From positions 1-63,263 of the forward strand of contig JAQMWT010000131.1 of assembly GCA_029834535.1 (NCBI GenBank): a stretch of DNA of 63,263 nucleotides, in the 5' to 3' direction. Position 1 is the stretch's first letter. Every line of letters starts with the position of its first letter. The stretch is from Chrysophaeum taylorii (taxonomy: Eukaryota > Sar > Pelagophyceae > Pelagomonadales > Pelagomonadaceae). The notes under the pieces were generated by a model, which had not been told where the DNA came from, did no database searches, and was given only the letters and a program-made list of their open reading frames with translations. Positions 1 through 63,263 of this stretch are shown in pieces. The position numbers were made by a program, and so were the translations under genes.

Positions 1-111
1 GGCGTAGGCACAATAGGACTATTTGATTGTGTAGAAAAGAAGAAGATGGGTAAGGAAGAGATCACGTTCTCAACAGACGGACAAGGGTAAGAGGCAGCAG
101 ATTTCTCTGCA
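1..111 (-). repeat. Partial LTR of family-B copia element
   Basis: Read on the minus strand, this matches the start of the family-B LTRs at 13116, 24947, 58360 and 60287, beginning TGCAGAG at 111. The rest of the LTR lies left of the window. The sequence to its right (112 on) is copia A coding DNA, not the purine tract that precedes the 3' LTRs of this family. It is therefore best read as the 5' or solo LTR of another family-B copy inserted into copia A. A 3' LTR joined by deletion is the alternative. Confidence 0.8.
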
Positions 112-132
112 GGAATATCACCAAGGTGGGTC

Positions 133-2039
133 TCAATGTAATGCGATTGCACGGTGATATAGTCTTCGATGGACGGAGAGATGAGGCTCGGAGGCACCAT
201 AAGAAGCGTCATTATGATCCAAAATGGAGTGGGGCGTGAACAAAGCATAAACATATTGAGCGGGAGGAACTTGAAAGGCGTGAGCATGTTCAGAAATTAA
301 ATGAACAAGAGCTCGAGGAAGGTGAAAGTCTGCAAGGTTGACGTCGTCGCAGAAGTGAACATGAGGAGCATCAGTTTTGCGACGAGGTTGAGGGTGATGA
401 GGACAACGGGTGAGACGTAGGACATCCTGGGAATAGAGAGACCGATAAGATGGTAAAAGTGGCAAAGTGTTGGAAGACACTTCCGATGTAGGTGTGGTGG
501 CGGAAGTAGCGGGTGCAGAAGCAGCTGGAGCACATGCGGGAGCGGGAGAGGGAGCATGGAGATGAGAAGGAGCCCCCCTCTCATGGTCAGTGTCGGTAGG
601 CATAGCATTCCCCCTCTGCGCCGCACCATTGGGGGTGCTGTGAACAGAGAGGGGAATGTCGGGTGAAGGTGCGGGAGGTGGATGCTGTTCATAATCAGGA
701 GGAGATTTAAAAATAAGATGAGGAAAAGTCTGTTTATAGGAAACACGGACTTTGCCGTTTTCAGGATTAAGGACAACATCGGCTAAATGATTAACATGGG
801 GTGTTATTAAAGGGTTTATAACGTTAGCACCACACAAGTAGATATAGGGACGACATCGGGGTTCATATTTATGAAATTCGTTAGGTTCCAAATGCAGATA
901 ACAAACAGAACCAAAAGGTTCGAGGTAGTCCTGTTGGGAAACATTACATTGGTCTAATAAAACTTGTTGCGGGCTTAGGACTTTATTGCAAATACGTTCG
1001 AGGGGAACGTTAGGGAGGAGATTATACGATTGGATGGCATGTATAACAGCCCACGGGTAGTGTGGTGCCGGATCTCTTAGGGGGTGACCTTTATAGGATA
1101 CATTAAGCATATGCCGGAGTCGTGTAGACGCGGCAGTGGCTATGTGACCAACAGCGGCTTCTACTTCATGATTAAAGACATGTAAGTAAGGGGGGAACGC
1201 GGACATGTTAATACCATGTTCCACACGAAAGGGGGTTGTAACATGCTGAGATAAATAGGGTTTAAAGGAATCACAATAGATTTGTTTTAGTTGTACATGA
1301 ACATAAGTAGAGCAAAAATTGCGGACAAACTCAAGGGCGTTACAAAATTCGCTGGAGTTAGTGCTACGACAAAAGTACACTAACAAAAATTTAGAAATGA
1401 GACATTTAAAAACAATGATATGTCGAAAGGATCCCCATTCAGAGAGAACGGATACGTAACCACCGTCACATGCCCAGGCTTCACCAGGTTGAAAAACTTT
1501 TTCGAATGATGGTTGCTTGGTAAGGTGATGTGGATGAGGAAAGCGTTTTTATGAATCGTACAATCCACACAGAACTTACGGTAGGGTACGTCAGATGGGT
1601 GGTGTCCAGGACTGGCAATAACCTGAACAGCTTTTATAGCTTGAGAATCACTAGAATGGTGGATGTTGTGAAAATTGGTAGCTCGTTGTTGCGCATCTCG
1701 AAATGCAAGGGTGCCCCTGGCATGAACTTTCTTATCGAAGGGCGCATGCTTCTCATGGAGCTGTCTTGGCGTTATAAGAGGAATTTGTTTTTCTTTAGTA
1801 GGAGATGATATATGTGCGGATGAGGCGTTAGAGAGGAAGACATGAGCTACTGAATCGAGATGAAAAGATGGAAGTTTGTGGTTAGAAGCAAGATTATCAC
1901 AACACGAGAGTTTTTTATTGGAGATGTATAACATTGTAATGGAACTCTGGTGTAATAATAAGGATGTATCTGTTGGGAATATATTTGTGAAGAAGGCTGA
2001 CCTATAGTTTTTGGTTAGAGAGGCATGATCAGGGTCAAA
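133..2039 (-). pseudogene. pol: Copia A integrase (frameshifted, truncated)
   Basis: The zinc-binding HHCC domain is visible near 1560-1680 as FHNIHH followed by CVDC. The first catalytic Asp lies in ACDGGYV near 1450-1477 but is out of frame with the previous segment. The second Asp (YCDSFKPY) and the Glu (NHEVEAAVG) are in the open segment 133-1386. A conserved C-terminal part (YIYLCGAN, HLADVVLNP) and a Pro/Ala-rich tail follow, matching the copia B integrase. Frame breaks near 1400-1500 and 150-200 disable it. The following linker and RT are missing because the family-B LTR cuts in at 111/112. Confidence 0.8.
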
Positions 2040-3813
2040 CGATGGTGATAGCGTTAATTTACGCAAGTCATAGACAAGCTGACACAAATGTTTATAAATT
2101 ATATGATATGTTCCAGCTGGAATAGCATTAGCGATTATATCACAGCATAGGTCCGGGGACAAAGACAAAAGAAAATTGATTTGGTGCGCTGTGAAGTTAT
2201 TGGCGCGTGCCAATTCGCGAGTTGAGTAGTGTCGAAGGCGATCGAGTCGTGGATCGTGCACGAGCATATTAGCAAATCCACGAATGGTATGAGTAGGAGT
2301 GTATATAGATTGAACTTTGGCACCCATCTTCCTAACGCTCGATGTAATAAAGCCCAGATATCTGCTTTGGGACAGATGCATGTCACTTAAAGCAAACATT
2401 TTATCGATAAACTCGAGATGATTTTCCTGAGGGTAGAAGACAAAAGAATCGTGAAATACAGGAGAAGTATGGGTGACCAGTGCTTGTACTAAACGACGCG
2501 TGTCTTGATTTTCATTATTATTATGGTATGCTTGGCAAAGCCAAAGAAAACCAGTAACAGGTTCGAGAGAAGCAGTCTTATCAATTCCGGCATCATGTGT
2601 TAGGAGGTATAGGTTTCGCCAAAAGCATTTATATGTGCCTGGTATTTAGAAGAGGAGTTAGAAACTGTTATGTCTCCGCCTGTATGTCTTCCACCGGTGA
2701 TGTAAATGATGGAGGAAGTAGAGGATTTATTTAAAATAACCTGTGAGATGGTTGGTTAGATTCGATAGTTGTAATACGAAAGGACACAGGTAATGTGATA
2801 GATTTAGGGAATAAGCGTCCCATAATATTATAGAGGAGCACGAAAGCTTTGAGTTCAATAGGGGATCTCATGCAAGCAAGTGGTTTTCTTGAATTAGTCA
2901 AGAATCCCAGGCGAAAGTTAGAAATGCCCTCCATTTCATCTTGACTGGGATGTTCGACTGTTTTATTAGAGTGCAGACGAAGGAACAGCATAGTTAAGGT
3001 TTCAAGCTCAGTCACAGTTAAGCGCACGGATCCTGTACGACTAAAAATTTTGTAGGTTTTAGGTGTGGACACGAATGGTATGTCGGGAAAGACCTGCGTC
3101 CAAGGTTCGTCGACTATTATCTTGCGACTGATGGAATTAGCGTGGTCTGCAATGTCCAGAAAGGAAGTGACTCGTTTGTTAGGCCATGAAAGCAGATCAA
3201 GAGGGCCGGTGTTATATTTGCGTGCAACGAGGATCCATCTTTCTCTGGCTTGATAATCTCCACACAGATAGCATGGAAATCGGTCACATATATCCACCGT
3301 ATAGTGCATCGTTGAGAAGATGAGATTAGCAACTCGTATATGGTCTTCATACGATGCGGAGTGTGGTGGTGTCATTTCCATGAAAAGAACAAGCGGCTTT
3401 AAAAGCTCAAGTACACTTAGAGCACTTGGAAACAAGGAACCATCCATATCACGCTCGAAGGTGGAAATGGATCTCCCATTGATTATGTTGCGATTTGTGC
3501 ATGGTGATGTCAATTCCACTATATCGGTGTAATATCGTGCACGTTCAACGTCCGATGCTCGATGGAGATATGTCAGAAACTTAGGTAGGGATGGGAAAAC
3601 TTCGATGGAATTACCAAAACGTCTTCGTAGCATGTGCGTGATATTGTCGTCGCTCTCAACAAGAACTTTAACGTTGATGTTGATTTGCAAGTCATTAGAA
3701 ACGCAAGCCAAGAATGCCGGAGTGGACATCCCAGAGCAAAGTAGAGTTACAGTAGGTGTTCGTGGACTAGGAGACGAAGTTACTGTGTGAAGCAAACGTG
3801 CGGTAACCTTGCG
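2040..3813 (-). pseudogene. C5 cytosine DNA methyltransferase domain of copia A
   Basis: The domain sits between the protease and integrase of a copia polyprotein. The 354-codon segment 3795-2731 shows motif I (TLLCSGMSTPAF, with FxGxG altered to CSGMS), a motif II acidic patch (VESDD), motif IV with the catalytic Cys (ELTSPCTN, residues 94-101), a motif VI equivalent (FMEM), and a canonical motif VIII (QARERWILVAR, residues 182-192). Frame breaks around 2400-2740 disrupt the target-recognition region. Motif IX (YSTRELARAN) and motif X (IIANAIPAG) then appear at 2240-2100. The order and spacing fit C5 methyltransferases, which transfer methyl from AdoMet to cytosine C5. The copy is broken, though the motif I-VIII half is open. 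Confidence 0.82.
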
Positions 3814-3816
3814 TCA
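3814..3816 (-). other. In-frame UGA between Gag-PR and methyltransferase (copia A)
   Basis: The Gag-PR frame ends PPPV-UGA-CGC, and the methyltransferase segment continues in exactly the same frame with only this one stop between them. Copia B has a UGA at the aligned place (17513-17515), also followed by C. A conserved UGA-C in a retroelement suggests stop-codon readthrough; this is inference. Confidence 0.5.
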
Positions 3817-6554
3817 TACGGGAGGTGGGAAATGCTTGCGTATGTAAGGCAGCTGCGAATGCATCGACTCCAGGATGGTTTTAAGCCATGGGACGTAAAT
3901 TGCGCGTTCCACGAGGGTGGAATATAGTTTAAGCATTTCGCGTTGTTCATTAAAAGCACATAGTCTGAACTGTAGTGAGCGAAGTTCCATTTTGCGCGCT
4001 TTTGCTTGTTGTAGCGAATAAATTGGTAGTGTGGGCAACAGGTCACTGAGTCTAAACAAAGTAATCTTGACATTATCATCAATTTTACTCTGGATGTATG
4101 ATTGTCCTTTAAATTCAACTCCATAAAGATGTATACCAAGTTTATCTTCTCCCCATTGAGTCATACTGATGATGTGCAGATCGGGATCGTTATGGTCGTT
4201 TTGCTTGGGTAGGAAAAGCGCAACGTCTAGCTTTACATATCCCATATTTGGATGCTTTGGGAGAGCGGGAATGACAGTCCTTATAATCATAGCATGTGTG
4301 ATACTCTGCGTATCCGTAGCAGTCTGGATATCAGGTGATAAGGACTCGGGTAGCTTTACGATGTGGATAGGATCAGCATAACGTTTAAAGTTAATTACAT
4401 GTTGAGAAGCACATGTGTCAGCATATCCTGGCGTAGTCATTAGCGGCAAATTGCACTCGTTGTACAGTTTAAGCATTGTTGCATAGCAGGCATGTGTTGA
4501 GCTTGGACCAAACACGTACTGTGTCACGAAACTTTGCGTTGGTTCGGAAGGCACAACGACGAGTGTAAAACCAGTGTTTAATTTTGGTAGCAACACAGGG
4601 GGATCTGTGCCATCTTCATTATCTTCGTTGGGTAGATTATTGGGGAGCTCAGAGTGCGAGGAAGTTTCCCGAGCTTGACGACGAACGATAGCACTCTGAG
4701 CTTTAGCATTTATGTGCTGCAATAGCGGCTGAGGGATGTTATCGATTTCATCATCTTTAATGGACAGAAAAGTGTGGAACATTTTCTCTGTATCAGCAGT
4801 CCCCCTCTGCTCCGCATCACTGGGGGACGCTTCAGGAGCAGATGTTTCAGTTTGATACTTTTCTTCTGAAACATGAGATTCCTTATCGGCTTCTAAGAGG
4901 TTCACAATGGTATTGGACATAGTATCAACTCGAGATAAGTAGAGATGAACTTGGGTGGCTTCGTCAGGATCTAAGGACTGTGTCGAAGCTTGAGAAGCGG
5001 TTGTCCAGAGGGTACTCGGTAAGCTTTTTATTTCACCCTGTACCATTTTAGAGTCGGTAGAGGGGTTGGGATTCGCTTCCTGTAATTTACCAAACAGGTG
5101 GCGAAGACGATCAACTTGATAAGTAGCCCGGTCCATAAGAGACATATTAGAGCGTGCATTACGGTTAGAGGAGGGTGAGTAGACAGGACGATCGAAGCTG
5201 GTACCTTTGACGTTATAATTTGAAGGTGGACGATAGTACGACGTGTCACGAGGTAAAATTGTCGATGCTTTATCTTTTGCATTACGAAGCTTACGAGCGT
5301 TGAAGCCAGACTGTCCAGCTACAGTAGCCAACAACGAGTAAGCATTGTTTAGAGAGTCGTGGGATTGATGAATAGTATCCATCAATAATACCTTAGGTGG
5401 CTTGGTAGCGGTAGTACCAGGGATGTAAGGGATCCAGGAAGCGGGTTTATCCAAGCGTCGGTTAGAGGAAAACTTTGTTTCATTGTATATCTTTAACAAG
5501 AACTCCAATAACGGACGAACGTCGTTAGGATCAACTAGCTTTAACAATTCAGGATCGTGAGTCGAGTTGTTCCCAGAGCGTGTCTCATAGAGTTTACACC
5601 ATTCCAATAAAGATTGAGAATAGCGCTCGTGATCCGAGGGATTAGCATATAGACGGTAGATCTCCTCGTGAGCTTTAAGAGTGATTATGGAGTTATTAAA
5701 TTGGATTGATGCTTCATCATTATTTAATTGCTTTGCCTGAGATTGGAAAGCAAGGAGTTGTTCGACAAATACATGGGCATACCAATTAACATTTAAAGAC
5801 ATTCGATTAAACTGAGATTTAAGCTCAGTGACATCTGTACAAGACACTGTCTCATAGTAATGGTAAGCTAAAAGCATTACTGCACGTAGTTTATTAGGAT
5901 GTGCAGTAAGTGCATATATCTTCTTTAATTGAGGCCACATAGCGAGTGCTGGTTTGTCTTGTGATTCCAGATTAAAAAATGTGTACAAGAAACCAGCATA
6001 AGTTTCGCAGTGTTTGATCCAGTCGGTATTAGAGAGACCTGTAAAGGATATGTTAGTTAGAGATGAATCATACACAATTGATTTAGGGAATCGGGTATCT
6101 AATAGATTGAGAACACGTTTAACATCCTCATTTAATTCGGGACGAACGAGATTGTATGACTCTTGGTAATAAAGTCGTTCGAGATTATTACGGACATCAA
6201 CTGTTAGTTGATGTGATGAGTTGACGCGCCAAGTTTTAAGATGATCAGGCAGGGCATCTTCACCAGGTAAGTTTAAATCGCCTACTTGTTCAGCTTTCCA
6301 TTGAGCGAAGATGATATCAGCATCTTGTTCAGAAGTTGGTTATACTCCGGAGCATTCCGGGTGTAAGCTTCATATGAATCGAAGCAGAATAACGCGTCCA
6401 CGTATGGACTTGTCATATGCCTGCGAAGCACCTCAATTTGCAAGCTCACCTTGGTTGAGTTGTCTTGGAAACGCAATCCTGCGTTAATTTTATCAACGAG
6501 GATTTGTTCTTGTTTGTAGATATCCGTAGTGGATATTGGTTTTTGTTTTGACAT
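3817..6554 (-). pseudogene. gag: Copia A Gag-protease
   Basis: The segment starts at ATG 6554, has one frame break near 6290-6340, then is open from about 6340 to 3817. The N-terminal part (VSLQIEVLRRH, FDSYEAYTR) and the capsid-like part (TYAGFLYTFFNLES, NVNWYAHVFVEQLLAF) align with copia B and E Gag. The C-terminal part is retropepsin-like, with active site ADTCAS (Gly of DTGA replaced by Cys), followed by IIRTVIPAL and VKLDVALFLP strands. No CCHC knuckle is seen. The shared Cys substitution in copia B argues it is a lineage feature and not a local mutation. Confidence 0.78.
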
Positions 6555-7025
6555 GGTTGTGACCTATTAAGAAATAGGTTGTAGGATTGATAGACATATT
6601 CGACACATAAGAATGAAGGGTTTCTCAAGTGCGGGTTATATGTACAGTACGCTATTTTAAGCGTGGGCTTATTTACAAGACCAAACAAATCAACATGCTA
6701 TTTAAAAACAGGATGACTTGAGACTGAAGAATGGATTAATTATCGAGCAGTCAGTCTTTTGTTGGGGAATAGAAGGAAAAACCCGTACAAGTTTCCGCGG
6801 CTTGTATAGGAAAAATTTTAATTTTATTAGCTATGCGAGTGCATATGACCAGTGACCGACCCAACTCGGCCACAAACCAAATTAACTGGTGGGCATATAC
6901 CGTCACATAACAAATATGTACAGTAGACCACCGCCAAACACATTGTCGCATTGTACTCGTGATCAGGCGTAAATTGATCACTCCATTTATACGTACAACA
7001 CAGTTGGGCTGACACACCTACGCAT
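6555..7025 (-). other. Copia A untranslated leader
   Basis: These are about 470 bases between the primer-binding site and the Gag start, with no convincing coding segment. Several short ATG-started frames occur but resemble nothing in the other copies. Confidence 0.6.
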
Positions 7026-7039
7026 CTGGGCCCATAACC
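7026..7039 (-). other. Primer-binding site, initiator tRNA-Met anticodon arm
   Basis: The minus strand reads GGTTATGGGCCCAG immediately after the LTR end (CTCTCCA). This is the reverse complement of CTGGGCCCATAACC, the anticodon arm of eukaryotic initiator tRNA-Met. Drosophila copia uses the same kind of internal half-tRNA priming. The same sequence follows the copia B LTR. Confidence 0.85.
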
Positions 7040-7269
7040 TGGAGAGATTTGACCCTCTCCGGGTACATGGTAGAGACTGCGTGCAGTCTTAGGCGTGTAC
7101 AGACCATTCCGCTTGTCACATGCTACTACACAAGGTAGGGATTTAAGCCCTAACTCCTTAAGGACATTAGGTCCCATAGAAGCGCTTACACTGACAACGA
7201 GGAACGAAGCCTCTGTTAATTAAACAGAAAACCCCGTACCTGACGGTACGCACCTGGAGGCCTACTCCA
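7040..7269 (-). repeat. 5' LTR of copia A
   Basis: This is a 230-bp unit whose inner end abuts the primer-binding site. Ends read on the minus strand are TGGAGTAGG...ATCTCTCCA, giving 5-bp inverted termini (TGGAG/CTCCA). The outer end at 7269 is inferred from these termini alone, since no second copy is in the window. Confidence 0.65.
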
Positions 7270-7440
7270 TGTTGGAAAAGAGCTTCAGACTGGGCTCTTC
7301 ATAGTCATGAATAAGTAATTGCGGAAGGGTAAGGAAGGAAGGAGGGAAAGCCGTATTACGGAGAGAAAACCCTCTTGTAGAGATAGGTGTGAAATGTTCC
7401 AGTGTCGCACACATAATAGTGTAGCTCTCTGGACCTTCGA
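7270..7440. other. Unassigned junction between copia A and gypsy A
   Basis: These are about 170 bases between the inferred copia A LTR edge and the last recognisable gypsy A integrase residues. There is no gypsy LTR similarity. They may be the decayed end of gypsy A or the older target DNA. Confidence 0.5.
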
Positions 7441-7937
7441 GTAATATATTCGCGACAAAAGACTAGAGGATTGACTCAGCAGTCTTATGTGTAGTACATC
7501 GAGAATCAAGAAATGAGAAAATGGATCAAAAAAATGATCAGATATGTCTCGGGACGAGCACTGGGCAGAGGTCCGAACAAATCCACACAAAGGACGGCGC
7601 AATCACCATCATACACCGGTTGCTGAAGCAGACCTGCTCTCTTTGGTTCAGGCGTACGAGCTTTCTTGCACACTATACAACCAGCAATATAAGCACCCAC
7701 CTCATTAGACAAGTGGGGCCACCAAAAACGTTCAAGTCTCGACTGCACTGTACTTTGACGACCCATGTGACCACCATTGAGAGGTGTGTCATGGTACAAT
7801 CGGATGATGCGCGTCCGTGAAGTTCGGGGTGCGACTATCATCGGGTGCAAGTCAGGTGCGGCACGGTAGAGAACTCCTTTCACCACTTGATAGCGATAAT
7901 TGGCTCCGTGCCGACGAAGAGAATGGCCCTGAGCCAT
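7441..7937 (-). pseudogene. pol: Gypsy A integrase, N-terminal part
   Basis: The HHCC zinc domain is clear: YHDTPLNGGH, then FWWP, then CIVCKKA. The start of the catalytic core follows (LCVDLFGPLP carries the first Asp). A frame break near 7500 is followed by FSHFLILDVLH, and recognisable similarity stops near 7440. Gypsy B loses its integrase at nearly the same point. The second Asp and the Glu are missing, so it cannot be active. Confidence 0.8.
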
Positions 7938-7989
7938 GCGATAACGAATGTCCTCGCAAGTAGCATCAGGGATCTGCTCTTTGGCTATC

Positions 7990-9560
7990 TCTTACAAAGT
8001 CAAATTATCCGGAATCTTGTCGATGTACTCTTGGTAATCATCGGCATCACGGAAAATACTAGGCTGGGTCTGCAGACGTTGCTTCTGACGTTGTTTCGCA
8101 GCATGAGACGTGACCAATTGCATCGGATCATCGAGGTCCTCTTCCTCTTCCTTCACAGGCAACTCAGTCGTAACAAACGACAGAATGACATGGCACCCAG
8201 GTAAAGGTACTCCTTCATCATCGACAGGGCGAGGAGGTTCTTGGCACACTAGATACGCGTGGTTCAAGGGTTCACCAAACTCGTCCGTCTCGATGACATG
8301 ATCTATAGGATTGCGAGAGCGACAGTCAGGGATACTCATTCCCGGCGACTTCCCTGGTTTGTAGCCCAATTCAGGATCAGAGTTGGCGAGCCGCATCGGC
8401 CATCGAGCCAACTGCCCAGACGAGTGCTTCGCCTTTCGTAAAAACGTCAAGTTGCGATGATCCGTTTCAGGGATCGTCTTGTGACCTTCGATATAAGAGC
8501 GGAAATGCTCAAGAGAAAGAATAACTGCCAGTAGCTCTAGCCGGCGAGGCTCATAGTTCCGCATCTCTTTCGGCACAGCTCGGCTCCAATACTCAACTAC
8601 TCGTTCCTCTCGTGTCACCTTGCCGGTTTCGTCCTTGACTTCCACGAGCTGAAAAAGATACGCGCCCAGACCATCCTTGGAAGCATCCGAGCGGATCTGA
8701 AAGGAAGATCGCAGTCAGGATGATAAACTCCGCGAGAGTCCACCAAAGCTTCGTTGATCGTGTCCCGTGCCTTTTGGCACTCAGGCGTCCACTCAAACTT
8801 AACGCCTTCAAGACACAATCGCCTAAGCGGCTCCACAATCTTCGAATAATTCTTCACATATCGGCGGCAATAGTTGCTCATGCCAATGAAAGATCGAATC
8901 TGGGTCTTCGGGGACGTATTAGGCAACGTACCGGGAATCGGCATCTGCGGTAACGCTGCTAACGTCTTGGGATTCGGCTTCAAGCCTTCCGGAGTCGAAA
9001 TGTGTCCCAAAAACTCGATTTCATCCTTGAGGAGGTGGAACTTCGAAGTTCGTCCACTATATCCTCGCTGCGCTAAATGGCACAGCACTTCAATCAAAAC
9101 TTGTAAATCTCGGTGGAGTTCATCCGATCCCATCATAATATCGTCGACGAACGCGACCAAGTCTTTATACATCCATGTGGCCAAATCGCTAGCCTTCTGC
9201 TTACAAACGAGAGCTCCTGCTGTTTTTACTCCTAGAGGCAAGCGCATGAAACTATGGGCTCCAAGTGGACTAACCATCGTAACGGCGTCCTGAGCAGCGG
9301 CGTCCAAACGTAGGTTATGATAACCCCATCGAATATCAATGCACGTCCGCCAACGGCGCATGGCAAGAAATGCCAAAGCATCATCTTGACGAATATTCGG
9401 CCAACTGTCATTGATCAGCTGATCATTGAGCTGACGCAAGTCAACTGCAGCACGAAAATCATTCGACGTCCCGGCCTCTGCTCCCTTCTTAGGCAGCATC
9501 AGTACAGGGAATCCCCACGGAGAGTTCGCCGGTCGGATGACTCCATCGCGACACCACTCA
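7990..9560 (-). pseudogene. pol: Gypsy A reverse transcriptase and RNase H
   Basis: RT motifs run in order: FRAAVDLRQLN, IDIRWGYHNL, SFMRLPLGV, AFVDDIMMG (catalytic VDD) and EFLGH. The connection PKTQIRSFIGMSNYCRRYV follows. RNase H is in another frame (8645-7992), with EPRRLELLAVI and the Asp motif TDHRNLTFL. An in-frame stop near 9566 (CAG to TAG by comparison with gypsy B) and a frameshift near 8700 break the gene. Confidence 0.87.
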
Positions 9561-9565
9561 GTGAT

Positions 9566-10430
9566 CTACTTTCTGAGACACTCGAGCTTTGCTGGCGTCA
9601 ACCTATAAGGCGTCATCTTGATCGGTCGTGGGTTTGCGTCTTTAAATCGTAGAGAAACCGGTGGCGAGTCCACGGGTCTCATAATCGGATCAAAAAAAGC
9701 CCACGCGTATTGCACGCAGTGGCGCAACATCATCGTAGCATCATCATCCAGATGCGGGTTGTCGGGAATTCCCAGTTCTCGAAAAACCTTTTCGACTTCT
9801 TCCTTCGTCGGAATCACGACTTTCATCGCCTCATTGTCCTTGACGTGCTCAGGGGTCTGCGGTAATGGTACACCGTCCGCATCGCGCGGCGCATCCTTCC
9901 ATGGCACGTCGAACTTTTCTTCGTATTTGAACCTCACCTCAGGGTGGCTCTTATTGATCTTTTCACCTTTGACGCGCACATTCGGCTCGCTCCTTACTTT
10001 CGGCTCCTGTTCAGGCTCAGGATCCGGCGGAACGTCCACTTGTGATTGTCGGGGGGGGGCAGCAGAAAAAGCATGAGCCGTCCCCGACGCATCTGCTGGA
10101 AGCGGAAGCATAGGGACTTCTGGTGGTTCCCATTTAGTGGGATCCTGGAGATCATCTTTTGACACCCACTTAACGACACGAGTACGCGTATTTAACAGCG
10201 GAATCTGTACGTGACGAAGGGTGGTGTCGGTAATTCGCAAATACTGCTCGAAGGATCGATCTGTTGGGCTCAACGCGGTCGGCATGACGTCGCCACTTTG
10301 GCGGAAACCTCTGGTCACGGAGTTGTGCAGATCGACTGCTAAAATCGCAAGAGTGTCTGGAGGGACGACACACGCCAAATGTTTGAACGAATCTGTCTTA
10401 GACAAGCTAGCCCAATCATGGTCCAGCGGC
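9566..10430 (-). pseudogene. pol: Gypsy A methyltransferase C-terminus and acidic linker to RT
   Basis: This open segment begins inside methyltransferase motif IX/X (DHDWASLS, then VVPPDTLAILA, the GNAVPP equivalent). It runs through a roughly 200-residue linker rich in Pro, Glu and Lys (PPDPEPEQEP; EVRFKYEEKFDVPW) into the RT fingers (TPYRLTPAKL). A run of 9 C (9 G on the plus strand) at about 10051-10059 lies in the linker. At the same place gypsy B has 11 C, which shifts the frame. No known domain is recognised in the linker. Confidence 0.75.
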
Positions 10431-11440
10431 ATCGTGCGACAACTCGGCCGTCATCTCGAGAGTCAAAGGCTGAGTGTCCGAGCGATGCGGTCCCAAACGA
10501 AGAGGAACTCGCGTAACGGTGTAAGCCGTATCTGTTGCTTCTCGGGACGAGCCGAGATTATTCAGCTGGAGCAGGTGGCGTTCATGAGCGTAACCTAAAG
10601 CTGCAGAAAATTTTAGTTGCATGTTCACACATGTCTTCGGAGCCTCTTGTAAGTGCAGTGGGTGACTGGAAACCAACAATCGCACGCGAGAGCTCATCAG
10701 AGTGGGCGTGATATCATGAAAATTGACGACGTACACGTAAGGGTGTAAACGCGCTATATACGAAATAATGGACGCCTCCTGTTCAATCAGCCACATCATG
10801 AAGCCAGCCATTTTGCTCAGCTTCATCGTCCAATTAGTGGCCGTAACTCCCTTGCCAGCATCTCTGGATGTCAAATTGCTGAGTGCTGAATGAACGCAGG
10901 GTGGGGACGCTATACACATCGACGATGACCATTCCGCTTCAGGCAAATAAGCCTTGATCAGTCGGAGGGTCGAGTCATATCGTCCGCAGAGCGTGTGCTG
11001 AACCACAGGTATCTTCGGAAAATTCTTCTGATGAACTTTGTTGGCAGCTGTTGAAGAGCCATGAGCAAGGACGACTCGAAACGACGTCCCGCACAACGCA
11101 TTCGCTCGTTGCAGTCCTAAAGTACTTCCTCCGGCGCCGCTAAAGAGCATCACAACCTTGCGATACGTGATCGGCACTCAGTGGGCCTTTCAAACCTTCG
11201 GCGAATCTCGCCTTCTGTAACTTCGAAGCATTTCTTTTCCTCCTCGTCAGTTTGTCGGTCGAAATCGTCGTTACCGAGCGCTTCTTGACGAGAATTCTTC
11301 TTATTATCTGCAGAAGGAGACGCCTTCTGCACTGAGCTCAAAAGCATCGGTTCGGGAGCCGCATCGCCTTGAGTTAGATGGCTTGCGACCGAAACAGTGG
11401 ATGATAGGTTAGCCTTGTTAGATTCGGCTTCACCATCGAC
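10431..11440 (-). pseudogene. C5 cytosine DNA methyltransferase domain of gypsy A
   Basis: Motif I is VVMLFSGAGGSTLGLQRAN (canonical FxGxG). Motif IV is CIASPPCVHSAL, with the catalytic Cys near 10900. The motif VI equivalent is WLIEQE, motif VIII is MSSRVRLLVSSHP, and motifs IX and X follow across a one-base insertion near 10430. The order I-IV-VI-VIII-IX-X and the spacing match C5 methyltransferases. A linker (LSSVQKAS, then EGEIRRRFE) precedes it. It lies between the SINE-marked deletion and RT. This half is open from about 11180, with only the motif IX frameshift and no stop before it. Confidence 0.87.
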
Positions 11441-11808
11441 TTAACTAACTAACTAACTTCAGACCTCTCCCGAGCATGGGAGCCAGGCCGGACCGACAGG
11501 TGCCAGTCCGGAATCACGGGCCTGTAGACGAGGAGCGCCGAAAGGTCGATCGGCGGAGAGTGACCATCAAGCTTGTCGCCATGCGACGAGGAGAGCGCGA
11601 TGTGACTGACAACCAACTCGTCGATAACCTTTCGTCTTCGCCCCCCGGCCATACCCCGTCCCACTGCGAACGTTCCGGCTGCCAACCGGCCCGCCCGGGA
11701 GGCGAACAGGTGCCAACCTACGCCGGGAGGGCGGATGCCCTCGCAAGGCTCAGGATTCACGAGGCACCGTCCTCCATCGCAACCGTAGTCGGCGATCAGG
11801 GTAAGGGA
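11441..11808 (-). repeat. SINE-like retroposon, subfamily II, at a deletion junction
   Basis: The minus strand runs from TCCCTTACCCTGATCG to a GTTA-repeat tail (TAACTAACTAAC on the plus strand at the left edge). It is nearly identical to 15807-16171. No matching target duplication flanks it. The left side is the gypsy methyltransferase linker and the right side is gag, so about 2.9 kb of the host element is missing here. Confidence 0.82.
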
Positions 11809-11813
11809 CTAAA

Positions 11814-13100
11814 AAAGTCAAGTAACTATCAGGATGTCCGCTCCTCATAGTCCGCACACGGGTCCTCAACTCCTTGGATGTCGACCCACTGATAAGCTGG
11901 TCGAGGATATCGACATCATCCATCGTGCGGCTGGACACGGAACAAAACGCCAAGGCTTCCGATTGGAGCTTGGTACAATACGTCTGGTCGTGCCGCTCCC
12001 CAGACTTCTTCGGAACTGAAGTATGGGTGACCTTCCGCAGCTTGTCGAGCAGCTCCTGCTGCGTGCTCGGAGGTCGGCAAGTCAATATAAAATAATCCGG
12101 AATTTTGTCGCAATACGTCTCATTAAGACGACGGATGCGACGAACCGAGGCTCCATGCTCTTCATCGTCAGCATCCAATTTCAAGTAGACCGTGCGATAG
12201 CTCATCGCAGAGCTCCTCGTATTTCTGCAAGTGTTCCTCAAAAATTGGTGCAACGGTGTCCCGTAGATGCACCGGTAACAAGTAGCGTAATTTCTCGACC
12301 GAGTAATGGTCATCCGCCAAAGTATGCATCACCGCTGCCGAATCCAAATTGAATTGCCGTTGATCTCGGCCGTCGATGACGAGTTTGAAGTTGTCAGGCT
12401 TCAAACTGGAAGTGGGGCGACGGGGTCGGCTCAAGTTGCCCTTTTCGAAGGCGTCCGCAACCGTCTGCGATACTTCCCGCGATAATTCCCGTAAAATTTT
12501 CGTACCTTCATCCTCAGCTTCCGCCCTACCATCAGTCTCCGTATCGACTCGGGGCGGAGGTTCATTCCCCGTTTCAGTGTTCCTTTCCGGTTCGGGCGGT
12601 CTCACGGGCGTTTCCGGTTCGGGTCGACTCACGGGTCGTTCGCGGCTACTCTCACGACGCGTACGTTCGGCTAACAATTCATCTCGTTCACGACGAAATC
12701 GTTCAGCCTCTTCACGTAGGGTCTTCGATGTCTCAATCTCTTGCTGCAATGCGTCATTGAGCATATCAACTTTTCGTCTAGCCGCCTCGTCTTTCGCTTC
12801 AGCCCTTTCACGGGCAAAACGCTCAGCTAATCGTTCATTTTCGCGACGTCTCCGCTCGAGGTCTTCACGAAGTCGACTTCGGGCCGCAGATCCGCGCTCA
12901 ATCGTAACACGCTCGCCTCGGTCTGGGGTCGTTGGACTCAACGGCGAAAAAATGGCAGTATCCGGAGGCACGTCAGGGGGCAAGTCAGCAACGTCGACTG
13001 CCTCGGCCTCTCTTAATTCACCGTCCTCGCGGCCTATCTCAGGGGCGGCGGGAAGAACTGGAGGAGATTCTCCCTCACGCATGTCTGCGTCTGTATCCAT
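11814..13100 (-). pseudogene. gag: Gypsy A Gag
   Basis: The start is ATG 13100. An acidic N-terminus (TAIFSPLSP) leads into a long Arg/Glu-rich coiled coil (ERRRRENERLAERFARER, about residues 75-150), a charged Pro/Glu linker, then a capsid-like part (FKLVIDGRDQRQFNLD; LRYLLPVHLRDTVAPIFEEHL). A frameshift near 12170-12200 separates the rest (KIPDYFILTCRPPSTQQELLDKL), which ends at the SINE. The Gag of gypsy C aligns throughout. The long open Ser/Arg-rich frame on the opposite strand is a shadow. Confidence 0.8.
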
Positions 13101-13115
13101 ACTGTAACAAAATAT

Positions 13116-13429
13116 TGCAGATAAATCTGGTGCCTCTTACCCTTATCCGTCCGTTGAGAACGTGATCTCTTCCTCACCCTTCTTCTTCCTTTCTACACAA
13201 TCAAATAGTCCTCTGATTTGTGCCTACGCTCATCATCATGGTCTAGCGCGTCCCGAGGTATGTAGCACTATACACTTTACCTTTCTCGTGTAGTTCTAGA
13301 TGCCGCCTGTCGTGTTCTGAGGATATAGGGAACATACCTTTTCATTCCCCGAATTAAATACTTCCAGACGTTCATAATAAATACGGATGGTTTCCCAGGT
13401 GACTTACCACTGCTTGCTAATGCTCTGCA
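13116..13429 (+). repeat. 5' LTR of copia B
   Basis: This 314-bp LTR begins TGCAG and ends CTCTGCA, directly before the primer site. A TATA-like CTATACAC lies at 13268-13275, a possible promoter element. It is nearly identical to 24947-25260. Confidence 0.93.
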
Positions 13430-13443
13430 GGTTATGGGCCCAG
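13430..13443 (+). other. Primer-binding site of copia B
   Basis: GGTTATGGGCCCAG immediately follows the LTR and is complementary to the anticodon arm of initiator tRNA-Met (CTGGGCCCATAACC). This implies priming from an internal tRNA position, as in Drosophila copia. Confidence 0.88.
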
Positions 13444-13948
13444 GCGGGTCCATGAGAAACCATGTGTTAAAACGTGCACGTAACCTATGGGTATTGGGTC
13501 GTTACCGCGCCGACTCAGCCTCGCCACGTAAACACACTTGTAAATACAACGCCATTACCATTGGGCTGTATATAATACTTTTTGCACTCGTGATCGTGTA
13601 GCCTTGTGTGCACCTGTTCATAGTATCGTATTGTCATGTCAATGTTGATGTGTGTGTAATTGGCTAACCTGTACTCTTGCACACATGTTATGGAATATAT
13701 TGGGTACGTCCACTCGTACATTCCATGGTAATGCACTTAACAAGCTCCTTGAGAGCACCAAAACTAGCCAACTGCCTGAGTGACTACGCTTAGCGACACT
13801 ACTCTGGACTCACAGCTTGCACAGTCGTCAAATAGACACCTTCCATCGAAAACGATGAGGGTACATAGACACCGATAGACAGACCCCCTTAGAATGTATA
13901 GACAGTGTCAACTGCGTGACCGAACCCACAGGTTCCCCGTCAACTGCT
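13444..13948 (+). other. Copia B leader
   Basis: These are about 500 bases with no credible coding segment, largely conserved with the copia E leader (58691-59198). A long T/G-rich stretch and a TATATAATA string (about 13569) occur; no function is assigned. Confidence 0.6.
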
Positions 13949-15058
13949 ATGGCAGAACACGCAGCACGAGCCGCACCCAAGGCGATCACAGTTGCGGATA
14001 TATTGAAGCTCGAAGCTCCTGTAGTTGAGTTTCTTAATGAGGGCAACCGCTTTCAGCTTCAGAACCGCAAGGTATCCTTGCAAATCAAGCACATCAAGCA
14101 ATTATTACGGTCCAGTCATGCCGATGCCCTCCTCGAGTACGACTCGTACGAAGCATATACTCGGTCATGCAAGGACTACGAGATCCTCCGGAATCAAATT
14201 CTCGATCGCGTTTTCCTGGAATGGAAGACCGATAGGGCTGCTGATCTCCGTTTAGCTGTTGATGAATTGCCCCCTGAGTATCAGGAATGGCATTTCACCA
14301 ACGAAGCTTTCCCCCACTTACCTGATGCAGAAGTAGCTCAGCTAGCTACTGTCTGTTACGACTATGAAGTCAAGGCATTACGTCCTGAAATCAATGCCCG
14401 TTTCTTAGAAGAGGAACGAATCTTAAATCGCGCGCACCCGAAGGCACTAGCTTTCGACACCCGTGTTCGTGCCCCTGTTACCATGTTTTCGTTAACTGCT
14501 GCTGACTGGCACACTTATCAGAACACGTATGCTACATTCTTGCATACTTACTTCAATCTTGAAAGTGTTGGAAAACCAGCACTTGCGGCCTGGCCCGCCA
14601 TCGATGAAGTGTACAACAAAAGTTATTTACCCAACAAGGCTCGAGCCATTATGCTCATTGCCTTTAGTCACTGCGAGTCTGTTACGACTACTGATGTGTC
14701 CTATTTGAAACAGCAATTTAACTCTGTTGTTTATAATCCTAACTGGTATGTCCATGTATTTATCGAAGCTGTCCTAGCATTTAGGCAAATCTCTTACCAA
14801 CTTAACCAGGAAGAGACCGACCTTCAATTCGACTTTGGCACTCTTTGCATAAAAATCTATGAAGAGATACATCGGCATTATGCCGATAATGCCAGCAACA
14901 ACCGTTACGATCGTGGTTGGGTAGATTGGTGTTATATGTACGAAACCCGATCTTCATCTCGGCCTGTGCCAGAAGCTGAACGATGGTGTCACCCTACCAA
15001 CCCTAGCTACATTTTAGAATACGCACTAGACCTTTACAATGTAGTATCAAATGGGTCG
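13949..15058 (+). pseudogene. gag: Copia B Gag, first part
   Basis: The start is ATG 13949 (MAEHAARAAPK). A helical N-terminal part (VSLQIKHIKQLLR, YDSYEAYTR) is followed by a capsid-like part (TYATFLHTYFNLES, PNWYVHVFIEAVLAFRQ), conserved with copia A and E. The frame is open until the SINE at 15059, which adds a short foreign tail and a stop. Gag would package the element RNA and form the cytoplasmic particle. Confidence 0.8.
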
Positions 15059-15461
15059 TCCCTAACCCTGCGATCGCTAACCGTTGGTTGCGATGGAGGA
15101 CGGCGCCTAACACGCTTGCTCCCTGCGGCGGCCCCGGCCGTCCCGGAGTGAGACGGTGCCTGCTCGCCTCCCGGGCTGGCCGGTTAGCACCCGGAAAGTC
15201 CGCGCTGGGATGGGGTTCGCTCGGTTGGGCAGAACGCGACGGACAGGTCGATTGTTCGTGGACCAACACGTCCGCGGCCTGCGACGCTTTTGCACGACCT
15301 CGCACAAGACCGCGCGCAGTGACGGTCCACCATCAACAAGTCCGTCCTCGTCCCTCGCCTCTGCCCCAACTGCATGAATTTTCCTCTGTGATTCCGTACC
15401 AGCTCCTGCCGGTCCGGCCTGGCTCCCATATTCGGGAGAGGTCTGAAGTTAGTTAGTTAGT
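15059..15461 (+). repeat. SINE-like retroposon, subfamily I, in copia B gag
   Basis: This 403-bp insertion starts TCCCTAACCCTGCGATCG and ends in a GTTA-repeat tail. It is flanked by a 14-bp target duplication TATCAAATGGGTCG (15045-15058 and 15462-15475). The duplication length and tail indicate target-primed reverse transcription by a non-LTR element. It carries no protein. It shares both ends with subfamily II, but the middle differs. A second copy is at 35642-36040. Confidence 0.92.
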
Positions 15462-15475
15462 TATCAAATGGGTCG

Positions 15476-15795
15476 AACAAAAGACGCTTAGAACGCCCTG
15501 TTTCTTGGCAACCCTATATCGAAGGTTTATCATCTCAACCAAAGCCAAAGTTACTACTTACAAACACTTTTGACTCATCAGACAAAAGTATGACTCAAAC
15601 TGCTAACACATTCGCCTTCATCACTTCGTCCCACCCTGGTACATCTTCCACGTTTAATGCTAGACGCTTGCGTAACTCTAATGATGCTCGCCAGCCTTTC
15701 TCTCGCAGCGATTTATCGTGTTATCGTCCTGGTGATTCTTACGTCACCAAGAAAACTGCCGCACAGTCCCATGACCGTCCAATTTACCCCCGCAC
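15476..15795 (+). pseudogene. gag: Copia B Gag, middle part
   Basis: After the first SINE the Gag sequence resumes (SWQPYIEG; FNARRLRNSNDARQPF; YRPGDSYVTKK), matching copia A Gag (FNARKLRNAKDKAS). It is interrupted again by the second SINE at TFDR|SSRS. Confidence 0.75.
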
Positions 15796-15806
15796 ATTTG
15801 ACAGGT

Positions 15807-16171
15807 TCCTTACCCTGATCGCCGACTGCGGTTGCGATGGAGGACGGTGCCTCATGAATCCTGAGCCTTGCGAGGGCATCCGCCCTCCCGGCGTAGGTTG
15901 GCACCTATTCGCCTCCCGGGCGGGCCGGTTGGCAGCCGGAACGTTCGCAGTGGGACGGGGTATGGCCGGGGAGCGAAGACGGAAGGTTATCGATGAGTTG
16001 GTTCTCAGTCACATCGCGGTCTCCTCGTCGCATGGCGACAAGCTTGATGGTCACTCTCCGCCGACCGACCTTTCGGCGCTCCTCGTCTACAGGCCCGTGA
16101 TTCCGGACTGGCCCCTTTCGGTCCGGCCTGGCTCCCATGCTCGGAAGAGGTCTGAAGTTAGTTAGTTAGTT
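15807..16171 (+). repeat. SINE-like retroposon, subfamily II, in copia B gag
   Basis: This 365-bp insertion starts TCCTTACCCTGATCGCC and ends in a GTTA-repeat tail. It is flanked by an 11-bp target duplication ATTTGACAGGT (15796-15806 and 16172-16182). It is nearly identical to the minus-strand copy at 11441-11808. Confidence 0.93.
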
Positions 16172-16182
16172 ATTTGACAGGT

Positions 16183-16795
16183 CCTCTCGGTCTAACATGA
16201 AATTATTAGATCGAACAAACCACACCTTAAACACCCTGCGAGAACAGTGTAGTGAACTTACGAAGCATGTGACAGATAACGATACCACGGCTCAGCTACA
16301 ACATAATATCAACAGGTTGTTTGAGACTCTATTACAATCAGCTGACATTCTGTCAACGACATCTACGGAGGACAACACTAGTGTACTTCGTCTAAACGAA
16401 CAGCTCATGTTTGCAGAAGACATCATTTATGATGTAGACGTTCATCTATCCTCGACCGAAAAGTCGTTAAACTACGTGGAGCCACAACACCATACTGTTG
16501 TTACTGCTCCCACCCCAAAGGCAACTCCTCCTACTACAAACACACAGGGTAATCCTTCCAATACTGCGCCTAACCTCTTTGCCGCTTCCGCCATCTCGGC
16601 TTTACCACCAGCATTATTGTCCTCGCTATCTTCACAGGTCCAATCAGCCCTCAACACACCATCACAAGCCGAAACCAAAAGGGATGCCTATCATACTTCG
16701 CTATCGCCATTTGATAAAAAGCACGGCATGGCTGATGAGGCTGACGAACCATCACCACTGTTCAACCGATTATTATTCCAACGAATCTGTTATTG
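16183..16795 (+). pseudogene. gag: Copia B Gag, C-terminal part with processing-site motif
   Basis: A helical segment (LDRTNHTLNTLREQCSELTK) runs into VHLSSTEKSLNY at 16454-16474, the first of the five repeated TExSLNY sites, then a Pro/Ala/Thr-rich linker. The frame is lost at about 16795, where the protease frame takes over (one-base shift). No zinc knuckle is seen. Confidence 0.7.
16454..16474 (+). other. TExSLNY repeat site 1
   Basis: GACCGAAAAGTCGTTAAACT plus A; encodes TEKSLNY between Gag and the PR-methyltransferase segment. Confidence 0.75.
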
Positions 16796-17422
16796 CTCAA
16801 GAACTTCTTCACTGCCAGCCTCTCCACTACTTGCCCACATTTGGAAAACGCCTTCCTCACCAACTACATGAAGGTAAACAGTGTCCCTCCACATTGCTCA
16901 TTTCTATATTTTGACTCTTGTGCTACCATCTCATTGATGTCCACTTGCGATTTTGCAATACCCAATCATATAATTCCATTGGATTCCAAATACGCGCTGA
17001 TTGTTATTCAGACGGCTACAGGACAACAACGGGCATCACACATGATGTTAACACGTAACATTGTTGTTCCCCTACCAGATCATCCACAAGTTGGCTCTGT
17101 TAAGATCGACTTCGCTTTATATCTTCCGCCAGTGCATGACCGACATCTCGCTATTCTGAGCATGCTCGAGTGGAACCAGACGAACCTGACCACTGTGGTC
17201 AATGATCGAGCTGAGCCAAAGCTCAGCGCTGTCACGAGCCGCATAGACAAAGATGTACGTATACCCATACACTATGTAGCAGCTAATTTACCTGCTCTCC
17301 CTTGTCTCACTTACAACATCGCGCGCGACAAGCAGCTCGAACTTCGCTCTCTCGCATTTCCCCTCAAGCGATACCATGAAAACAGGGATCTACTGGCATA
17401 CTACAACTACCTACTCCAATGA
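16793..17422 (+). pseudogene. pol: Copia B aspartic protease
   Basis: The active-site loop reads YFDSCATISL, i.e. D-S-C-A where retropepsins have D-(S/T)-G-A; copia A has D-T-C-A at the aligned place. Downstream strands (NIVVPLPDHP; VKIDFALYLP) and the terminal part (KQLELRSLAFPLKRY) match copia A. In retroelements this enzyme cuts the Gag-Pol polyprotein. A stop at 17420-17422 ends the segment but the frame continues to the UGA at 17513. Confidence 0.75.
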
Positions 17423-17512
17423 GTTTTACCAGATCGCCCGTGGATTCGCCCTCTGGTTCTCAATCTTCGGAAACAGAACAAATTTGTTCAGCAAAATACG
17501 CCGCCATTAACT

Positions 17513-17515
17513 TGA
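17513..17515 (+). other. In-frame UGA at the PR/methyltransferase junction (copia B)
   Basis: PPLT-UGA-CUA lies at the position aligned with the copia A UGA (3814-3816). The protease and methyltransferase segments on either side are in one frame. UGA-CUA is a known leaky stop context in other systems; use here is inferred. Confidence 0.5.
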
Positions 17516-17530
17516 CTACTTTCACGCCCA

Positions 17531-18670
17531 GTGTTTCTCTCACAAGAGTCCAATCTCCGCAAACCCTCTGTCATGTTACTTTGTTCTGGTTTGTCAACTC
17601 CGGCGTTCCTGTCTCAAGCCACTAATGACTTAGGCTTAAATATCAATGAAAAAGTTGTTGTTGAGTCTGATGATACGCCTGTTCGTATGTTACGCCACCG
17701 TTTTCCTACTGTATTATTATTTGAATCTCTCCCCGCCTTTATTAGCCAGCTTACACACTAACTCACCCACTCCTGTGTCCTATTACCTAACCGTTTTCGA
17801 AACTAACCAACCGTCACACAGGTTACTACTTACAACCTCACCAACATCACACAACTCCTACTTCTTAACTGTTGGCCACCATTCCGACGGCAACCTCACC
17901 ATAGAGAACGCCACCACCAAACATCAAACTCCCATCAACGCCTTTGGAAGCACGTACACGTTCACTGCTTCCGACATCCCCCGCGACCGGGACAGGTCCA
18001 TATATTTGGAGCCGTTTATGGGTTACTTGTGGATAGTCCAAGCACTTCCCCAAGTTGGCTCCGCTGCCACCTATGGCACCGCCATACAAAAACTCTTGTC
18101 CAGATGCTCTCTTGTGATGCCTGGCTGCCTTACCTACAAGGCCACCGACAACTCTTTCGATTACAAGGATTCTCATTTTGCTCTGGAAGATCACCACTTA
18201 TCTCATAGTCGCTATATAGGGTATCTTCGTGGAAGTGACCGCAAACTCGGCTCTAAAATCCACTCAATGCCTGCTCCATTGCCAACCGTCCGAGGGTATG
18301 CCAATATTATTTTACTTGACCCTCGCAACGGAAAATTACGCTACCCCACTCGACCGGAGTTGATTCGTGCTAACAACCACACCAAACAACAGGAATCCTT
18401 CCTATTGTCTCTACGCCATGACCTTTGCTGTGACATGCTCAGCAATGCTCTGCCTGCCGGTACGTACAGCACTCTGTACAAGCACCTTTCGCTCCTCGTT
18501 GCCGATATTAAATCCCTTATGTTGGACCCTACCTTCCAACATACTGCTGCCGTGACTAAGAAATCCTATGTATCCAATTTCATGACCATTGATCAAGCTT
18601 CCACCACGTGCAGCACAGATACCTTGTCTTTGGCACAAGCTTTTATGATGTCTATTTCCAGCAACTGCTT
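17531..18670 (+). pseudogene. C5 methyltransferase remnant of copia B (core deleted)
   Basis: Motif I (VMLLCSGLSTPAFL) and the following acidic VESDD are present up to about 17757. The sequence then jumps to a position aligned with the end of the copia A 354-residue segment (FETNQPSHRL). About 245 residues carrying motifs IV to VIII, including the catalytic Cys, are therefore missing. The target-recognition part (NAFGSTYTF; SHSRYIGYL; LPTVRGYANI), motif IX (YPTRPELIRAN) and motif X (MLSNALPAG) are open in 17646-18670. The segment ends at the TEMSLNY site. It cannot methylate. Confidence 0.82.
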
Positions 18671-18691
18671 GACCGAAATGTCGTTAAACTA
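18671..18691 (+). other. TExSLNY repeat site 2
   Basis: GACCGAAATGTCGTTAAACT plus A; encodes TEMSLNY between methyltransferase and integrase. Confidence 0.78.
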
Positions 18692-20817
18692 TATATCTTC
18701 GTCCTACGAAGATACTCTCGTTACTCGTGATGATGAGGATGCACCTCCAAGTGACCCTGCTGCGCACCAGGATGACGATACACCGCCTTCCCCTGCCTTA
18801 GACACCGAACTCAAGTTCGATGTTCGGCGCAAACGGCACATTCCCGCTCATCCCATTCCTCGTAAGTCCCTCGCACACGGATCCACCGAATATCTCAATG
18901 CCAAAGAACGTGCCAATCGCTTTCACCGGGTGCATCACTGCCCCGACAACGTCGCTGCCAAGGCCCCCAACGTACTTGCTCACCCTGGATTCTCTGCTTC
19001 TGACATACCATATCGCGACTTATGCACCGACTGCATCGCACACAACAAGCGCCACCCGCACAGGCATTTCAATGCGACTAAGCCTTCTTTTGAGCAAACT
19101 CACAAAGCCGGCGAAGTCTGGGCGTGCGACGGCGGCTATGTGACCATCCCATCCGAATGGGAGACTTCACACATATCATCGTCTTCAAGGAACTCATTTC
19201 GAAATTTCTCTTGGTGTACTTTACACGCACCACCAACACCACGGAGTTAATTCAATCTCTGGATTTTGTGTATGACTTCTGTCGTACACAACCCAACGTG
19301 CACATGCGCACCCTCTACTCCGATGCATTCAAGCCCTACTTTAGCCAGCACATTACCTCCCCGTACCGCGTCGATAAGGGCATTCAACTCATCGCCTTCC
19401 CGCCGTACATGCACCACTTTAACTTTGAAGTTGAGTCTGCCATCGGTTTCATCGCCTCCGCCTCCTCAACTCGCCTTCGTTCTCTCCTTAATGCTCACTA
19501 TCGTGGCGCCAAGATCGTGGAACCAGCTATCATGTTCCCATGGGCGGTGATACACACCGTTCAAAGCTACAACCTTCTCCCGAACGCCACGCTCGAGCGC
19601 ATTCATCATGCTATTCTGAGTCCGCAACACCTACTCTACAACCAACTCAGCACTCCCCAACACGATATGCTCAAGATTTTTGGCGCTGAATGTTACCTCC
19701 TATTGGAGCCCCATGAACACCACAAGTGGGAACCGTGCCGCCGCAAATATCTGTATCTCTGTTGCGCCAGCGCGCAAAACCCGCTCGTCTCCCCACGCGT
19801 CGACCATCTCGCAGACGTCGTCCTCAACCCTCAAAACGGACAAATTCGTGTTTCGTCCAAGCTGCAATTCCTCTACATGCTTCAGCATCCTACTCCTCCC
19901 CCTCACGCTGATCCCGCGCCTTTCTCGCTCACACCCCACGCCGCTATCCAAGACCATCTCATTCAGACGGGGACAAGGACACCTCATCCTCAGAGGGGAC
20001 ACTCTCCACCTCCTTCAGCTCCTTCTTCGTCCCCTGCTCCTGCCTCTTCTCCCTCTTCTGACACTCTCGCCGACGATTCTGGCTCTATGTCACCGCCGCC
20101 CTTGCTTCCTTCTTACAAAGACCTTTTTGCACAAGATGACCTCATTCTTGTCCCAGGTTCCAAACAGCCCAACACCCGCAAGGCCACTTCTATGAAAACT
20201 ATCCAAGCCCGGCTGCAAGCGTCTACTATTGGTGCTTACAAAGCCGCTGGTGGCAAACTCGCCGATTTCCGCTGGGATCTTCGCCACCACTTTCTTACGT
20301 TCAAGTCTCCCGCCCTCTCCGCCCTTCATCTCCGTGGTGGTATCCTCTGGTCTGCTATCTGCTCAGAGGGGGAACATGCGTTGTTAGCTCGTCTTCTTCT
20401 CCCGTTGCGCACTGACTTACTTGCCCGCTACCCGCACGTCGATGGTTACTTCGCCCACGCCAAGTGCGCATCCAGCATCCCAGCTGCAACCTTTTTAACT
20501 GCTGATGGTTCACCTGCGTGCCCTATTCCTCAGCCCCTTTTATCTGCGTTCACTGAACACGCTGCTGCCTTCGGCACTTCTTCCTTACAATATGCACTTA
20601 CGTACCTGGCGCCGACCAGCTTTATTGATCACAACTCATCCGAGTTTGGCGCTACTTCTGCATCTCTGGCTGACTTGGAGGAATACCTTCTGGTCTCTAC
20701 AGAGTTTATCACCCAGGTCTTACGTACCGACCCTACTATCCATATCCAACTGGAATCTGCCCCTACTACTCCTACTGACGCTGTTTCCGCTTATCCCGAA
20801 GTTGCGCACACTGCCTC
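18692..20817 (+). pseudogene. pol: Copia B integrase plus C-terminal linker
   Basis: An acidic stretch is followed by the HHCC zinc domain (FHRVHH ... CTDC). The first catalytic Asp is in VWACDGGYV near 19120. A one-base loss near 19160 shifts the frame, after which the second Asp (YSDAFKPY) and Glu (NFEVESAIG) are in the long frame 19124-22708. A conserved tail (RKYLYLCCAS; HLADVVLNP), a Pro/Ser-rich stretch and a roughly 250-residue linker of unknown function (GGKLADFRWDLRHHF) follow, ending at the TATSLNY site. The enzyme would insert the cDNA into the genome; only the frameshift is clearly disabling. Confidence 0.85.
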
Positions 20818-20838
20818 GACCGCAACGTCGCTAAACTA
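20818..20838 (+). other. TExSLNY repeat site 3
   Basis: GACCGCAACGTCGCTAAACT plus A; encodes TATSLNY between integrase and reverse transcriptase. Confidence 0.78.
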
Positions 20839-22708
20839 TAATTCACCAGCCATTGTTGGTCCTGACGAATATAAGGTCCAAGAAGCGGACGTTTCCATTG
20901 ACGAATATAAACTTAAGTGCCTCCACGGTTTGTCGCCTGAAAACAGGCACGCCTACCTCAAGGCCATCGCCAAGGAACTCCACGACATTATCCGCTTTGG
21001 CTGCTTCAAACTTTCCTTACCCGACGGTGTCTCTCGTCCTATTGACAGCAAGATGGTGCTGAAGATTAAAACAGACTCTGCAGGCAAATACGTTAAGCAC
21101 AAGGCTCGCCTCGTACTACGTGGCTTCCTAGCATCTCTTGGCGCCGATTTCTTTGGTACCTTCAGCCCCATGGCCACCATGACCGCAATCCGGGTACTAC
21201 TAGCTATTGCAGCATACAAGCAATTGCCTGTCTACCATGCAGACGTCCCGAACGCCTTCGTTCAGTCTGACATTGATGCCAACGTCTATGTTCAGTTACC
21301 AGACGGCATCAAGCTTATCGACCCCGATGACGCTAAGTACAAGGGCCGACGTCTACCGAAACTGCTGAAGTCACTTTATGGACTTCGGCAATCACCATCT
21401 CTTTGGAACAAAGAGATAGACGGCTTCTTCCGTAGCCTTGGCTACAAACGCCTGCATTCGGACTCTTGCCTATATGCTCGAGTATCCGCACATGCTAAGT
21501 TCGTCGTATGCAGTCTGTCTGTAGACGACATTGTTATTGTGTCCAATGACGACCCTCTTCGTACTGAATTACAGGATGCCCTCCACAAACGGTATGCTGT
21601 AGAGCAGTTTGAACCTGTCCATACCCTCCTAGGCATGCGTGTGTGTCGCACATCTGACGGTTCCATTTCTCTGGATGTGCAAGCCAAGCTGGATGAACTC
21701 TTCGCTGATCACCCAGTCTTGCAGCAACTGACCCCGCTTAAATATCCTATGTCATCGTCCTTCAAGTATAAAGATGGCACTCCCAGCTCTGAAACAGAGT
21801 TGTACATCAATTCGCACTTTGCCACCCTCCTTGGCAAGCTGGTGTTCATGCAAGTTGCCTGCAGACCTGACTTCTCGCAAGCCTTGGGCAGATGTTCGCG
21901 TGGTATGCATGCACCTACGTATGTTCACGTCCAAATGCTAGAGCATTTGCTTCGCTACCTCAAGAAGCCGGAAAACCGCCCACTTCGCCTCTGGTTCCAT
22001 CCTAAAGGTAATGCCATTGAAGCTCACCTTCGCACTGTCTCCGCTAATCGAATTGATCTATCCACTGTGGTCGACTACAAACCGCAGGATGTATATACTG
22101 GACAGTTTGACCCCTTAGTTGCCATGGTTGACGCTGACAACGCCCCTTCCTTAGCACAAGAAGATAGGAAATCTACCACCGGGTTTGTCTTCTATCTTTT
22201 CAACTGCCTTATTGGTTGGAAAAGCAAACTTCAACCGATTGTCTCCTGCTCAACTCACGAAGCTGAGTTGATTGCCCTCAGTATTTGTGCTGATGAAGCT
22301 GTTTGGCTACGCAAGCTGCTGTTGGAACTCTCCTTTGTCGTCAACCCCACCTTCTACGTCAACAATGCTAATGGTGAGAACACCGCTGACCCTGTCGACT
22401 TCGATGACAATGACAACCCAATTGCTGAAGATATGCGCTTCATCAGAAGCCTACCTCTCTTGTCCGACAATGCTGCCGCTGTTCACACCTCTAATAACCC
22501 AGATGGGTCCTCTCGATCCAAGGCACTGTCGACCAGATGGTTTAAAATCCGCGAGTACATCTCGCTACAGAAAATACGAGTCCATCATGTTCCCGGCAAG
22601 CTGAACGTGGCGGATGGTTTTACAAAGCCACTTGCTGCTGAGTTCTCCACTTTTCGTTCTCTACTCGGTATGCATCATGCTTCTGACGACAAGCCTTTAC
22701 AGGATTGA
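20839..22708 (+). CDS. pol: Copia B reverse transcriptase-RNase H
   Basis: This is the open end of the 19124-22708 frame. RT motifs: HKARLVLRGF, DVPNAFVQSDI, KSLYGLRQSPSLWNKEID, and catalytic SLSVDDIVIV (SVDD instead of the usual YVDD). RNase H: VDADNAPSLA, SCSTHEAELIAL and LSDNAAAV, ending with the typical copia tail (HVPGKLNVADGFTKPLA). This part is intact from the preceding TATSLNY site to the stop at 22706-22708. It converts element RNA to DNA in the particle. Copia C shares the SVDD change. Confidence 0.9.
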
Positions 22709-22725
22709 AGATGCCTAACTCTAGT

Positions 22726-22746
22726 GACCGCAACGTCGTTAAACTA
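22726..22746 (+). other. TExSLNY repeat site 4 (Tyr replaced by stop)
   Basis: GACCGCAACGTCGTTAAACT plus A, followed by G. In the RT frame it reads TATSLN-UAG, just after RNase H. Copia F has the identical sequence with the same UAG (62296-62316, minus). Confidence 0.7.
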
Positions 22747-22901
22747 GCCCTGGCCTTACCTTCTTTTGCCACAATTTTTGTACACGGGCGAGTGTTGTCC
22801 ATGTCTTTTCTTGACACTCCCGTGGCCGTGGCCGTGGCATCTCTCCAGTCGTTCGAAGGACAATTCCACGCTCGCTTTCCACGACCGAGCCTTCTCCAGA
22901 G

Positions 22902-23414
22902 TTGTCTCAAAAGCGACAACCCATAACCACTGTCACTCCTGCTACCTCCCAGGCTGCTACTGTCTCACCGACACCAGCTGAGCATATTTTACTACAATCC
23001 CTAACACTCCAGGATGGCCTCAACATGGATTTTGCCATGATTGAACGAGGATTCTCTCTCTCTGAGAACTTCCGTACTCCTGCTACTCCCTTTCTCTCTT
23101 CTTTTGTGCGAGCGGGAATCTCTACGGCACTGAACTCGATCTATGAATCTGCCGACTTTTCGCTGTTTGTGGAACTAACAACATTCATATCCATGCGCCT
23201 ACCCATTACTACATTTTGGGAAGCTGCTCCTGCTGTTGCTTCTATTGGCTGCTACAGAGGCCCCAAACGTGAGCGTTTCATTCTGTCATCCTACTGTACG
23301 CAATGCCTCAACGATTTGGGGCAACCTACATTTCTTGCCTCCACCACATATAATTCGGAGTCACAAGCACCTAGTGAACTCCCCACTGAAGTTGAGTCAC
23401 CTCAACACAGATGA
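22902..23414 (+). CDS. Copia B extra domain ORF3a, unknown function
   Basis: This segment lies after RNase H, downstream of repeat site 4. Recognisable stretches such as FLSSFVRAG, ADFSLFVELTTF and LPITTFWEAAP are conserved in copia F (61757 to about 62200, minus), so it is a real protein part and not chance. No transmembrane segment, signal peptide or Zn motif is seen, so an envelope role is not supported. The frame relation to RT is broken by stops at 22706 and 22745, and the start is uncertain. Confidence 0.6.
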   Translation: MSQKRQPITTVTPATSQAATVSPTPAEHILLQSLTLQDGLNMDFAMIERGFSLSENFRTPATPFLSSFVRAGISTALNSIYESADFSLFVELTTFISMRLPITTFWEAAPAVASIGCYRGPKRERFILSSYCTQCLNDLGQPTFLASTTYNSESQAPSELPTEVESPQHR

Positions 23415-23597
23415 CCACAAGAAGAATGGTCACATTCCCATCTCAACTATCACCATTAACATTTGTTGCGCTTGTCACAACACCGACCAGGTGCCCATAC
23501 AACCTATCGTATGTGCACGTAATGCTACTTCCTTCCAACCCCCTGTGATGGGTGCTCAGCTGGTCATATACGCGCAACCATCATACGCACGTATCAT

Positions 23598-24788
23598 TTG
23601 CCAAATGAGCTACATACTCTCTTGACTAGCAGTCTAACGCAATATCCGTCACTTGCTCATTTAGTCTTATCAGTAACCGATGCACCCACAGACTCCACCA
23701 CTCAACTGCCATTCGCACTGGATCTTCGGCTTATTACTCAGATACACCGGGAGCATCTTAACTTTCTTGTAACTGTCGTACGAACCCAGGCTCGTAAAAC
23801 TCAGGCTATGTTCAAACCCACCAAATATCATCATGTGATTAATACTTTTGTCCAATCGTGGGCACAACACCTTGACGACTACGTATCATCCTCAGATGAT
23901 ACAAAGCCGCCATCACTCTTGGATGTAATGTTCGGCCCCACCTATACTCCGGCAGAACATCAAGACTTTCTGCACCTTCTGAACTTTCTAAACACGAAAT
24001 ACCCCCTACTTGCACAGCATGTGTTGACCGAAACGTCATTAAACTACTCACTTCCCACATCAGAATCTACTCTGGAAATGTCTTCGCCATCGACACACCC
24101 TGCTGCTTCTGCCTCGCCTGATGATGTCGATGCCTTGCGTCAACAAGTCGAGCAACTCCAGGAAGCTCTTCGCCTACATATTCGCAAGGTCAACACCCTC
24201 AGCGCTGAGAATCTATCTCTGCGCACAGATCTGCAGGCTGCCATTGCTTCAATTACCTCCCTGGAGAACCGGCTCTTTCCTCCTACAGCCAATGCACACG
24301 TGTTGCTCGTAACACTGTTCAAGATCACAGAGCTACTGTCTTGCTTAACTCTTACAGCTCATGACCAATATGCCGCCAACCATTCCTCCCCGGATGATCA
24401 CCTCCATCGTCTGCGTGATGATTTGCTCTGGGGTATTCAAAGCATTCCCTTCGCATGTGAATCGGAAGACTCTTATATCTTCCCGGATCCGTTCGCTGAG
24501 TCCAACTTCTTGGAAAACCAACTGGACACCCTAAAACTTGACTCACTAGTGCCATCCCTACTGAATGCTTTACTTGCACTCACGTTTCGTATGGTACCAC
24601 ACCATTCTGCTATTGGTGTTCACCACCTTACAGCAGAAGCTGACGAAGAAGATACCGATACCCTCGAACCAGGAACGATGCCCACCACCTCAGATAGCCG
24701 CAACACACTGTCTGTTGTACCTGTGTTTCGTAATGCTCTGTTTAAAAGCGTCAAGTCGACTCTCAACTCCACCAAGTTCAAGTCCTAA
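23598..24788 (+). CDS. Copia B extra domain ORF3b, coiled-coil protein
   Basis: The open frame has 396 codons. The first half (LTQYPSLAHLVLSV; VNTF-like helices) ends at TETSLNY (24026-24046). After it comes a Ser-rich stretch and a clear coiled coil (DVDALRQQVEQLQEALRLHI ... LSLRTDLQAAIASITSLENR), then an acidic C-terminal part. Copia F has a frameshifted copy (60849-61385, minus) that begins at the TETSLNY site. The function is unknown. A third protein downstream of RNase H is unusual in Ty1/copia. Confidence 0.65.
   Translation: MPNELHTLLTSSLTQYPSLAHLVLSVTDAPTDSTTQLPFALDLRLITQIHREHLNFLVTVVRTQARKTQAMFKPTKYHHVINTFVQSWAQHLDDYVSSSDDTKPPSLLDVMFGPTYTPAEHQDFLHLLNFLNTKYPLLAQHVLTETSLNYSLPTSESTLEMSSPSTHPAASASPDDVDALRQQVEQLQEALRLHIRKVNTLSAENLSLRTDLQAAIASITSLENRLFPPTANAHVLLVTLFKITELLSCLTLTAHDQYAANHSSPDDHLHRLRDDLLWGIQSIPFACESEDSYIFPDPFAESNFLENQLDTLKLDSLVPSLLNALLALTFRMVPHHSAIGVHHLTAEADEEDTDTLEPGTMPTTSDSRNTLSVVPVFRNALFKSVKSTLNSTKFKS
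24026..24046 (+). other. TExSLNY repeat site 5
   Basis: GACCGAAACGTCATTAAACT plus A; encodes TETSLNY inside the last open segment. It is conserved in copia F (61363-61383, minus). Confidence 0.78.
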
Positions 24789-24935
24789 GCCCTAAGACAC
24801 CCTACTATGCTCATTATGCTTCTTATGTGACCTCTGCGACCATCAAGACTGTATGCTCCTTTCCTTTTTTTTCTCCTGTTTTCATCATCATCTTTCTTAA
24901 GAGATACTCTTCAGTCGCACCTTGCGCTTAAGACA

Positions 24936-24946
24936 TCTCGAGGGGG
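24936..24946 (+). other. Polypurine tract of copia B
   Basis: TCTCGAGGGGG lies directly before the 3' LTR. The same CTCGAGGGGG precedes the copia F 3' LTR (60599-60608 on the opposite strand). This is the expected plus-strand primer site. Confidence 0.75.
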
Positions 24947-25260
24947 TGCAGAGAAATCTGCTGCCTCTTACCCTTATCCGTCCGTTGAGAACGTGATCTC
25001 TTCCTTACCCTTCTTCTTCCTTTCTACACAATGAAATAGTCCTCTGATTTGTGCCTATGCTCATCATCATGGTCTAGCGCGTCCCGAGGTATGTAGCACT
25101 ATACACTTTACCTTTCTCGTGTAGTTCTAGATGCCGCCTGTCGTGTTCTGAGGATATAGGGAACATGCCTTTTCATTCCCCGAATTAAATACTTCCAGAC
25201 GTTCATGATGAGACGGGATGGTTTCCCAGGTGACTTACCACTGCTTGCTATTGCTCTGCA
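24947..25260 (+). repeat. 3' LTR of copia B
   Basis: This 314-bp LTR runs from TGCAGAG to CTCTGCA and is followed by the AATAT target duplication. It differs from the 5' LTR at only a few positions, so the insertion is not very old. Confidence 0.94.
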
Positions 25261-25674
25261 AATATCGATGAGAATCTCGAAGCACGTCCGGATCCGACCA
25301 CTCGAAGTAATTCACGTTGATCCCAACAACGCTATCTGTCGCTGTAAAAACAGCACTCACGGAATTCCAATCCGCTGGCAATCCAAAATGCCCGTGGGTA
25401 GCGATCCCACTCGCTAACAGCGTCCGCCGTTCAGCTATAACAAAATCAATTCCCGGGAGAATGCGCTGCGATTTCCAACTCGCGCGCGTGTTCGTCGTCA
25501 CTCGGAACGCACGAACACAACAACGTTCGCGTATATTCTCAACGCAAACCGGTCCACTAGAACTCCGCGTGCTTGATCAGGGTACACGTACAAATCCGGA
25601 CCACGTAATACAATACGTACGGCAGCACTCGCTCGTCGGCGACCGATGTAGTCGCACGATCTCGTGTACTCCAC
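25261..25674 (-). mobile_element. Gypsy A leader, right of copia B
   Basis: On the minus strand this aligns with the gypsy C leader around 34350-34720 (for example GAGATCGTGCGACTACATCG against GAGATTCGTGCGACTATATC). It continues directly into gypsy A Gag once copia B and one AATAT are removed. It is non-coding. Confidence 0.75.
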
Positions 25675-26000
25675 CACGTATGGCGGCACAGAAAAAAACA
25701 CTCCCGACCCCCTGGTGACAAAGGGGGCACTCACCGACTCGTCCTAGACCTCACTGAACGAGGAAACACGGACTCGGGATCGGGTATGCTCGCCACACAC
25801 CTTGCTCACGCTCAACAAGCCTCTCAACAAGATGGAGAGATGGTATATGATAGCAAGAATGCTACAATAATGCTACAAGAATGCTTCTCACAAGGGAGAG
25901 GTATGATGTCACTAGGAAGGTCGGGAAAGGCGTCCCGTTGAATGGGTATCAAGCCTCGAGAAAGGAGGGTAAGCCTCAGCGGTCAGGAGTTGCCCCCACA
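25675..26000 (-). repeat. 5' LTR of gypsy A (inner boundary uncertain)
   Basis: The minus strand starts TGTGGGGGCAACTCCTGACC and aligns with TGTGGCGGTATCTCCTGACC at 34014 on. Similarity ends sharply at 26000, which fixes the outer edge. The inner edge is not resolved. A TGGTGGAG string after the shared region is a possible primer site but is not preceded by CA. Confidence 0.65.
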
Positions 26001-26437
26001 CGCGCGACCGCCGCGTGGCCTCTCGCGGCTAGAGCAGCCTCGAGGCCTTCGCGAAATTCACCTTCGCGAAAGATCCCCAGGCGGCCTCGCGAGCTGTGGC
26101 AGTAACGCCCACCCCCCCACTTGCCTGCCTGCCACCTGACTTACCCTGATTGTTGCCCTGGCACTGACCTTGCAATTATGGCGGGGGGGGAGGGGTCACC
26201 TTGACACCCTCACCAGCGCTTCCACTGAACCCAATGTACCAGGCATTTGTATTGTTTTCTTGCTGTCTTCTTGCTATTACCCTCATTTTGATTGTCCGAT
26301 TTTGAGATGGCGTGAGTGTTTGCGCTGAGATCGGGCGTGTGGTGGTTTCACCCGCGGTTCGGGTTGGGAGAAAGGGCTTGTTGAGGCCTCTGGTCCGGCC
26401 AAGAGGGGCGGATATCTGAGAAAACCACTACAGAGCC
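26001..26437. other. GC-rich spacer left of the PIF1-like gene
   Basis: This is CpG-rich DNA with C and G runs (near 26110 and 26180). I see no coding segment or repeat shared with the rest of the window. It is probably the upstream region of the helicase locus. Confidence 0.4.
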
Positions 26438-27880
26438 ATGTGCGCACCGATCCCGCCTAAACCGCGAATCCTCCCCATCGACACCGCCGCCTTCCACGAG
26501 GGCGGCGTCGGCGCCACACCACGCCTCGTAGACGACGTGGCCTCGGCGTCTGCCGCCATCATCGCCAACATCGAGACGCCGGCGGAGTTCGCCGATATCG
26601 ACGAAGCCCGCTGGCACGATCTCTCGCGCGCGTGGCGCCAAAACGCCGCGACCAGAAAGCGCGGCAGCGCCCCACTAAATCAGGAACAACGCGCACTCGG
26701 CCTCTTCTGGCACAAGATCCTGCGTTGTCGCGAAGCTTGCGTGCCCGCGAACTACACGATACAGGACGCGGCGACGATCATGAAGCACAATGACCTCAGC
26801 CTCGTGACCTTGTTAATGGGCGCCGGCGGCACGGGCAAATCTGCCGTCGTCGAAATCCGGCAGAAAACCGCCGTCGAAGGTGGCCTTGGCCACGTGGTCT
26901 GCACGGGCTACACGGGCGTCTCGGCGGCCACCTTCGGCGCGGCCACGCTCCTCTCGCTCTTCGACCTCTGAATTACCCGTCCTCTCCTCGTGCCAGATCG
27001 CTCGTACTTCACGGGAAGCAAGCAACACGACGCGCGATCCAAGTTTCAAAACCCCTGCGGCGTCACCTACGACGACGTCGCCGGCCTCGTAATCGACGAG
27101 ATCTCCTTCGTCGACGCGGCCCTCGTCGGCCACGTCGACACCAGCGCCCGCGCGCTCACCGGAGCGTGGGACGTGCCCTTCGGGGGCATTCCCGTGCTCC
27201 TCGCCGGGCGACCACTTCTAGAAGCCGATGCCAGGAGATGCGCCGCGTCGCCCCCGACGACCACCCCCGCCTCGCACTTACCCGCCTCGCACAGGAGAGG
27301 AATCGTACAGGTTGATCAAGTGGCCGCGTCCTTCGTGGAAACGCCGCGAAACGCGACGAGCGTCGGCCTCCGCATACTTGCGGGTGCGCCGGTCTTCACG
27401 CTCACGCGAATCATGCGCGCTGTCCACGACCCGCCGTTCGTCGACGCCATGCTCGCCATGCGCGATACCACGAGCACGACCCTGATAACCCGGGACTTCG
27501 TCGACAGCACCCCCGAACTGTCCGGCGATGACACGTCCGACGCGCGCTGGGCTTTCGCCCCCGTCGGCGTCTTAAATCACGCCGACCGCGACAGCATCAA
27601 CGTCGCCTACCTCCACAAATTCGGCACCTTCTACGGGTTGCCCCTCGTCAAAAGGGGCCTCCCGCTCGATTTCGACGGCGTCCTCGCCAACGTCGACGAA
27701 GACGTCATCTGCGACAACGAACCGATGGTACTTCGTCGAAGGCGCGCCCGTTAAACACTTGATCCCAACATTTGTCTTCTTATAGCGCCATAGGGGTACC
27801 CAAAATTTACGATCCCTGGGTACGTAAACCATGACCCCAAGAGCGACCCGGTCCCCAACGCTCGAAACACTCGGTGGCAT
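26438..27880 (+). pseudogene. PIF1-type helicase pseudogene
   Basis: Walker A is LLMGAGGTGKSAVVE (residues 125-139). Motif Ia is CTGYTGVSAATFG. One in-frame TGA (26969-26971) follows. The Walker B/DE box is VIDEISFVDAAL, motif III is PFGGIPVLLAG, and later parts TRIMRAVHDPPFVDAML and APVGVLNHADRDSIN match the PIF1 order. A frameshift and stop after LLAG, and another frame break near 27725, disable it. PIF1 proteins unwind DNA 5' to 3' and also form the helicase half of Helitrons; no Rep domain is visible. Codon use is far more GC-rich than the neighbours, suggesting a different origin. Confidence 0.75.
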
Positions 27881-27901
27881 TCCACACAGTACGTGGAAGC
27901 A

Positions 27902-28877
27902 ATGTCAATCGAAGCTCTGGAATCTCCGCGCTACTGGGAAGACTCAGACTCGGAGGATGATGAGCCAGCGCTTCAAAATCCAGCGTCCCCTAGTTTGTCA
28001 GTGTGCGCGTCGTCCCAGGACGATCACATCGACGACGTCATGCCAACCGAGTTGACGTCGGGGACGACGTCTTCTTTTCCTGCGCCCCCCCCCCCCCCCC
28101 CGAAACGGTTTTGGTCACGGCAGATCAGACCACAGATGCACCGATGGAAGAGAAGTGGGCAGAAATGCCCAACTTGACGGACGAGCGATTGCAAGAAACG
28201 TCCGATGAAACGAAGGAGGAAGTGAATGTACCTCCGATTGAGAAGTGTCAGAACTCGCTGCCCGTGATGGATGATGACAGTCGAAGCGCCGATGAAGCCG
28301 AGAAGGGCACGAATGATGGATACGTGAGCTGGATGAAGTCAGACAGCGCTCGCAGAAATAAGACGACGTGGAGCTTTCAGCAATTGTGAATTGTGGACGA
28401 AGGCTCAGAGCTTCCTGCTGAAGAAACCGCCCGAGCAAAGAAGGAGTCGATCGCTGAGTTGCAGCGAAGATGCCGCGAATAACCGAGACCAGATTGGAAT
28501 CGGAAGTGGTGATCTACGACCCGGGGACGAGTCGATGGAAGTGGGAAGACGAAATGAACGCCATATGGGAGAACCCTGAGGCATCAGCGAAACGTGGATA
28601 TGAGGAAGCCGCCGACGTGCCGAGCCCACCCGAGTTCGCGACAGAAAAAGAGAGAGAGCCACCAGACAAAGATGCTGCTGCGGGCGCCGCTGAAGACTCA
28701 GAGGCGAGACGCGCGATGCACGAGATGGCAGCTGTGACGATGCAGATGCCGGGCGACGTGGATCCGAAGGGGCGATGCCATCACACCGCTCTGTCGCCGC
28801 GCGATGGGAAAACGACCGAGGAAGACCTCGTCACCATCGGTTGTCTGGATTTTGGCACGCTGACGTTCATGGTTTGA
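27902..28877 (+). pseudogene. gag: Gypsy B Gag tail, acidic region
   Basis: Acidic, Ser/Thr/Glu-rich sequence (LESPRYWEDSDSEDDEPALQ; PTELTSGTTSSFPAP; DDDSRSADEAEKG) matches gypsy C 37260-38250. A run of 17 C at 28085-28101, where gypsy C has 11, shifts the frame. The part from 28470 (WEDEMNAIWENPEA) leads into the protease. It is low-complexity with no catalytic domain. Confidence 0.65.
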
Positions 28878-29036
28878 CATATTTATAAAAGACGAGACGG
28901 GCCGACGATCGCCACGACGACCGAGGGAGGCCTCGTCACCATCGGTTGTCTGGACTTTGGCACGCTGACGTTCATGGTTGGACATATATATAAAAGACGA
29001 GACGGGCCGAAGTTCGCCACGACGATTGGTGTTGAT
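28827..29036 (+). repeat. 105-bp tandem duplication in gypsy B
   Basis: CTCGTCACCATCGGTTGTCT occurs at 28827 and again at 28932, and similarity continues through both units. The unit length is a multiple of three. The first unit has a TGA. Gypsy C has a single unit. Confidence 0.85.
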
Positions 29037-29890
29037 GGAATGGCGGATGTCTCCTATATTTGCCGCGAGATGGTCGCCAAGCTTGCGAAGGACAAGATAA
29101 TCTTCGACCAAGGCAAACTCCCAGTCGAGCGCACCCTGTATGGGTCGGGATTGAACAAGACGACCATCCACAAACGGGTCGCGTTGCGAATTGCTCTTGC
29201 GGCAGACGTTGCAGTCCAGGTGGTTGCCATCGTGGCTGATACGAATCATTTATTTTTATTGGGAGCGCGCGATATTCGAGTGCTGGGGGCCGTGGTGGAT
29301 TACCCGCACAATCGCATTGCGTTTCACAGCACGTAAGTCGCATATGAGCGCAAGTGGTTGAAGGTGTATGATGGACGAGTCGATTCCCCTATCCTGACCT
29401 TCAGATCAACTTATGAGCGCAACCCCGTGGTAGTTCCGATCTACGGTCACCAGCACCCCGCGATGAGGCAAAGCACGAATACGGTCGGGGATCGAGTTTT
29501 CGCTCGCTTGTGCACGATTAGAGACCTCCAGCGTCCACCGCCGGAACAAGCGGTAGCTTCGACGACCTGGGGAGTCTCGACCGTTACGCCTTCTCAAGTT
29601 TCGAGCAGCGCTGCCCATGATGTGGCTGCCTACGCTGCGCGCACTATGAAGGTCGAGCCTGGAAGCACTTACAGCGTGCCAGTCACCCTTTCCGAGCCCT
29701 TGGAAGACGGGCAAGTTTTTGTTGCTACATCCTCTGGATACGAGCAACTCGGGGTAGTCGACGGAATGTGTTCCTCTTCCGAGGATCACGACAAGTCCGC
29801 CGCTCGCGTGGCGATTTCATCCACCCAAGATGTGCCGACCGTGTATACTAAAGGGGAAGTGCTCGCCCTCGGTGATATTATTCGTTACGA
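28932..29890 (+). pseudogene. pol: Gypsy B protease and following beta-rich region
   Basis: The retropepsin-like fold is recognisable by GVDGMADVSYICREM (aligned with DSGA-x-x-SFI loops but reading D-G-M-A) and FLLGARDIRVLGAVVDYPHN (the ILGMDWL-like motif). After the protease comes a conserved gypsy-type segment (TMKVEPGSTYSVPVTL; GQVFVATSSGYEQL). The open part 29358-30497 runs from this region into the methyltransferase. A frame break near 29336-29358 interrupts it. Confidence 0.7.
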
Positions 29891-30179
29891 GGACGAGTTG
29901 AACGTCTCTACGGTTGAAGATTTAACGAGGGAATGTGAAGCAACCTACGATAAGGCAAACCTGTCGTTCACTGTTTCGGTCGCAAGCTATATGACGCAAT
30001 GCGACGCAGCCCCCTCGTTGATGCTTTTGAGCTCGGTGCAGAATACGGCCCACTCCGCCAAAAAGGACCTGACCTCCTGTCAAAGATCGCTCGGCAACGA
30101 CGATTTTTACCGACGATCCGACGAAGAGGAAGAGAAGTGCCGCGAGGCTACAGAAGGCGAGATTCGCCGAAGATTTGGG

Positions 30180-31080
30180 AAAGTCCAATGGGTGCCGATC
30201 ACGTATCGCAAAGTTGTGATGCTATTCAGCGGCGCCGGAGGTAGCACTTTAGGGCTGCAACGAGCGAACGAGTTGTGCGGGGCGTCGTTTCGAGTCGTCC
30301 TTGCTCTTGACTCTTCAGCAACTGCCAACAAGATCCGCCATAAGAATTTTCCGATGGTGCCCGTGGTTCAGCACACGCTCTGCGGGCGCTACTCAACGAC
30401 CCTTCGATTGATAAAGGCCTATTTGCCCAAAGCGGGATGGTCGTCGTCGATGTGCATCGCGTCCCCGCCCTGCGTTCACTCAGCACTCTGCAATTAGACG
30501 TCCAGAGATGTCGGCAGGGGAGTTTCGGCCACTCACTGGACGATGAAGCTGTGCAAAATGGCTTGCTTCAAGATGTGGCTGATTGAACAAGAAGCTTCGA
30601 TTATTTTTTACATTGCGCGTTTACACCCCTATGTGTACGTCGTCAGTTTTCACGACATTACGCCCTATTTGATGAGCTGTCGCGTGCGGTTGTTGGTCTC
30701 CAGTCACCCGCCGCACCTGCATGAAGCTCCAAAAACTTGTGCAAATATCCAACAAAAATTTGCTGCAGCCTTAGGTTACGAAGATGAACGAAACCTGCTC
30801 CAGCTGAACAATTTTAGCTCGCCCCGAGAAGCAACGGATACGGCTTACGCCGCTACGCGAGTTCCTCTTCGCCTAGGACCGCACCGTTCGGACACTCAGC
30901 CTTTGACTATCAAAATGACCGCAGAGTTGTTCACGATGCCGCTGGATTGTAATTGGGCCGGTTTGTCTAGGAGAGATTCGTTCAAGCATTTGGCGTCCGT
31001 CGTGCCCCCCGACACTCTCGCGATTTTGGCACACGATCTGCACAACTCCGTGACCCGAGGTTTCCGCCAAGTGGCGAAGT
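30180..31080 (+). pseudogene. C5 cytosine DNA methyltransferase domain of gypsy B
   Basis: Motif I VVMLFSGAGGSTLGLQRAN, motif IV CIASPPCVHSAL (30452-30485), a stop TAG at 30495-30497, motif VI equivalent WLIEQE, motif VIII MSCRVRLLVSSHP, motif IX PLTIKMTAEL, motif X SVVPPDTLAILA. A target-recognition-like region (LGYEDERNLLQLNNF) lies between VIII and IX. Apart from the one stop, the region is open up to a frameshift near 31075. It is about 80-90% like gypsy A and C by eye, with all key motifs retained. Confidence 0.88.
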
Positions 31081-31093
31081 CCGGCCGACCGCG

Positions 31094-32460
31094 TTGAGCC
31101 CTACAGATCGACCCTCTGAGCAGTATCTGCGAATTACCGACACCACCCTTCGTCACGTACAGGTTCCGCTGTTGAATACGCGTACCCGTGTCGTTAAGTG
31201 GGTATCAAAAGATGATCTTGAGGATCGCACCAAATGGAAACCGCCAGTAGTATATTTGCTTCCGCTTCCAACAGGTGCGCCGGGGACGGCTCATTCTTCT
31301 TCTGCTGCCCCCCCCCCCGACAACCAAAAGTGGACGTTCCGCCGGATCCCGAACCTGATCAGGTGCCGAAAGTGAGGAGCGAACCGACTGTGCGCGTCAA
31401 AGGTGAAAAGACCAATAAAAGTCATCTTGAAGTGAGATTCAAGTATGAAGAAAAGTTCGATGTGCCGTGGGAAGATGCGCCGCGCGACGCGGATGGAGCA
31501 CCGCCGCCGCAGACTCCTGAGCACGTCAAAGAGAACGAAGCGATGAAAGTCAAAATCCCGACGAAAGAAGAAGTCGAGAAAGTCGTTCAAGAACTGGGAA
31601 TACCCGACAATCCGCACTTAGATGAAGATGCGAAGTTGATGTTAACCCACTGCGCACAATACGCTTGGGCCTTTTTTGACCCGATTATGAGACCCGTGGA
31701 CTCGACGCCGGTTTCTCTACGATTTAAAGACGCAAGCCCGCGACCGATCAAGATGACGCCTTACCAGTTGACGCCAGCAAAGCTCGCTTGTCTCAGGAAG
31801 CAGATCACCGAGTGGTGTCACGATGGAGTCATCCGACCGGCGAATTCTCCGTGGGGATTTCCTGCGCTGATGCTGCCCAAGAAAGGAGCAGAGATCGGGA
31901 CGTTAAACGCTTTTCGCGCTGCAGTTGACTTACGTCAGCTCAACGATCAATTGGTCTATGATAGCTGGCCGAACATTCGTCAAGATGATGCCGTGGCTTT
32001 CCTTGCCATGCGCCGCTGGCGGACGTGCATTGATATTCGACGGGGATACCACAACCTGCGTTTAGACACCGCCGCTCAGGACGCTGTCACGATGGTTAGC
32101 CCACTCGGAGCACACAGTTTCTTGCGCTTGCCTCTGGGAATGAAAACGACAGGAGCTCTCTTCTGCACGCAGATGGCCAGCGATTTATCGGAATGGATGT
32201 ACAAGGACTTGGTCGCGTTTGTCGACGACATTATGATGGGATCGGACGACCTCCACCATCACTTACAAGTCTCGATTGAAGTACTGTGCCACTTAGCACA
32301 ACGAGGATACAGTGGACGAACAGCGAAGTTTCACCTCCTCGAAGATGAAATCGAGTTTCTGGGACACGTTTCGACTCCGGAAGGCTAGAGGCCGAATCCT
32401 AAGACGTTAGAAGCGTTGCAGCAGATGCCGATCCCCGGAACGCTGCCGAACACGTCTCCG
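31094..32460 (+). pseudogene. pol: Gypsy B linker and reverse transcriptase
   Basis: The linker (LNTRTRVVKWVSKDDL; EVRFKYEEKFDVPW) contains an 11-C run at 31308-31318, where the reading frame changes. RT follows: FRAAVDLRQLN, IDIRRGYHNLRL, SFLRLPLGMKT, AFVDDIMMG, EFLGHVSTPEG. A TAG at 32386-32388 ends the frame. Confidence 0.87.
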
Positions 32461-33160
32461 AAGACCCAGGTTCGATCTTTCATCGGCATGAGCAACTATT
32501 GCCGCCGATATGTGAAGAATTATTCGAAGATTGTAGAGCCGTTGAGGCGATTGTGTCTCGAAGGTGTTCCGTTCAAGTGGACGCCCGAATGCCAAAAGGC
32601 GTGGGACACGATCATCGAAGCTTTGGTGGACTCTCGCGGAGTCTATCACCCTGACTACGATCTTCCTTTTCAGATCCGCTCGGATGCTCCCAAGGACGGC
32701 CCGGGCGCGCGTCTTTTCGAACTCGTGGAAGTCACGGACGCCACCAGAAAGGTGACACGAGAGGAACGAGTGATCGAGAATTGGAGCCGAGCTGTGCCGA
32801 AGGAGATGCGAAACTATGAGCCCCGACGGCTAGAGCTACTGGCAGTTATTCTTTCTCTCGAACATTTTCGCTTTTATATTGAAGGGCACAAAACGGCCCT
32901 CGAGACGGATCACCGCAATCTGACGTTTTTGCGGAAGGCGACACAATCGTCTGGGCAGTTGGCTCGATGGGCGATGCGACTTGCCAACTTTGATCCTGAA
33001 CTGGGTTACAAACCGGGGAAGTCACCGGGAATGAGTATCCCTGACTGCCTCTCTCGCAATCCTATCGATCACGTCATCGAGACGGATGAGTTTCGTGAGC
33101 CCTTGAATCACGCTTATTTGGTGAGCCAAGAACTTCCTCGGCCCATTGATGACAAAGGAG
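32416..33160 (+). pseudogene. pol: Gypsy B RNase H
   Basis: The connection TQVRSFIGMSNYCRRYVKNY is followed by the thumb-like PECQKAWDTI. RNase H acidic residues appear in QIRSDAPK, EPRRLELLAVI and ETDHRNLTFL, followed by GYKPGKSPGMSIPDCLSRNP. The segment is open and in one frame with the integrase start. It removes RNA from the RNA-DNA hybrid. Confidence 0.87.
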
Positions 33161-33960
33161 TACCACTAGCTGGATGTCATGTCATTTTGTCGTTTATCAC
33201 GACTGAGTTGCCTGAGGAGGAAGAAGAAGATTGTCGCGACGATCCGATGCAATTGGCCACGTCTCACGCTACGAGACAACGTCATAAGAATCGTCAGCGA
33301 TCCCAACCAAGCATTTTCCGAGATGCTGATGATTACCAAGAATACATCGACAAGATCCCGGATAATTTGACTTTGGAAGAGATAGCCAAAGAGCAGACCA
33401 CTGATGCTACTTGCGAAGACATTCGTTATCGCATGGCTCAGGGCCATTCTCTTCGCCGGTACGGAGCTAACACTCGCTATCGAGTTGTGAAGGGAGTCCT
33501 CTGCCGTGCCGCCCCCCATTTATACCCGATGATAGTCACTCCCCGGACTTTACGGACGCGCACGCATCATCCGACTCTGCCATGACACCCCTCTCAACGG
33601 TGGTCACACGGGTCGCCACAGTACCGTGCGATTGATACTTGAACGTTTTTGGTGGCCCCACATGTCAAATGAAGTGGGCACCTACATTGCTGGCTGTTTG
33701 GTGTGTCAGAAATCTCGCACGCCCGAACCCAAGAGAGCTGGTCTCCTTCAACAGCCTGTGTATGACGGCGATTGTGCTGTTCTCTGCATGGACTTGTTTG
33801 GACCTTTACCCAGCGCTGGTCCAGAGACATATCTTATTGTGTTTTTTGGTCCATTCTCTCATTTCATGATTCTCGACGTGCTACATAACAAGACTGCGGA
33901 GGCGGTCCTCGAGTCTTGCTTCGAGGAAGTGGAATCTTCCACGAGTTGGTGTGGTTGATC
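33161..33960 (+). pseudogene. pol: Gypsy B integrase, N-terminal part
   Basis: An acidic linker (EEEEEDCRDDP) is followed by a frame break near 33585, then the zinc domain (GGHTGR, FWWPHMSNEV, CLVCQKS) and the first catalytic Asp (LCMDLFGPLP). FSHFMILDVLH and IFHE are still visible near 33870-33940, then similarity ends. The rest of the catalytic core is gone. Confidence 0.82.
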
Positions 33961-34013
33961 TGAGTGGGGTGGCGCGGTTGCATCCATTTGTTTCATATGA
34001 TGGCGTTCGTAGA

Positions 34014-34340
34014 TGTGGCGGTATCTCCTGACCGCTGAGGCTTACCCCGCTTCTCAATGCTCATACCCGTTCAACGGAACCCCTTTTCTTGCTTTCCTTG
34101 TGATGTCATGGGATTTTATCCTACTGACGTCGCCCTGTTCTCTCGATAAGAGAGTATCTTGCTATCATAAACCAACTCTCCAGCCTCAAGTTGGGAGGCT
34201 CGGTGAGCGTGAGCAAGTGTCGTGGCACCGGCGTAACCGACCCCGAGTCCGTATTGACCTCGAACAGTGAAGTCTCCGGCGTGTTGGTGAGTACCCCCTC
34301 TGTCACCCCGGGTCGGGAACGTTTATGCGGCCACCATTGG
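34014..34340 (+). repeat. Gypsy LTR shared by gypsy B (3') and gypsy C (5')
   Basis: It starts TGTGGCGGTATCTCCTGACC and aligns with the gypsy A 5' LTR read on the other strand. Gypsy B lies left and gypsy C right in the same orientation, with no second LTR. The inner boundary is approximate. The 33961-34013 spacer carries nothing recognisable. Confidence 0.68.
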
Positions 34341-34722
34341 TGGAGGACACGAGATTCGTGCGACTATATCGGTCGCCGACGGACGAGTGCCCGCGTAGCA
34401 CTACTATCTATTACGTGGTCCGGATCCACCTGCGCGCCCTAATCAAGCGCGCCAGATTCCAGAAGACCGAGTTCCTTTAGAGTTCCACGCGGATTTTGAT
34501 TTTTTCGTGCGTTTCGGAAGACCAACGCGTGAACCCGGGAAAGCGCGAGGACGGCGGAAGCTTTCGAGCGTGTGAATTAGCTACTCACAGCGGACGGGAA
34601 GTTCGCAACCACTGTTCCCAGATCCGATTGGGCAGTGAAGGCGCGTTGAAAATTATAACGCGAGCTTCGAACAAAGAGTGACGGACCCCAGCAGGACCTG
34701 GGGATTCAGCATCACCGATAGT

Positions 34723-35641
34723 ATGGAGGGCGCTGACGAGCATGAAGAAGGACCACCTCCGAGGCTTCCCACAGCCGTTGAACCAGGCCGCGAGGAAGGA
34801 GAAACGCGCGACGACGAAAACGTCGACGTTACTGAAATACACGCCGAGACTGCGATTTTCTCGCCGCTAAGTCCAGCAACCCCTGACCGCGGCGAACGCG
34901 TTACGGCCGAACACGAGACGGACCATCGAAGTCGGATTCGAGAAGACCTCGAACGAAGACGACGCGAGAATGAACAATTAGCCGAGCGATTCGCCCGGGA
35001 AAGGGCTGAAGCAAAAGAAGAAGCAGCTCGGCAAGAACTTTTCGACGCGAGCAGGCCGACCAATTTCGTCGTGAGCGGGACGAGCTGGCAGCAGAACGAG
35101 CAACCCGACGATCGAGTAGCCACGATCGCCCCGCGGAACGGACCGAACCGGGAAGAAGAACGGAACCCAGGGAGGGAACCCGTCCCAGACCTGAAGAGGG
35201 ATCCGATGACAAGGCGGAACCCGAAGACGAAAGTACGAAAATTTTCAGGGGATTATCGGAGACATGCGCGACTGCCTTCGAAAAGGTCAGTCGACCCCGA
35301 CGCCCTAACTCCAGCTTGAAGGCCGACACTTTCAAATTAGTGGTCGACGGCCGCGACCAGCGACAATTCAACCTTGACTTGGCAGCAGTGATGAACTCGT
35401 TGTCCGACGAGCACTTTTCGGTTGAAAAGCTTCGTTATTTACTACCCGTGCACATACGTGACACGGTCGCTCCGATTTTCGAAGAGCATTTGAAGAAGTA
35501 CGAGCAGCTCTGCGAAGAGTTAGAGCACTCTCCGCCCTTTTACCTCAAATATGAGGCGGACGACAAGGATCACGGACCGGCTGTACGTCGGATCCGTCGT
35601 TTGAATAAACATAACTGTGTGCGCATTTTTGATTACTTTTA
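34723..35641 (+). pseudogene. gag: Gypsy C Gag, first part
   Basis: ATG 34723 aligns with the gypsy A start. An acidic N-terminus (TAIFSPLSP) is followed by an Arg/Glu coiled coil (ERRRRENEQLAERFARER), a frameshift near 35040, and another frame with RRERDELAAER. The capsid-like part (FKLVVDGRDQRQFNLD; LRYLLPVHIRDTVAPIFEEHL) follows. It is interrupted by the SINE after IFDYF. Confidence 0.8.
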
Positions 35642-36040
35642 ACTAACCCTGCGATCGCTAACCGTTGGTTGCGATGGAGGACGGCGCCTAACACGCTTGC
35701 TCCCTGCGGCGGCCCCGGCCGTCCCGGATTGAGACGGTGCCTGCTCGCCTCCCGGGCTGGCCGGTTAGCACCCGGAAAGTCCGCGCTGGGATGGGGTTCG
35801 CTCGGTTGGGCAGAACGCGACGGACAGGTCGATTGTTCGTGGACCAACACGTTTGCGGCCTGCGACGCTTTTGCACGACTTCGCACAAGACCGCGCGCAG
35901 TGGCGGTCCGTCATCAACGAGTCCTCGTCCCTCGCCTCTGCCCCAACTGCGTGATTTTCCTCTGTGATTCCGGATCGGCTCCTGCCTGTCCGGCCTGGCT
36001 CCCATGCTCGGGAGAGGTCTGAAGTTAGTTCGTTAGTTAG
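35642..36040 (+). repeat. SINE-like retroposon, subfamily I, in gypsy C gag
   Basis: This 399-bp copy is nearly identical to 15059-15461, starting CTAACCCTGCGATCGC and ending in a GTTA-repeat tail. No clear target duplication is seen, so a few bases were lost at one edge. Confidence 0.88.
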
Positions 36041-36640
36041 ATCGACCCGCCTGCCCCCGAGTACGCAGCAGGAGCTCCTCGACTCGCTCCGGAAGGTCAC
36101 CCAAGCTTCGGTTCCAAAAAAGAGCGGAGAACGACACGTGCAGACGTATTGCGCGAAATTTCAGACGGAAGCGCTGGCGTTTAATTCCGCATCCATGCGC
36201 ACCTTGGACGATGTCGACATCATCGACTACATGATCAGTGGGTTAGCGTCCTAGGAATGAAGAAGCCGCGTGCGGACCATGAGGAGCGGCCATCCCGATA
36301 GCTATGACACGTTTAAGGCTACGGTGCCGCTCGTCTCACGATTAGACACTGATTTTCGGAAACTAGTTGAAGAAGAAAAGGAACAAGGACAGCGGCCATC
36401 CTCGAATCCGAAACCCAATAAACCGCCTCGAGGGCGGGGAGGCAGAGCAATGGCCTCGGATCAACAGTTGAAAGGCGCGCAAGAAAAATCGAGTGGGAAG
36501 TCCGCAGTGCGACTCGAAGACAACCCCAATAATGGTGTTGGCGCACGTGCAAAGATTGCGGATATTTCTGGTCCACCCATGACCAAGATGAGCATGGGAA
36601 CAGCGTGGTGTGCAATAGGCATCCGAATCCCTACTATCTC
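36041..36640 (+). pseudogene. gag: Gypsy C Gag, second part with zinc finger
   Basis: Resumes with PPSTQQELLDSLRKV and the conserved VRTMRSGHPDSY, then a basic Gly/Arg-rich stretch (NKPPRGRGGRAM). In a shifted frame near 36540-36620 a Cys/His cluster reads CKDCGYFW, then HDQDEHGNSVVCNRHP, a likely nucleocapsid-type zinc finger. A stop at 36252-36254 and a frameshift break it. Confidence 0.65.
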
Positions 36641-38157
36641 GCAATGCGGAAACGTGTTCTGAAAGACAAGAAGAAACCGACATCCCGAACGGCATGGGAG
36701 AAGCAAACTGGTGCCTCCAGTGCACAGGCTACGCGCGGATCGGAATCCGCTCACGACCTCAAGATGGCGCTCTCCGAAATCGGATCCGCCATGGCGTCGA
36801 TGAGAGACGAATTTAGAAGTATGAGGGACAACCAGTCGTCGTCTACAAGGTCACGAGACGATCGTTCGTCACCTACTCGATCGTCACGCCGACGCCGAAG
36901 TAAGAGCCCCGACCAGCGGGTCGACAGTCGAACACCCAGTCCGAGCCCACCCCGTCGCCGAATTAGCCGGAGCCCCAGTCGAAATTCGCGCCGGCGCACC
37001 CGAAGCCGACCACGCGACGAGGAGTACGACGACGGGCGTTATCAAGATAGTGGGGGCCATTCGAGCGCCACCCTTGCGTTCCAGGCCCCGTGCGAAGCGC
37101 AGTTACCATTGGGAGTTGTTATCTACCCAAAGACTAGCTCCGCCCAGTCCTCCGATGATATTGCCGATGCCGCCGCGCCGAGCAGCCATCGTTTGCGACC
37201 GGAGGAAACGATCACCGACGCTCAGATTGCTCGGTGTCCCTCCACCACGACTATGGCAGGAATATCAACAGAAGATTTGGAATCTCCGCGCTACTGGGGA
37301 GACTCGGATGCAGAGGAGGACGACCCAGCACTCCAAGATCCAGTGTCCCCCATTTTGTCAATGAGCATGTCGTTCAGGGACGAGCGCGCTGACGACGTCA
37401 CACCCACCGAGTTGACGTCGGGGACGACGTCTTCTTTTCCTGCTGCCCCCCCCCCCGAAACGGAGTTCGTCACAGATCGGACCACAGGTGCAACGATGGA
37501 AGAGACAGATCAGACCACAGGTGCGCCGATGGAGGAGAAGTGGGCAGAAATGCCCAACTGGACGGACGAGCGATTGAAGGAAACGTCCGATGAAACGAAG
37601 GAGGAAGTGAATTTACCTCCGATTGAGAAGTGTCAGAACTCGCAGCCGGTGACCGATGAGGACAGTCGAAGCGCCGATGAAGCTGAGAAGGGCACGATTG
37701 GTGGGTACGCGAGCTGGATGAAGTCGTACAGCTTTCGCGGAAATAAGACAACGTGGAGCTTTTAGAAATTGTGGACGGAGACTCAGAGCTTCCTGCGGAA
37801 GAGACCGCCGGAGCAGAGAAGGAGTCGATCGCCGAGCTGCAGCGAATAAGCCGCGAGGAGCCGAGACCCGACTGGAATCGGTAGTGGAGAGCGACGATCC
37901 GAGGGCGAGTTGATGGAAGTATCGTGGGAGGACGAAATGAACGCCATATGGGAGAACCCAGAGGCGCCAGCGGAACTTGGAGATGAGGATGCAACTGAAG
38001 CGCCGAGCTCACCCGAGGTCGCGATGGAAAAAGAGAGAAAGCCACCAGACAAAAAGAGTGCGGCGGACGCTAACGTAGAGCCAGAGACGAGGCGCGTGAC
38101 GCCTGAGACGGCAGCTGTGTCGATGCTGATGCCCTGCGACGCGGATCTGAAGAGGCG
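36605..38157 (+). pseudogene. gag: Gypsy C RS-rich and acidic Gag tail
   Basis: The open segment 36605-37765 continues from the zinc finger (VVCNRHP). A helix (DLKMALSEIGSAMASMRDEF) is followed by a roughly 60-residue Arg/Ser region (residues 79-138: SSRRRRSKSP, SPPRRRISRSPSRNSRRR), then an acidic region (ESPRYWGDSDAEEDDPALQ) with an 11-C run at 37446-37456. Further acidic sequence continues to the protease in another frame (37910 on). RS repeats are typical of nuclear splicing factors and are unusual in Gag. Confidence 0.7.
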
Positions 38158-39177
38158 ATGCCATCATACCGCCCTGTCGCCGCGCGATGGGAAAAGATCG
38201 AGGAAGACCTCGTCACCATCGGTTGTTTGGATACTGGCACACTTACGTTCATAGTTGGACATATTTACAAAAGACGAGACGGGCCGAAGTTCGCAACGAT
38301 CATAGGTGTGGATGGAATGGCGGATGTCTCTTATATTTGCCGCGAGATGGTCGCCAAGCTAGCGAAGGATAAGATAATCTTCGACCATGGCGAACTCCCG
38401 GTCGAGCGCACCCTGTGCGGGTTGGGATTGAACAAGACGACTATCTACAAATGGGTTGCGTTGCGAATCGCTCTTGCGGACGACGTGGCAGTCCCAGTGG
38501 TTGCTATCGTGGCCGATACGAATCATTTATTTCTGTTGGGAGCGCGCGATATTCGAGTGCTGGGAGCCGCGGTGGACTACCCGCACAATTGCATTGCGTT
38601 TGTCCGCACGCAAGTCGCATGTGGGCGCGAGTGGCTGAAGGTGCAGGGTCAAGGAGTCGATTCCCCCAAACTGACGATCAGATCAACGTATGATGAGCGC
38701 AGCCCAGTGGTAGTGCCGATTTACGGTCACCAGCACCCCGCGATGAAGCAGAGCCTGAACACGGTCGAGGATCGCGTTTACGCTCGCTTGTGCACGATTA
38801 GAGAGCTCCAGAGTCCACCGCCAGAACGAGCGGCAGCTTCGAGGACGGGAGTCTCGACTGTTATGCCTTCTCGAGTTTCGAGCAGCGCTGCCCATGAAGT
38901 GGTGGCCTACGCTGCGCGCACGATGAAGGTCGAGCCTGGGCGCACTTACTGCGAGCCAGTCACCCTTTCCGAGCCCTTGGAAAACGGGCAGGTTTTCGTT
39001 GCTACATCCCCTGGATACGAGCAACTCAGGGTAGTCGATGGAATGCGTTCCTCTTCCGATGATCACGACAAGTCCGCCGCTCGAGTGGCGATTTTCTCCA
39101 CTCGAGATGTGCCGACCTGTTTACTCAAGGCGAAATACTCGCCCTGCGTGATATTGCTCGCTTTGATGACGAGTTGA
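38158..39177 (+). pseudogene. pol: Gypsy C protease and beta-rich region
   Basis: The open 339-codon segment has protease active loop GVDGMADVSYI (38308-38340) and the second conserved strand LLGARDIRVLGAAVDYPHN. Then come VVVPIYGHQHPAMKQ and the gypsy-type beta-rich region (TMKVEPGRTYCEPVTL; GQVFVATSPGYEQL). A frameshift near 39117 separates it from the linker (VATVEDLTKECE). The D-G-M-A loop is shared with gypsy B. Confidence 0.72.
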
Positions 39178-40380
39178 ATGTTGCTACGGTCGAAGACTTA
39201 ACGAAGGAGTGTGAGGCCGAGTACGACAAGGCCAGCCTTTCGTTCACTGTTTCGGTCGCAAATCACATGACGCAATGCGAAGCGGCCCCCGCGCCGATGC
39301 TGTTGAGTTCGGTGCAAAAGGCGGCCCCGTATGCCAAAAAGGACGTGACCTCTCGTCAGGAGTCGCTCGATAACGACGCTTTCGACCTACGATCCGACGA
39401 AGATGAAAAGAAGTGCCGAGTGGTACAGAAGGCAAGATTCGCCGAAGATTTGAAAAGGTCCAATGGCTGCCGATCACGTATCGCAAGGTGGTGATGCAAT
39501 TCAGCGGCGCCGGAGGCAGCACTTTAGGGCCGCAACGAGCGAACGAGTTGTGCGGGACGTCATTTCGAGTCGCCCTTGCTCTTGACTCTTCAGCAGCTGC
39601 AACGAGATCCATCAGAATAACTTTCCTAAGGTGCCTGCGGTCAGCATACGCTATGCGGACGCTATGAAACGACCCTCCGATTGATAAAGGGCTATTTGCC
39701 TGAAGTAGAATGGTCGTCGTCGATGTGCATCGCGTCCCCGCCCTGTGTTCATTCAGCACTCTGCAATTTGACGTCCAGAGATGTCGGCAAGGGAGTGACG
39801 GCCACTCATTGGACGATGAAGCTGTGCAAAATGGCGGCGTTCGTGATGTGGCTGATTGAACAAGAAGCATCGATCATCTCTCATATTGCGCGTTTACACC
39901 CCAACGTGTACGTCGTCAATTTTCACGACACTACGCCCGATTTGATGAGCTGTCGCGTGCGGTTGTTGGTCTCCAGTCACCCGCTGCACCTGCAAGAGGC
40001 TCCGAAAACGTGTGCGAATATGCAACAAGAGTTCGCTGCAGCCTTAGGTTATGCGGATGAACGCCACCTGCTCCAGCTGAACAATTTAGGCTCGTCCCGA
40101 GACGCGACGGATACGGCTTACACCGTTACGCGAATTCCTATTCGCTTAGGACCGCACCGCTCGGACACTCCGCCTTTGACTCTCAAGATGGCCGCAAAGT
40201 TGCTCACGATGCCGCCGGACCATGATTGGGCTGGCCTGTCTAAGACAGATTCGTTCAAGCACTTGGCGTCTGTCGTGCCCCCTGACACTATGGCAATGTT
40301 AGCCCTCGATTTGCACAACTCCGTGATCCGAGGTGTCCGCCAAAGTGGCGAAGTCCTGCCGACCGCATTGAGCCCTACAT
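39178..40380 (+). pseudogene. C5 cytosine DNA methyltransferase domain of gypsy C
   Basis: Linker, then motif I VVMQFSGAGGSTLGPQRAN (39490-39550), and a frameshift near 39600. From 39681 the frame is open through motif IV CIASPPCVHSAL (39727-39762), motif VI equivalent WLIEQE, motif VIII MSCRVRLLVSSHP, the variable region LGYADERHLLQLNNL, motif IX PLTLKMAAKL and motif X SVVPPDTMAMLA. It is the best uninterrupted motif IV-X stretch in the window. It would need only motif I in frame to be complete. Confidence 0.88.
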
Positions 40381-41779
40381 GCCGACCCTCTGAGCAATAT
40401 CTACGAATTACCGACACCACCCTTCGTCACGTACAGGTTCCGCTGCTGAATACGCGCACCCATGTCGTTAAGTGGGTGTCCAATGATGATCTCCAGGATC
40501 GCACCAAATGGAAACCGCCAGAAGCACCTTTGCTTCCGATTCCAACAGATGCGCCCGGGCGGCTCATGCTTCTTCTGCTGGCCCCCCCCGACAAGCAAAA
40601 TTGGACGTTCCGCCGGATCCTGAACCTGATCGGGAGCCAATAGTGAGGAGCGAACCGAGTGTGCGCGTCAAAGGTGAAAAGATCAACAAGAGCCATCCCG
40701 AAGTGAGGTTCAAATACGAAGAAAAGTTCAATGTGCCGTGGAAGGATGCGCCGCGCGATGCAGATGGTGCGCCGCTGCCGCAGACCCCGGAGCACGTCAA
40801 GGACAACGAAGCGATGAAAGTCGAAACTCCGACGAAAGAAGAAGTCGAGAAGGTTGTTCGAGAACCGGGGATTCTCGACAATCCGCATCTGGATGAGGAT
40901 GCGAAGATGATGTGAAGCCACTGCGTGCAATACGCGTGGGTTTGACCCGATTATGAGAACTGTGGACTCGCCACCGGTTTCTCTACGATTTAAGGACGCA
41001 AACCCACGACCGATTAAGATGACGCTTTACAGGTTGACGCCAGCGAAGCTCGATTGTCACAGAAAGCAGATCACCGAGTGGTGCCGCGATGGAGTCATCC
41101 GAACGGCGAACTCTCCGTGGGGATTTCCGGTGCCGATGCTGCCCAAGAAGGGAGCTGAGGTCGGGACGTCGAACGCTTTTCGTGCTGCAGTAGACTTACG
41201 TCAGCTCAATGATCAGCTGGTCAATGATAGTTGGCCGAATATTCGCCAAGATGACGCGTTAGCCTGTCTTGCCATGCGCCGTTGGCGGACGTGCATTGAT
41301 GTTCGATGGGGATACCACAAGCTGCGTCTGGACGCCGCCGCTCAGGATGCCGTCACGATGGTTAGCCCACTCGGAACCCATAGTTTATTGCGCTTGCCTC
41401 TGGGAGTGAAAACCGCAGGAGCTCTTTTCTGTAAGCAGATGGCCAGCGATTTGTCAGAATGGAAGTATAAGGACTTGGTCGCGTTTGTCGACGATATTAT
41501 GATGGGATTGGTCGACCTCCACCGTCACTTACAAGTCTCGATTGAAGTACTGTGCCACTTAGCACAACGAGGATACACTGGACGAACAGCGAAGTTTCAC
41601 CTCCTCAAAGATGAAATCGAGTTTCTGGGACACATTTCGACACCGGAAGGCTTGAAGCCGCATCCTAAGACGTTATAAGCGTTGCAGCAGATGCCTATCC
41701 CCGAAACGTTACCGAACACGTCTCCGAAGACCTAGATTCGATCCTTCATCGGCATGAGCAACTATTGCCGCCGATATGT
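40381..41779 (+). pseudogene. pol: Gypsy C linker and truncated reverse transcriptase
   Basis: The linker continues in a shifted frame (40508-40915: EVRFKYEEKFNVPW) with an 8-C run near 40582-40589. A stop follows KMM at 40913-40915. RT is open at 40953-41678 with FRAAVDLRQLN, IDVRWGYHKLRL, AFVDDIMMG and EFLGHISTPEG, then a stop in place of Glu. Gypsy similarity ends at 41779. Confidence 0.85.
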
Positions 41780-41872
41780 CCTAACTTCTGAAAAGGAGAT
41801 GTTTGTCTGTCTTTAAAGGTCGACTGCTAAGAGGGGGGTGTGTGTGTGGCGCATGAAGGATGTGTGTGGTTT
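41780..41872. other. Short flank between gypsy C and element G
   Basis: GT-rich sequence ends in the GGTTT target duplication of element G (41868-41872). Removing G joins it to 50121-50170. Confidence 0.6.
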
Positions 41873-42062
41873 TAGATAACAGTAAAAATCACTGTGCCCC
41901 TGGTAGAGAATGATGGCAGTGGTAGTGCCACCCTGTTGCCCTGTCCTCTTACGACACAAAGAGCGGCACGGTGTTCGACACAGCGATTTTATTTGTTGAT
42001 GGGTGTGAGTGTGATATAAAAGGGGGGGGGGTACTAAACCTACATCAAATTTTCCATCTCTA
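41873..42062 (-). repeat. 3' LTR of element G
   Basis: This 190-bp unit matches 49921-50115 and, less closely, 50171-50361. Its inner edge is followed (minus-strand sense, upstream) by GCGAGGGCG, the purine tract. Confidence 0.85.
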
Positions 42063-42110
42063 CGCCCTCGCAGATTGAGCTCGGTTATGAGCGAAATCTG
42101 GAACAAACAA
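42063..42110 (-). other. Element G purine tract and shared 3' untranslated segment
   Basis: About 50 bp are conserved with the copia C 3' end (50362-50405), including GCGAGGGCG next to the LTR and ATTTCGCTC-like sequence. This ties G to the copia C family. Confidence 0.7.
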
Positions 42111-42567
42111 AACAAATGTCTGGCCAGAGACAAATAGACGTCGAGTTGTGAGGTGGCGTGGAATGAGAAGTGTGCGAAGTGCACGAGAGAGATAGAGCGG
42201 AGTAGCAGTGAGCGTGAGTGAGAAAGGAGAATGAGCGCAAAGTTGAACGTGGAATAGGTTAAAAGGGGAAACAAAGTGAAAAGGATAATGCAAGAGGAGG
42301 CGAATAATCGAAAGGGGAAAAGGCATCGATCGTAAAGAAGAGGAAACGTGGAAGAAGACGCTAGGTGGATTGATGGCGAAATATGGCGAATTCTGTACTA
42401 GAGATCAGATCATCATCTTGTGCAGTGACTGATGAAAGAAGGATGTAATGACAATATCGTGAATAATAAGCGGGTGTACTAGTGTCATCATAGAAGTCGA
42501 GAGTCGCATGCATTAAGTCGTGGGTGTTCCGTGACATATGACGACGGTGCGTGCGGGTGGATAAATC
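42111..42567. other. Element G non-coding stretch
   Basis: There is no convincing coding segment. Purine-rich on the plus strand. Confidence 0.4.
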
Positions 42568-43353
42568 CTAAGTGGCGGAGGGATCCTCGTAGTAGAGCGG
42601 GTGGTCTAAGTGATTACAATAGTAGGGATCACGGGTCAGGCAGTCGTGAAGTGAACAACAGACCAATGATTGATCGAAAGGCGAATAGTGAGAGTGGTCA
42701 TAGGAGTGAGATTCTATTGTGACTAAAGTTGGGCTAGTAAGGGTGCGACGATGTGACCGAGCGGCAGCGGTATCCCATGAAGAGATATGACCATTTAACC
42801 TAATCGGTGTCGACATGGTAAGGTGATCGTCGTAGCGATAGCGAGTAAGGCGAAGATGTTCCTGGAAGGTGAGAGAACCAGGATTGTCTGTCACACACGT
42901 GTCGAAGCTGTCGTCCTGAGTGTAGCGTGGGACAGCTGAAGCTAAACTATGAGCGTCTATAGTAACATGTGGATAATCATCGTGTGATGTTGATATCCGG
43001 ATAAAGTTGTTTGGGGGTGGCCATAAATATGAAAACTGCAAGTTTGCTTTAGACCTGGAGTTGTGTGTGTCCTGTGCAGAAGAGTCGGGCAACAGGAGTA
43101 AATGCCTGAATGCGGTGGACTGTTCGAAGATATAGTCCTTGCCTGGGGGAGAGCTGACTTCGAAGGTATGGTCGGAGTCGCATCTTTCGTGTTCTATTCG
43201 GCAAAGTAATCCTGAGTCGTGACAATCGACTGATCCAGTATTCATTTCATGTCCGGAGTCGTTTTCACCAGAATCAAACTTCCCTTGATGTACAAGCGCG
43301 AGGGAGCGTGGGGCATCCCTGGTGAATCGTGCAGTGACGGAAAGGTGAGACAT
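42568..43353 (-). other. Open segment in element G, unrecognised
   Basis: The open frame has 261 codons, rich in His, Ser, Asp and Thr, with no motif I know. Strand composition (C-rich on the minus strand) agrees with the orientation of G. It may be a decayed cargo protein or non-coding DNA with chance openness. Confidence 0.3.
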
Positions 43354-43746
43354 TCGACAGAAGGGCGTTGTCTATATGCGAGAGCTGTACAGTATACAAC
43401 GTGTAGGGAGCGTACGTTTCAAGAGAGGATTAATCTGTGGACGGGAGATGTCCGAAGAGTGAGCATGATGTGAGGTAATGGCCATAATGTGAGGACTGTC
43501 CGATAAGGAGTCATGCGTGACTGTGGCTAGCAGCGAGTGTGCCTGAATGAAGGAATAGATAGGCATTGCAGTTGACTTCCCTTGATTCGTAACACAACCG
43601 GGTGGGGCTAGCGGTGTGCGGCAGTGACATTCGGTAGAATGCTGAGAGCAGAGCGCGTGTCCAACCTGTGGAGATTGGGGGTTATCCTCGCGGGTGCGAC
43701 GGAAAATGTCGACTGGGTGCGAATCGCAATGGTGGCTGTTGGGCTC

Positions 43747-45531
43747 CTAGTTCTGCAAGATGGAACCTGCAATATGAACGGAGAGGAGCGAACCGGGTGC
43801 GTCATAATAGCATAATATGCGAGTGCAGTCCGAGCTGTGCCCGAAGCAGAATTCTGATAGTAATGTCGACAGGTGCGAAACGTGACCAGAACCGGGCGAG
43901 GATGTCGCGTGAAGTCGTGTTGTAACCGAATGATAGTGGTGCTTTTCTTCTACGTCAAGCATAGTGCTGGGAGGGACGTTAAAAGAGGTGAGCAGAGGAC
44001 TCTGCGTGCGGCTATCATTTGGTGGCGGCCATTTGTTGCGCGAGACTGGCGATAACTGTGACATATGGCGTTGGCGTGACATATCTTCATTTGCATATGG
44101 CAGCATGCATGCAGGATGGAATCGAGCGAGCTGAAACTCGAGAGGCGTGACCTGCAAGAGACTGACGGAAGAGCTTGGGAGGTTCGGAATTGCATTGATG
44201 ACGGAACTTAGTGTCATCACGAATCGCTGGGATTGGGTCGTCGGGAGTTGCGTCGAAGCGGGGAGGAACGAGGAGTGCTCAGCCGGTCTTGGCGTGTTAC
44301 AGAGGTCCTTAGGAAGAGAGACTTCGGTACGTGCCTTGGAGTGAGTTCCGACGTAGCCGGAGTTGCCATAGGAGGCGTGACTGATACGAATCGAAACAGA
44401 TCTTGTCGGCGGTGGGAAACGAATGCGCCCTCGTAATTTGAACAGGGTGAAATCTTCGAATTGCCGGTGAGGCGGAGAGACTGTGGTTGCGGAACGAGCG
44501 CAGAGCCGGGCGGCGGTTGGAGGGGGCGCGTAAGCGGTGACTGAGATGACAGCGTTCTGCTTATCCTGAACCAAAAGGTGTTCGGGCATCGTACTGTGCA
44601 ACAAGCGAGCGTGCATCTCAGTTGACTGTGAGTGTACCATGAGGATGGCGCGATGTTGGTAGTCTAAACCGAGAGGGGCGGGGAGCGTGCCGTCGCGAGT
44701 GCATAGGAGCCTGTGCGGTGTCTGGGCTGTAATCGGAATATGACGTATGGCGTCATACAAGGCGATGGGAGCTGAATCAGGTGTGGTGGGACTGGCTAGT
44801 AGTGCCGGGAGCAGCATGTCGGGGGTATCGTTCAGAGATGAGGGTGGAACGCAGTCCACGTCTATCTTGGTTGCCGTATGTGGCGGTACTATGAGCGTAA
44901 ACATCCGACATGAAGGAAATGCTTGTGTCCCAAACGAGAATGCGTGGGATGGTTGCATCTTGTCTCTGCTGCAGTCAACAGCTAAGGAGGCAACCAATAG
45001 AGAAACCATGAGCACATGGGTGGCATCTGGTGGCCAAAGTTTCTGTGGTATTGGCTGAGGTGACTCCAAAGTAGGATTCCTTTTTGGGTGTGACACAAGC
45101 GTTGCGATGAGTTCGTGCTCGAGATCATAGTCGTCCAATAGATGACGTGAGGTGATCGCGAATGAGCGATGCGTCGACCTGGTGTCAGGGGAGACCGAGG
45201 TGGTGCAATGACCTGCCTGGCTAAGGTGGCCGTGCCGGTTAGATTCCAGCGGGTGCGCATAACTCTGGAGAGTGCTGACATTGGCTTGTGCGGCTCCACC
45301 GCAAACATGCACCCTAGCCATGCACGTTGCCTCCCTCAAAAGCGTCTTATCGCTCGGCACGTCACTCCTCATTCGAGGACGCATGTCACATGCCTGCACC
45401 TTCGAATGCCCTACACGCCTATGGGCAACCCTGATCACAACGGCACTCACTGCTCTGGTCCCAGCATCTCCGCCATTGAGGATGCACCACATGACTGACC
45501 CTTCCATCGCCCTTGGTCCTACTGCACTCAC
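43747..45531 (-). other. Long open segment in element G, unrecognised
   Basis: The open frame has 594 codons and no ATG at its beginning, rich in Ser, Thr, His and Pro. A KWPPPNDS string resembles YLWPPPNNF in the previous segment, suggesting a shared repeated motif. No domain is recognised. Its length in C-rich DNA is notable but could partly reflect base composition. Confidence 0.35.
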
Positions 45532-46302
45532 GTACTATGACCCAAGCGAACTCACACTCTCATTGGGCGAACCCCTTTTCGCTTTCCCGCACTGGACCCC
45601 ACGCATTCCAGGTCGGATACTCTCCACCACGGGATCTCAGCTCACGCACCCATCTGCACTACCTCGCAGACAGGTCAGCCGCGAACAATACCCCTCTTGC
45701 CACTGACTTCGGACCACCCGCATCACGCGCTTTTGCTCTTGGAGCATGACACGCTTCTCGATGCTCTCCGCGTCACCGCCTTTAACACCAAGACACTCGT
45801 CATTTCCACCGACGCTCCGCGCCGCCACGTGTCTCACGACCTTCCGATCACCAACATAAGTCGATCGCGCCCGCACCACGTCGCGCACGCCTTACGAGGG
45901 CGTATTTCAATTGGTGATCTCACAGGTCTTTCGATGCATTCTCCGACGTCCGACTTTGAACATACGAGTCACTTTATGGCAATCCCCAATGCCAATACGT
46001 CGGACGCTGCGCAACCATGTCGCTGGAACTCCACAGCCACAGAAACTGCCAGACAGGAAAGCACTCAGCTCTCCGCAGCTGCTCAACAGCAACTTCTAGT
46101 CTCGCACATAGCAACGACTACTATCTCGCAGTCTCTCTCGGACATACAGACGAAACATAAGACCACAAAAGCTAACTACACCAGTCAGTCCATTGATGTA
46201 GCAGACGAGACAATGCAAACCAACTGCACAGCACGGTTCCAGACTATGCAGACAATGCCCAGGTCCAACGCTCAATTGCTCGACCACGCACACGTTCTGT
46301 AA
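45272..46302 (+). other. Plus-strand open segments inside element G
   Basis: Two overlapping plus-strand open frames (45272-45706 and 45697-46302) lie where the C-rich strand switches from minus to plus. This fits an inverted or inserted segment of roughly 1.2 kb within G. The sequence (LLLLEHDTLLDALRVTAFN; TARQESTQLSAAAQQQ) is unrecognised. Confidence 0.35.
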
Positions 46303-46597
46303 CCCGACCTTGCACTGCTACTGGCTCCTGTCTCATTCATAGCTGATGCATCCCGTCCGATGGATCAGTCCTTCCGATATGTCCCGCTCCCATAAGCACC
46401 ACCGCTGGACACACATGTACATCATGAAGATACAGGTAAGCACACCACGATCACGCGCACTAGCTCATTGCGCCTATCTGATCACGACGATATGACGCCA
46501 CAGCTTTGCTTGCTCCCTTCGCCTCGGCAGCTGGCGTGGAACATTCGTCGTACATTCCTGTTATGCGAAAATGCTGACAGAAGCGGTTCAGGTGGAG

Positions 46598-47875
46598 TTA
46601 GTCTGTGCAGTGCGCACGCAGAATGTCTCCTGAGAGCGCAACATCGATTTTCCGGAGGAAGCGCGAGCGTGTGGCGTCCAGAAGAGAGCTATGCAAGGGG
46701 ACATAAAGGACCGAAGTGGTCGCAATAGAAGCGTGCATAGTTTGCGGCTGATCGGGGCGTTCAGAAATCTCGAAATCTATGTCTGTTACTGCGGCCATGG
46801 GGAAGGCTTGCCAGAAGCTTGGTCGTGGTGAGACATAAGGGTCGGCATCCGAAAGGAGTGCGTCCTCTGACTGAGAGTTGAAGGGCGGGTGATCATGTGT
46901 GGCGACTGATGCTCGTGCGATGACATCCATCGAATCGTGAAATGGTGATCGCAGATGGGTCCATACAGCATGCTGAGCAGTGTCATCCAGTGCATCCGGC
47001 CGAGAAGGTGGATGGTGGGTGCAGCAGGGAGCGCCGGTGCGCGGCAGTGCGCGCCTTTCTTCGGGGAGAGAAGGCAGCGAGGTAGAACCAGCTTCGAAGT
47101 GATCGGGGGCGGCTGATCGAGAGATACCGAACAAGGCGGGAGTGCCTGGTGAATATGTGCTGGTACCTGCAGGTGCGGTGAGTTCCTGCGAGTATGGTGA
47201 CCGTGGAACCGTTGACAGCGTGTCTTGTCCTTGTGGATACGGCATTGCGGGGGCATTGGTGATGGCGCTTGGATCAGGCGGCTGATCGGGAATGGTCCGG
47301 GAGACCATCTTCGAGGCTAGGGAAGTTGGCCTTGCTTCTTCACTGTATGCATCATACCGAGGGGCTGAATCCGAGAGGATGTTGTCAGTAGCCTGCGGCT
47401 TTGGTGCCTCGGGCATTGAATACGGTGGAGCCATGGGTCCTTGAGTGTGGTTGCCATAGTCCATGTAGGCGCAATACTCGGGAACATCTCGAAGTGTCTT
47501 GTTATTTGACTTGTCGAAAGTGAGAACGAGGTGGCTTGGCGTTCCGTCGGCAAGGCTGCTTCCTGAGAAGTTGTGCCCGAAGAGAGGAGAAGCCCGTTTG
47601 CATGTCTTGGCAGCATGATGGTGATTATGACCATCAGGGAGAGAGCTGTCTGTTGATAATTCGGAATTTGTCGACTCTTGATCTACGTTGTTGTGCTTCT
47701 TGGTTTCGCTTTGCACGTCGACAGGACTGCTGTCTGGACCATTGTGCCCAAAGAGAGAGGAAGTCTTGATGCATGCTGTGGCAGCTTGATGGTCGTAGAT
47801 AGAGCTGTCGGTTGCTGATTCCGAAGTTGTCGAATCTTGATGTTGGTGGTCTTGTTTATTGGTGTGACTTTGCAC
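46598..47875 (-). other. Element G low-complexity protein segment with repeats
   Basis: The open frame has 425 codons. The start contains two similar repeats of about 55-60 residues (SESATDSS...SLFGHNGPDSS and SELSTDSS...PLFGHNFSGSS). The rest is Pro/Ser-rich. There is no catalytic domain. It is probably the frameshifted continuation of the coiled-coil protein at 48178-49699. Confidence 0.45.
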
Positions 47876-48177
47876 GCGAAGAACGTCACCGGTGGTAGGG
47901 GTACGGTCGCCGGTGTTGGATGTACGCCCTCGCTACTCGAACGCGGGGATGTGGTCGAGTTGGTATGAACCAGATGTGGCTGAGAAGGCGAGCGGGTGCA
48001 AAGGGGTTCAGGGGGTGCCAGAGAGGCGAAGAGTGATTTGGCAGAGGAGGGGCCAGAGATGGCGGGGGGTTGAGAACAGATAGGCGGAGCGGGTGGTAAA
48101 CCAGGAGAACCGGGTCCGGGGCATCCGTGGAGGTGGTGATGATACTCGGGTAAGATCGGGAGAGAGGCATCGGAGGT

Positions 48178-49699
48178 TTATTCGGAAGGGGATGGAGATA
48201 GGTGGTGAATGGGGAAAGGAGGAAAAAGATGCGATGCAGCATCCTGCGTGGGGTGGGTGGCATCCAACGAGGCAAGAATGGTGTGGAGGACGGCGTTGGT
48301 TTCGAAGTGGGAGTTGCGGATGTCAGCGTGGGCAGTTTCGAGTGCCTTGAACTGGGTGTGTGTAAGATGGAGTTCCGCGTGGGTGGAGACCAATTCGTCG
48401 GCTTTGGTGGCGAGCTTGGCAGTGACGAAGGCCAAGGGCAGCGTCGGATATGGCGAGCTTGGCGGCTGTGGAGGACATAGCGTCGTCCTCGAGAGTGAGC
48501 GTGGCCTTGGTTGTGGCCAATTCGGCGGTTTGGGATTGGAGTGCAGCGTGGGTGGTGGCCAACTTGCGTTGGAGCGCAGACGGAGGTGCATTGGAACTTG
48601 GAGAAAGGATGTTGAGTGATGCTTGGGTTGGGACGGGAGAAGGGTCGTAGCCGTGGAGTGCGTAATCACGCGGGTGGAGATGAAAATCGGGGGGACAGCG
48701 ATTTTCGAAAGGTGATGAAGGTCGGTCAGGAGGGTTCGATGGTTGGGCGGCAGTAGCTTGAGCCGCAGAAGGAGCTTGGGTAGGAGTGGAAGTGTCGGGG
48801 CCGTCGTGGCTGTAGGTGGCATGGTCTTGTGGGCGGAGATGAAAGACTGGAGGAGAGTGACTTGCGGAAGATGATGGATATCGGACAGGAGGGTCCGGCG
48901 TTGGGGCGGCAGGAGCTTTAGCCGCGGTGGGGGCTTGGTCAGGGATAGCGGTACCGGGGCCGTCATGGCCGTAGGTGGCATGATCGTCGGGAAGGGAATG
49001 AGTGTTGCGTCGAATGGGTTGACGAGGATGGTGGGGAACTTGTATAGATGGTGAAGGGGGAGTCGCCGATAGTGGGGAGTTAGGCTCCAGTGAATGAGGT
49101 GGAGGCTCCGGTGGAGTGGGTGGAGTGAAGGGAATAATGTTTAGCGGTGGTGGTGGTGGTGGAGTGTTCAACATCGCTGGTGCGATATTCGAACAAGGTG
49201 GAGTGTCCTCGTGAATGTGGGGTGTGCCGGGTTGAGGAGTAACCTTGGCTATGCCTGGGTCCGGAGGGAAGGCAGTGGGGTCTGAGACTTTACCGTGGGG
49301 TGCTTGACATCCGGCGGGGTGGACGGCAGGAGGTGGGTTTTGTCCGTGTTCGAGAACGTGTTGAACAGCAGGAGGGGGGGTGACCATCGAGATGATCGGG
49401 TCTTGGGTCGCGACTTCGAGAGAAGTTTGCTTGAGGGGGGTTGCCGTATGAACAGCTGGTGGGGAAGCCTGTTCGAGTTGCTCGTCCTGGTCGAGTTGCT
49501 CGTCTTGAGCTGCGATTCTTGCGGCGGCAGCGATTTTTGCGGCGAGCGCAGCATTGTCGGCAGCGTGTTTGGCTCTGAGATGAGCGTTAGCAGCTATGAG
49601 CTGTTGCAAATCAGCTTGGAGGATTTGCCAGAGAGCTTGTTGTGTAGCGAATTGCGTCGCTACTTCCAGACTCGGGACTTGTGGGTCGTGAGTCGCCAT
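48178..49699 (-). pseudogene. Element G Gag-like coiled-coil, proline-rich protein
   Basis: The ATG at 49699 (MATHDPQVP) is the first good start after the 5' LTR and primer site, where Gag is expected. An Ala-rich coiled coil (LRAKHAADNAALAAKIAAAA) leads into a long Pro-rich region with three repeats of about 160 bp (48600-49000; YGHDGP / YSHDGP / YGYDPS). A second coiled coil continues across a frameshift near 48430 (ATTHAALQSQTAELATTKA; ADELVSTHAELHLTHTQ). It has no sequence match to Gag elsewhere in the window. The role as a structural protein is inferred from position only. Confidence 0.5.
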
Positions 49700-49905
49700 C
49701 GTTTTGGGGTTGCTTTTTGCGCTGTTGTTGGTTGCTTTCACACTTTTTCACACTTTTTCACCAGTAGCAAGCGACGAGACTTGACTACGGTCTTAGAAAC
49801 TCCAGGAACTTCAGGAGATTGCTCTTACCTGGCAATCCTGGGTCTTTGTCCGAGACGTCGATCGAGATCGAAGTTTTTCGGAGGGACGTTTCTCTACCGG
49901 CACCC

Positions 49906-49920
49906 GACTGGGTCCAAACC
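49906..49920 (-). other. Variant tRNA-iMet-type primer site of element G
   Basis: The minus strand reads GGTTTGGACCCAGTC immediately after the LTR. It differs from the GGTTATGGGCCCAGTC type by one lost A and one G-to-A change, and is at exactly the same position as in copia A and B. Confidence 0.6.
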
Positions 49921-50115
49921 TAGAGAGCAGTAAAAATCACTGTGCCCCTGGTAGAGAATGATGGCAGTTGTAGTGCCACCCTGTTGCCCTGGCCTCTTAC
50001 GACACAAAGAGCGGCACGGTGTTCGACACAGCGATTTTATTGGTTGTTGGGTGTGAGTGTGATATAAAGGGGGGGTGGGGTACTAACTAACCCTAAATCA
50101 AATTTTCCATCTCTA
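49921..50115 (-). repeat. 5' LTR of element G
   Basis: This 195-bp LTR starts TAGAGAGCAGTAAAAATC and ends CCATCTCTA on the plus strand, and is followed by the GGTTT duplication. Confidence 0.86.
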
Positions 50116-50170
50116 GGTTTTGTGGGGTAGGAGGGATGTGCCTGACGGGCGTAGATAGGTATGCAGTTTG
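50116..50170. other. Flank between element G and copia C
   Basis: This begins with the second GGTTT and is the pre-insertion neighbour of 41868. Nothing else is recognised. Confidence 0.55.
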
Positions 50171-50361
50171 TAGAGAACAGTTATTTCAACTGTGTTACCC
50201 TCAGCAGAGCGTGAGAACAGTGGTAGTCTGTCCTCGAATCTGTCTCCTGGAACGAGGACAGCCGGTGTGAATAACACTGCGTTTTATTAAATCAAAAGGT
50301 GCTAAAGTTAAGGGAACTAACCCTATGAGGGTACTAACACTAATTCATATTTCTATCTCTA
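50171..50361 (-). repeat. 3' LTR of copia C
   Basis: This 191-bp LTR runs TAGAGAACAG...TATCTCTA on the plus strand. It is diverged from but clearly related to the element G LTRs. Confidence 0.78.
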
Positions 50362-50403
50362 CGCCCTCACAGATTGAACTCGGTTAGAGAAATCTGGATC
50401 AAA

Positions 50404-51402
50404 CTAAGCAGGAAGCGTCTTACCATCGACAAGAACATAGAGTGTGTTCTTGATAGAGTCGTACGGTGGAAGAGTAGCTGAAAGAGCACCCTGATGGGAT
50501 GGCGGTGAAGAGGAGGTTGAGTGAACACCGTAGGCGTTTTTAAACTTGTGAAATAAATTGCGTAATAGAAGCTTCGAAAAATGATCAGCGACCTGGTAGT
50601 GAGTAGGACACCAGAGAGGTCGAATGACCGAGTTGGCTTGGTAGTCACGAATGCGAAATTCTCGTAAATTGATATGACGAGAAGGAGCACTGACTTTAGG
50701 GTGATTAGCGACATGTAATGCGCTAGCGTTATCAATAAGCAGGGGAATAGCGTGAGCTTGATCACACGAAAATAAATAAGGGTGGGAGGAGAATAGCTGG
50801 TGAAACCAGTGACATTCATCGGCGGCTGCGCTGGTGGCGATGAGTTCAGCTTCCATGGTGCTTTTGGCAGTAAGAGTTTGGCGTTTGCTGGACCAAAATA
50901 CGAGATTGCCAAAGACGAAGATACATGCACCAGAATTAGATCGCAAGCAAGGGCCAGAACGGTCAGCAAAACTTGCATCAGTAAAACAAATAATGGGTGA
51001 ACGAAGGTGATGCAGTTCAGAGTAGCGGCTGATCAGATGCTGAATAAAGGGGGCAATAGAGGGGTTGTCGGATGAATAGTCGAGTGAATCATTCGGAGTA
51101 CCCTTTAAGTAGCGAAGTAATACATATAAGTGCAGAAGTTGGGTCTGATCAGGGTTGTGCATGCCCTTGCAGCATTAGTTGCACAAAGTGGTGATATCAG
51201 GCCGACATGTGACAGACAAGTAAATACTAGTGCCACAGTATTGAGGAAAATTTTTGCGTAATACGTATAAGGTAGGAGCCAAGTCTGAGAGAAGTTCAGC
51301 CGAAGGTTTTAGAATGAGGATGTCCGAATAGGGGACGTCCATACTATGTAGGTTGAGCTCATGCTCAGCAAGCATCTTGGTGATCTTCGCTGCTACATTC
51401 AT
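50404..51402 (-). pseudogene. pol: Copia C RNase H and RT end
   Basis: One frame with a single in-frame stop (51175-51177). The RT connection (LSVTCRPDITTL, LHLYVLLRYLKGT) is followed by RNase H acidic motifs: CFTDASFAD, TMEAELIATSAAADE and LIDNASALHVA, then the copia C-terminal HINLREFRIRD. The segment is otherwise well preserved. Confidence 0.88.
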
Positions 51403-51468
51403 AGTGAGATGACCAGCGGAGACATTGTAGTGGACATCGATACCAAGAAAGGATCTGATGTTATCATA

Positions 51469-53886
51469 CTACGCACCTTTGCCATATTCCTTCTCCAGAG
51501 CAGTGCGAAGAGATGTAATTTTGGCAGTGTTGGTACCAGTGATCAATAGGTCATCGACCGAAACGGATAGTAGAACCCATTTGTTGATAGATCGATCCCA
51601 ATTGATATAGAGGCAAGTGTCGACTTGTGAGCGTTCGAACTCATGTTGTCGAAGAAACGAGTCGAGTTTGATGTTCCACAACAAAGCTGACTGTTTGAGG
51701 CCATAGAGAGCCTTGACGAGTCGGAGAGCGAGCTTCGACTCTGGATGGTTCTTCTGTATCTGCTGGATAAGATTTTGCGAGACACGTATTCCTCGAGGGA
51801 AGTCGATCCATACCGGCCGATCGAGTGCCGATTGGATAAATGCCTGCGGAATGTCCGCGTGCGCGACCGGGAGTTTGTGCTTCACAGCGATGGCGAGCAA
51901 TAACCGGTTGGTGGCGAGCATTGCGCTTGGGGAGGATGTGGCATAAAAGTCAATGCCTACACGTGCCAAGAAACCTCGGGCGACTAGACGAGCTTTGTAG
52001 CGGTCTGGGGTGCCATCAGCAAAATACTCGATCTTCAGCACGAGTTTCGTCGAGATAGACGAACGGTCTGGCGGTAAAGGTTCAAGCTTAAAGACACCGT
52101 TGGAGCACAGGCCTTCAATTTCTTTGCGAATCGAAGCGATATGCTTTAACTTGTCTTCTTCGCTGAGTCCTTTGAGTTCGACAATCTTCTCAGGCTCATA
52201 GACAATATCTTCAGCAGTCACGAGTTGTAACACGACGTGATCGATGTGCTGCAAGTCATAGTCCATGACTTCTTGGAGAATATCTTGATTCGGATCACTT
52301 TGACTTAGGAAGAGGTGTCCGAGTTCGCCAGAATCATGCATGAAGGCATGCCTGTGACGAGAAGCTAAGTGGTAGTGCTGGTGCGCTGAGATGTCCCACA
52401 AAAGGGAGGAGCTCATACAGCAGAATTCTTGGTTCCATTGACACGCATAGTACTCTGCCGGTGACAGTTCGTAATGGCACACATATTTCTCGAGAACAAT
52501 GTTGTCGTTGTCCAGGTGGTCGACCAATACAGATGAGTGGTACGGCTTCCGTGGGAAGTGGACACACAAGAGTTCTGCGTCGGTTTCTCTCTGCAGATCC
52601 AGTGCAGTGCCGCCCATGATACCATATTCTTGTGTGGTATTTACTAGGAGACATCCTTTCGGGACATCATTTGGCGGCTTAGCATCCCTTCTAGTATTGA
52701 GATCAGATGCGATGCTGACAGCATGGCCCTGGTGCAGAGCGCTGACACTGATGAGGAACATCAATGTGCTGGACATGTTGGCTGTGGCGCGAGCCGTGGA
52801 TTGCTCCTGCCGGTATTTCCAGTTGCGACCATATTCTGAAGCGATAATGCGTCTGGTGAAGAGTTTTCCATCGTCAGCACGTTTCAAGATATAGAGTTGA
52901 TCCTTAGGGATGCGAAATCCACGTTCGTCCTTAAGATCAGCCTTGAGCTTATCGCTCTGGTTGCGATGCACGAGAACTGGGGTAAAACATGAATCGTCGA
53001 GAACAACCTCTAGGCGATCTTTTCGTTTGGGCATCGGAATGCTACCATCCGGCGGGGGTGGCCGGTTGAGGAACGATAAATCCTGTTCAGGTGTCTCGTC
53101 GCTGACGGGACTTGGATCGGCAGCGGGAGTTGGATCCGGTTCTTTGTGCTCGTCGTCGTCTTCAGGTTTATCATCATGGTCGTCATCTTGATTCTCGCCC
53201 TCATCTGTTGATTCCTGTCTAGCTTCCGGCATTTGCTGTTCGCTTATAGCTGGGAGCGGGTCCTCTTGTCGTGCCTCTGTTGGGATCTGTGCGAGTGCTT
53301 TGATCAGCTCGATTTCCTTGTTGCGGTTGACTGGCATGTCTGCGTCAACGTGAAAGTCGTTAGATGTGACGATTTTTCCATATCGCCCTTCATGTACAAG
53401 CAGGATGGAGCTGTGAACATCACGGATAAATCGGTCCGTATCGGGGAGGTTCGGGAGATAGTTGTTACTATGAAAGTAAGAGGCGGAGACGCTGGAGGGT
53501 TCCAGCTTGTGACTTTGAGGGTAGACAAAGGTGACAGGTTCACCAAAGGGAAGGAGCTTTAAGAGCGGTGCCATGGATGACATGATGCGCCGGGGGACGG
53601 TGCATGCCATGTTTGTGCGCGAGGGCAGTCCATGAGAGCGCTGGTTGTCGGCTTGTATCTTGTGCAGTAGAGCAAGTGGGTGATAATACTCGGCGGCAAT
53701 AGACTTTCCTTCGATGCGTACACTGCGAAGGTTGAGGAGGCGAACTACAGTGCCTCGGGTGTTTTCCTTGATGATGTATTCCGCAAAATTCCGCTGGTGG
53801 AGGTGGCGACCAAGGATTTGAAGCTGGATGCCAAGTTGCACCTTTGGAGCGCTTCGGAGCTTCGGAGCGGAAGGTCGAGAATGCAT
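51469..53886 (-). pseudogene. pol: Copia C integrase C-terminus, linker and reverse transcriptase
   Basis: The open frame has 805 codons. It starts in the integrase (Glu in YIIKENTRGT), then an integrase tail (LLPFGEPVTFVYP), an acidic stretch (DDDHDDKPEDDDEHKEP) and a roughly 300-residue linker of unknown function (VVLDDSCFTPVLVHRNQ). RT follows: RYKARLVARGF, HADIPQAFIQS, VKALYGLKQSALLWN and catalytic SVSVDDLLITG (SVDD, not YVDD). A frameshift near 51470 separates it from the RT end. Confidence 0.87.
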
Positions 53887-54150
53887 CAGACGAGATGATT
53901 TTCACATTGACATCGAATTCGACCTTAATCACATTGACCACATAGAGGATGCCGGCCAGAACGTCCTGTGCGTCTAGTTTCCGCAGGAAATAGACCCACT
54001 TGTGTGCTGAGATAATACACACGAAATGCATGATGTAACGAAATCCCCCATAGCATTTGCTGATGCTCGGGTACGAGACATCCATGTGGAGGTGTTGGCC
54101 AGGAGCATGGGCCAGATAACAAACGATGCTTCTCTCCAACTTTCCGACGA
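53790..54150 (-). pseudogene. pol: Copia C integrase core (5'-truncated)
   Basis: The first catalytic Asp is in GQHLHMDVSYP and the second in ISSDAFSTFRS; a frameshift near 53870 leads to the Glu-containing segment. The zinc domain is missing, because the copia C sequence stops about 20 residues before the first Asp. Copia D, in the opposite orientation, ends just after such a zinc domain. Confidence 0.78.
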
Positions 54151-55357
54151 CAAGATTCTCGAGGAAATCCACCAACTGCTTCGCTTTAAGTACCTTCCAA
54201 GTTTGCTTGACTCTCGCGCCCCAACACACATCAAGGGCTTCGCTTGGTCTTGCCAACTGTCAGCGCACTCCCAACGACTCGCTGTTACTCGACGAAGACA
54301 AGGAAGCCATCAACCACCTTCCCAAGCTCATCGCTCGCATAACAGTCATCTCCACGTTTGAGCGCAACTTTTGTGCTCACCTCAAGCCTCACCCAACTCT
54401 CAACTTCAAGCCGTTGCGCTTCGTCACAGACTTTGGTCTTCTACCGACTAAAGACAAAGACAATCCACGTTTTCGCTCCCGCCGTCATGGTCTCAACTTC
54501 ACCGAAGACGATGATGACACCTCTCCCTCTGAAGATGAAATCCCTCCGGACCCCACTGAAGACACCGACCCGGTTGCTGTTTTTCTCACTGAGGCCGACC
54601 TCGATCGAGACGACGACAACGATCTCATCCAACATCTACACGCCTATCGAAAGAAACAGGCTACACGACACCCCAAGAAGCCCCCCCAAAAAAAGCTTCA
54701 CAATCCTCGTTCTCCGTCGTACTATGACGTCAATGACAGTCCAAAGCCCAAATCCACCCCTGTCACCCCAACGAAAAACAAGCAAAATCCCCGTGCTACT
54801 CCCGTCACCCCGACAAACGCGAGCACCCGCATCTTCGCAAGGTCCACTTTCCAACTGAACCTCGTCCACCTAAACCATCTACTCCTGACCAGCGATTCAA
54901 GGCCCCCCTTCGTGAAGTCCGTCGCAAGCTCCAAACCATTCGGAATCTTAGCCAAGCCGGTCGCCCACATACGCCCAGATCCGAGCGCACGAGCAAGCTA
55001 ATCAACCTCATCACCACCATCTCCGACGAGTTACTTCTCTCCGAAGCCGATATGAGCAAGCTAATCAACCTCGTCACCACCATCTCCGACGAGATACTTC
55101 TCTCCGAAGCCGATAACGATGCCGCCGAATTTCTTCAGGTGCTATCGTCCGATACTCCGGAAGATCCACCTGATGAGGGCGAAACTGAGGAAAAAGATGA
55201 CCAAGGCCATCTCGGTTTCTATGATGACCACGGACACCTAAGCCTCTACGACGACACCATCCCCGAAGTCCACGATGAGGATGATTCCGCCGAAGATCAC
55301 GCACAACGTCACAGTGACTACATGCGTGCTCTCTATCAAAGTCGGCTTTTTCGCTGA
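54150..55357 (+). pseudogene. gag: Copia D Gag-like region
   Basis: Several frames make up one protein-like region. A helical part (KEAINHLPKLIARITVIS) and an acidic part (FTEDDDDTSPSEDEIPPDPTE) run in 54126-55001, followed by a basic part (HPKKPPQKKLHNPRSPSYY). A shift near 54840 leads to a charged helix region with a 63-bp tandem duplication (SKLINL-TTISDE twice) and an acidic end at 55357. It is Gag-like by position and charge only. Confidence 0.5.
54990..55115 (+). repeat. 63-bp in-frame tandem duplication
   Basis: GAGCAAGCTAATCAACCTC occurs at 54990 and 55053, and the units stay alike for 63 bp (21 codons) with few changes. Confidence 0.9.
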
Positions 55358-55880
55358 CGGTTGCCGACGACGCCTGTGCCGCCAACCACATCTTATTCAA
55401 CCAGGCACCAAGCCTCACGATGACGAATTTCCCAACATCATCAACAATCTCTCCCTGAGTCGCAGATTTTCTTTGTGCAACATACATTCCAGGCAAGACC
55501 TCAAAGAAGACTAACTCGCTGCACGGATGCAATGGACCCGGCACTGAAACTTCATTGATACACGGTGACGCATCTTTTTGCTTCACCCGCACAATTCGAC
55601 ATTTTGTTCCCGAGACCATACGCCGGATTCCCGAACACACCATACGTACGGGAAGAGGAACCTTGACCAGCCATATCATCGGTGTTAAACCGTTGTACTT
55701 GCCGGCCGCAGGTCTCTCCTCGAAAGACGCCAAAGAATCCACCGGTTACGCTTTATATCTCGTATTTCTGGTCGTCCCGCAATTCCGCAAAGGTCTGCAG
55801 GTTATAGCGACGTCTCAGCTCAAAGCTCTGAACGTCCAAGCAACCGACCCGCCATTGCAGAACCATACCTCTACGAGCTT
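55358..55880 (+). pseudogene. pol: Copia D protease-like region (degenerate)
   Basis: In 55520-55884 one frame reads GTETSLIHGDASFCF then TRTIRHFV and HTIRTGRGTLTSHIIG. The LIHGDAS loop sits where a retropepsin LIDTGAS loop would be, but without the catalytic Asp in place. TETSL recalls the copia B processing motif. The assignment rests on position between Gag and methyltransferase. Confidence 0.35.
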
Positions 55881-57829
55881 ATGAACACGTCAACGGCTGA
55901 TCCACACGATTACAAGACGCTTATAGGAAGAACAGCCATAGTTCTCGCCAATCGCCAAACAAATGGCCTGTTGTCCCTGCCGTCTCATCCAAAGGACACA
56001 TTCCGCGCTGTGGTTAGTTTCCACACTGGAACACGAATGTCACTCAAGGATGAAATCGCAAACATCACACAGCATGTTACAAAGACACGCTCGCAATCTC
56101 ACGTGTTAGATTTCGCGAGGCTTCAGCATCACTCCATCTTTTTATCTGACTTCATTCGCCTCCCGCGTACCGTCGGCCAATACGCGTTTACTACCACAGC
56201 GGATCTATCTGTGCAAGCACAACCCCCTCCGCTAAAAACAGCTATTATCGCAGGTGGACTTCATCAAGAAGGTTTTACCTCTGTTCGCAAACGCTTCGAC
56301 AACGGTATTACTGTCGTGGTCACCTGCGAACTTCACCCTATTATGCCCGCTCGCGCACAACAACTCTTCCCGCATGCTCAGCATTACGCGGACCTCAGGA
56401 AGCTCAATGCCGCTTTACAAACCGGTAAAATCAGACTACCTCATTTTGACTTAGCGGTTTTCAAACTGCCATGTCAACATTTGAGTGTAATGAAAGAATA
56501 TGACGGCTACGCCACTCCAGTGACAGCCGACCTTTTTGTCACAGAACAAACCCGCTTTGTTCGCTGCACGCTCCCGACCTACGCCACTGTCGACAACGTC
56601 CCTCCAACCCCCCGCAATCACCACGAGTACACCCGACTCGCCAAATGCTATCAGCGCTTAGGCTACTTCCGACACTCCGGTGTCTACAATGCCTCCGCCT
56701 TTGGTGACGTCATCAGCAAGACCCGCTATCTCGCTGTCTATGCCCGGCACCCGCTCACCGAGTACAACCTCGAGAAAAGCGCTTCTCCATGGTTAACATC
56801 TCCTCCGAGCATGGTCCCCCTTCTGGACCCCAGCAACACTATCCCCGACGATCTCAGGATCGCCAACCCCGCCCTTCGTGGCACCGTGCCCCGCTCCACC
56901 TTGACCTGCTACCAACACAAGGCCACTTTTCTTACGCACCCGCCAACGCCTCTGAACTCTCGATCTCCGAGAATGCCTGCATCTGCCAAATGCTCGCACG
57001 CTTCACCAAGCCCATCACGGATCTCGGTCTAGACGCCGACGGCACCCCCTGCGCCACCATGGCATCCATTTCCCACCTTCTGGTTTTCTCATTCCTGCAC
57101 AACCACTTGTCGCTACACCCCACTCTCGACGCTTGGAACACCATCCGCAGTTTTCATCATGCCTCAGAGTCTCAATCTGCTTACCATTTGGATGGAGCCA
57201 TCACCGGCACCGCCGCTACTGCCGTCGCATGTGGCTACTTCCCGCGCGCCTCCCTCACCCTACATTCCAGGTCCCCTCAGATATTGGACTGTTCCCATCG
57301 ACCCGCAGTCTTCTCCCCAACGCACGCCTTTTCCCAGGATGTCCCCAAGGGCACCGCCTTTCTGGTCGTCGCCTACACCACCTCCTTGGCCGCCGCTCAC
57401 AGCTGCTCGCGCCCGCCCACTTGGGTCCACTACATGAATCGTTCGCATCCTGGCTTTGCCGCGATCGACTCACGAGGGCGAATTGCGCTCGATGACCCCA
57501 AGGGACTCATTATGTCCAAAGCACGTCCCACTTACGCGGACTATGTCGGCCACATCGGAGACACGCTTCAGGAATGCACCAAGTGTTACTCGGTCACTGG
57601 CTCGTACCCAACCAACACGAGCTACTCCAACGCCCTGCTGCTGATCTCTCCAGACCACATCCGCTATGCGACCCTCAACGAAATCGCAAAGTTTGGACAC
57701 CACTCGGACCCGGAACTGCTCCGTCTGTTCCAACAGCACCCGCCGTACTTCGCGTTTAAGGCAATGGCCAACGCCGTCACGCACCATATGCTGCAGGCAA
57801 AGTACAGCGCTGTTCTCGCACTCCACTAA
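55881..57829 (+). pseudogene. C5 cytosine DNA methyltransferase domain of copia D
   Basis: Open from 55881 to about 56940, then a frameshift, then open to a TAA at 57827-57829. Motif I is AIIAGGLHQEGFTSV (residues 121-135), then VVTCELHP (motif II acidic end). Motif IV is FDLAVFKLPCQHLS (Cys codon 56472-56474). Motif VI is TVDNVPP (ENV-like) and motif VIII ASAFGDVISKTRYLAVYARHP. A roughly 250-residue target-recognition region follows, then motif IX IRYATLNEIAKF and motif X AMANAVTHHML (57763-57795). About 110 residues precede motif I, without recognised function. All diagnostic motifs survive. Confidence 0.84.
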
Positions 57830-58359
57830 TCGCACCACCACGTGAACTTTCACATCGAATGGGCAACAATACGCAATGGCATCCCCAGCCCAGGAGACAT
57901 CACCCAGGTTGCAGACTTCTTCATGAGCATCTCCAGCCGTCTCTTAGCAGAGGAGGACCTCAACCTCACCTCCCTCTTCAATGCCATAGCAGATGCTCAC
58001 CATGATGCGATCCGCAAACCAAGCAAATCGAAAAATCTCGAGACACTTCTTGCAGAGGCAACTATTGCTAAAATCCGAGTCGACAAGCGACCCAGCCCCC
58101 CCAGCGCTTCGACTGCTGCTCTGCCTCCCTTGCACAAGCCCGGCACCATTCAGCACGCCAAAAGAGTGCTTTTGGTCACTCGCTGGCACCGCATACATCA
58201 CCAGCAACCAGAGATTCTTCGCCGCACGATTGCCGCCAATGTAACGAATCTCCGCCCAGGCGATGATCGGTATTTGCAAGACTGCAGCGCATGCAAGCGC
58301 TGTCAATCGAATATCAGCTTCCGTCTCAAGAACAATTCCTGGTCACAGGATGAACTGGG
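57830..58359 (+). pseudogene. pol: Copia D integrase zinc-binding domain
   Basis: It continues in the same frame after the TAA. Helical sequence (QVADFFMSISSRLLAEEDLN) is followed by RWHRIHHQQPEILRR then CSACKRC, giving the H-x3-H and C-x2-C ligands of a copia integrase zinc domain (compare FHRVHH...CTDC in copia B). Copia E cuts in right after it at 58360, so the catalytic core is absent. Confidence 0.72.
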
Positions 58360-58676
58360 TGCAGAGAAATCTGCTGCCTCTTACCCTTATCCGTCCGTTG
58401 AGACCGTGATCTCTTCCTTACCCTTCTCCTTCCTTTTTACACAGTCAATTAGTCCTCTGATTTGTGCTCAAGCTCATCATCATGGTCTAGCGCGTCCCGA
58501 GGTATGTAGCACTATACACTTAACCTTTCTCGTGCAGTTCTAGATGCCGCCTGTCGTGTTCTGAGGATATAGGGAACATAACCTTTCATTCCCCGAATTA
58601 AATACACTTCCAGACGCTCATGATGAGACGGGGTGGTTTCCCAGGTGACTTACCACTGCATGCTAAATGCTCCGCA
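58360..58676 (+). repeat. 5' LTR of copia E
   Basis: This 317-bp LTR runs TGCAGAG...CTCCGCA and belongs to family B. It is followed at 58677 by GGTTATAGGCCCAG, the primer site with one G-to-A change. Confidence 0.92.
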
Positions 58677-58690
58677 GGTTATAGGCCCAG
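58677..58690 (+). other. Primer-binding site of copia E
   Basis: GGTTATAGGCCCAG is the initiator tRNA-Met anticodon-arm type with one mismatch against copia B. Confidence 0.8.
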
Positions 58691-59198
58691 GCGGGTCCCT
58701 GAGAAACCATGTGTCAACGCGTGCACGTAACCTATAGGGTTTGGACTGTTACCGCGCCGGTCCAGCCTCGCCACGCAAACACGCTTGTTAATATAACGCC
58801 ATTACCATTGGGCTGTATATAGCATATTTTGCACACGTGATCGTGTAACCTTGTGTGCGCCTGTTCATAGTATCGTATTGTCATGTTAATGTTGATGTGT
58901 GTGTAAGTTGGCTAACCTGTACTCTTGCACACATGTTATGGAATATTTTGGGTACGTCCACTCGTACATTCCATGGCAATGCACCTAACAAGCTCCTTGA
59001 GAGCACCAAAATAACCAGCTACCATGAGTGACTACGCTTAGCGACACTACTCTGGACTCACTGATTGCACAGTTGTCAAATATACATCTTTCCATCGATA
59101 ACGCAGGAGTGTACATAGACACCGATAGGCAGACCCCCTTAGAAGGTCTAGACAGTGTCAACTGCGTGACTGAACCCACAGGTTCCCCGTCAACTGCT

Positions 59199-60286
59199 AT
59201 GGCAGAACACGCAGCACGAGCCGCACCCAAGGCGATCACATGTGCGGATATATTGAAGCTCGAAGCTCCTGTAGTTGAGTTTCTTAACGAAGGAAATCGA
59301 TTTCAGCTTCAGACCCGCAAGGTGTCCTTGCAAATTAAGCACATCAAGCAATTATTACGGTCCAGTCCTGCCGATGCCCTCCTCGAGTACGACTCGTACG
59401 AAGCACACACTCGGTCATGCAAGGACTACGAGATCCTCCGGAATCAAATTCTCGATCGCGTGTTCCTGGAATGGAAGACCGATAGGGCTGCTGATCTCCG
59501 TTTAGCTGTTGGTGACTTGCCCCCTGAGTATCAGAAATGGCACTTCACCAATGAAGCTTTCCCCAACTTACCTGACGCAGAAGTAGCTCAGCTAGCTACT
59601 GTCTGTTACGACAATGAAGTCAAGGCATTACGCCCTGAAATCAATCTCCGTTTCTTAGAAGAGGGACGAATCTTAAATCGCGCGCACCCGAAAGCATTAG
59701 CTTTTGACAATCGCGCGCACCCGAAAGCATTAGCTTTTGACACCCGTGTTCGTGCCCCTGTTACCATGTTTTCGTTGACTGCTGCTGACTGGCACACTTA
59801 TCAGAACACGTATGCTACATTCTTGCATACTTACTTCAATCTTGAAAGTGTTGGAAACCAGCACTTGCGGCCTGGCCCGCCATCAATGAAGTGTACAACA
59901 AAAGTTATTTACCCAACAAGGCTCGAGCCATTATGCTCATTGCCTTTAGTCACTACGAGTCTGTTGCGACTACTGATGTGTCCTACCTGAAACAGCAGTT
60001 TAACTCTGTTGTTTATAATCCCAACTGGTATGTCCATGTCTTTATTGAAGCTGTCCTAGCATTTAGGCAAATCTCTTACCAACTTAACCAGGAAGAGACT
60101 GACCTTCGATTCGACTTTGGTACTCTTTGTATACAAATTTCTGAGGAGATACATCGGCATTATGCCGATAATACCAGCAACAATCGTTACGATCGTGGTT
60201 AAGTAGATTGGTGTTATATGTATGAAACTCGATCTTCATCTCGGCCTGTGCCGGACGCTGAACGATTGTGTCACCCTACCAACCCT
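59199..60286 (+). pseudogene. gag: Copia E Gag (frameshifted, truncated)
   Basis: ATG 59199 matches the copia B start. The frame is conserved to about 59856, where one base is lost relative to copia B. A later TAA (60200-60202) replaces a Gly-Trp pair. A 33-bp duplication (NRAHPKALAFD twice, about 59677-59742) is unique to this copy. The sequence stops at 60286 where the copia F LTR starts. Confidence 0.85.
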
Positions 60287-60598
60287 TCAGAGCATTAGCA
60301 AGCAGTGGTAAGTCACCTGGGAAACCATCCCGTCTCATCATGAACGTCTGGAAGTATTTAATTCGGGAATGAAAAGGTATGTTCCCTATATCCTCCGAAC
60401 ACGACAGGCGGCATCTAGAACTACACGAGAAAGGTAAAGTGTATAGTGCTACATACCTCGGGACGCGCTAGACCATGCTGATGAGCGTAGGCACAAATCA
60501 GAGGACTATTTGATTGTGTAGAAAGGAAGAAGAAGGGTAAGGAAGAGATCACGTTCTCGACGGACGGATAAGGGTAGGAGGCAGCAGATTTCTCTGCA
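60287..60598 (-). repeat. 3' LTR of copia F
   Basis: This 312-bp family-B LTR is read on the minus strand. The outer end has lost one base (TCAGAGC for TGCAGAGC on the plus strand). The inner side is followed by CCCCCTCGAG (60599-60608), the purine tract. Confidence 0.9.
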
Positions 60599-60848
60599 CC
60601 CCCTCGAGATGTCTTAAGCGCAAGGTGCGACTGTAGAGCATCTCTTGAGAAAGATGATGATGAAGAAAAAAGAAGGAATACAGTCTTGATGGTCACAGAG
60701 GTCTCACAGAGGTCACATACGAAGCATCAAGAGTATAGAAGGGTCTTAGGACTTGGACTTGGTGGAGCTGAGAGTCGATTTGACCCTTTTGAACAGAATA
60801 TTAAGAAACACAGATACAACAGACAGTGTGTTCGATTATCAATCATCG

Positions 60849-61700
60849 TCAGCTTCTGTGGTGGTGAACACCATCTGAATGATGTGGCGCCAAGAGAAGG
60901 GTGAGTGCAAGTAGAGCATTCAGTGTGGATGGCGAAAGAGAATCTAGTTGAAAGGTCCTAGTTGGTTTCCAAAAGTAGGACTTGGCGAACGATGATAGAA
61001 GGTCTTCAGATTCACATGAGAGCGGACGGAATGCTCTGACATGAGAGCAACTTGTCACGTATATGAAGGTGATCGTCCGGGGAGGAGTGGTTGGCAGCAT
61101 GTTGGTCATGAGCATGTAAGCGAGACAACAGCTCTGTCTTGTACAGTGTATGAGTAACACGTGGGTGTTGGCTGTAGGAGGGAAGAGCCGGTTCTCCAGG
61201 GAGGTGATTGAAGCAATGGCAGCCTCGGTAATATAGATTCGAAGAGCTTCCTGGAGTTGGTCGACTTGTTGGCACAAGTCGTCGAAGTCAGCAAGCGAAT
61301 CAGAAGACGTAGGTAACGATGGCGATGATATCTCCAGCGTGGCGTCTAGCGTGGAGTGTGCGTAGTTTAACGACGTTTCGGTCAACGTTAAAAAGAAGGG
61401 GTGCCGGAAGTATTAATGTTCTGCCTAAGTATAAGTGTGGTCGAACATTACATCCCGGAGTGATAGCGGTTCTGTATCATCAGTGGATGATGCGTAGTCG
61501 TCAAGATGTTGTACACGCGATCAAGCAACAGTCGTAATCAAATGCTGAATGGATGGCTTGTATAGCCTGAGCTGTGCGACTCTGTGTTCGAACACGAGTC
61601 ACAAGTAAACTGATCGGTGTTGTGACAATGGGGATGTGACCATTCTTCTTATGGTCGTCCGTGTTGAGGTGACTGAGCGCTTCAGTGGGGGGTTCCCGAG
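60849..61700 (-). pseudogene. Copia F ORF3b (coiled coil)
   Basis: The frame 61385-60849 starts at the TETSLNY site (61363-61383). A Ser-rich stretch and coiled coil (DDLCQQVDQLQEALRIYI; ASITSLENRLFPP) match copia B ORF3b, then frame breaks degrade the C-terminus. The segment upstream of the site (61386-61700) is shortened and frameshifted. Confidence 0.65.
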
Positions 61701-61756
61701 GTGTTTGTGCCTTGGAACTGTACGTGGTCGAGACTAGGAAAGTCGGTTGTCCACGA

Positions 61757-62200
61757 TCATTGAGGCACTGCGTAGAAAAAGGAAAGCGACAAAATCAAGC
61801 GTTCGCGTTTCGGGCATCTGTAGCAGCCAATATAAGCAATAGCAGGAGCAGCTTCCCAAAGTATAGTAATGGGTAAGCGCATGAATGTGAATGTGGTCAG
61901 GTCGACAAACAATGAAAAGTCAGTAGACTCATAGGTCAGTGTGAGTTCCACTCGCATAAAAGAAGAGAGAAATGGGGTGACAGGGACACGGATGTTCTCA
62001 AGGAGAGAGTCGCTCGTAAGCAGCATAGTCAATACTGAGGCCGTCCTGGAACGTCGTCAGCGACTGAGGTGAGATATGCACGGCTAGTGTCGGTGCAAAC
62101 GCAGCAGCCAGTGTGGTAGCAGTAGTAGCAGTCATGGTTCGTTGCTTTTGCGACAACCTGGGAAGGTTCGGCCGTGGAGAGCGAAAGGACTGTCCTTCAA
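61757..62200 (-). pseudogene. Copia F ORF3a
   Basis: It matches copia B ORF3a (FLSSFMRVELT; FSLFVDLTTFTFMRLPIT; LWEAAPAIAYIGCYR) but has stops and frameshifts. Conservation of sequence across two copies supports ORF3a as a genuine family protein. Confidence 0.6.
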
Positions 62201-62295
62201 CCGACTAGGGAGATGCCGCGGCCACGGGAGTGTCAAGAAAAGACATGAGCAACACTCGCACGCGTAAAAATTGTGGCAAGAGGTAAGGCCAGGGC

Positions 62296-62316
62296 TAGTT
62301 TAACGACGTTGCGGTC
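62296..62316 (-). other. TExSLNY-type site in copia F after RNase H
   Basis: Identical to site 4 of copia B, including the UAG in place of the Tyr codon. Confidence 0.7.
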
Positions 62317-62395
62317 ACTAGAGTTAGGCATCTTCAATCCTGTAAAGGCTTCGTCAGAGGCATGATGCATACCGAGTAGAGAACGAAAAGTGAAC

Positions 62396-63263
62396 TCAGC
62401 AGCAAGTGGCTTTGTAAAACCATCCGCCACGTTCAGCTTGCCGGGAACATGATGGACTCGTATTTTCTGTAGCAGATGTACTCACGGATTTAAAACCATC
62501 TGGTCGACAGTGCCTTGGATCGAGGGGGCCCATCTGGGTTATTAGAGGTTGAACAGCGGCAGCATTGTCAGACAAGAGAGGTAGGCTTCTGATGAAGCGC
62601 ATATCTTCAGCAATTGGGTTGTCATTGTCATCGAAGTCAACAGGATCAGCGGTGTTCTCACCATTAGCATTGTTGACGTAGAAGGTGGGGTTGACGACAA
62701 AGGAGAGTTCCAACAGCAGCTTGCGTAGCCAAACAGCTTCATCAGCACAAATACTGAGGGCAATCAACTCAGCTTCGTGAGTTGAGCAGGAGACAATCGG
62801 TTGAACTTGCTCCAACAATAAGGCAGTTGAAAGATAGAAGACAAACCCGGTGGTAGATTTCCTATCTTCCTGTGCTAAGGAAGGGGCATTGTCAGCGTCA
62901 ACCATGGCAACTAAGGGATCAAACTGTCCAGTGGATACATCCTGCGGTTGGTAGTCGACCACAGTGGATAGATCAATTCGATTAGCGGAGACAGTGCGAA
63001 GGTGAGCTTCAATGGCATTACCTTTAGGATGGAACCAGAGGCGAAGTGAGCGGTTTTCCGGCTTCTTGAGGTAGCGAAGCAAATGCTCTAGCATTTGGAC
63101 GTGAACATACGTGGGTGCATGCATACCACGCGAACATCTGCCCAAGGCTTGCGAGAAGTCAGGTCTGCAGGCAACTTGCATGAACACCAGCTTGCCAGTG
63201 AGGGTGGCAAAGTGCGAATTATGTACAACTCTGTTTCAGAGCTGGGAGTGCCATCTTTATACT
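62396..63263 (-). pseudogene. pol: Copia F RT end and RNase H
   Basis: FMQVACRPDFSQALGRCSRG, then LEHLLRYLKKPEN (RT connection), VDADNAPSLA, SCSTHEAELIALS and LSDNAAAV (RNase H), nearly identical to copia B. Small indels near 62480 and 62810 shift the frame. The RT catalytic part lies beyond the window. Confidence 0.88.

Follow-up and report, generated by a model that had tools for sequence, protein, structure and literature searches.

A stretch of 63,263 nucleotides from Chrysophaeum taylorii, analysed in full and called the window here, contains LTR retrotransposons of two superfamilies, copia and gypsy, which carry a C5 cytosine methyltransferase (MTase) inside their pol region. This raises the question whether such elements are a local accident, how often the enzyme was captured, and what it does for the elements that encode it.

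The six window elements

Reading of the frames, Pfam matches and local alignments located MTase sequence before the next pol domain in six window elements, namely copia-A, copia-A', copia-B and three gypsy elements. The original prediction placed six MTase copies between the protease (PR) and the next pol domain. It holds for the MTase in all six, while two details need correction: gypsy 1 lacks the upstream PR that the other five have kept, and copia-A' retains a mere remnant of the enzyme. The Pro-Cys of the catalytic motif is present in five of the six MTases.

The copia elements share a backbone with an RVT_2 reverse transcriptase (RT) preceded by the integrase (IN), the rve matches of the host copies staying under the Pfam cut-off. 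On the reverse strand, the gag-protease frame of copia-A (3814..6339; PR motif ADTCASQH at 4399-4422) ends with a TGA (3814..3816) that lies in frame at the PR/MTase boundary. It is followed by the MTase in an open frame of 360 aa (2734..3813; motifs LLCSG, TSPCTNRN, FMEMTPP and YQARERW) and by an integrase core and SH3 domain in two frames (133..2645; SH3_retrovirus 1.6e-4 and rve 0.0034, both below the Pfam cut-off); the RT lies outside the window. Copia-A', on the forward strand, has a protease frame (16745..17422; motif FDSCATIS at 16910-16933), a TGA at 17513-17515, an MTase remnant of 65 residues (17516..17758) reduced to the motif I/II region, with the catalytic part and its Cys gone, and integrase and RT frames (17640..22708; RVT_2 9e-42). 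LTR mapping, which among the window elements covers copia-A', gave two LTRs (13116-13415 and 24947-25246) that are 96% identical.

Copia-B, also on the forward strand, consists of a protease (55498..55857), an MTase with a frameshift near 56.9 kb (56202..57415; IIAGGLHQEGF, KLPCQHLS, DNVPP and SKTRYLAV; PF00145 3.4e-5) and an integrase zinc finger (58136..58345). A copy of the copia-A' LTR starts at 58357, adjoining this zinc finger. A second copia-B fragment with integrase core and RT (51454..54259, reverse strand) lies head to head with the first and is cut before its own MTase.

In the gypsy elements an RVT_1 RT is followed by RNase H and then by the integrase, an order also seen by eye in the loci L039-L041. 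Gypsy 1 (reverse strand) combines an MTase with a frameshift near its end (10289..11189; PF00145 6.5e-4, 19.7 bits, below cut-off) with RT, RNase H and integrase zinc finger (7506..9565; RT 9565-8615), and a search of 9900-13200 found no upstream protease. Gypsy 2 (forward strand) reveals a protease (28983..29312; GVDGMADVSYI ... LFLLGARDI), an MTase with one internal TAG (30165..31070; FSGAGGSTLGL and ASPPC) and RT and RNase H frames (31222..33585, RT 31222-32388; RVT_1 2.2e-12, RT_RNaseH 2.6e-20). Gypsy 3, likewise forward, has a protease (38260..38589), an MTase in two frames with a frameshift near 39.6 kb (39440..40352) and an RT (40911..41678; RVT_1 4.7e-12).

Recurrence and selection across the genome

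A search of the 70.8-Mb genome yielded 113, 124 and 136 scored matches to the MTases of copia-A, copia-B and gypsy, respectively (first-look candidates: 1150, 663 and 990). Among the RTs listed, an RT lies downstream on the same strand of at least 40 of 113 copia-A MTases (median gap 3109 bases), at least 73 of 115 copia-B MTases (2967) and at least 53 of 136 gypsy MTases (486); for four, six and two MTases, respectively, the listed RT lies solely on the wrong side or strand. For these counts nine fragment rows were dropped from the 124 copia-B MTase rows, and 19 of 145 rows (copia-A'-like, 65-66% identical) and 20 of 136 rows (fragments and distant RTs) were dropped from the RT lists. Predicted from the position of the RT, the MTase was placed correctly in five of five copies of the copia-A' type, one of them with Cys changed to Arg, and in one of one copia-C copy. 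A single open frame of 1952 aa spans PR, MTase, IN and RT, and the gypsy MTase and RT places on the sequence labelled C5 are both listed with an open frame of 3067 aa.

The original prediction had suggested a genome survey and named, as the finding that would overturn it, rare chimeric copies confined to this locus. Since the pattern is genome-wide, with more than 100 scored copies of each type and, wherever an RT is listed downstream, a constant distance to it, this objection fails. Both superfamilies thus carry an MTase at the same point of pol in one genome, as the prediction stated, and do so recurrently. In five of the six window copies the MTase or its surroundings are damaged, which would suit chimeric copies, an assembly error or host genes that happen to adjoin the elements; the long single frames, the fixed spacing between MTase and RT, and environmental proteins with the same domain order speak so clearly against this explanation that we give it next to no credence. 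Chance or chimera as a reading is contradicted by the spacing and by the environmental proteins, and was rejected.

The codons of the MTase core are under purifying selection, with a median dN/dS of 0.14-0.19 compared to 0.09-0.15 for the RT, values obtained from non-independent pairs and with broken copies raising dN. These data show that the MTase has long belonged to the element and is kept by selection, and that it is no rare passenger.

Family identity and number of captures

Matches to PF00145 above the curated cut-off were obtained for copia-B (1.1e-7) and for environmental copia relatives (down to 1.6e-17). Gypsy copies elsewhere in the genome match PF00145 at 9e-5 and those of a second lineage at 1.4e-8, the gypsy values of 1.4e-8 and 2.8e-8 lying above the cut-off as well. 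The MTases of copia-A and copia-C have no PF00145 match, and their homology rests on HMM and hhalign comparisons. An HMM built solely from eight environmental copia MTases matches the window at 2734-3813 (copia-A, 9.6e-16) and at 55689-57029 (copia-B, 3.3e-29), while none of 835 reversed ORFs used as decoys reached E<=1. This HMM retrieves copia-A, copia-B and copia-C, with weak matches to DNMT5 and DNMT2 of the host. Among the environmental relatives, P0025 matches two bacterial C5-MTases that act on DNA, HaeIII (3.6e-9) and HhaI (8.4e-5).

PDB searches gave little: single copia-A and copia-B sequences returned chance matches only, and the profiles returned one unrelated match for copia-A (0.35), one C5-MTase for copia-B (0.13) and four weak C5-MTase matches for gypsy (E 0.75-0.89), two of the four being DNMT2-type entries. 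AlphaFold2 models of the MTase from window-only rows reached a mean pLDDT of 37.

The catalytic Cys of motif IV occurs in 12 of 13 copia-A/A' rows (Arg in L057), under a capture pattern that allowed Cys or Arg only; the 30 copia-B and seven gypsy rows were captured with patterns that demand it. By eye, and with no pattern required, it was found in all 12 environmental MTases. The preceding Pro is absent in copia-C and in five of these 12. Motif VI reads ENV in 28 of 29 copia-B rows, ENA in L015 and DNV in the window copy, EMT in copia-A and copia-C, and EQ in six of seven gypsy rows (by eye). Its Glu is widely and an Arg of motif VIII (QxRxR) broadly conserved; the GN of motif X is not conserved in the gypsy MTases. 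The changes seen in motifs IV, VI and X of several lineages, together with the lacking PF00145 matches of copia-A and copia-C, would fit an enzyme that has lost catalysis and is retained as a part of Pol that binds nucleic acid or SAM, e.g., as linker, cDNA chaperone or cofactor of IN or RT. With the Cys intact in all 12 environmental MTases, the conserved Glu and Arg, and a dN/dS close to that of the RT, we regard such a loss as unlikely.

Copia-C connects the MTases of copia-A and copia-B (hhalign E 2.3e-8 and 1.1e-11), and their homology is further based on the environmental HMM; direct hhalign comparisons of copia-A with copia-B, or of either with gypsy, were not significant. In the RT tree, whose rows were labelled by family, one branch (support 100/99) splits 31 copia rows of MTase type from 16 MTase-free copia rows, the latter chosen from listed proteins free of the MTase; the label count amounts to nine changes, owing to 11 unlabelled rows interspersed with labelled ones. 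The copia types of this genome fall into a single RT group together with copia proteins from environmental sequence, which likewise bear an MTase and show the same domain order. Among 120 environmental hits, an HMM trained on eight of the 12 and on the genome's own copies found 12 MTases. In P0023, the MTase precedes the protease, so that the earlier wording "always just after the protease" was too strong.

Given the homology via copia-C and the single branch of the RT tree, the data need one capture in the copia group, where the MTase is an old inheritance, and one in gypsy. The two acquisitions look independent of each other. The predicted convergent architecture thus survives for copia versus gypsy and is withdrawn for the copia types, among which convergence is ruled out by the same two lines of evidence. 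Protein searches found no match at E<=0.001 for a gypsy A1 query (7996 scored candidates) or a copia-B fragment query (7997); scoring was limited to candidates sharing most words, and the gypsy query has low-complexity flanks, so these results are no proof of absence. Scans of IMG/VR found no relative.

Expression, substrate and possible role

An in-frame TGA occurs at the same site between PR and MTase in all 12 copia-A/A' copies with a readable junction, and this identical placement suggests that the MTase is expressed through TGA readthrough. Leaky UGA stop codons are known from RNA viruses, and gammaretroviruses use gag-pol readthrough. The copia-A/A' contexts UGA CUA and UGA CGN resemble leaky ones, and in both systems a stop codon stands between gag-PR and pol; the copia TGA, which would be read through, divides protease from methyltransferase. 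It offers a compact case of possibly regulated expression.

We put the probability at about 0.5 that the Pol-encoded MTase, packaged with RT and IN, methylates the element's own cDNA. The enzyme would be produced with Pol, after PR and before the integrase (copia) or the RT (gypsy), in copia-A presumably by TGA readthrough, in copia-B downstream of a frame change between gag and pol, and in certain gypsy copies as part of a single long gag-pol frame. The element protease would release it inside the particle, where it would travel with RT and IN and methylate the double-stranded cDNA before or at integration. The new copy would thereby be marked de novo, and a maintenance enzyme of the host (a DNMT5 gene is present) could preserve this mark, to the presumed benefit of the element. 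Support comes from the presence, position and genome-wide recurrence of the MTase, its old copia inheritance, the second, independent-looking case in gypsy, its catalytic Cys and the purifying selection, with the SymbioDIRS-Dnmt3 domains as a precedent for activity; the lack of a clear CpG footprint, the altered motifs VI and X of some lineages and the missing PF00145 matches of copia-A and copia-C stand against it. Taken together, the findings suggest that certain mobile elements methylate the DNA copies they make of themselves.

The host DNMT5 gene matches 7r76 at 8.5e-128. Of 121 PF00145 matches in the genome, 37 fall in the examined loci and comprise two host genes and 35 retroelement copies. 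That DNMT5 and DNMT2 are the host's only C5-MTase genes is provisional, as 84 of the 121 matches lie outside the examined loci and intron-split genes can be missed. A bolder version, which we consider rather doubtful, holds that a deep Ty1/copia group, found in this alga and in environmental sequence, is defined by its captured MTase, with a separate gypsy capture at the same place, and that retroelements are the sole source of de novo methylation, maintained by the host DNMT5.

The observed/expected ratio of CpG spans 0.89-1.32 across the elements, with copia at 0.89-1.10, and 1.26-1.46 across six host-gene loci; the copia values are lower than those of host genes, yet little below expectation. 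Rates of C>T at CpG versus other C are 0.059/0.053 in copia-B, 0.090/0.082 in copia-A, 0.032/0.033 in copia-A' and 0.063/0.046 in the copia-A/A' RT, and a finer scan of copia-B revealed no CpG excess of C>T. These ratios and rates leave no clear lasting CpG footprint in the elements, and a strong CpG-decay signature is ruled out. The proposal that the genome imposes strong selection around transposon methylation is therefore not borne out: the selection seen acts on the elements' own MTase codons.

The lack of a clear footprint would also fit an MTase that acts on RNA, i.e., on the genomic RNA of the element or the tRNA primer in the particle, and aids translation, packaging or priming. The tRNA enzyme DNMT2 has the C5-MTase fold too, and half of the weak gypsy-profile matches are of that type; P0025, in contrast, matches DNA enzymes, and some published retrotransposon DNMTs act on DNA (PMC5890265). 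We thus rate an RNA substrate as improbable, though the foremost of the alternatives on function. If the enzyme worked in trans, its targets would be rival elements, DNA viruses or the genome of the host, with defence or a reshaped silencing as its role; this reading would draw on the high copy number of each type and on the antiviral role that PMC6338049 proposes for transposon methylases. The MTase is embedded beside IN and RT across a deep copia group, which argues for a particle-bound role, and we find action in trans somewhat less probable than either an RNA substrate or loss of catalysis.

According to PMC5890265, the DNMTs of dinoflagellates are carried by elements of the LINE and DIRS classes, and Symbiodinium copia "lacks any DNMT domain", whereas PMC12344493, citing that paper, writes "LTR Copia and DIRS". 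The dinoflagellate copia MTases mentioned in the original prediction thus conflict with the primary description. The present copia elements, with their RVT_2 backbone, are neither LINE nor DIRS and differ from the DNMT retrotransposons described there. SymbioLINE-Dnmt and SymbioDIRS-Dnmt3 likewise represent many MTase retrotransposons, belonging to several classes, in the genome of one alga; there the carriers are LINE and DIRS, with DIRS domains that methylate CG de novo in yeast (PMC5890265), while here copia carries the MTase. Domains of the Klebsormidium nitens gypsy and of SymbioLINE gave no methylation in that test, which its authors call inconclusive (PMC5890265). KnitGypsy-Dnmt3 of K. 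nitens shares a C5 MTase in the gypsy Pol frame under purifying selection, and is set apart by its description as a Dnmt3-type enzyme of a charophyte with DIRS-like repeats (PMC5890265); the present gypsy elements belong to a chlorophyll a/c alga and have the order PR-MTase-RT. DIRS elements with a Dam-like methylase also encode a DNA methylase, but an unrelated one acting on adenine instead of cytosine, in tyrosine-recombinase elements (cited in PMC5890265 and PMC6338049).

Our findings extend retrotransposon-borne cytosine MTases to copia, reported as DNMT-free in Symbiodinium in 2018 (PMC5890265), and to an alga with chlorophyll a/c, which belongs to neither of the two host groups published so far. 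The host, probably a stramenopile, was characterised by PF00504 matches; one LHC, with 9vfj as its best match (2.1e-37), carries little information on its identity. With long open frames, a genome of 70.8 Mb and a DNMT5 gene, it becomes testable who writes and who maintains transposon methylation. The host FCP is closest to fucoxanthin proteins, in one informative comparison.

MTase-bearing elements in the window and across the genome

The window, one contig of an assembly of 70.8 Mb in 697 contigs, is filled by nested LTR elements, six of which contain C5-methyltransferase (MTase) sequence: copia-A (to 6.3 kb, minus strand), gypsy 1 (7.5-11.2 kb, minus), copia-A' (13.1-25.2 kb, plus, LTRs 96% identical over 300 bases), gypsy 2 (about 28-34 kb, plus), gypsy 3 (about 37-42 kb, plus), and copia-B (54.1-58.35 kb, plus). 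The window sequence confirms the original prediction of six such copies from two superfamilies, with the MTase of copia-A' reduced to a remnant of about 65 residues around motif I. Among the window copies, only copia-A has an intact single-frame MTase (360 aa); those of gypsy 1, 2, 3 and copia-B carry a stop or frameshift.

Two truncated copia-B fragments, together spanning window 51454-58350, abut in head-to-head orientation at about 54.1-54.3 kb, both ending at the junction. The window cluster contains a family of short repeats with GTTAGTTAGTTA at their end, at 15378-15463, 16087-16172, and 35954-36039, with further pairs at 15062-15343/35643-35924 and 11442-11809/15805-16172; its pieces are 80-97% identical, and inserts resembling it interrupt the loci L044 and L057. 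Positions 26972-27754 show a weak PIF1-like helicase match (0.0036, below cut-off), possibly a Helitron remnant.

The pattern is not local. MTase protein searches of the assembly gave at least 113 scored matches for copia-A, 124 for copia-B, and 136 for gypsy (1150, 663, and 990 first-look candidates, respectively). Among the RT matches listed (145, 136, and 121, of which 126, 116, and 121 entered the co-location), an RT lies downstream on the same strand for at least 40 of 113 copia-A, 73 of 115 copia-B (nine fragment rows of the 124 excluded), and 53 of 136 gypsy MTases, an absent RT being little informative here. The gaps have medians of 3109, 2967, and 486 bases with narrow spread; in four, six, and two cases, respectively, the listed RT lay solely upstream of the MTase or on the opposite strand. 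At two gypsy places on contig C5, one open frame of 3067 aa covers both MTase and RT, and the frame changes between them in the gypsy locus L039. In a forward test from five copia-A'-type RT positions, all five predicted stretches contained the MTase (one copy with Cys to Arg, one with an internal stop), as did the one stretch read for copia-C, the lineage of locus L062.

Identity and conservation of the MTases

PF00145 lies above cut-off at many copia-B places, e.g., at 1.1e-7 within the 1952-aa pol of L042, and the copia-B motifs comprise an AGG motif I, LPCQHLS, ENVPP, and SK-RYLAV. The second gypsy lineage (L041, L063) matches at 1.4e-8 and 2.8e-8, the first barely above cut-off (9e-5); invariant columns of a four-row gypsy alignment, one row being 41% identical to the first, include G-AGGSTLG, ASPPC, EQ, R-R, and VPP. 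Although the Pfam search gave no match for the copia-A MTase, we accept it as a C5-MTase on two grounds. The copia-C MTase profile aligns motif to motif with copia-A (E 2.3e-8) and copia-B (1.1e-11), and an HMM trained on eight environmental copia MTases only (seven listed with PF00145) matches window copia-A (9.6e-16), window copia-B (3.3e-29), and copia-C (3e-23). This HMM also matches host DNMT5 (4.1e-5) and DNMT2 (0.016); gypsy rows are absent from its match list, and none of 835 reversed decoys scored at E<=1. The bridging locus L062 (C560:50000-56500) represents a separate copia lineage with a divergent MTase, in which Pro-Cys is replaced by Glu-Cys.

Pairwise Nei-Gojobori dN/dS was below 1 in every MTase core pair kept, with medians of 0.19 for copia-B (341 pairs used from 31 loci, with 63 more saturated and 2 too similar), 0.14 for gypsy (14 pairs, 7 saturated), and 0.19 for copia-A (5 pairs, 4 saturated). 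RT values were 0.15 for copia-B (3 pairs) and 0.09 for gypsy (15 pairs). The core is upheld roughly as strongly as RT, slightly less in gypsy. Outside the copia-B core, constraint is looser (0.37 after it, 0.25 in the protease-linker part).

Domain order and probable capture history

According to the original prediction, the MTase always follows the protease. This order holds in five of the six window elements, the search upstream of the gypsy 1 MTase having found no protease. Using the copia-B RT end as query, a protein search yielded 1722 hits from 7984 scored; among the best 120 listed, PF00145 occurs together with RVT_2 in seven, and an HMM search placed an MTase in 12. Three of these 12 environmental proteins showed no protease motif; in eight of the nine with the motif the protease precedes the MTase. 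The exception, P0023, has the order MTase-PR-IN-RT, so that "always" does not stand.

The RT tree, built on 47 rows, has a single branch (100/99) with 31 rows on one side, which include every copia row that bears an MTase and the remaining copia RTs of the host, and 16 chosen MTase-free rows (plant, fungal, oomycete, insect, unnamed) on the other; its root is a drawn root only. No clear MTase loss was seen within the 31-row group, as its 11 unlabelled rows are seven stretches of this genome read for RT only and four proteins starting near or in the integrase. Branch and lack of clear loss make a single, ancient capture of the copia MTase probable. That of gypsy appears to be a separate event. 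The predicted convergence would apply to copia versus gypsy but not among the copia types, since copia-C links A and B and all share one branch.

As to precedents, the charophyte gypsy case named in the prediction is borne out by PMC5890265, but the dinoflagellate elements described there are LINE and DIRS. The paper reports no copia case in Symbiodinium, in contrast to the copia elements found here. Methylase elements of Ty3/Gypsy and DIRS type, stramenopiles included, appear in PMC6338049. Among the papers listed by literature searches, judged by titles and abstract openings and with few subscription journals covered, none dealt with a C5 methyltransferase encoded by a copia element; the sole exception is the wording "LTR Copia and DIRS" in PMC12344493, which there cites PMC5890265.

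Expression, possible function and host setting

In copia-A/A', an in-frame TGA separates protease and MTase in all 12 copies holding the junction; a thirteenth (L058) was excluded due to an insertion interrupting it. The 1420 codons scanned around it contain just two further stops in frame. The types are 53% identical, yet the TGA is kept, which suggests readthrough. The following three bases are CGC (6), CTA (3), CTG, ATG, and ATA; UGA CUA and UGA CGN are similar to leaky stop-codon contexts. In copia-B, gag ends in TGATG and pol lies in a different frame in 10 of 10 copies printed (CTTTTTCGCTGATGG or near; L042 at about 1980-2030, also L043, L020, L026, L033, L034, L030, L025, L032, and L012), a candidate signal for making Pol by stop-start overlap or frameshifting.

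The best-supported reading, drawn only from anatomy, conservation, and selection, is that the MTase would be delivered together with RT and IN and would mark the element's own cDNA. CpG o/e is 0.89-1.32 in elements versus 1.26-1.46 in six host loci, and C>T rates at CpG versus other C are 0.059/0.053 (copia-B), 0.090/0.082 (copia-A), 0.032/0.033 (copia-A'), and 0.063/0.046 (eight RT loci). These measures give no clear footprint of CpG decay in the elements, which counts against marking of own cDNA; the substrate may thus be RNA, the sequence context another one, or the mark transient.

Among the 37 of 121 PF00145 places read, no DNMT1 or DNMT3 was seen. The host has a DNMT2 gene (match at 7.7e-39) and a DNMT5 gene, which matches 7r76 at 8.5e-128, an entry under the name Rad8 that we take to be DNMT5; DNMT5 has a maintenance role. 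A second LHC protein, with 9vfj as its best match (2.1e-37), says little about the host's affinity. Judged by 84 PF00504 matches and an FCP whose best matches are fucoxanthin-chlorophyll a/c proteins (7vd6, a diatom entry, at 2.4e-76), the host is a chlorophyll a/c alga, most likely a stramenopile.
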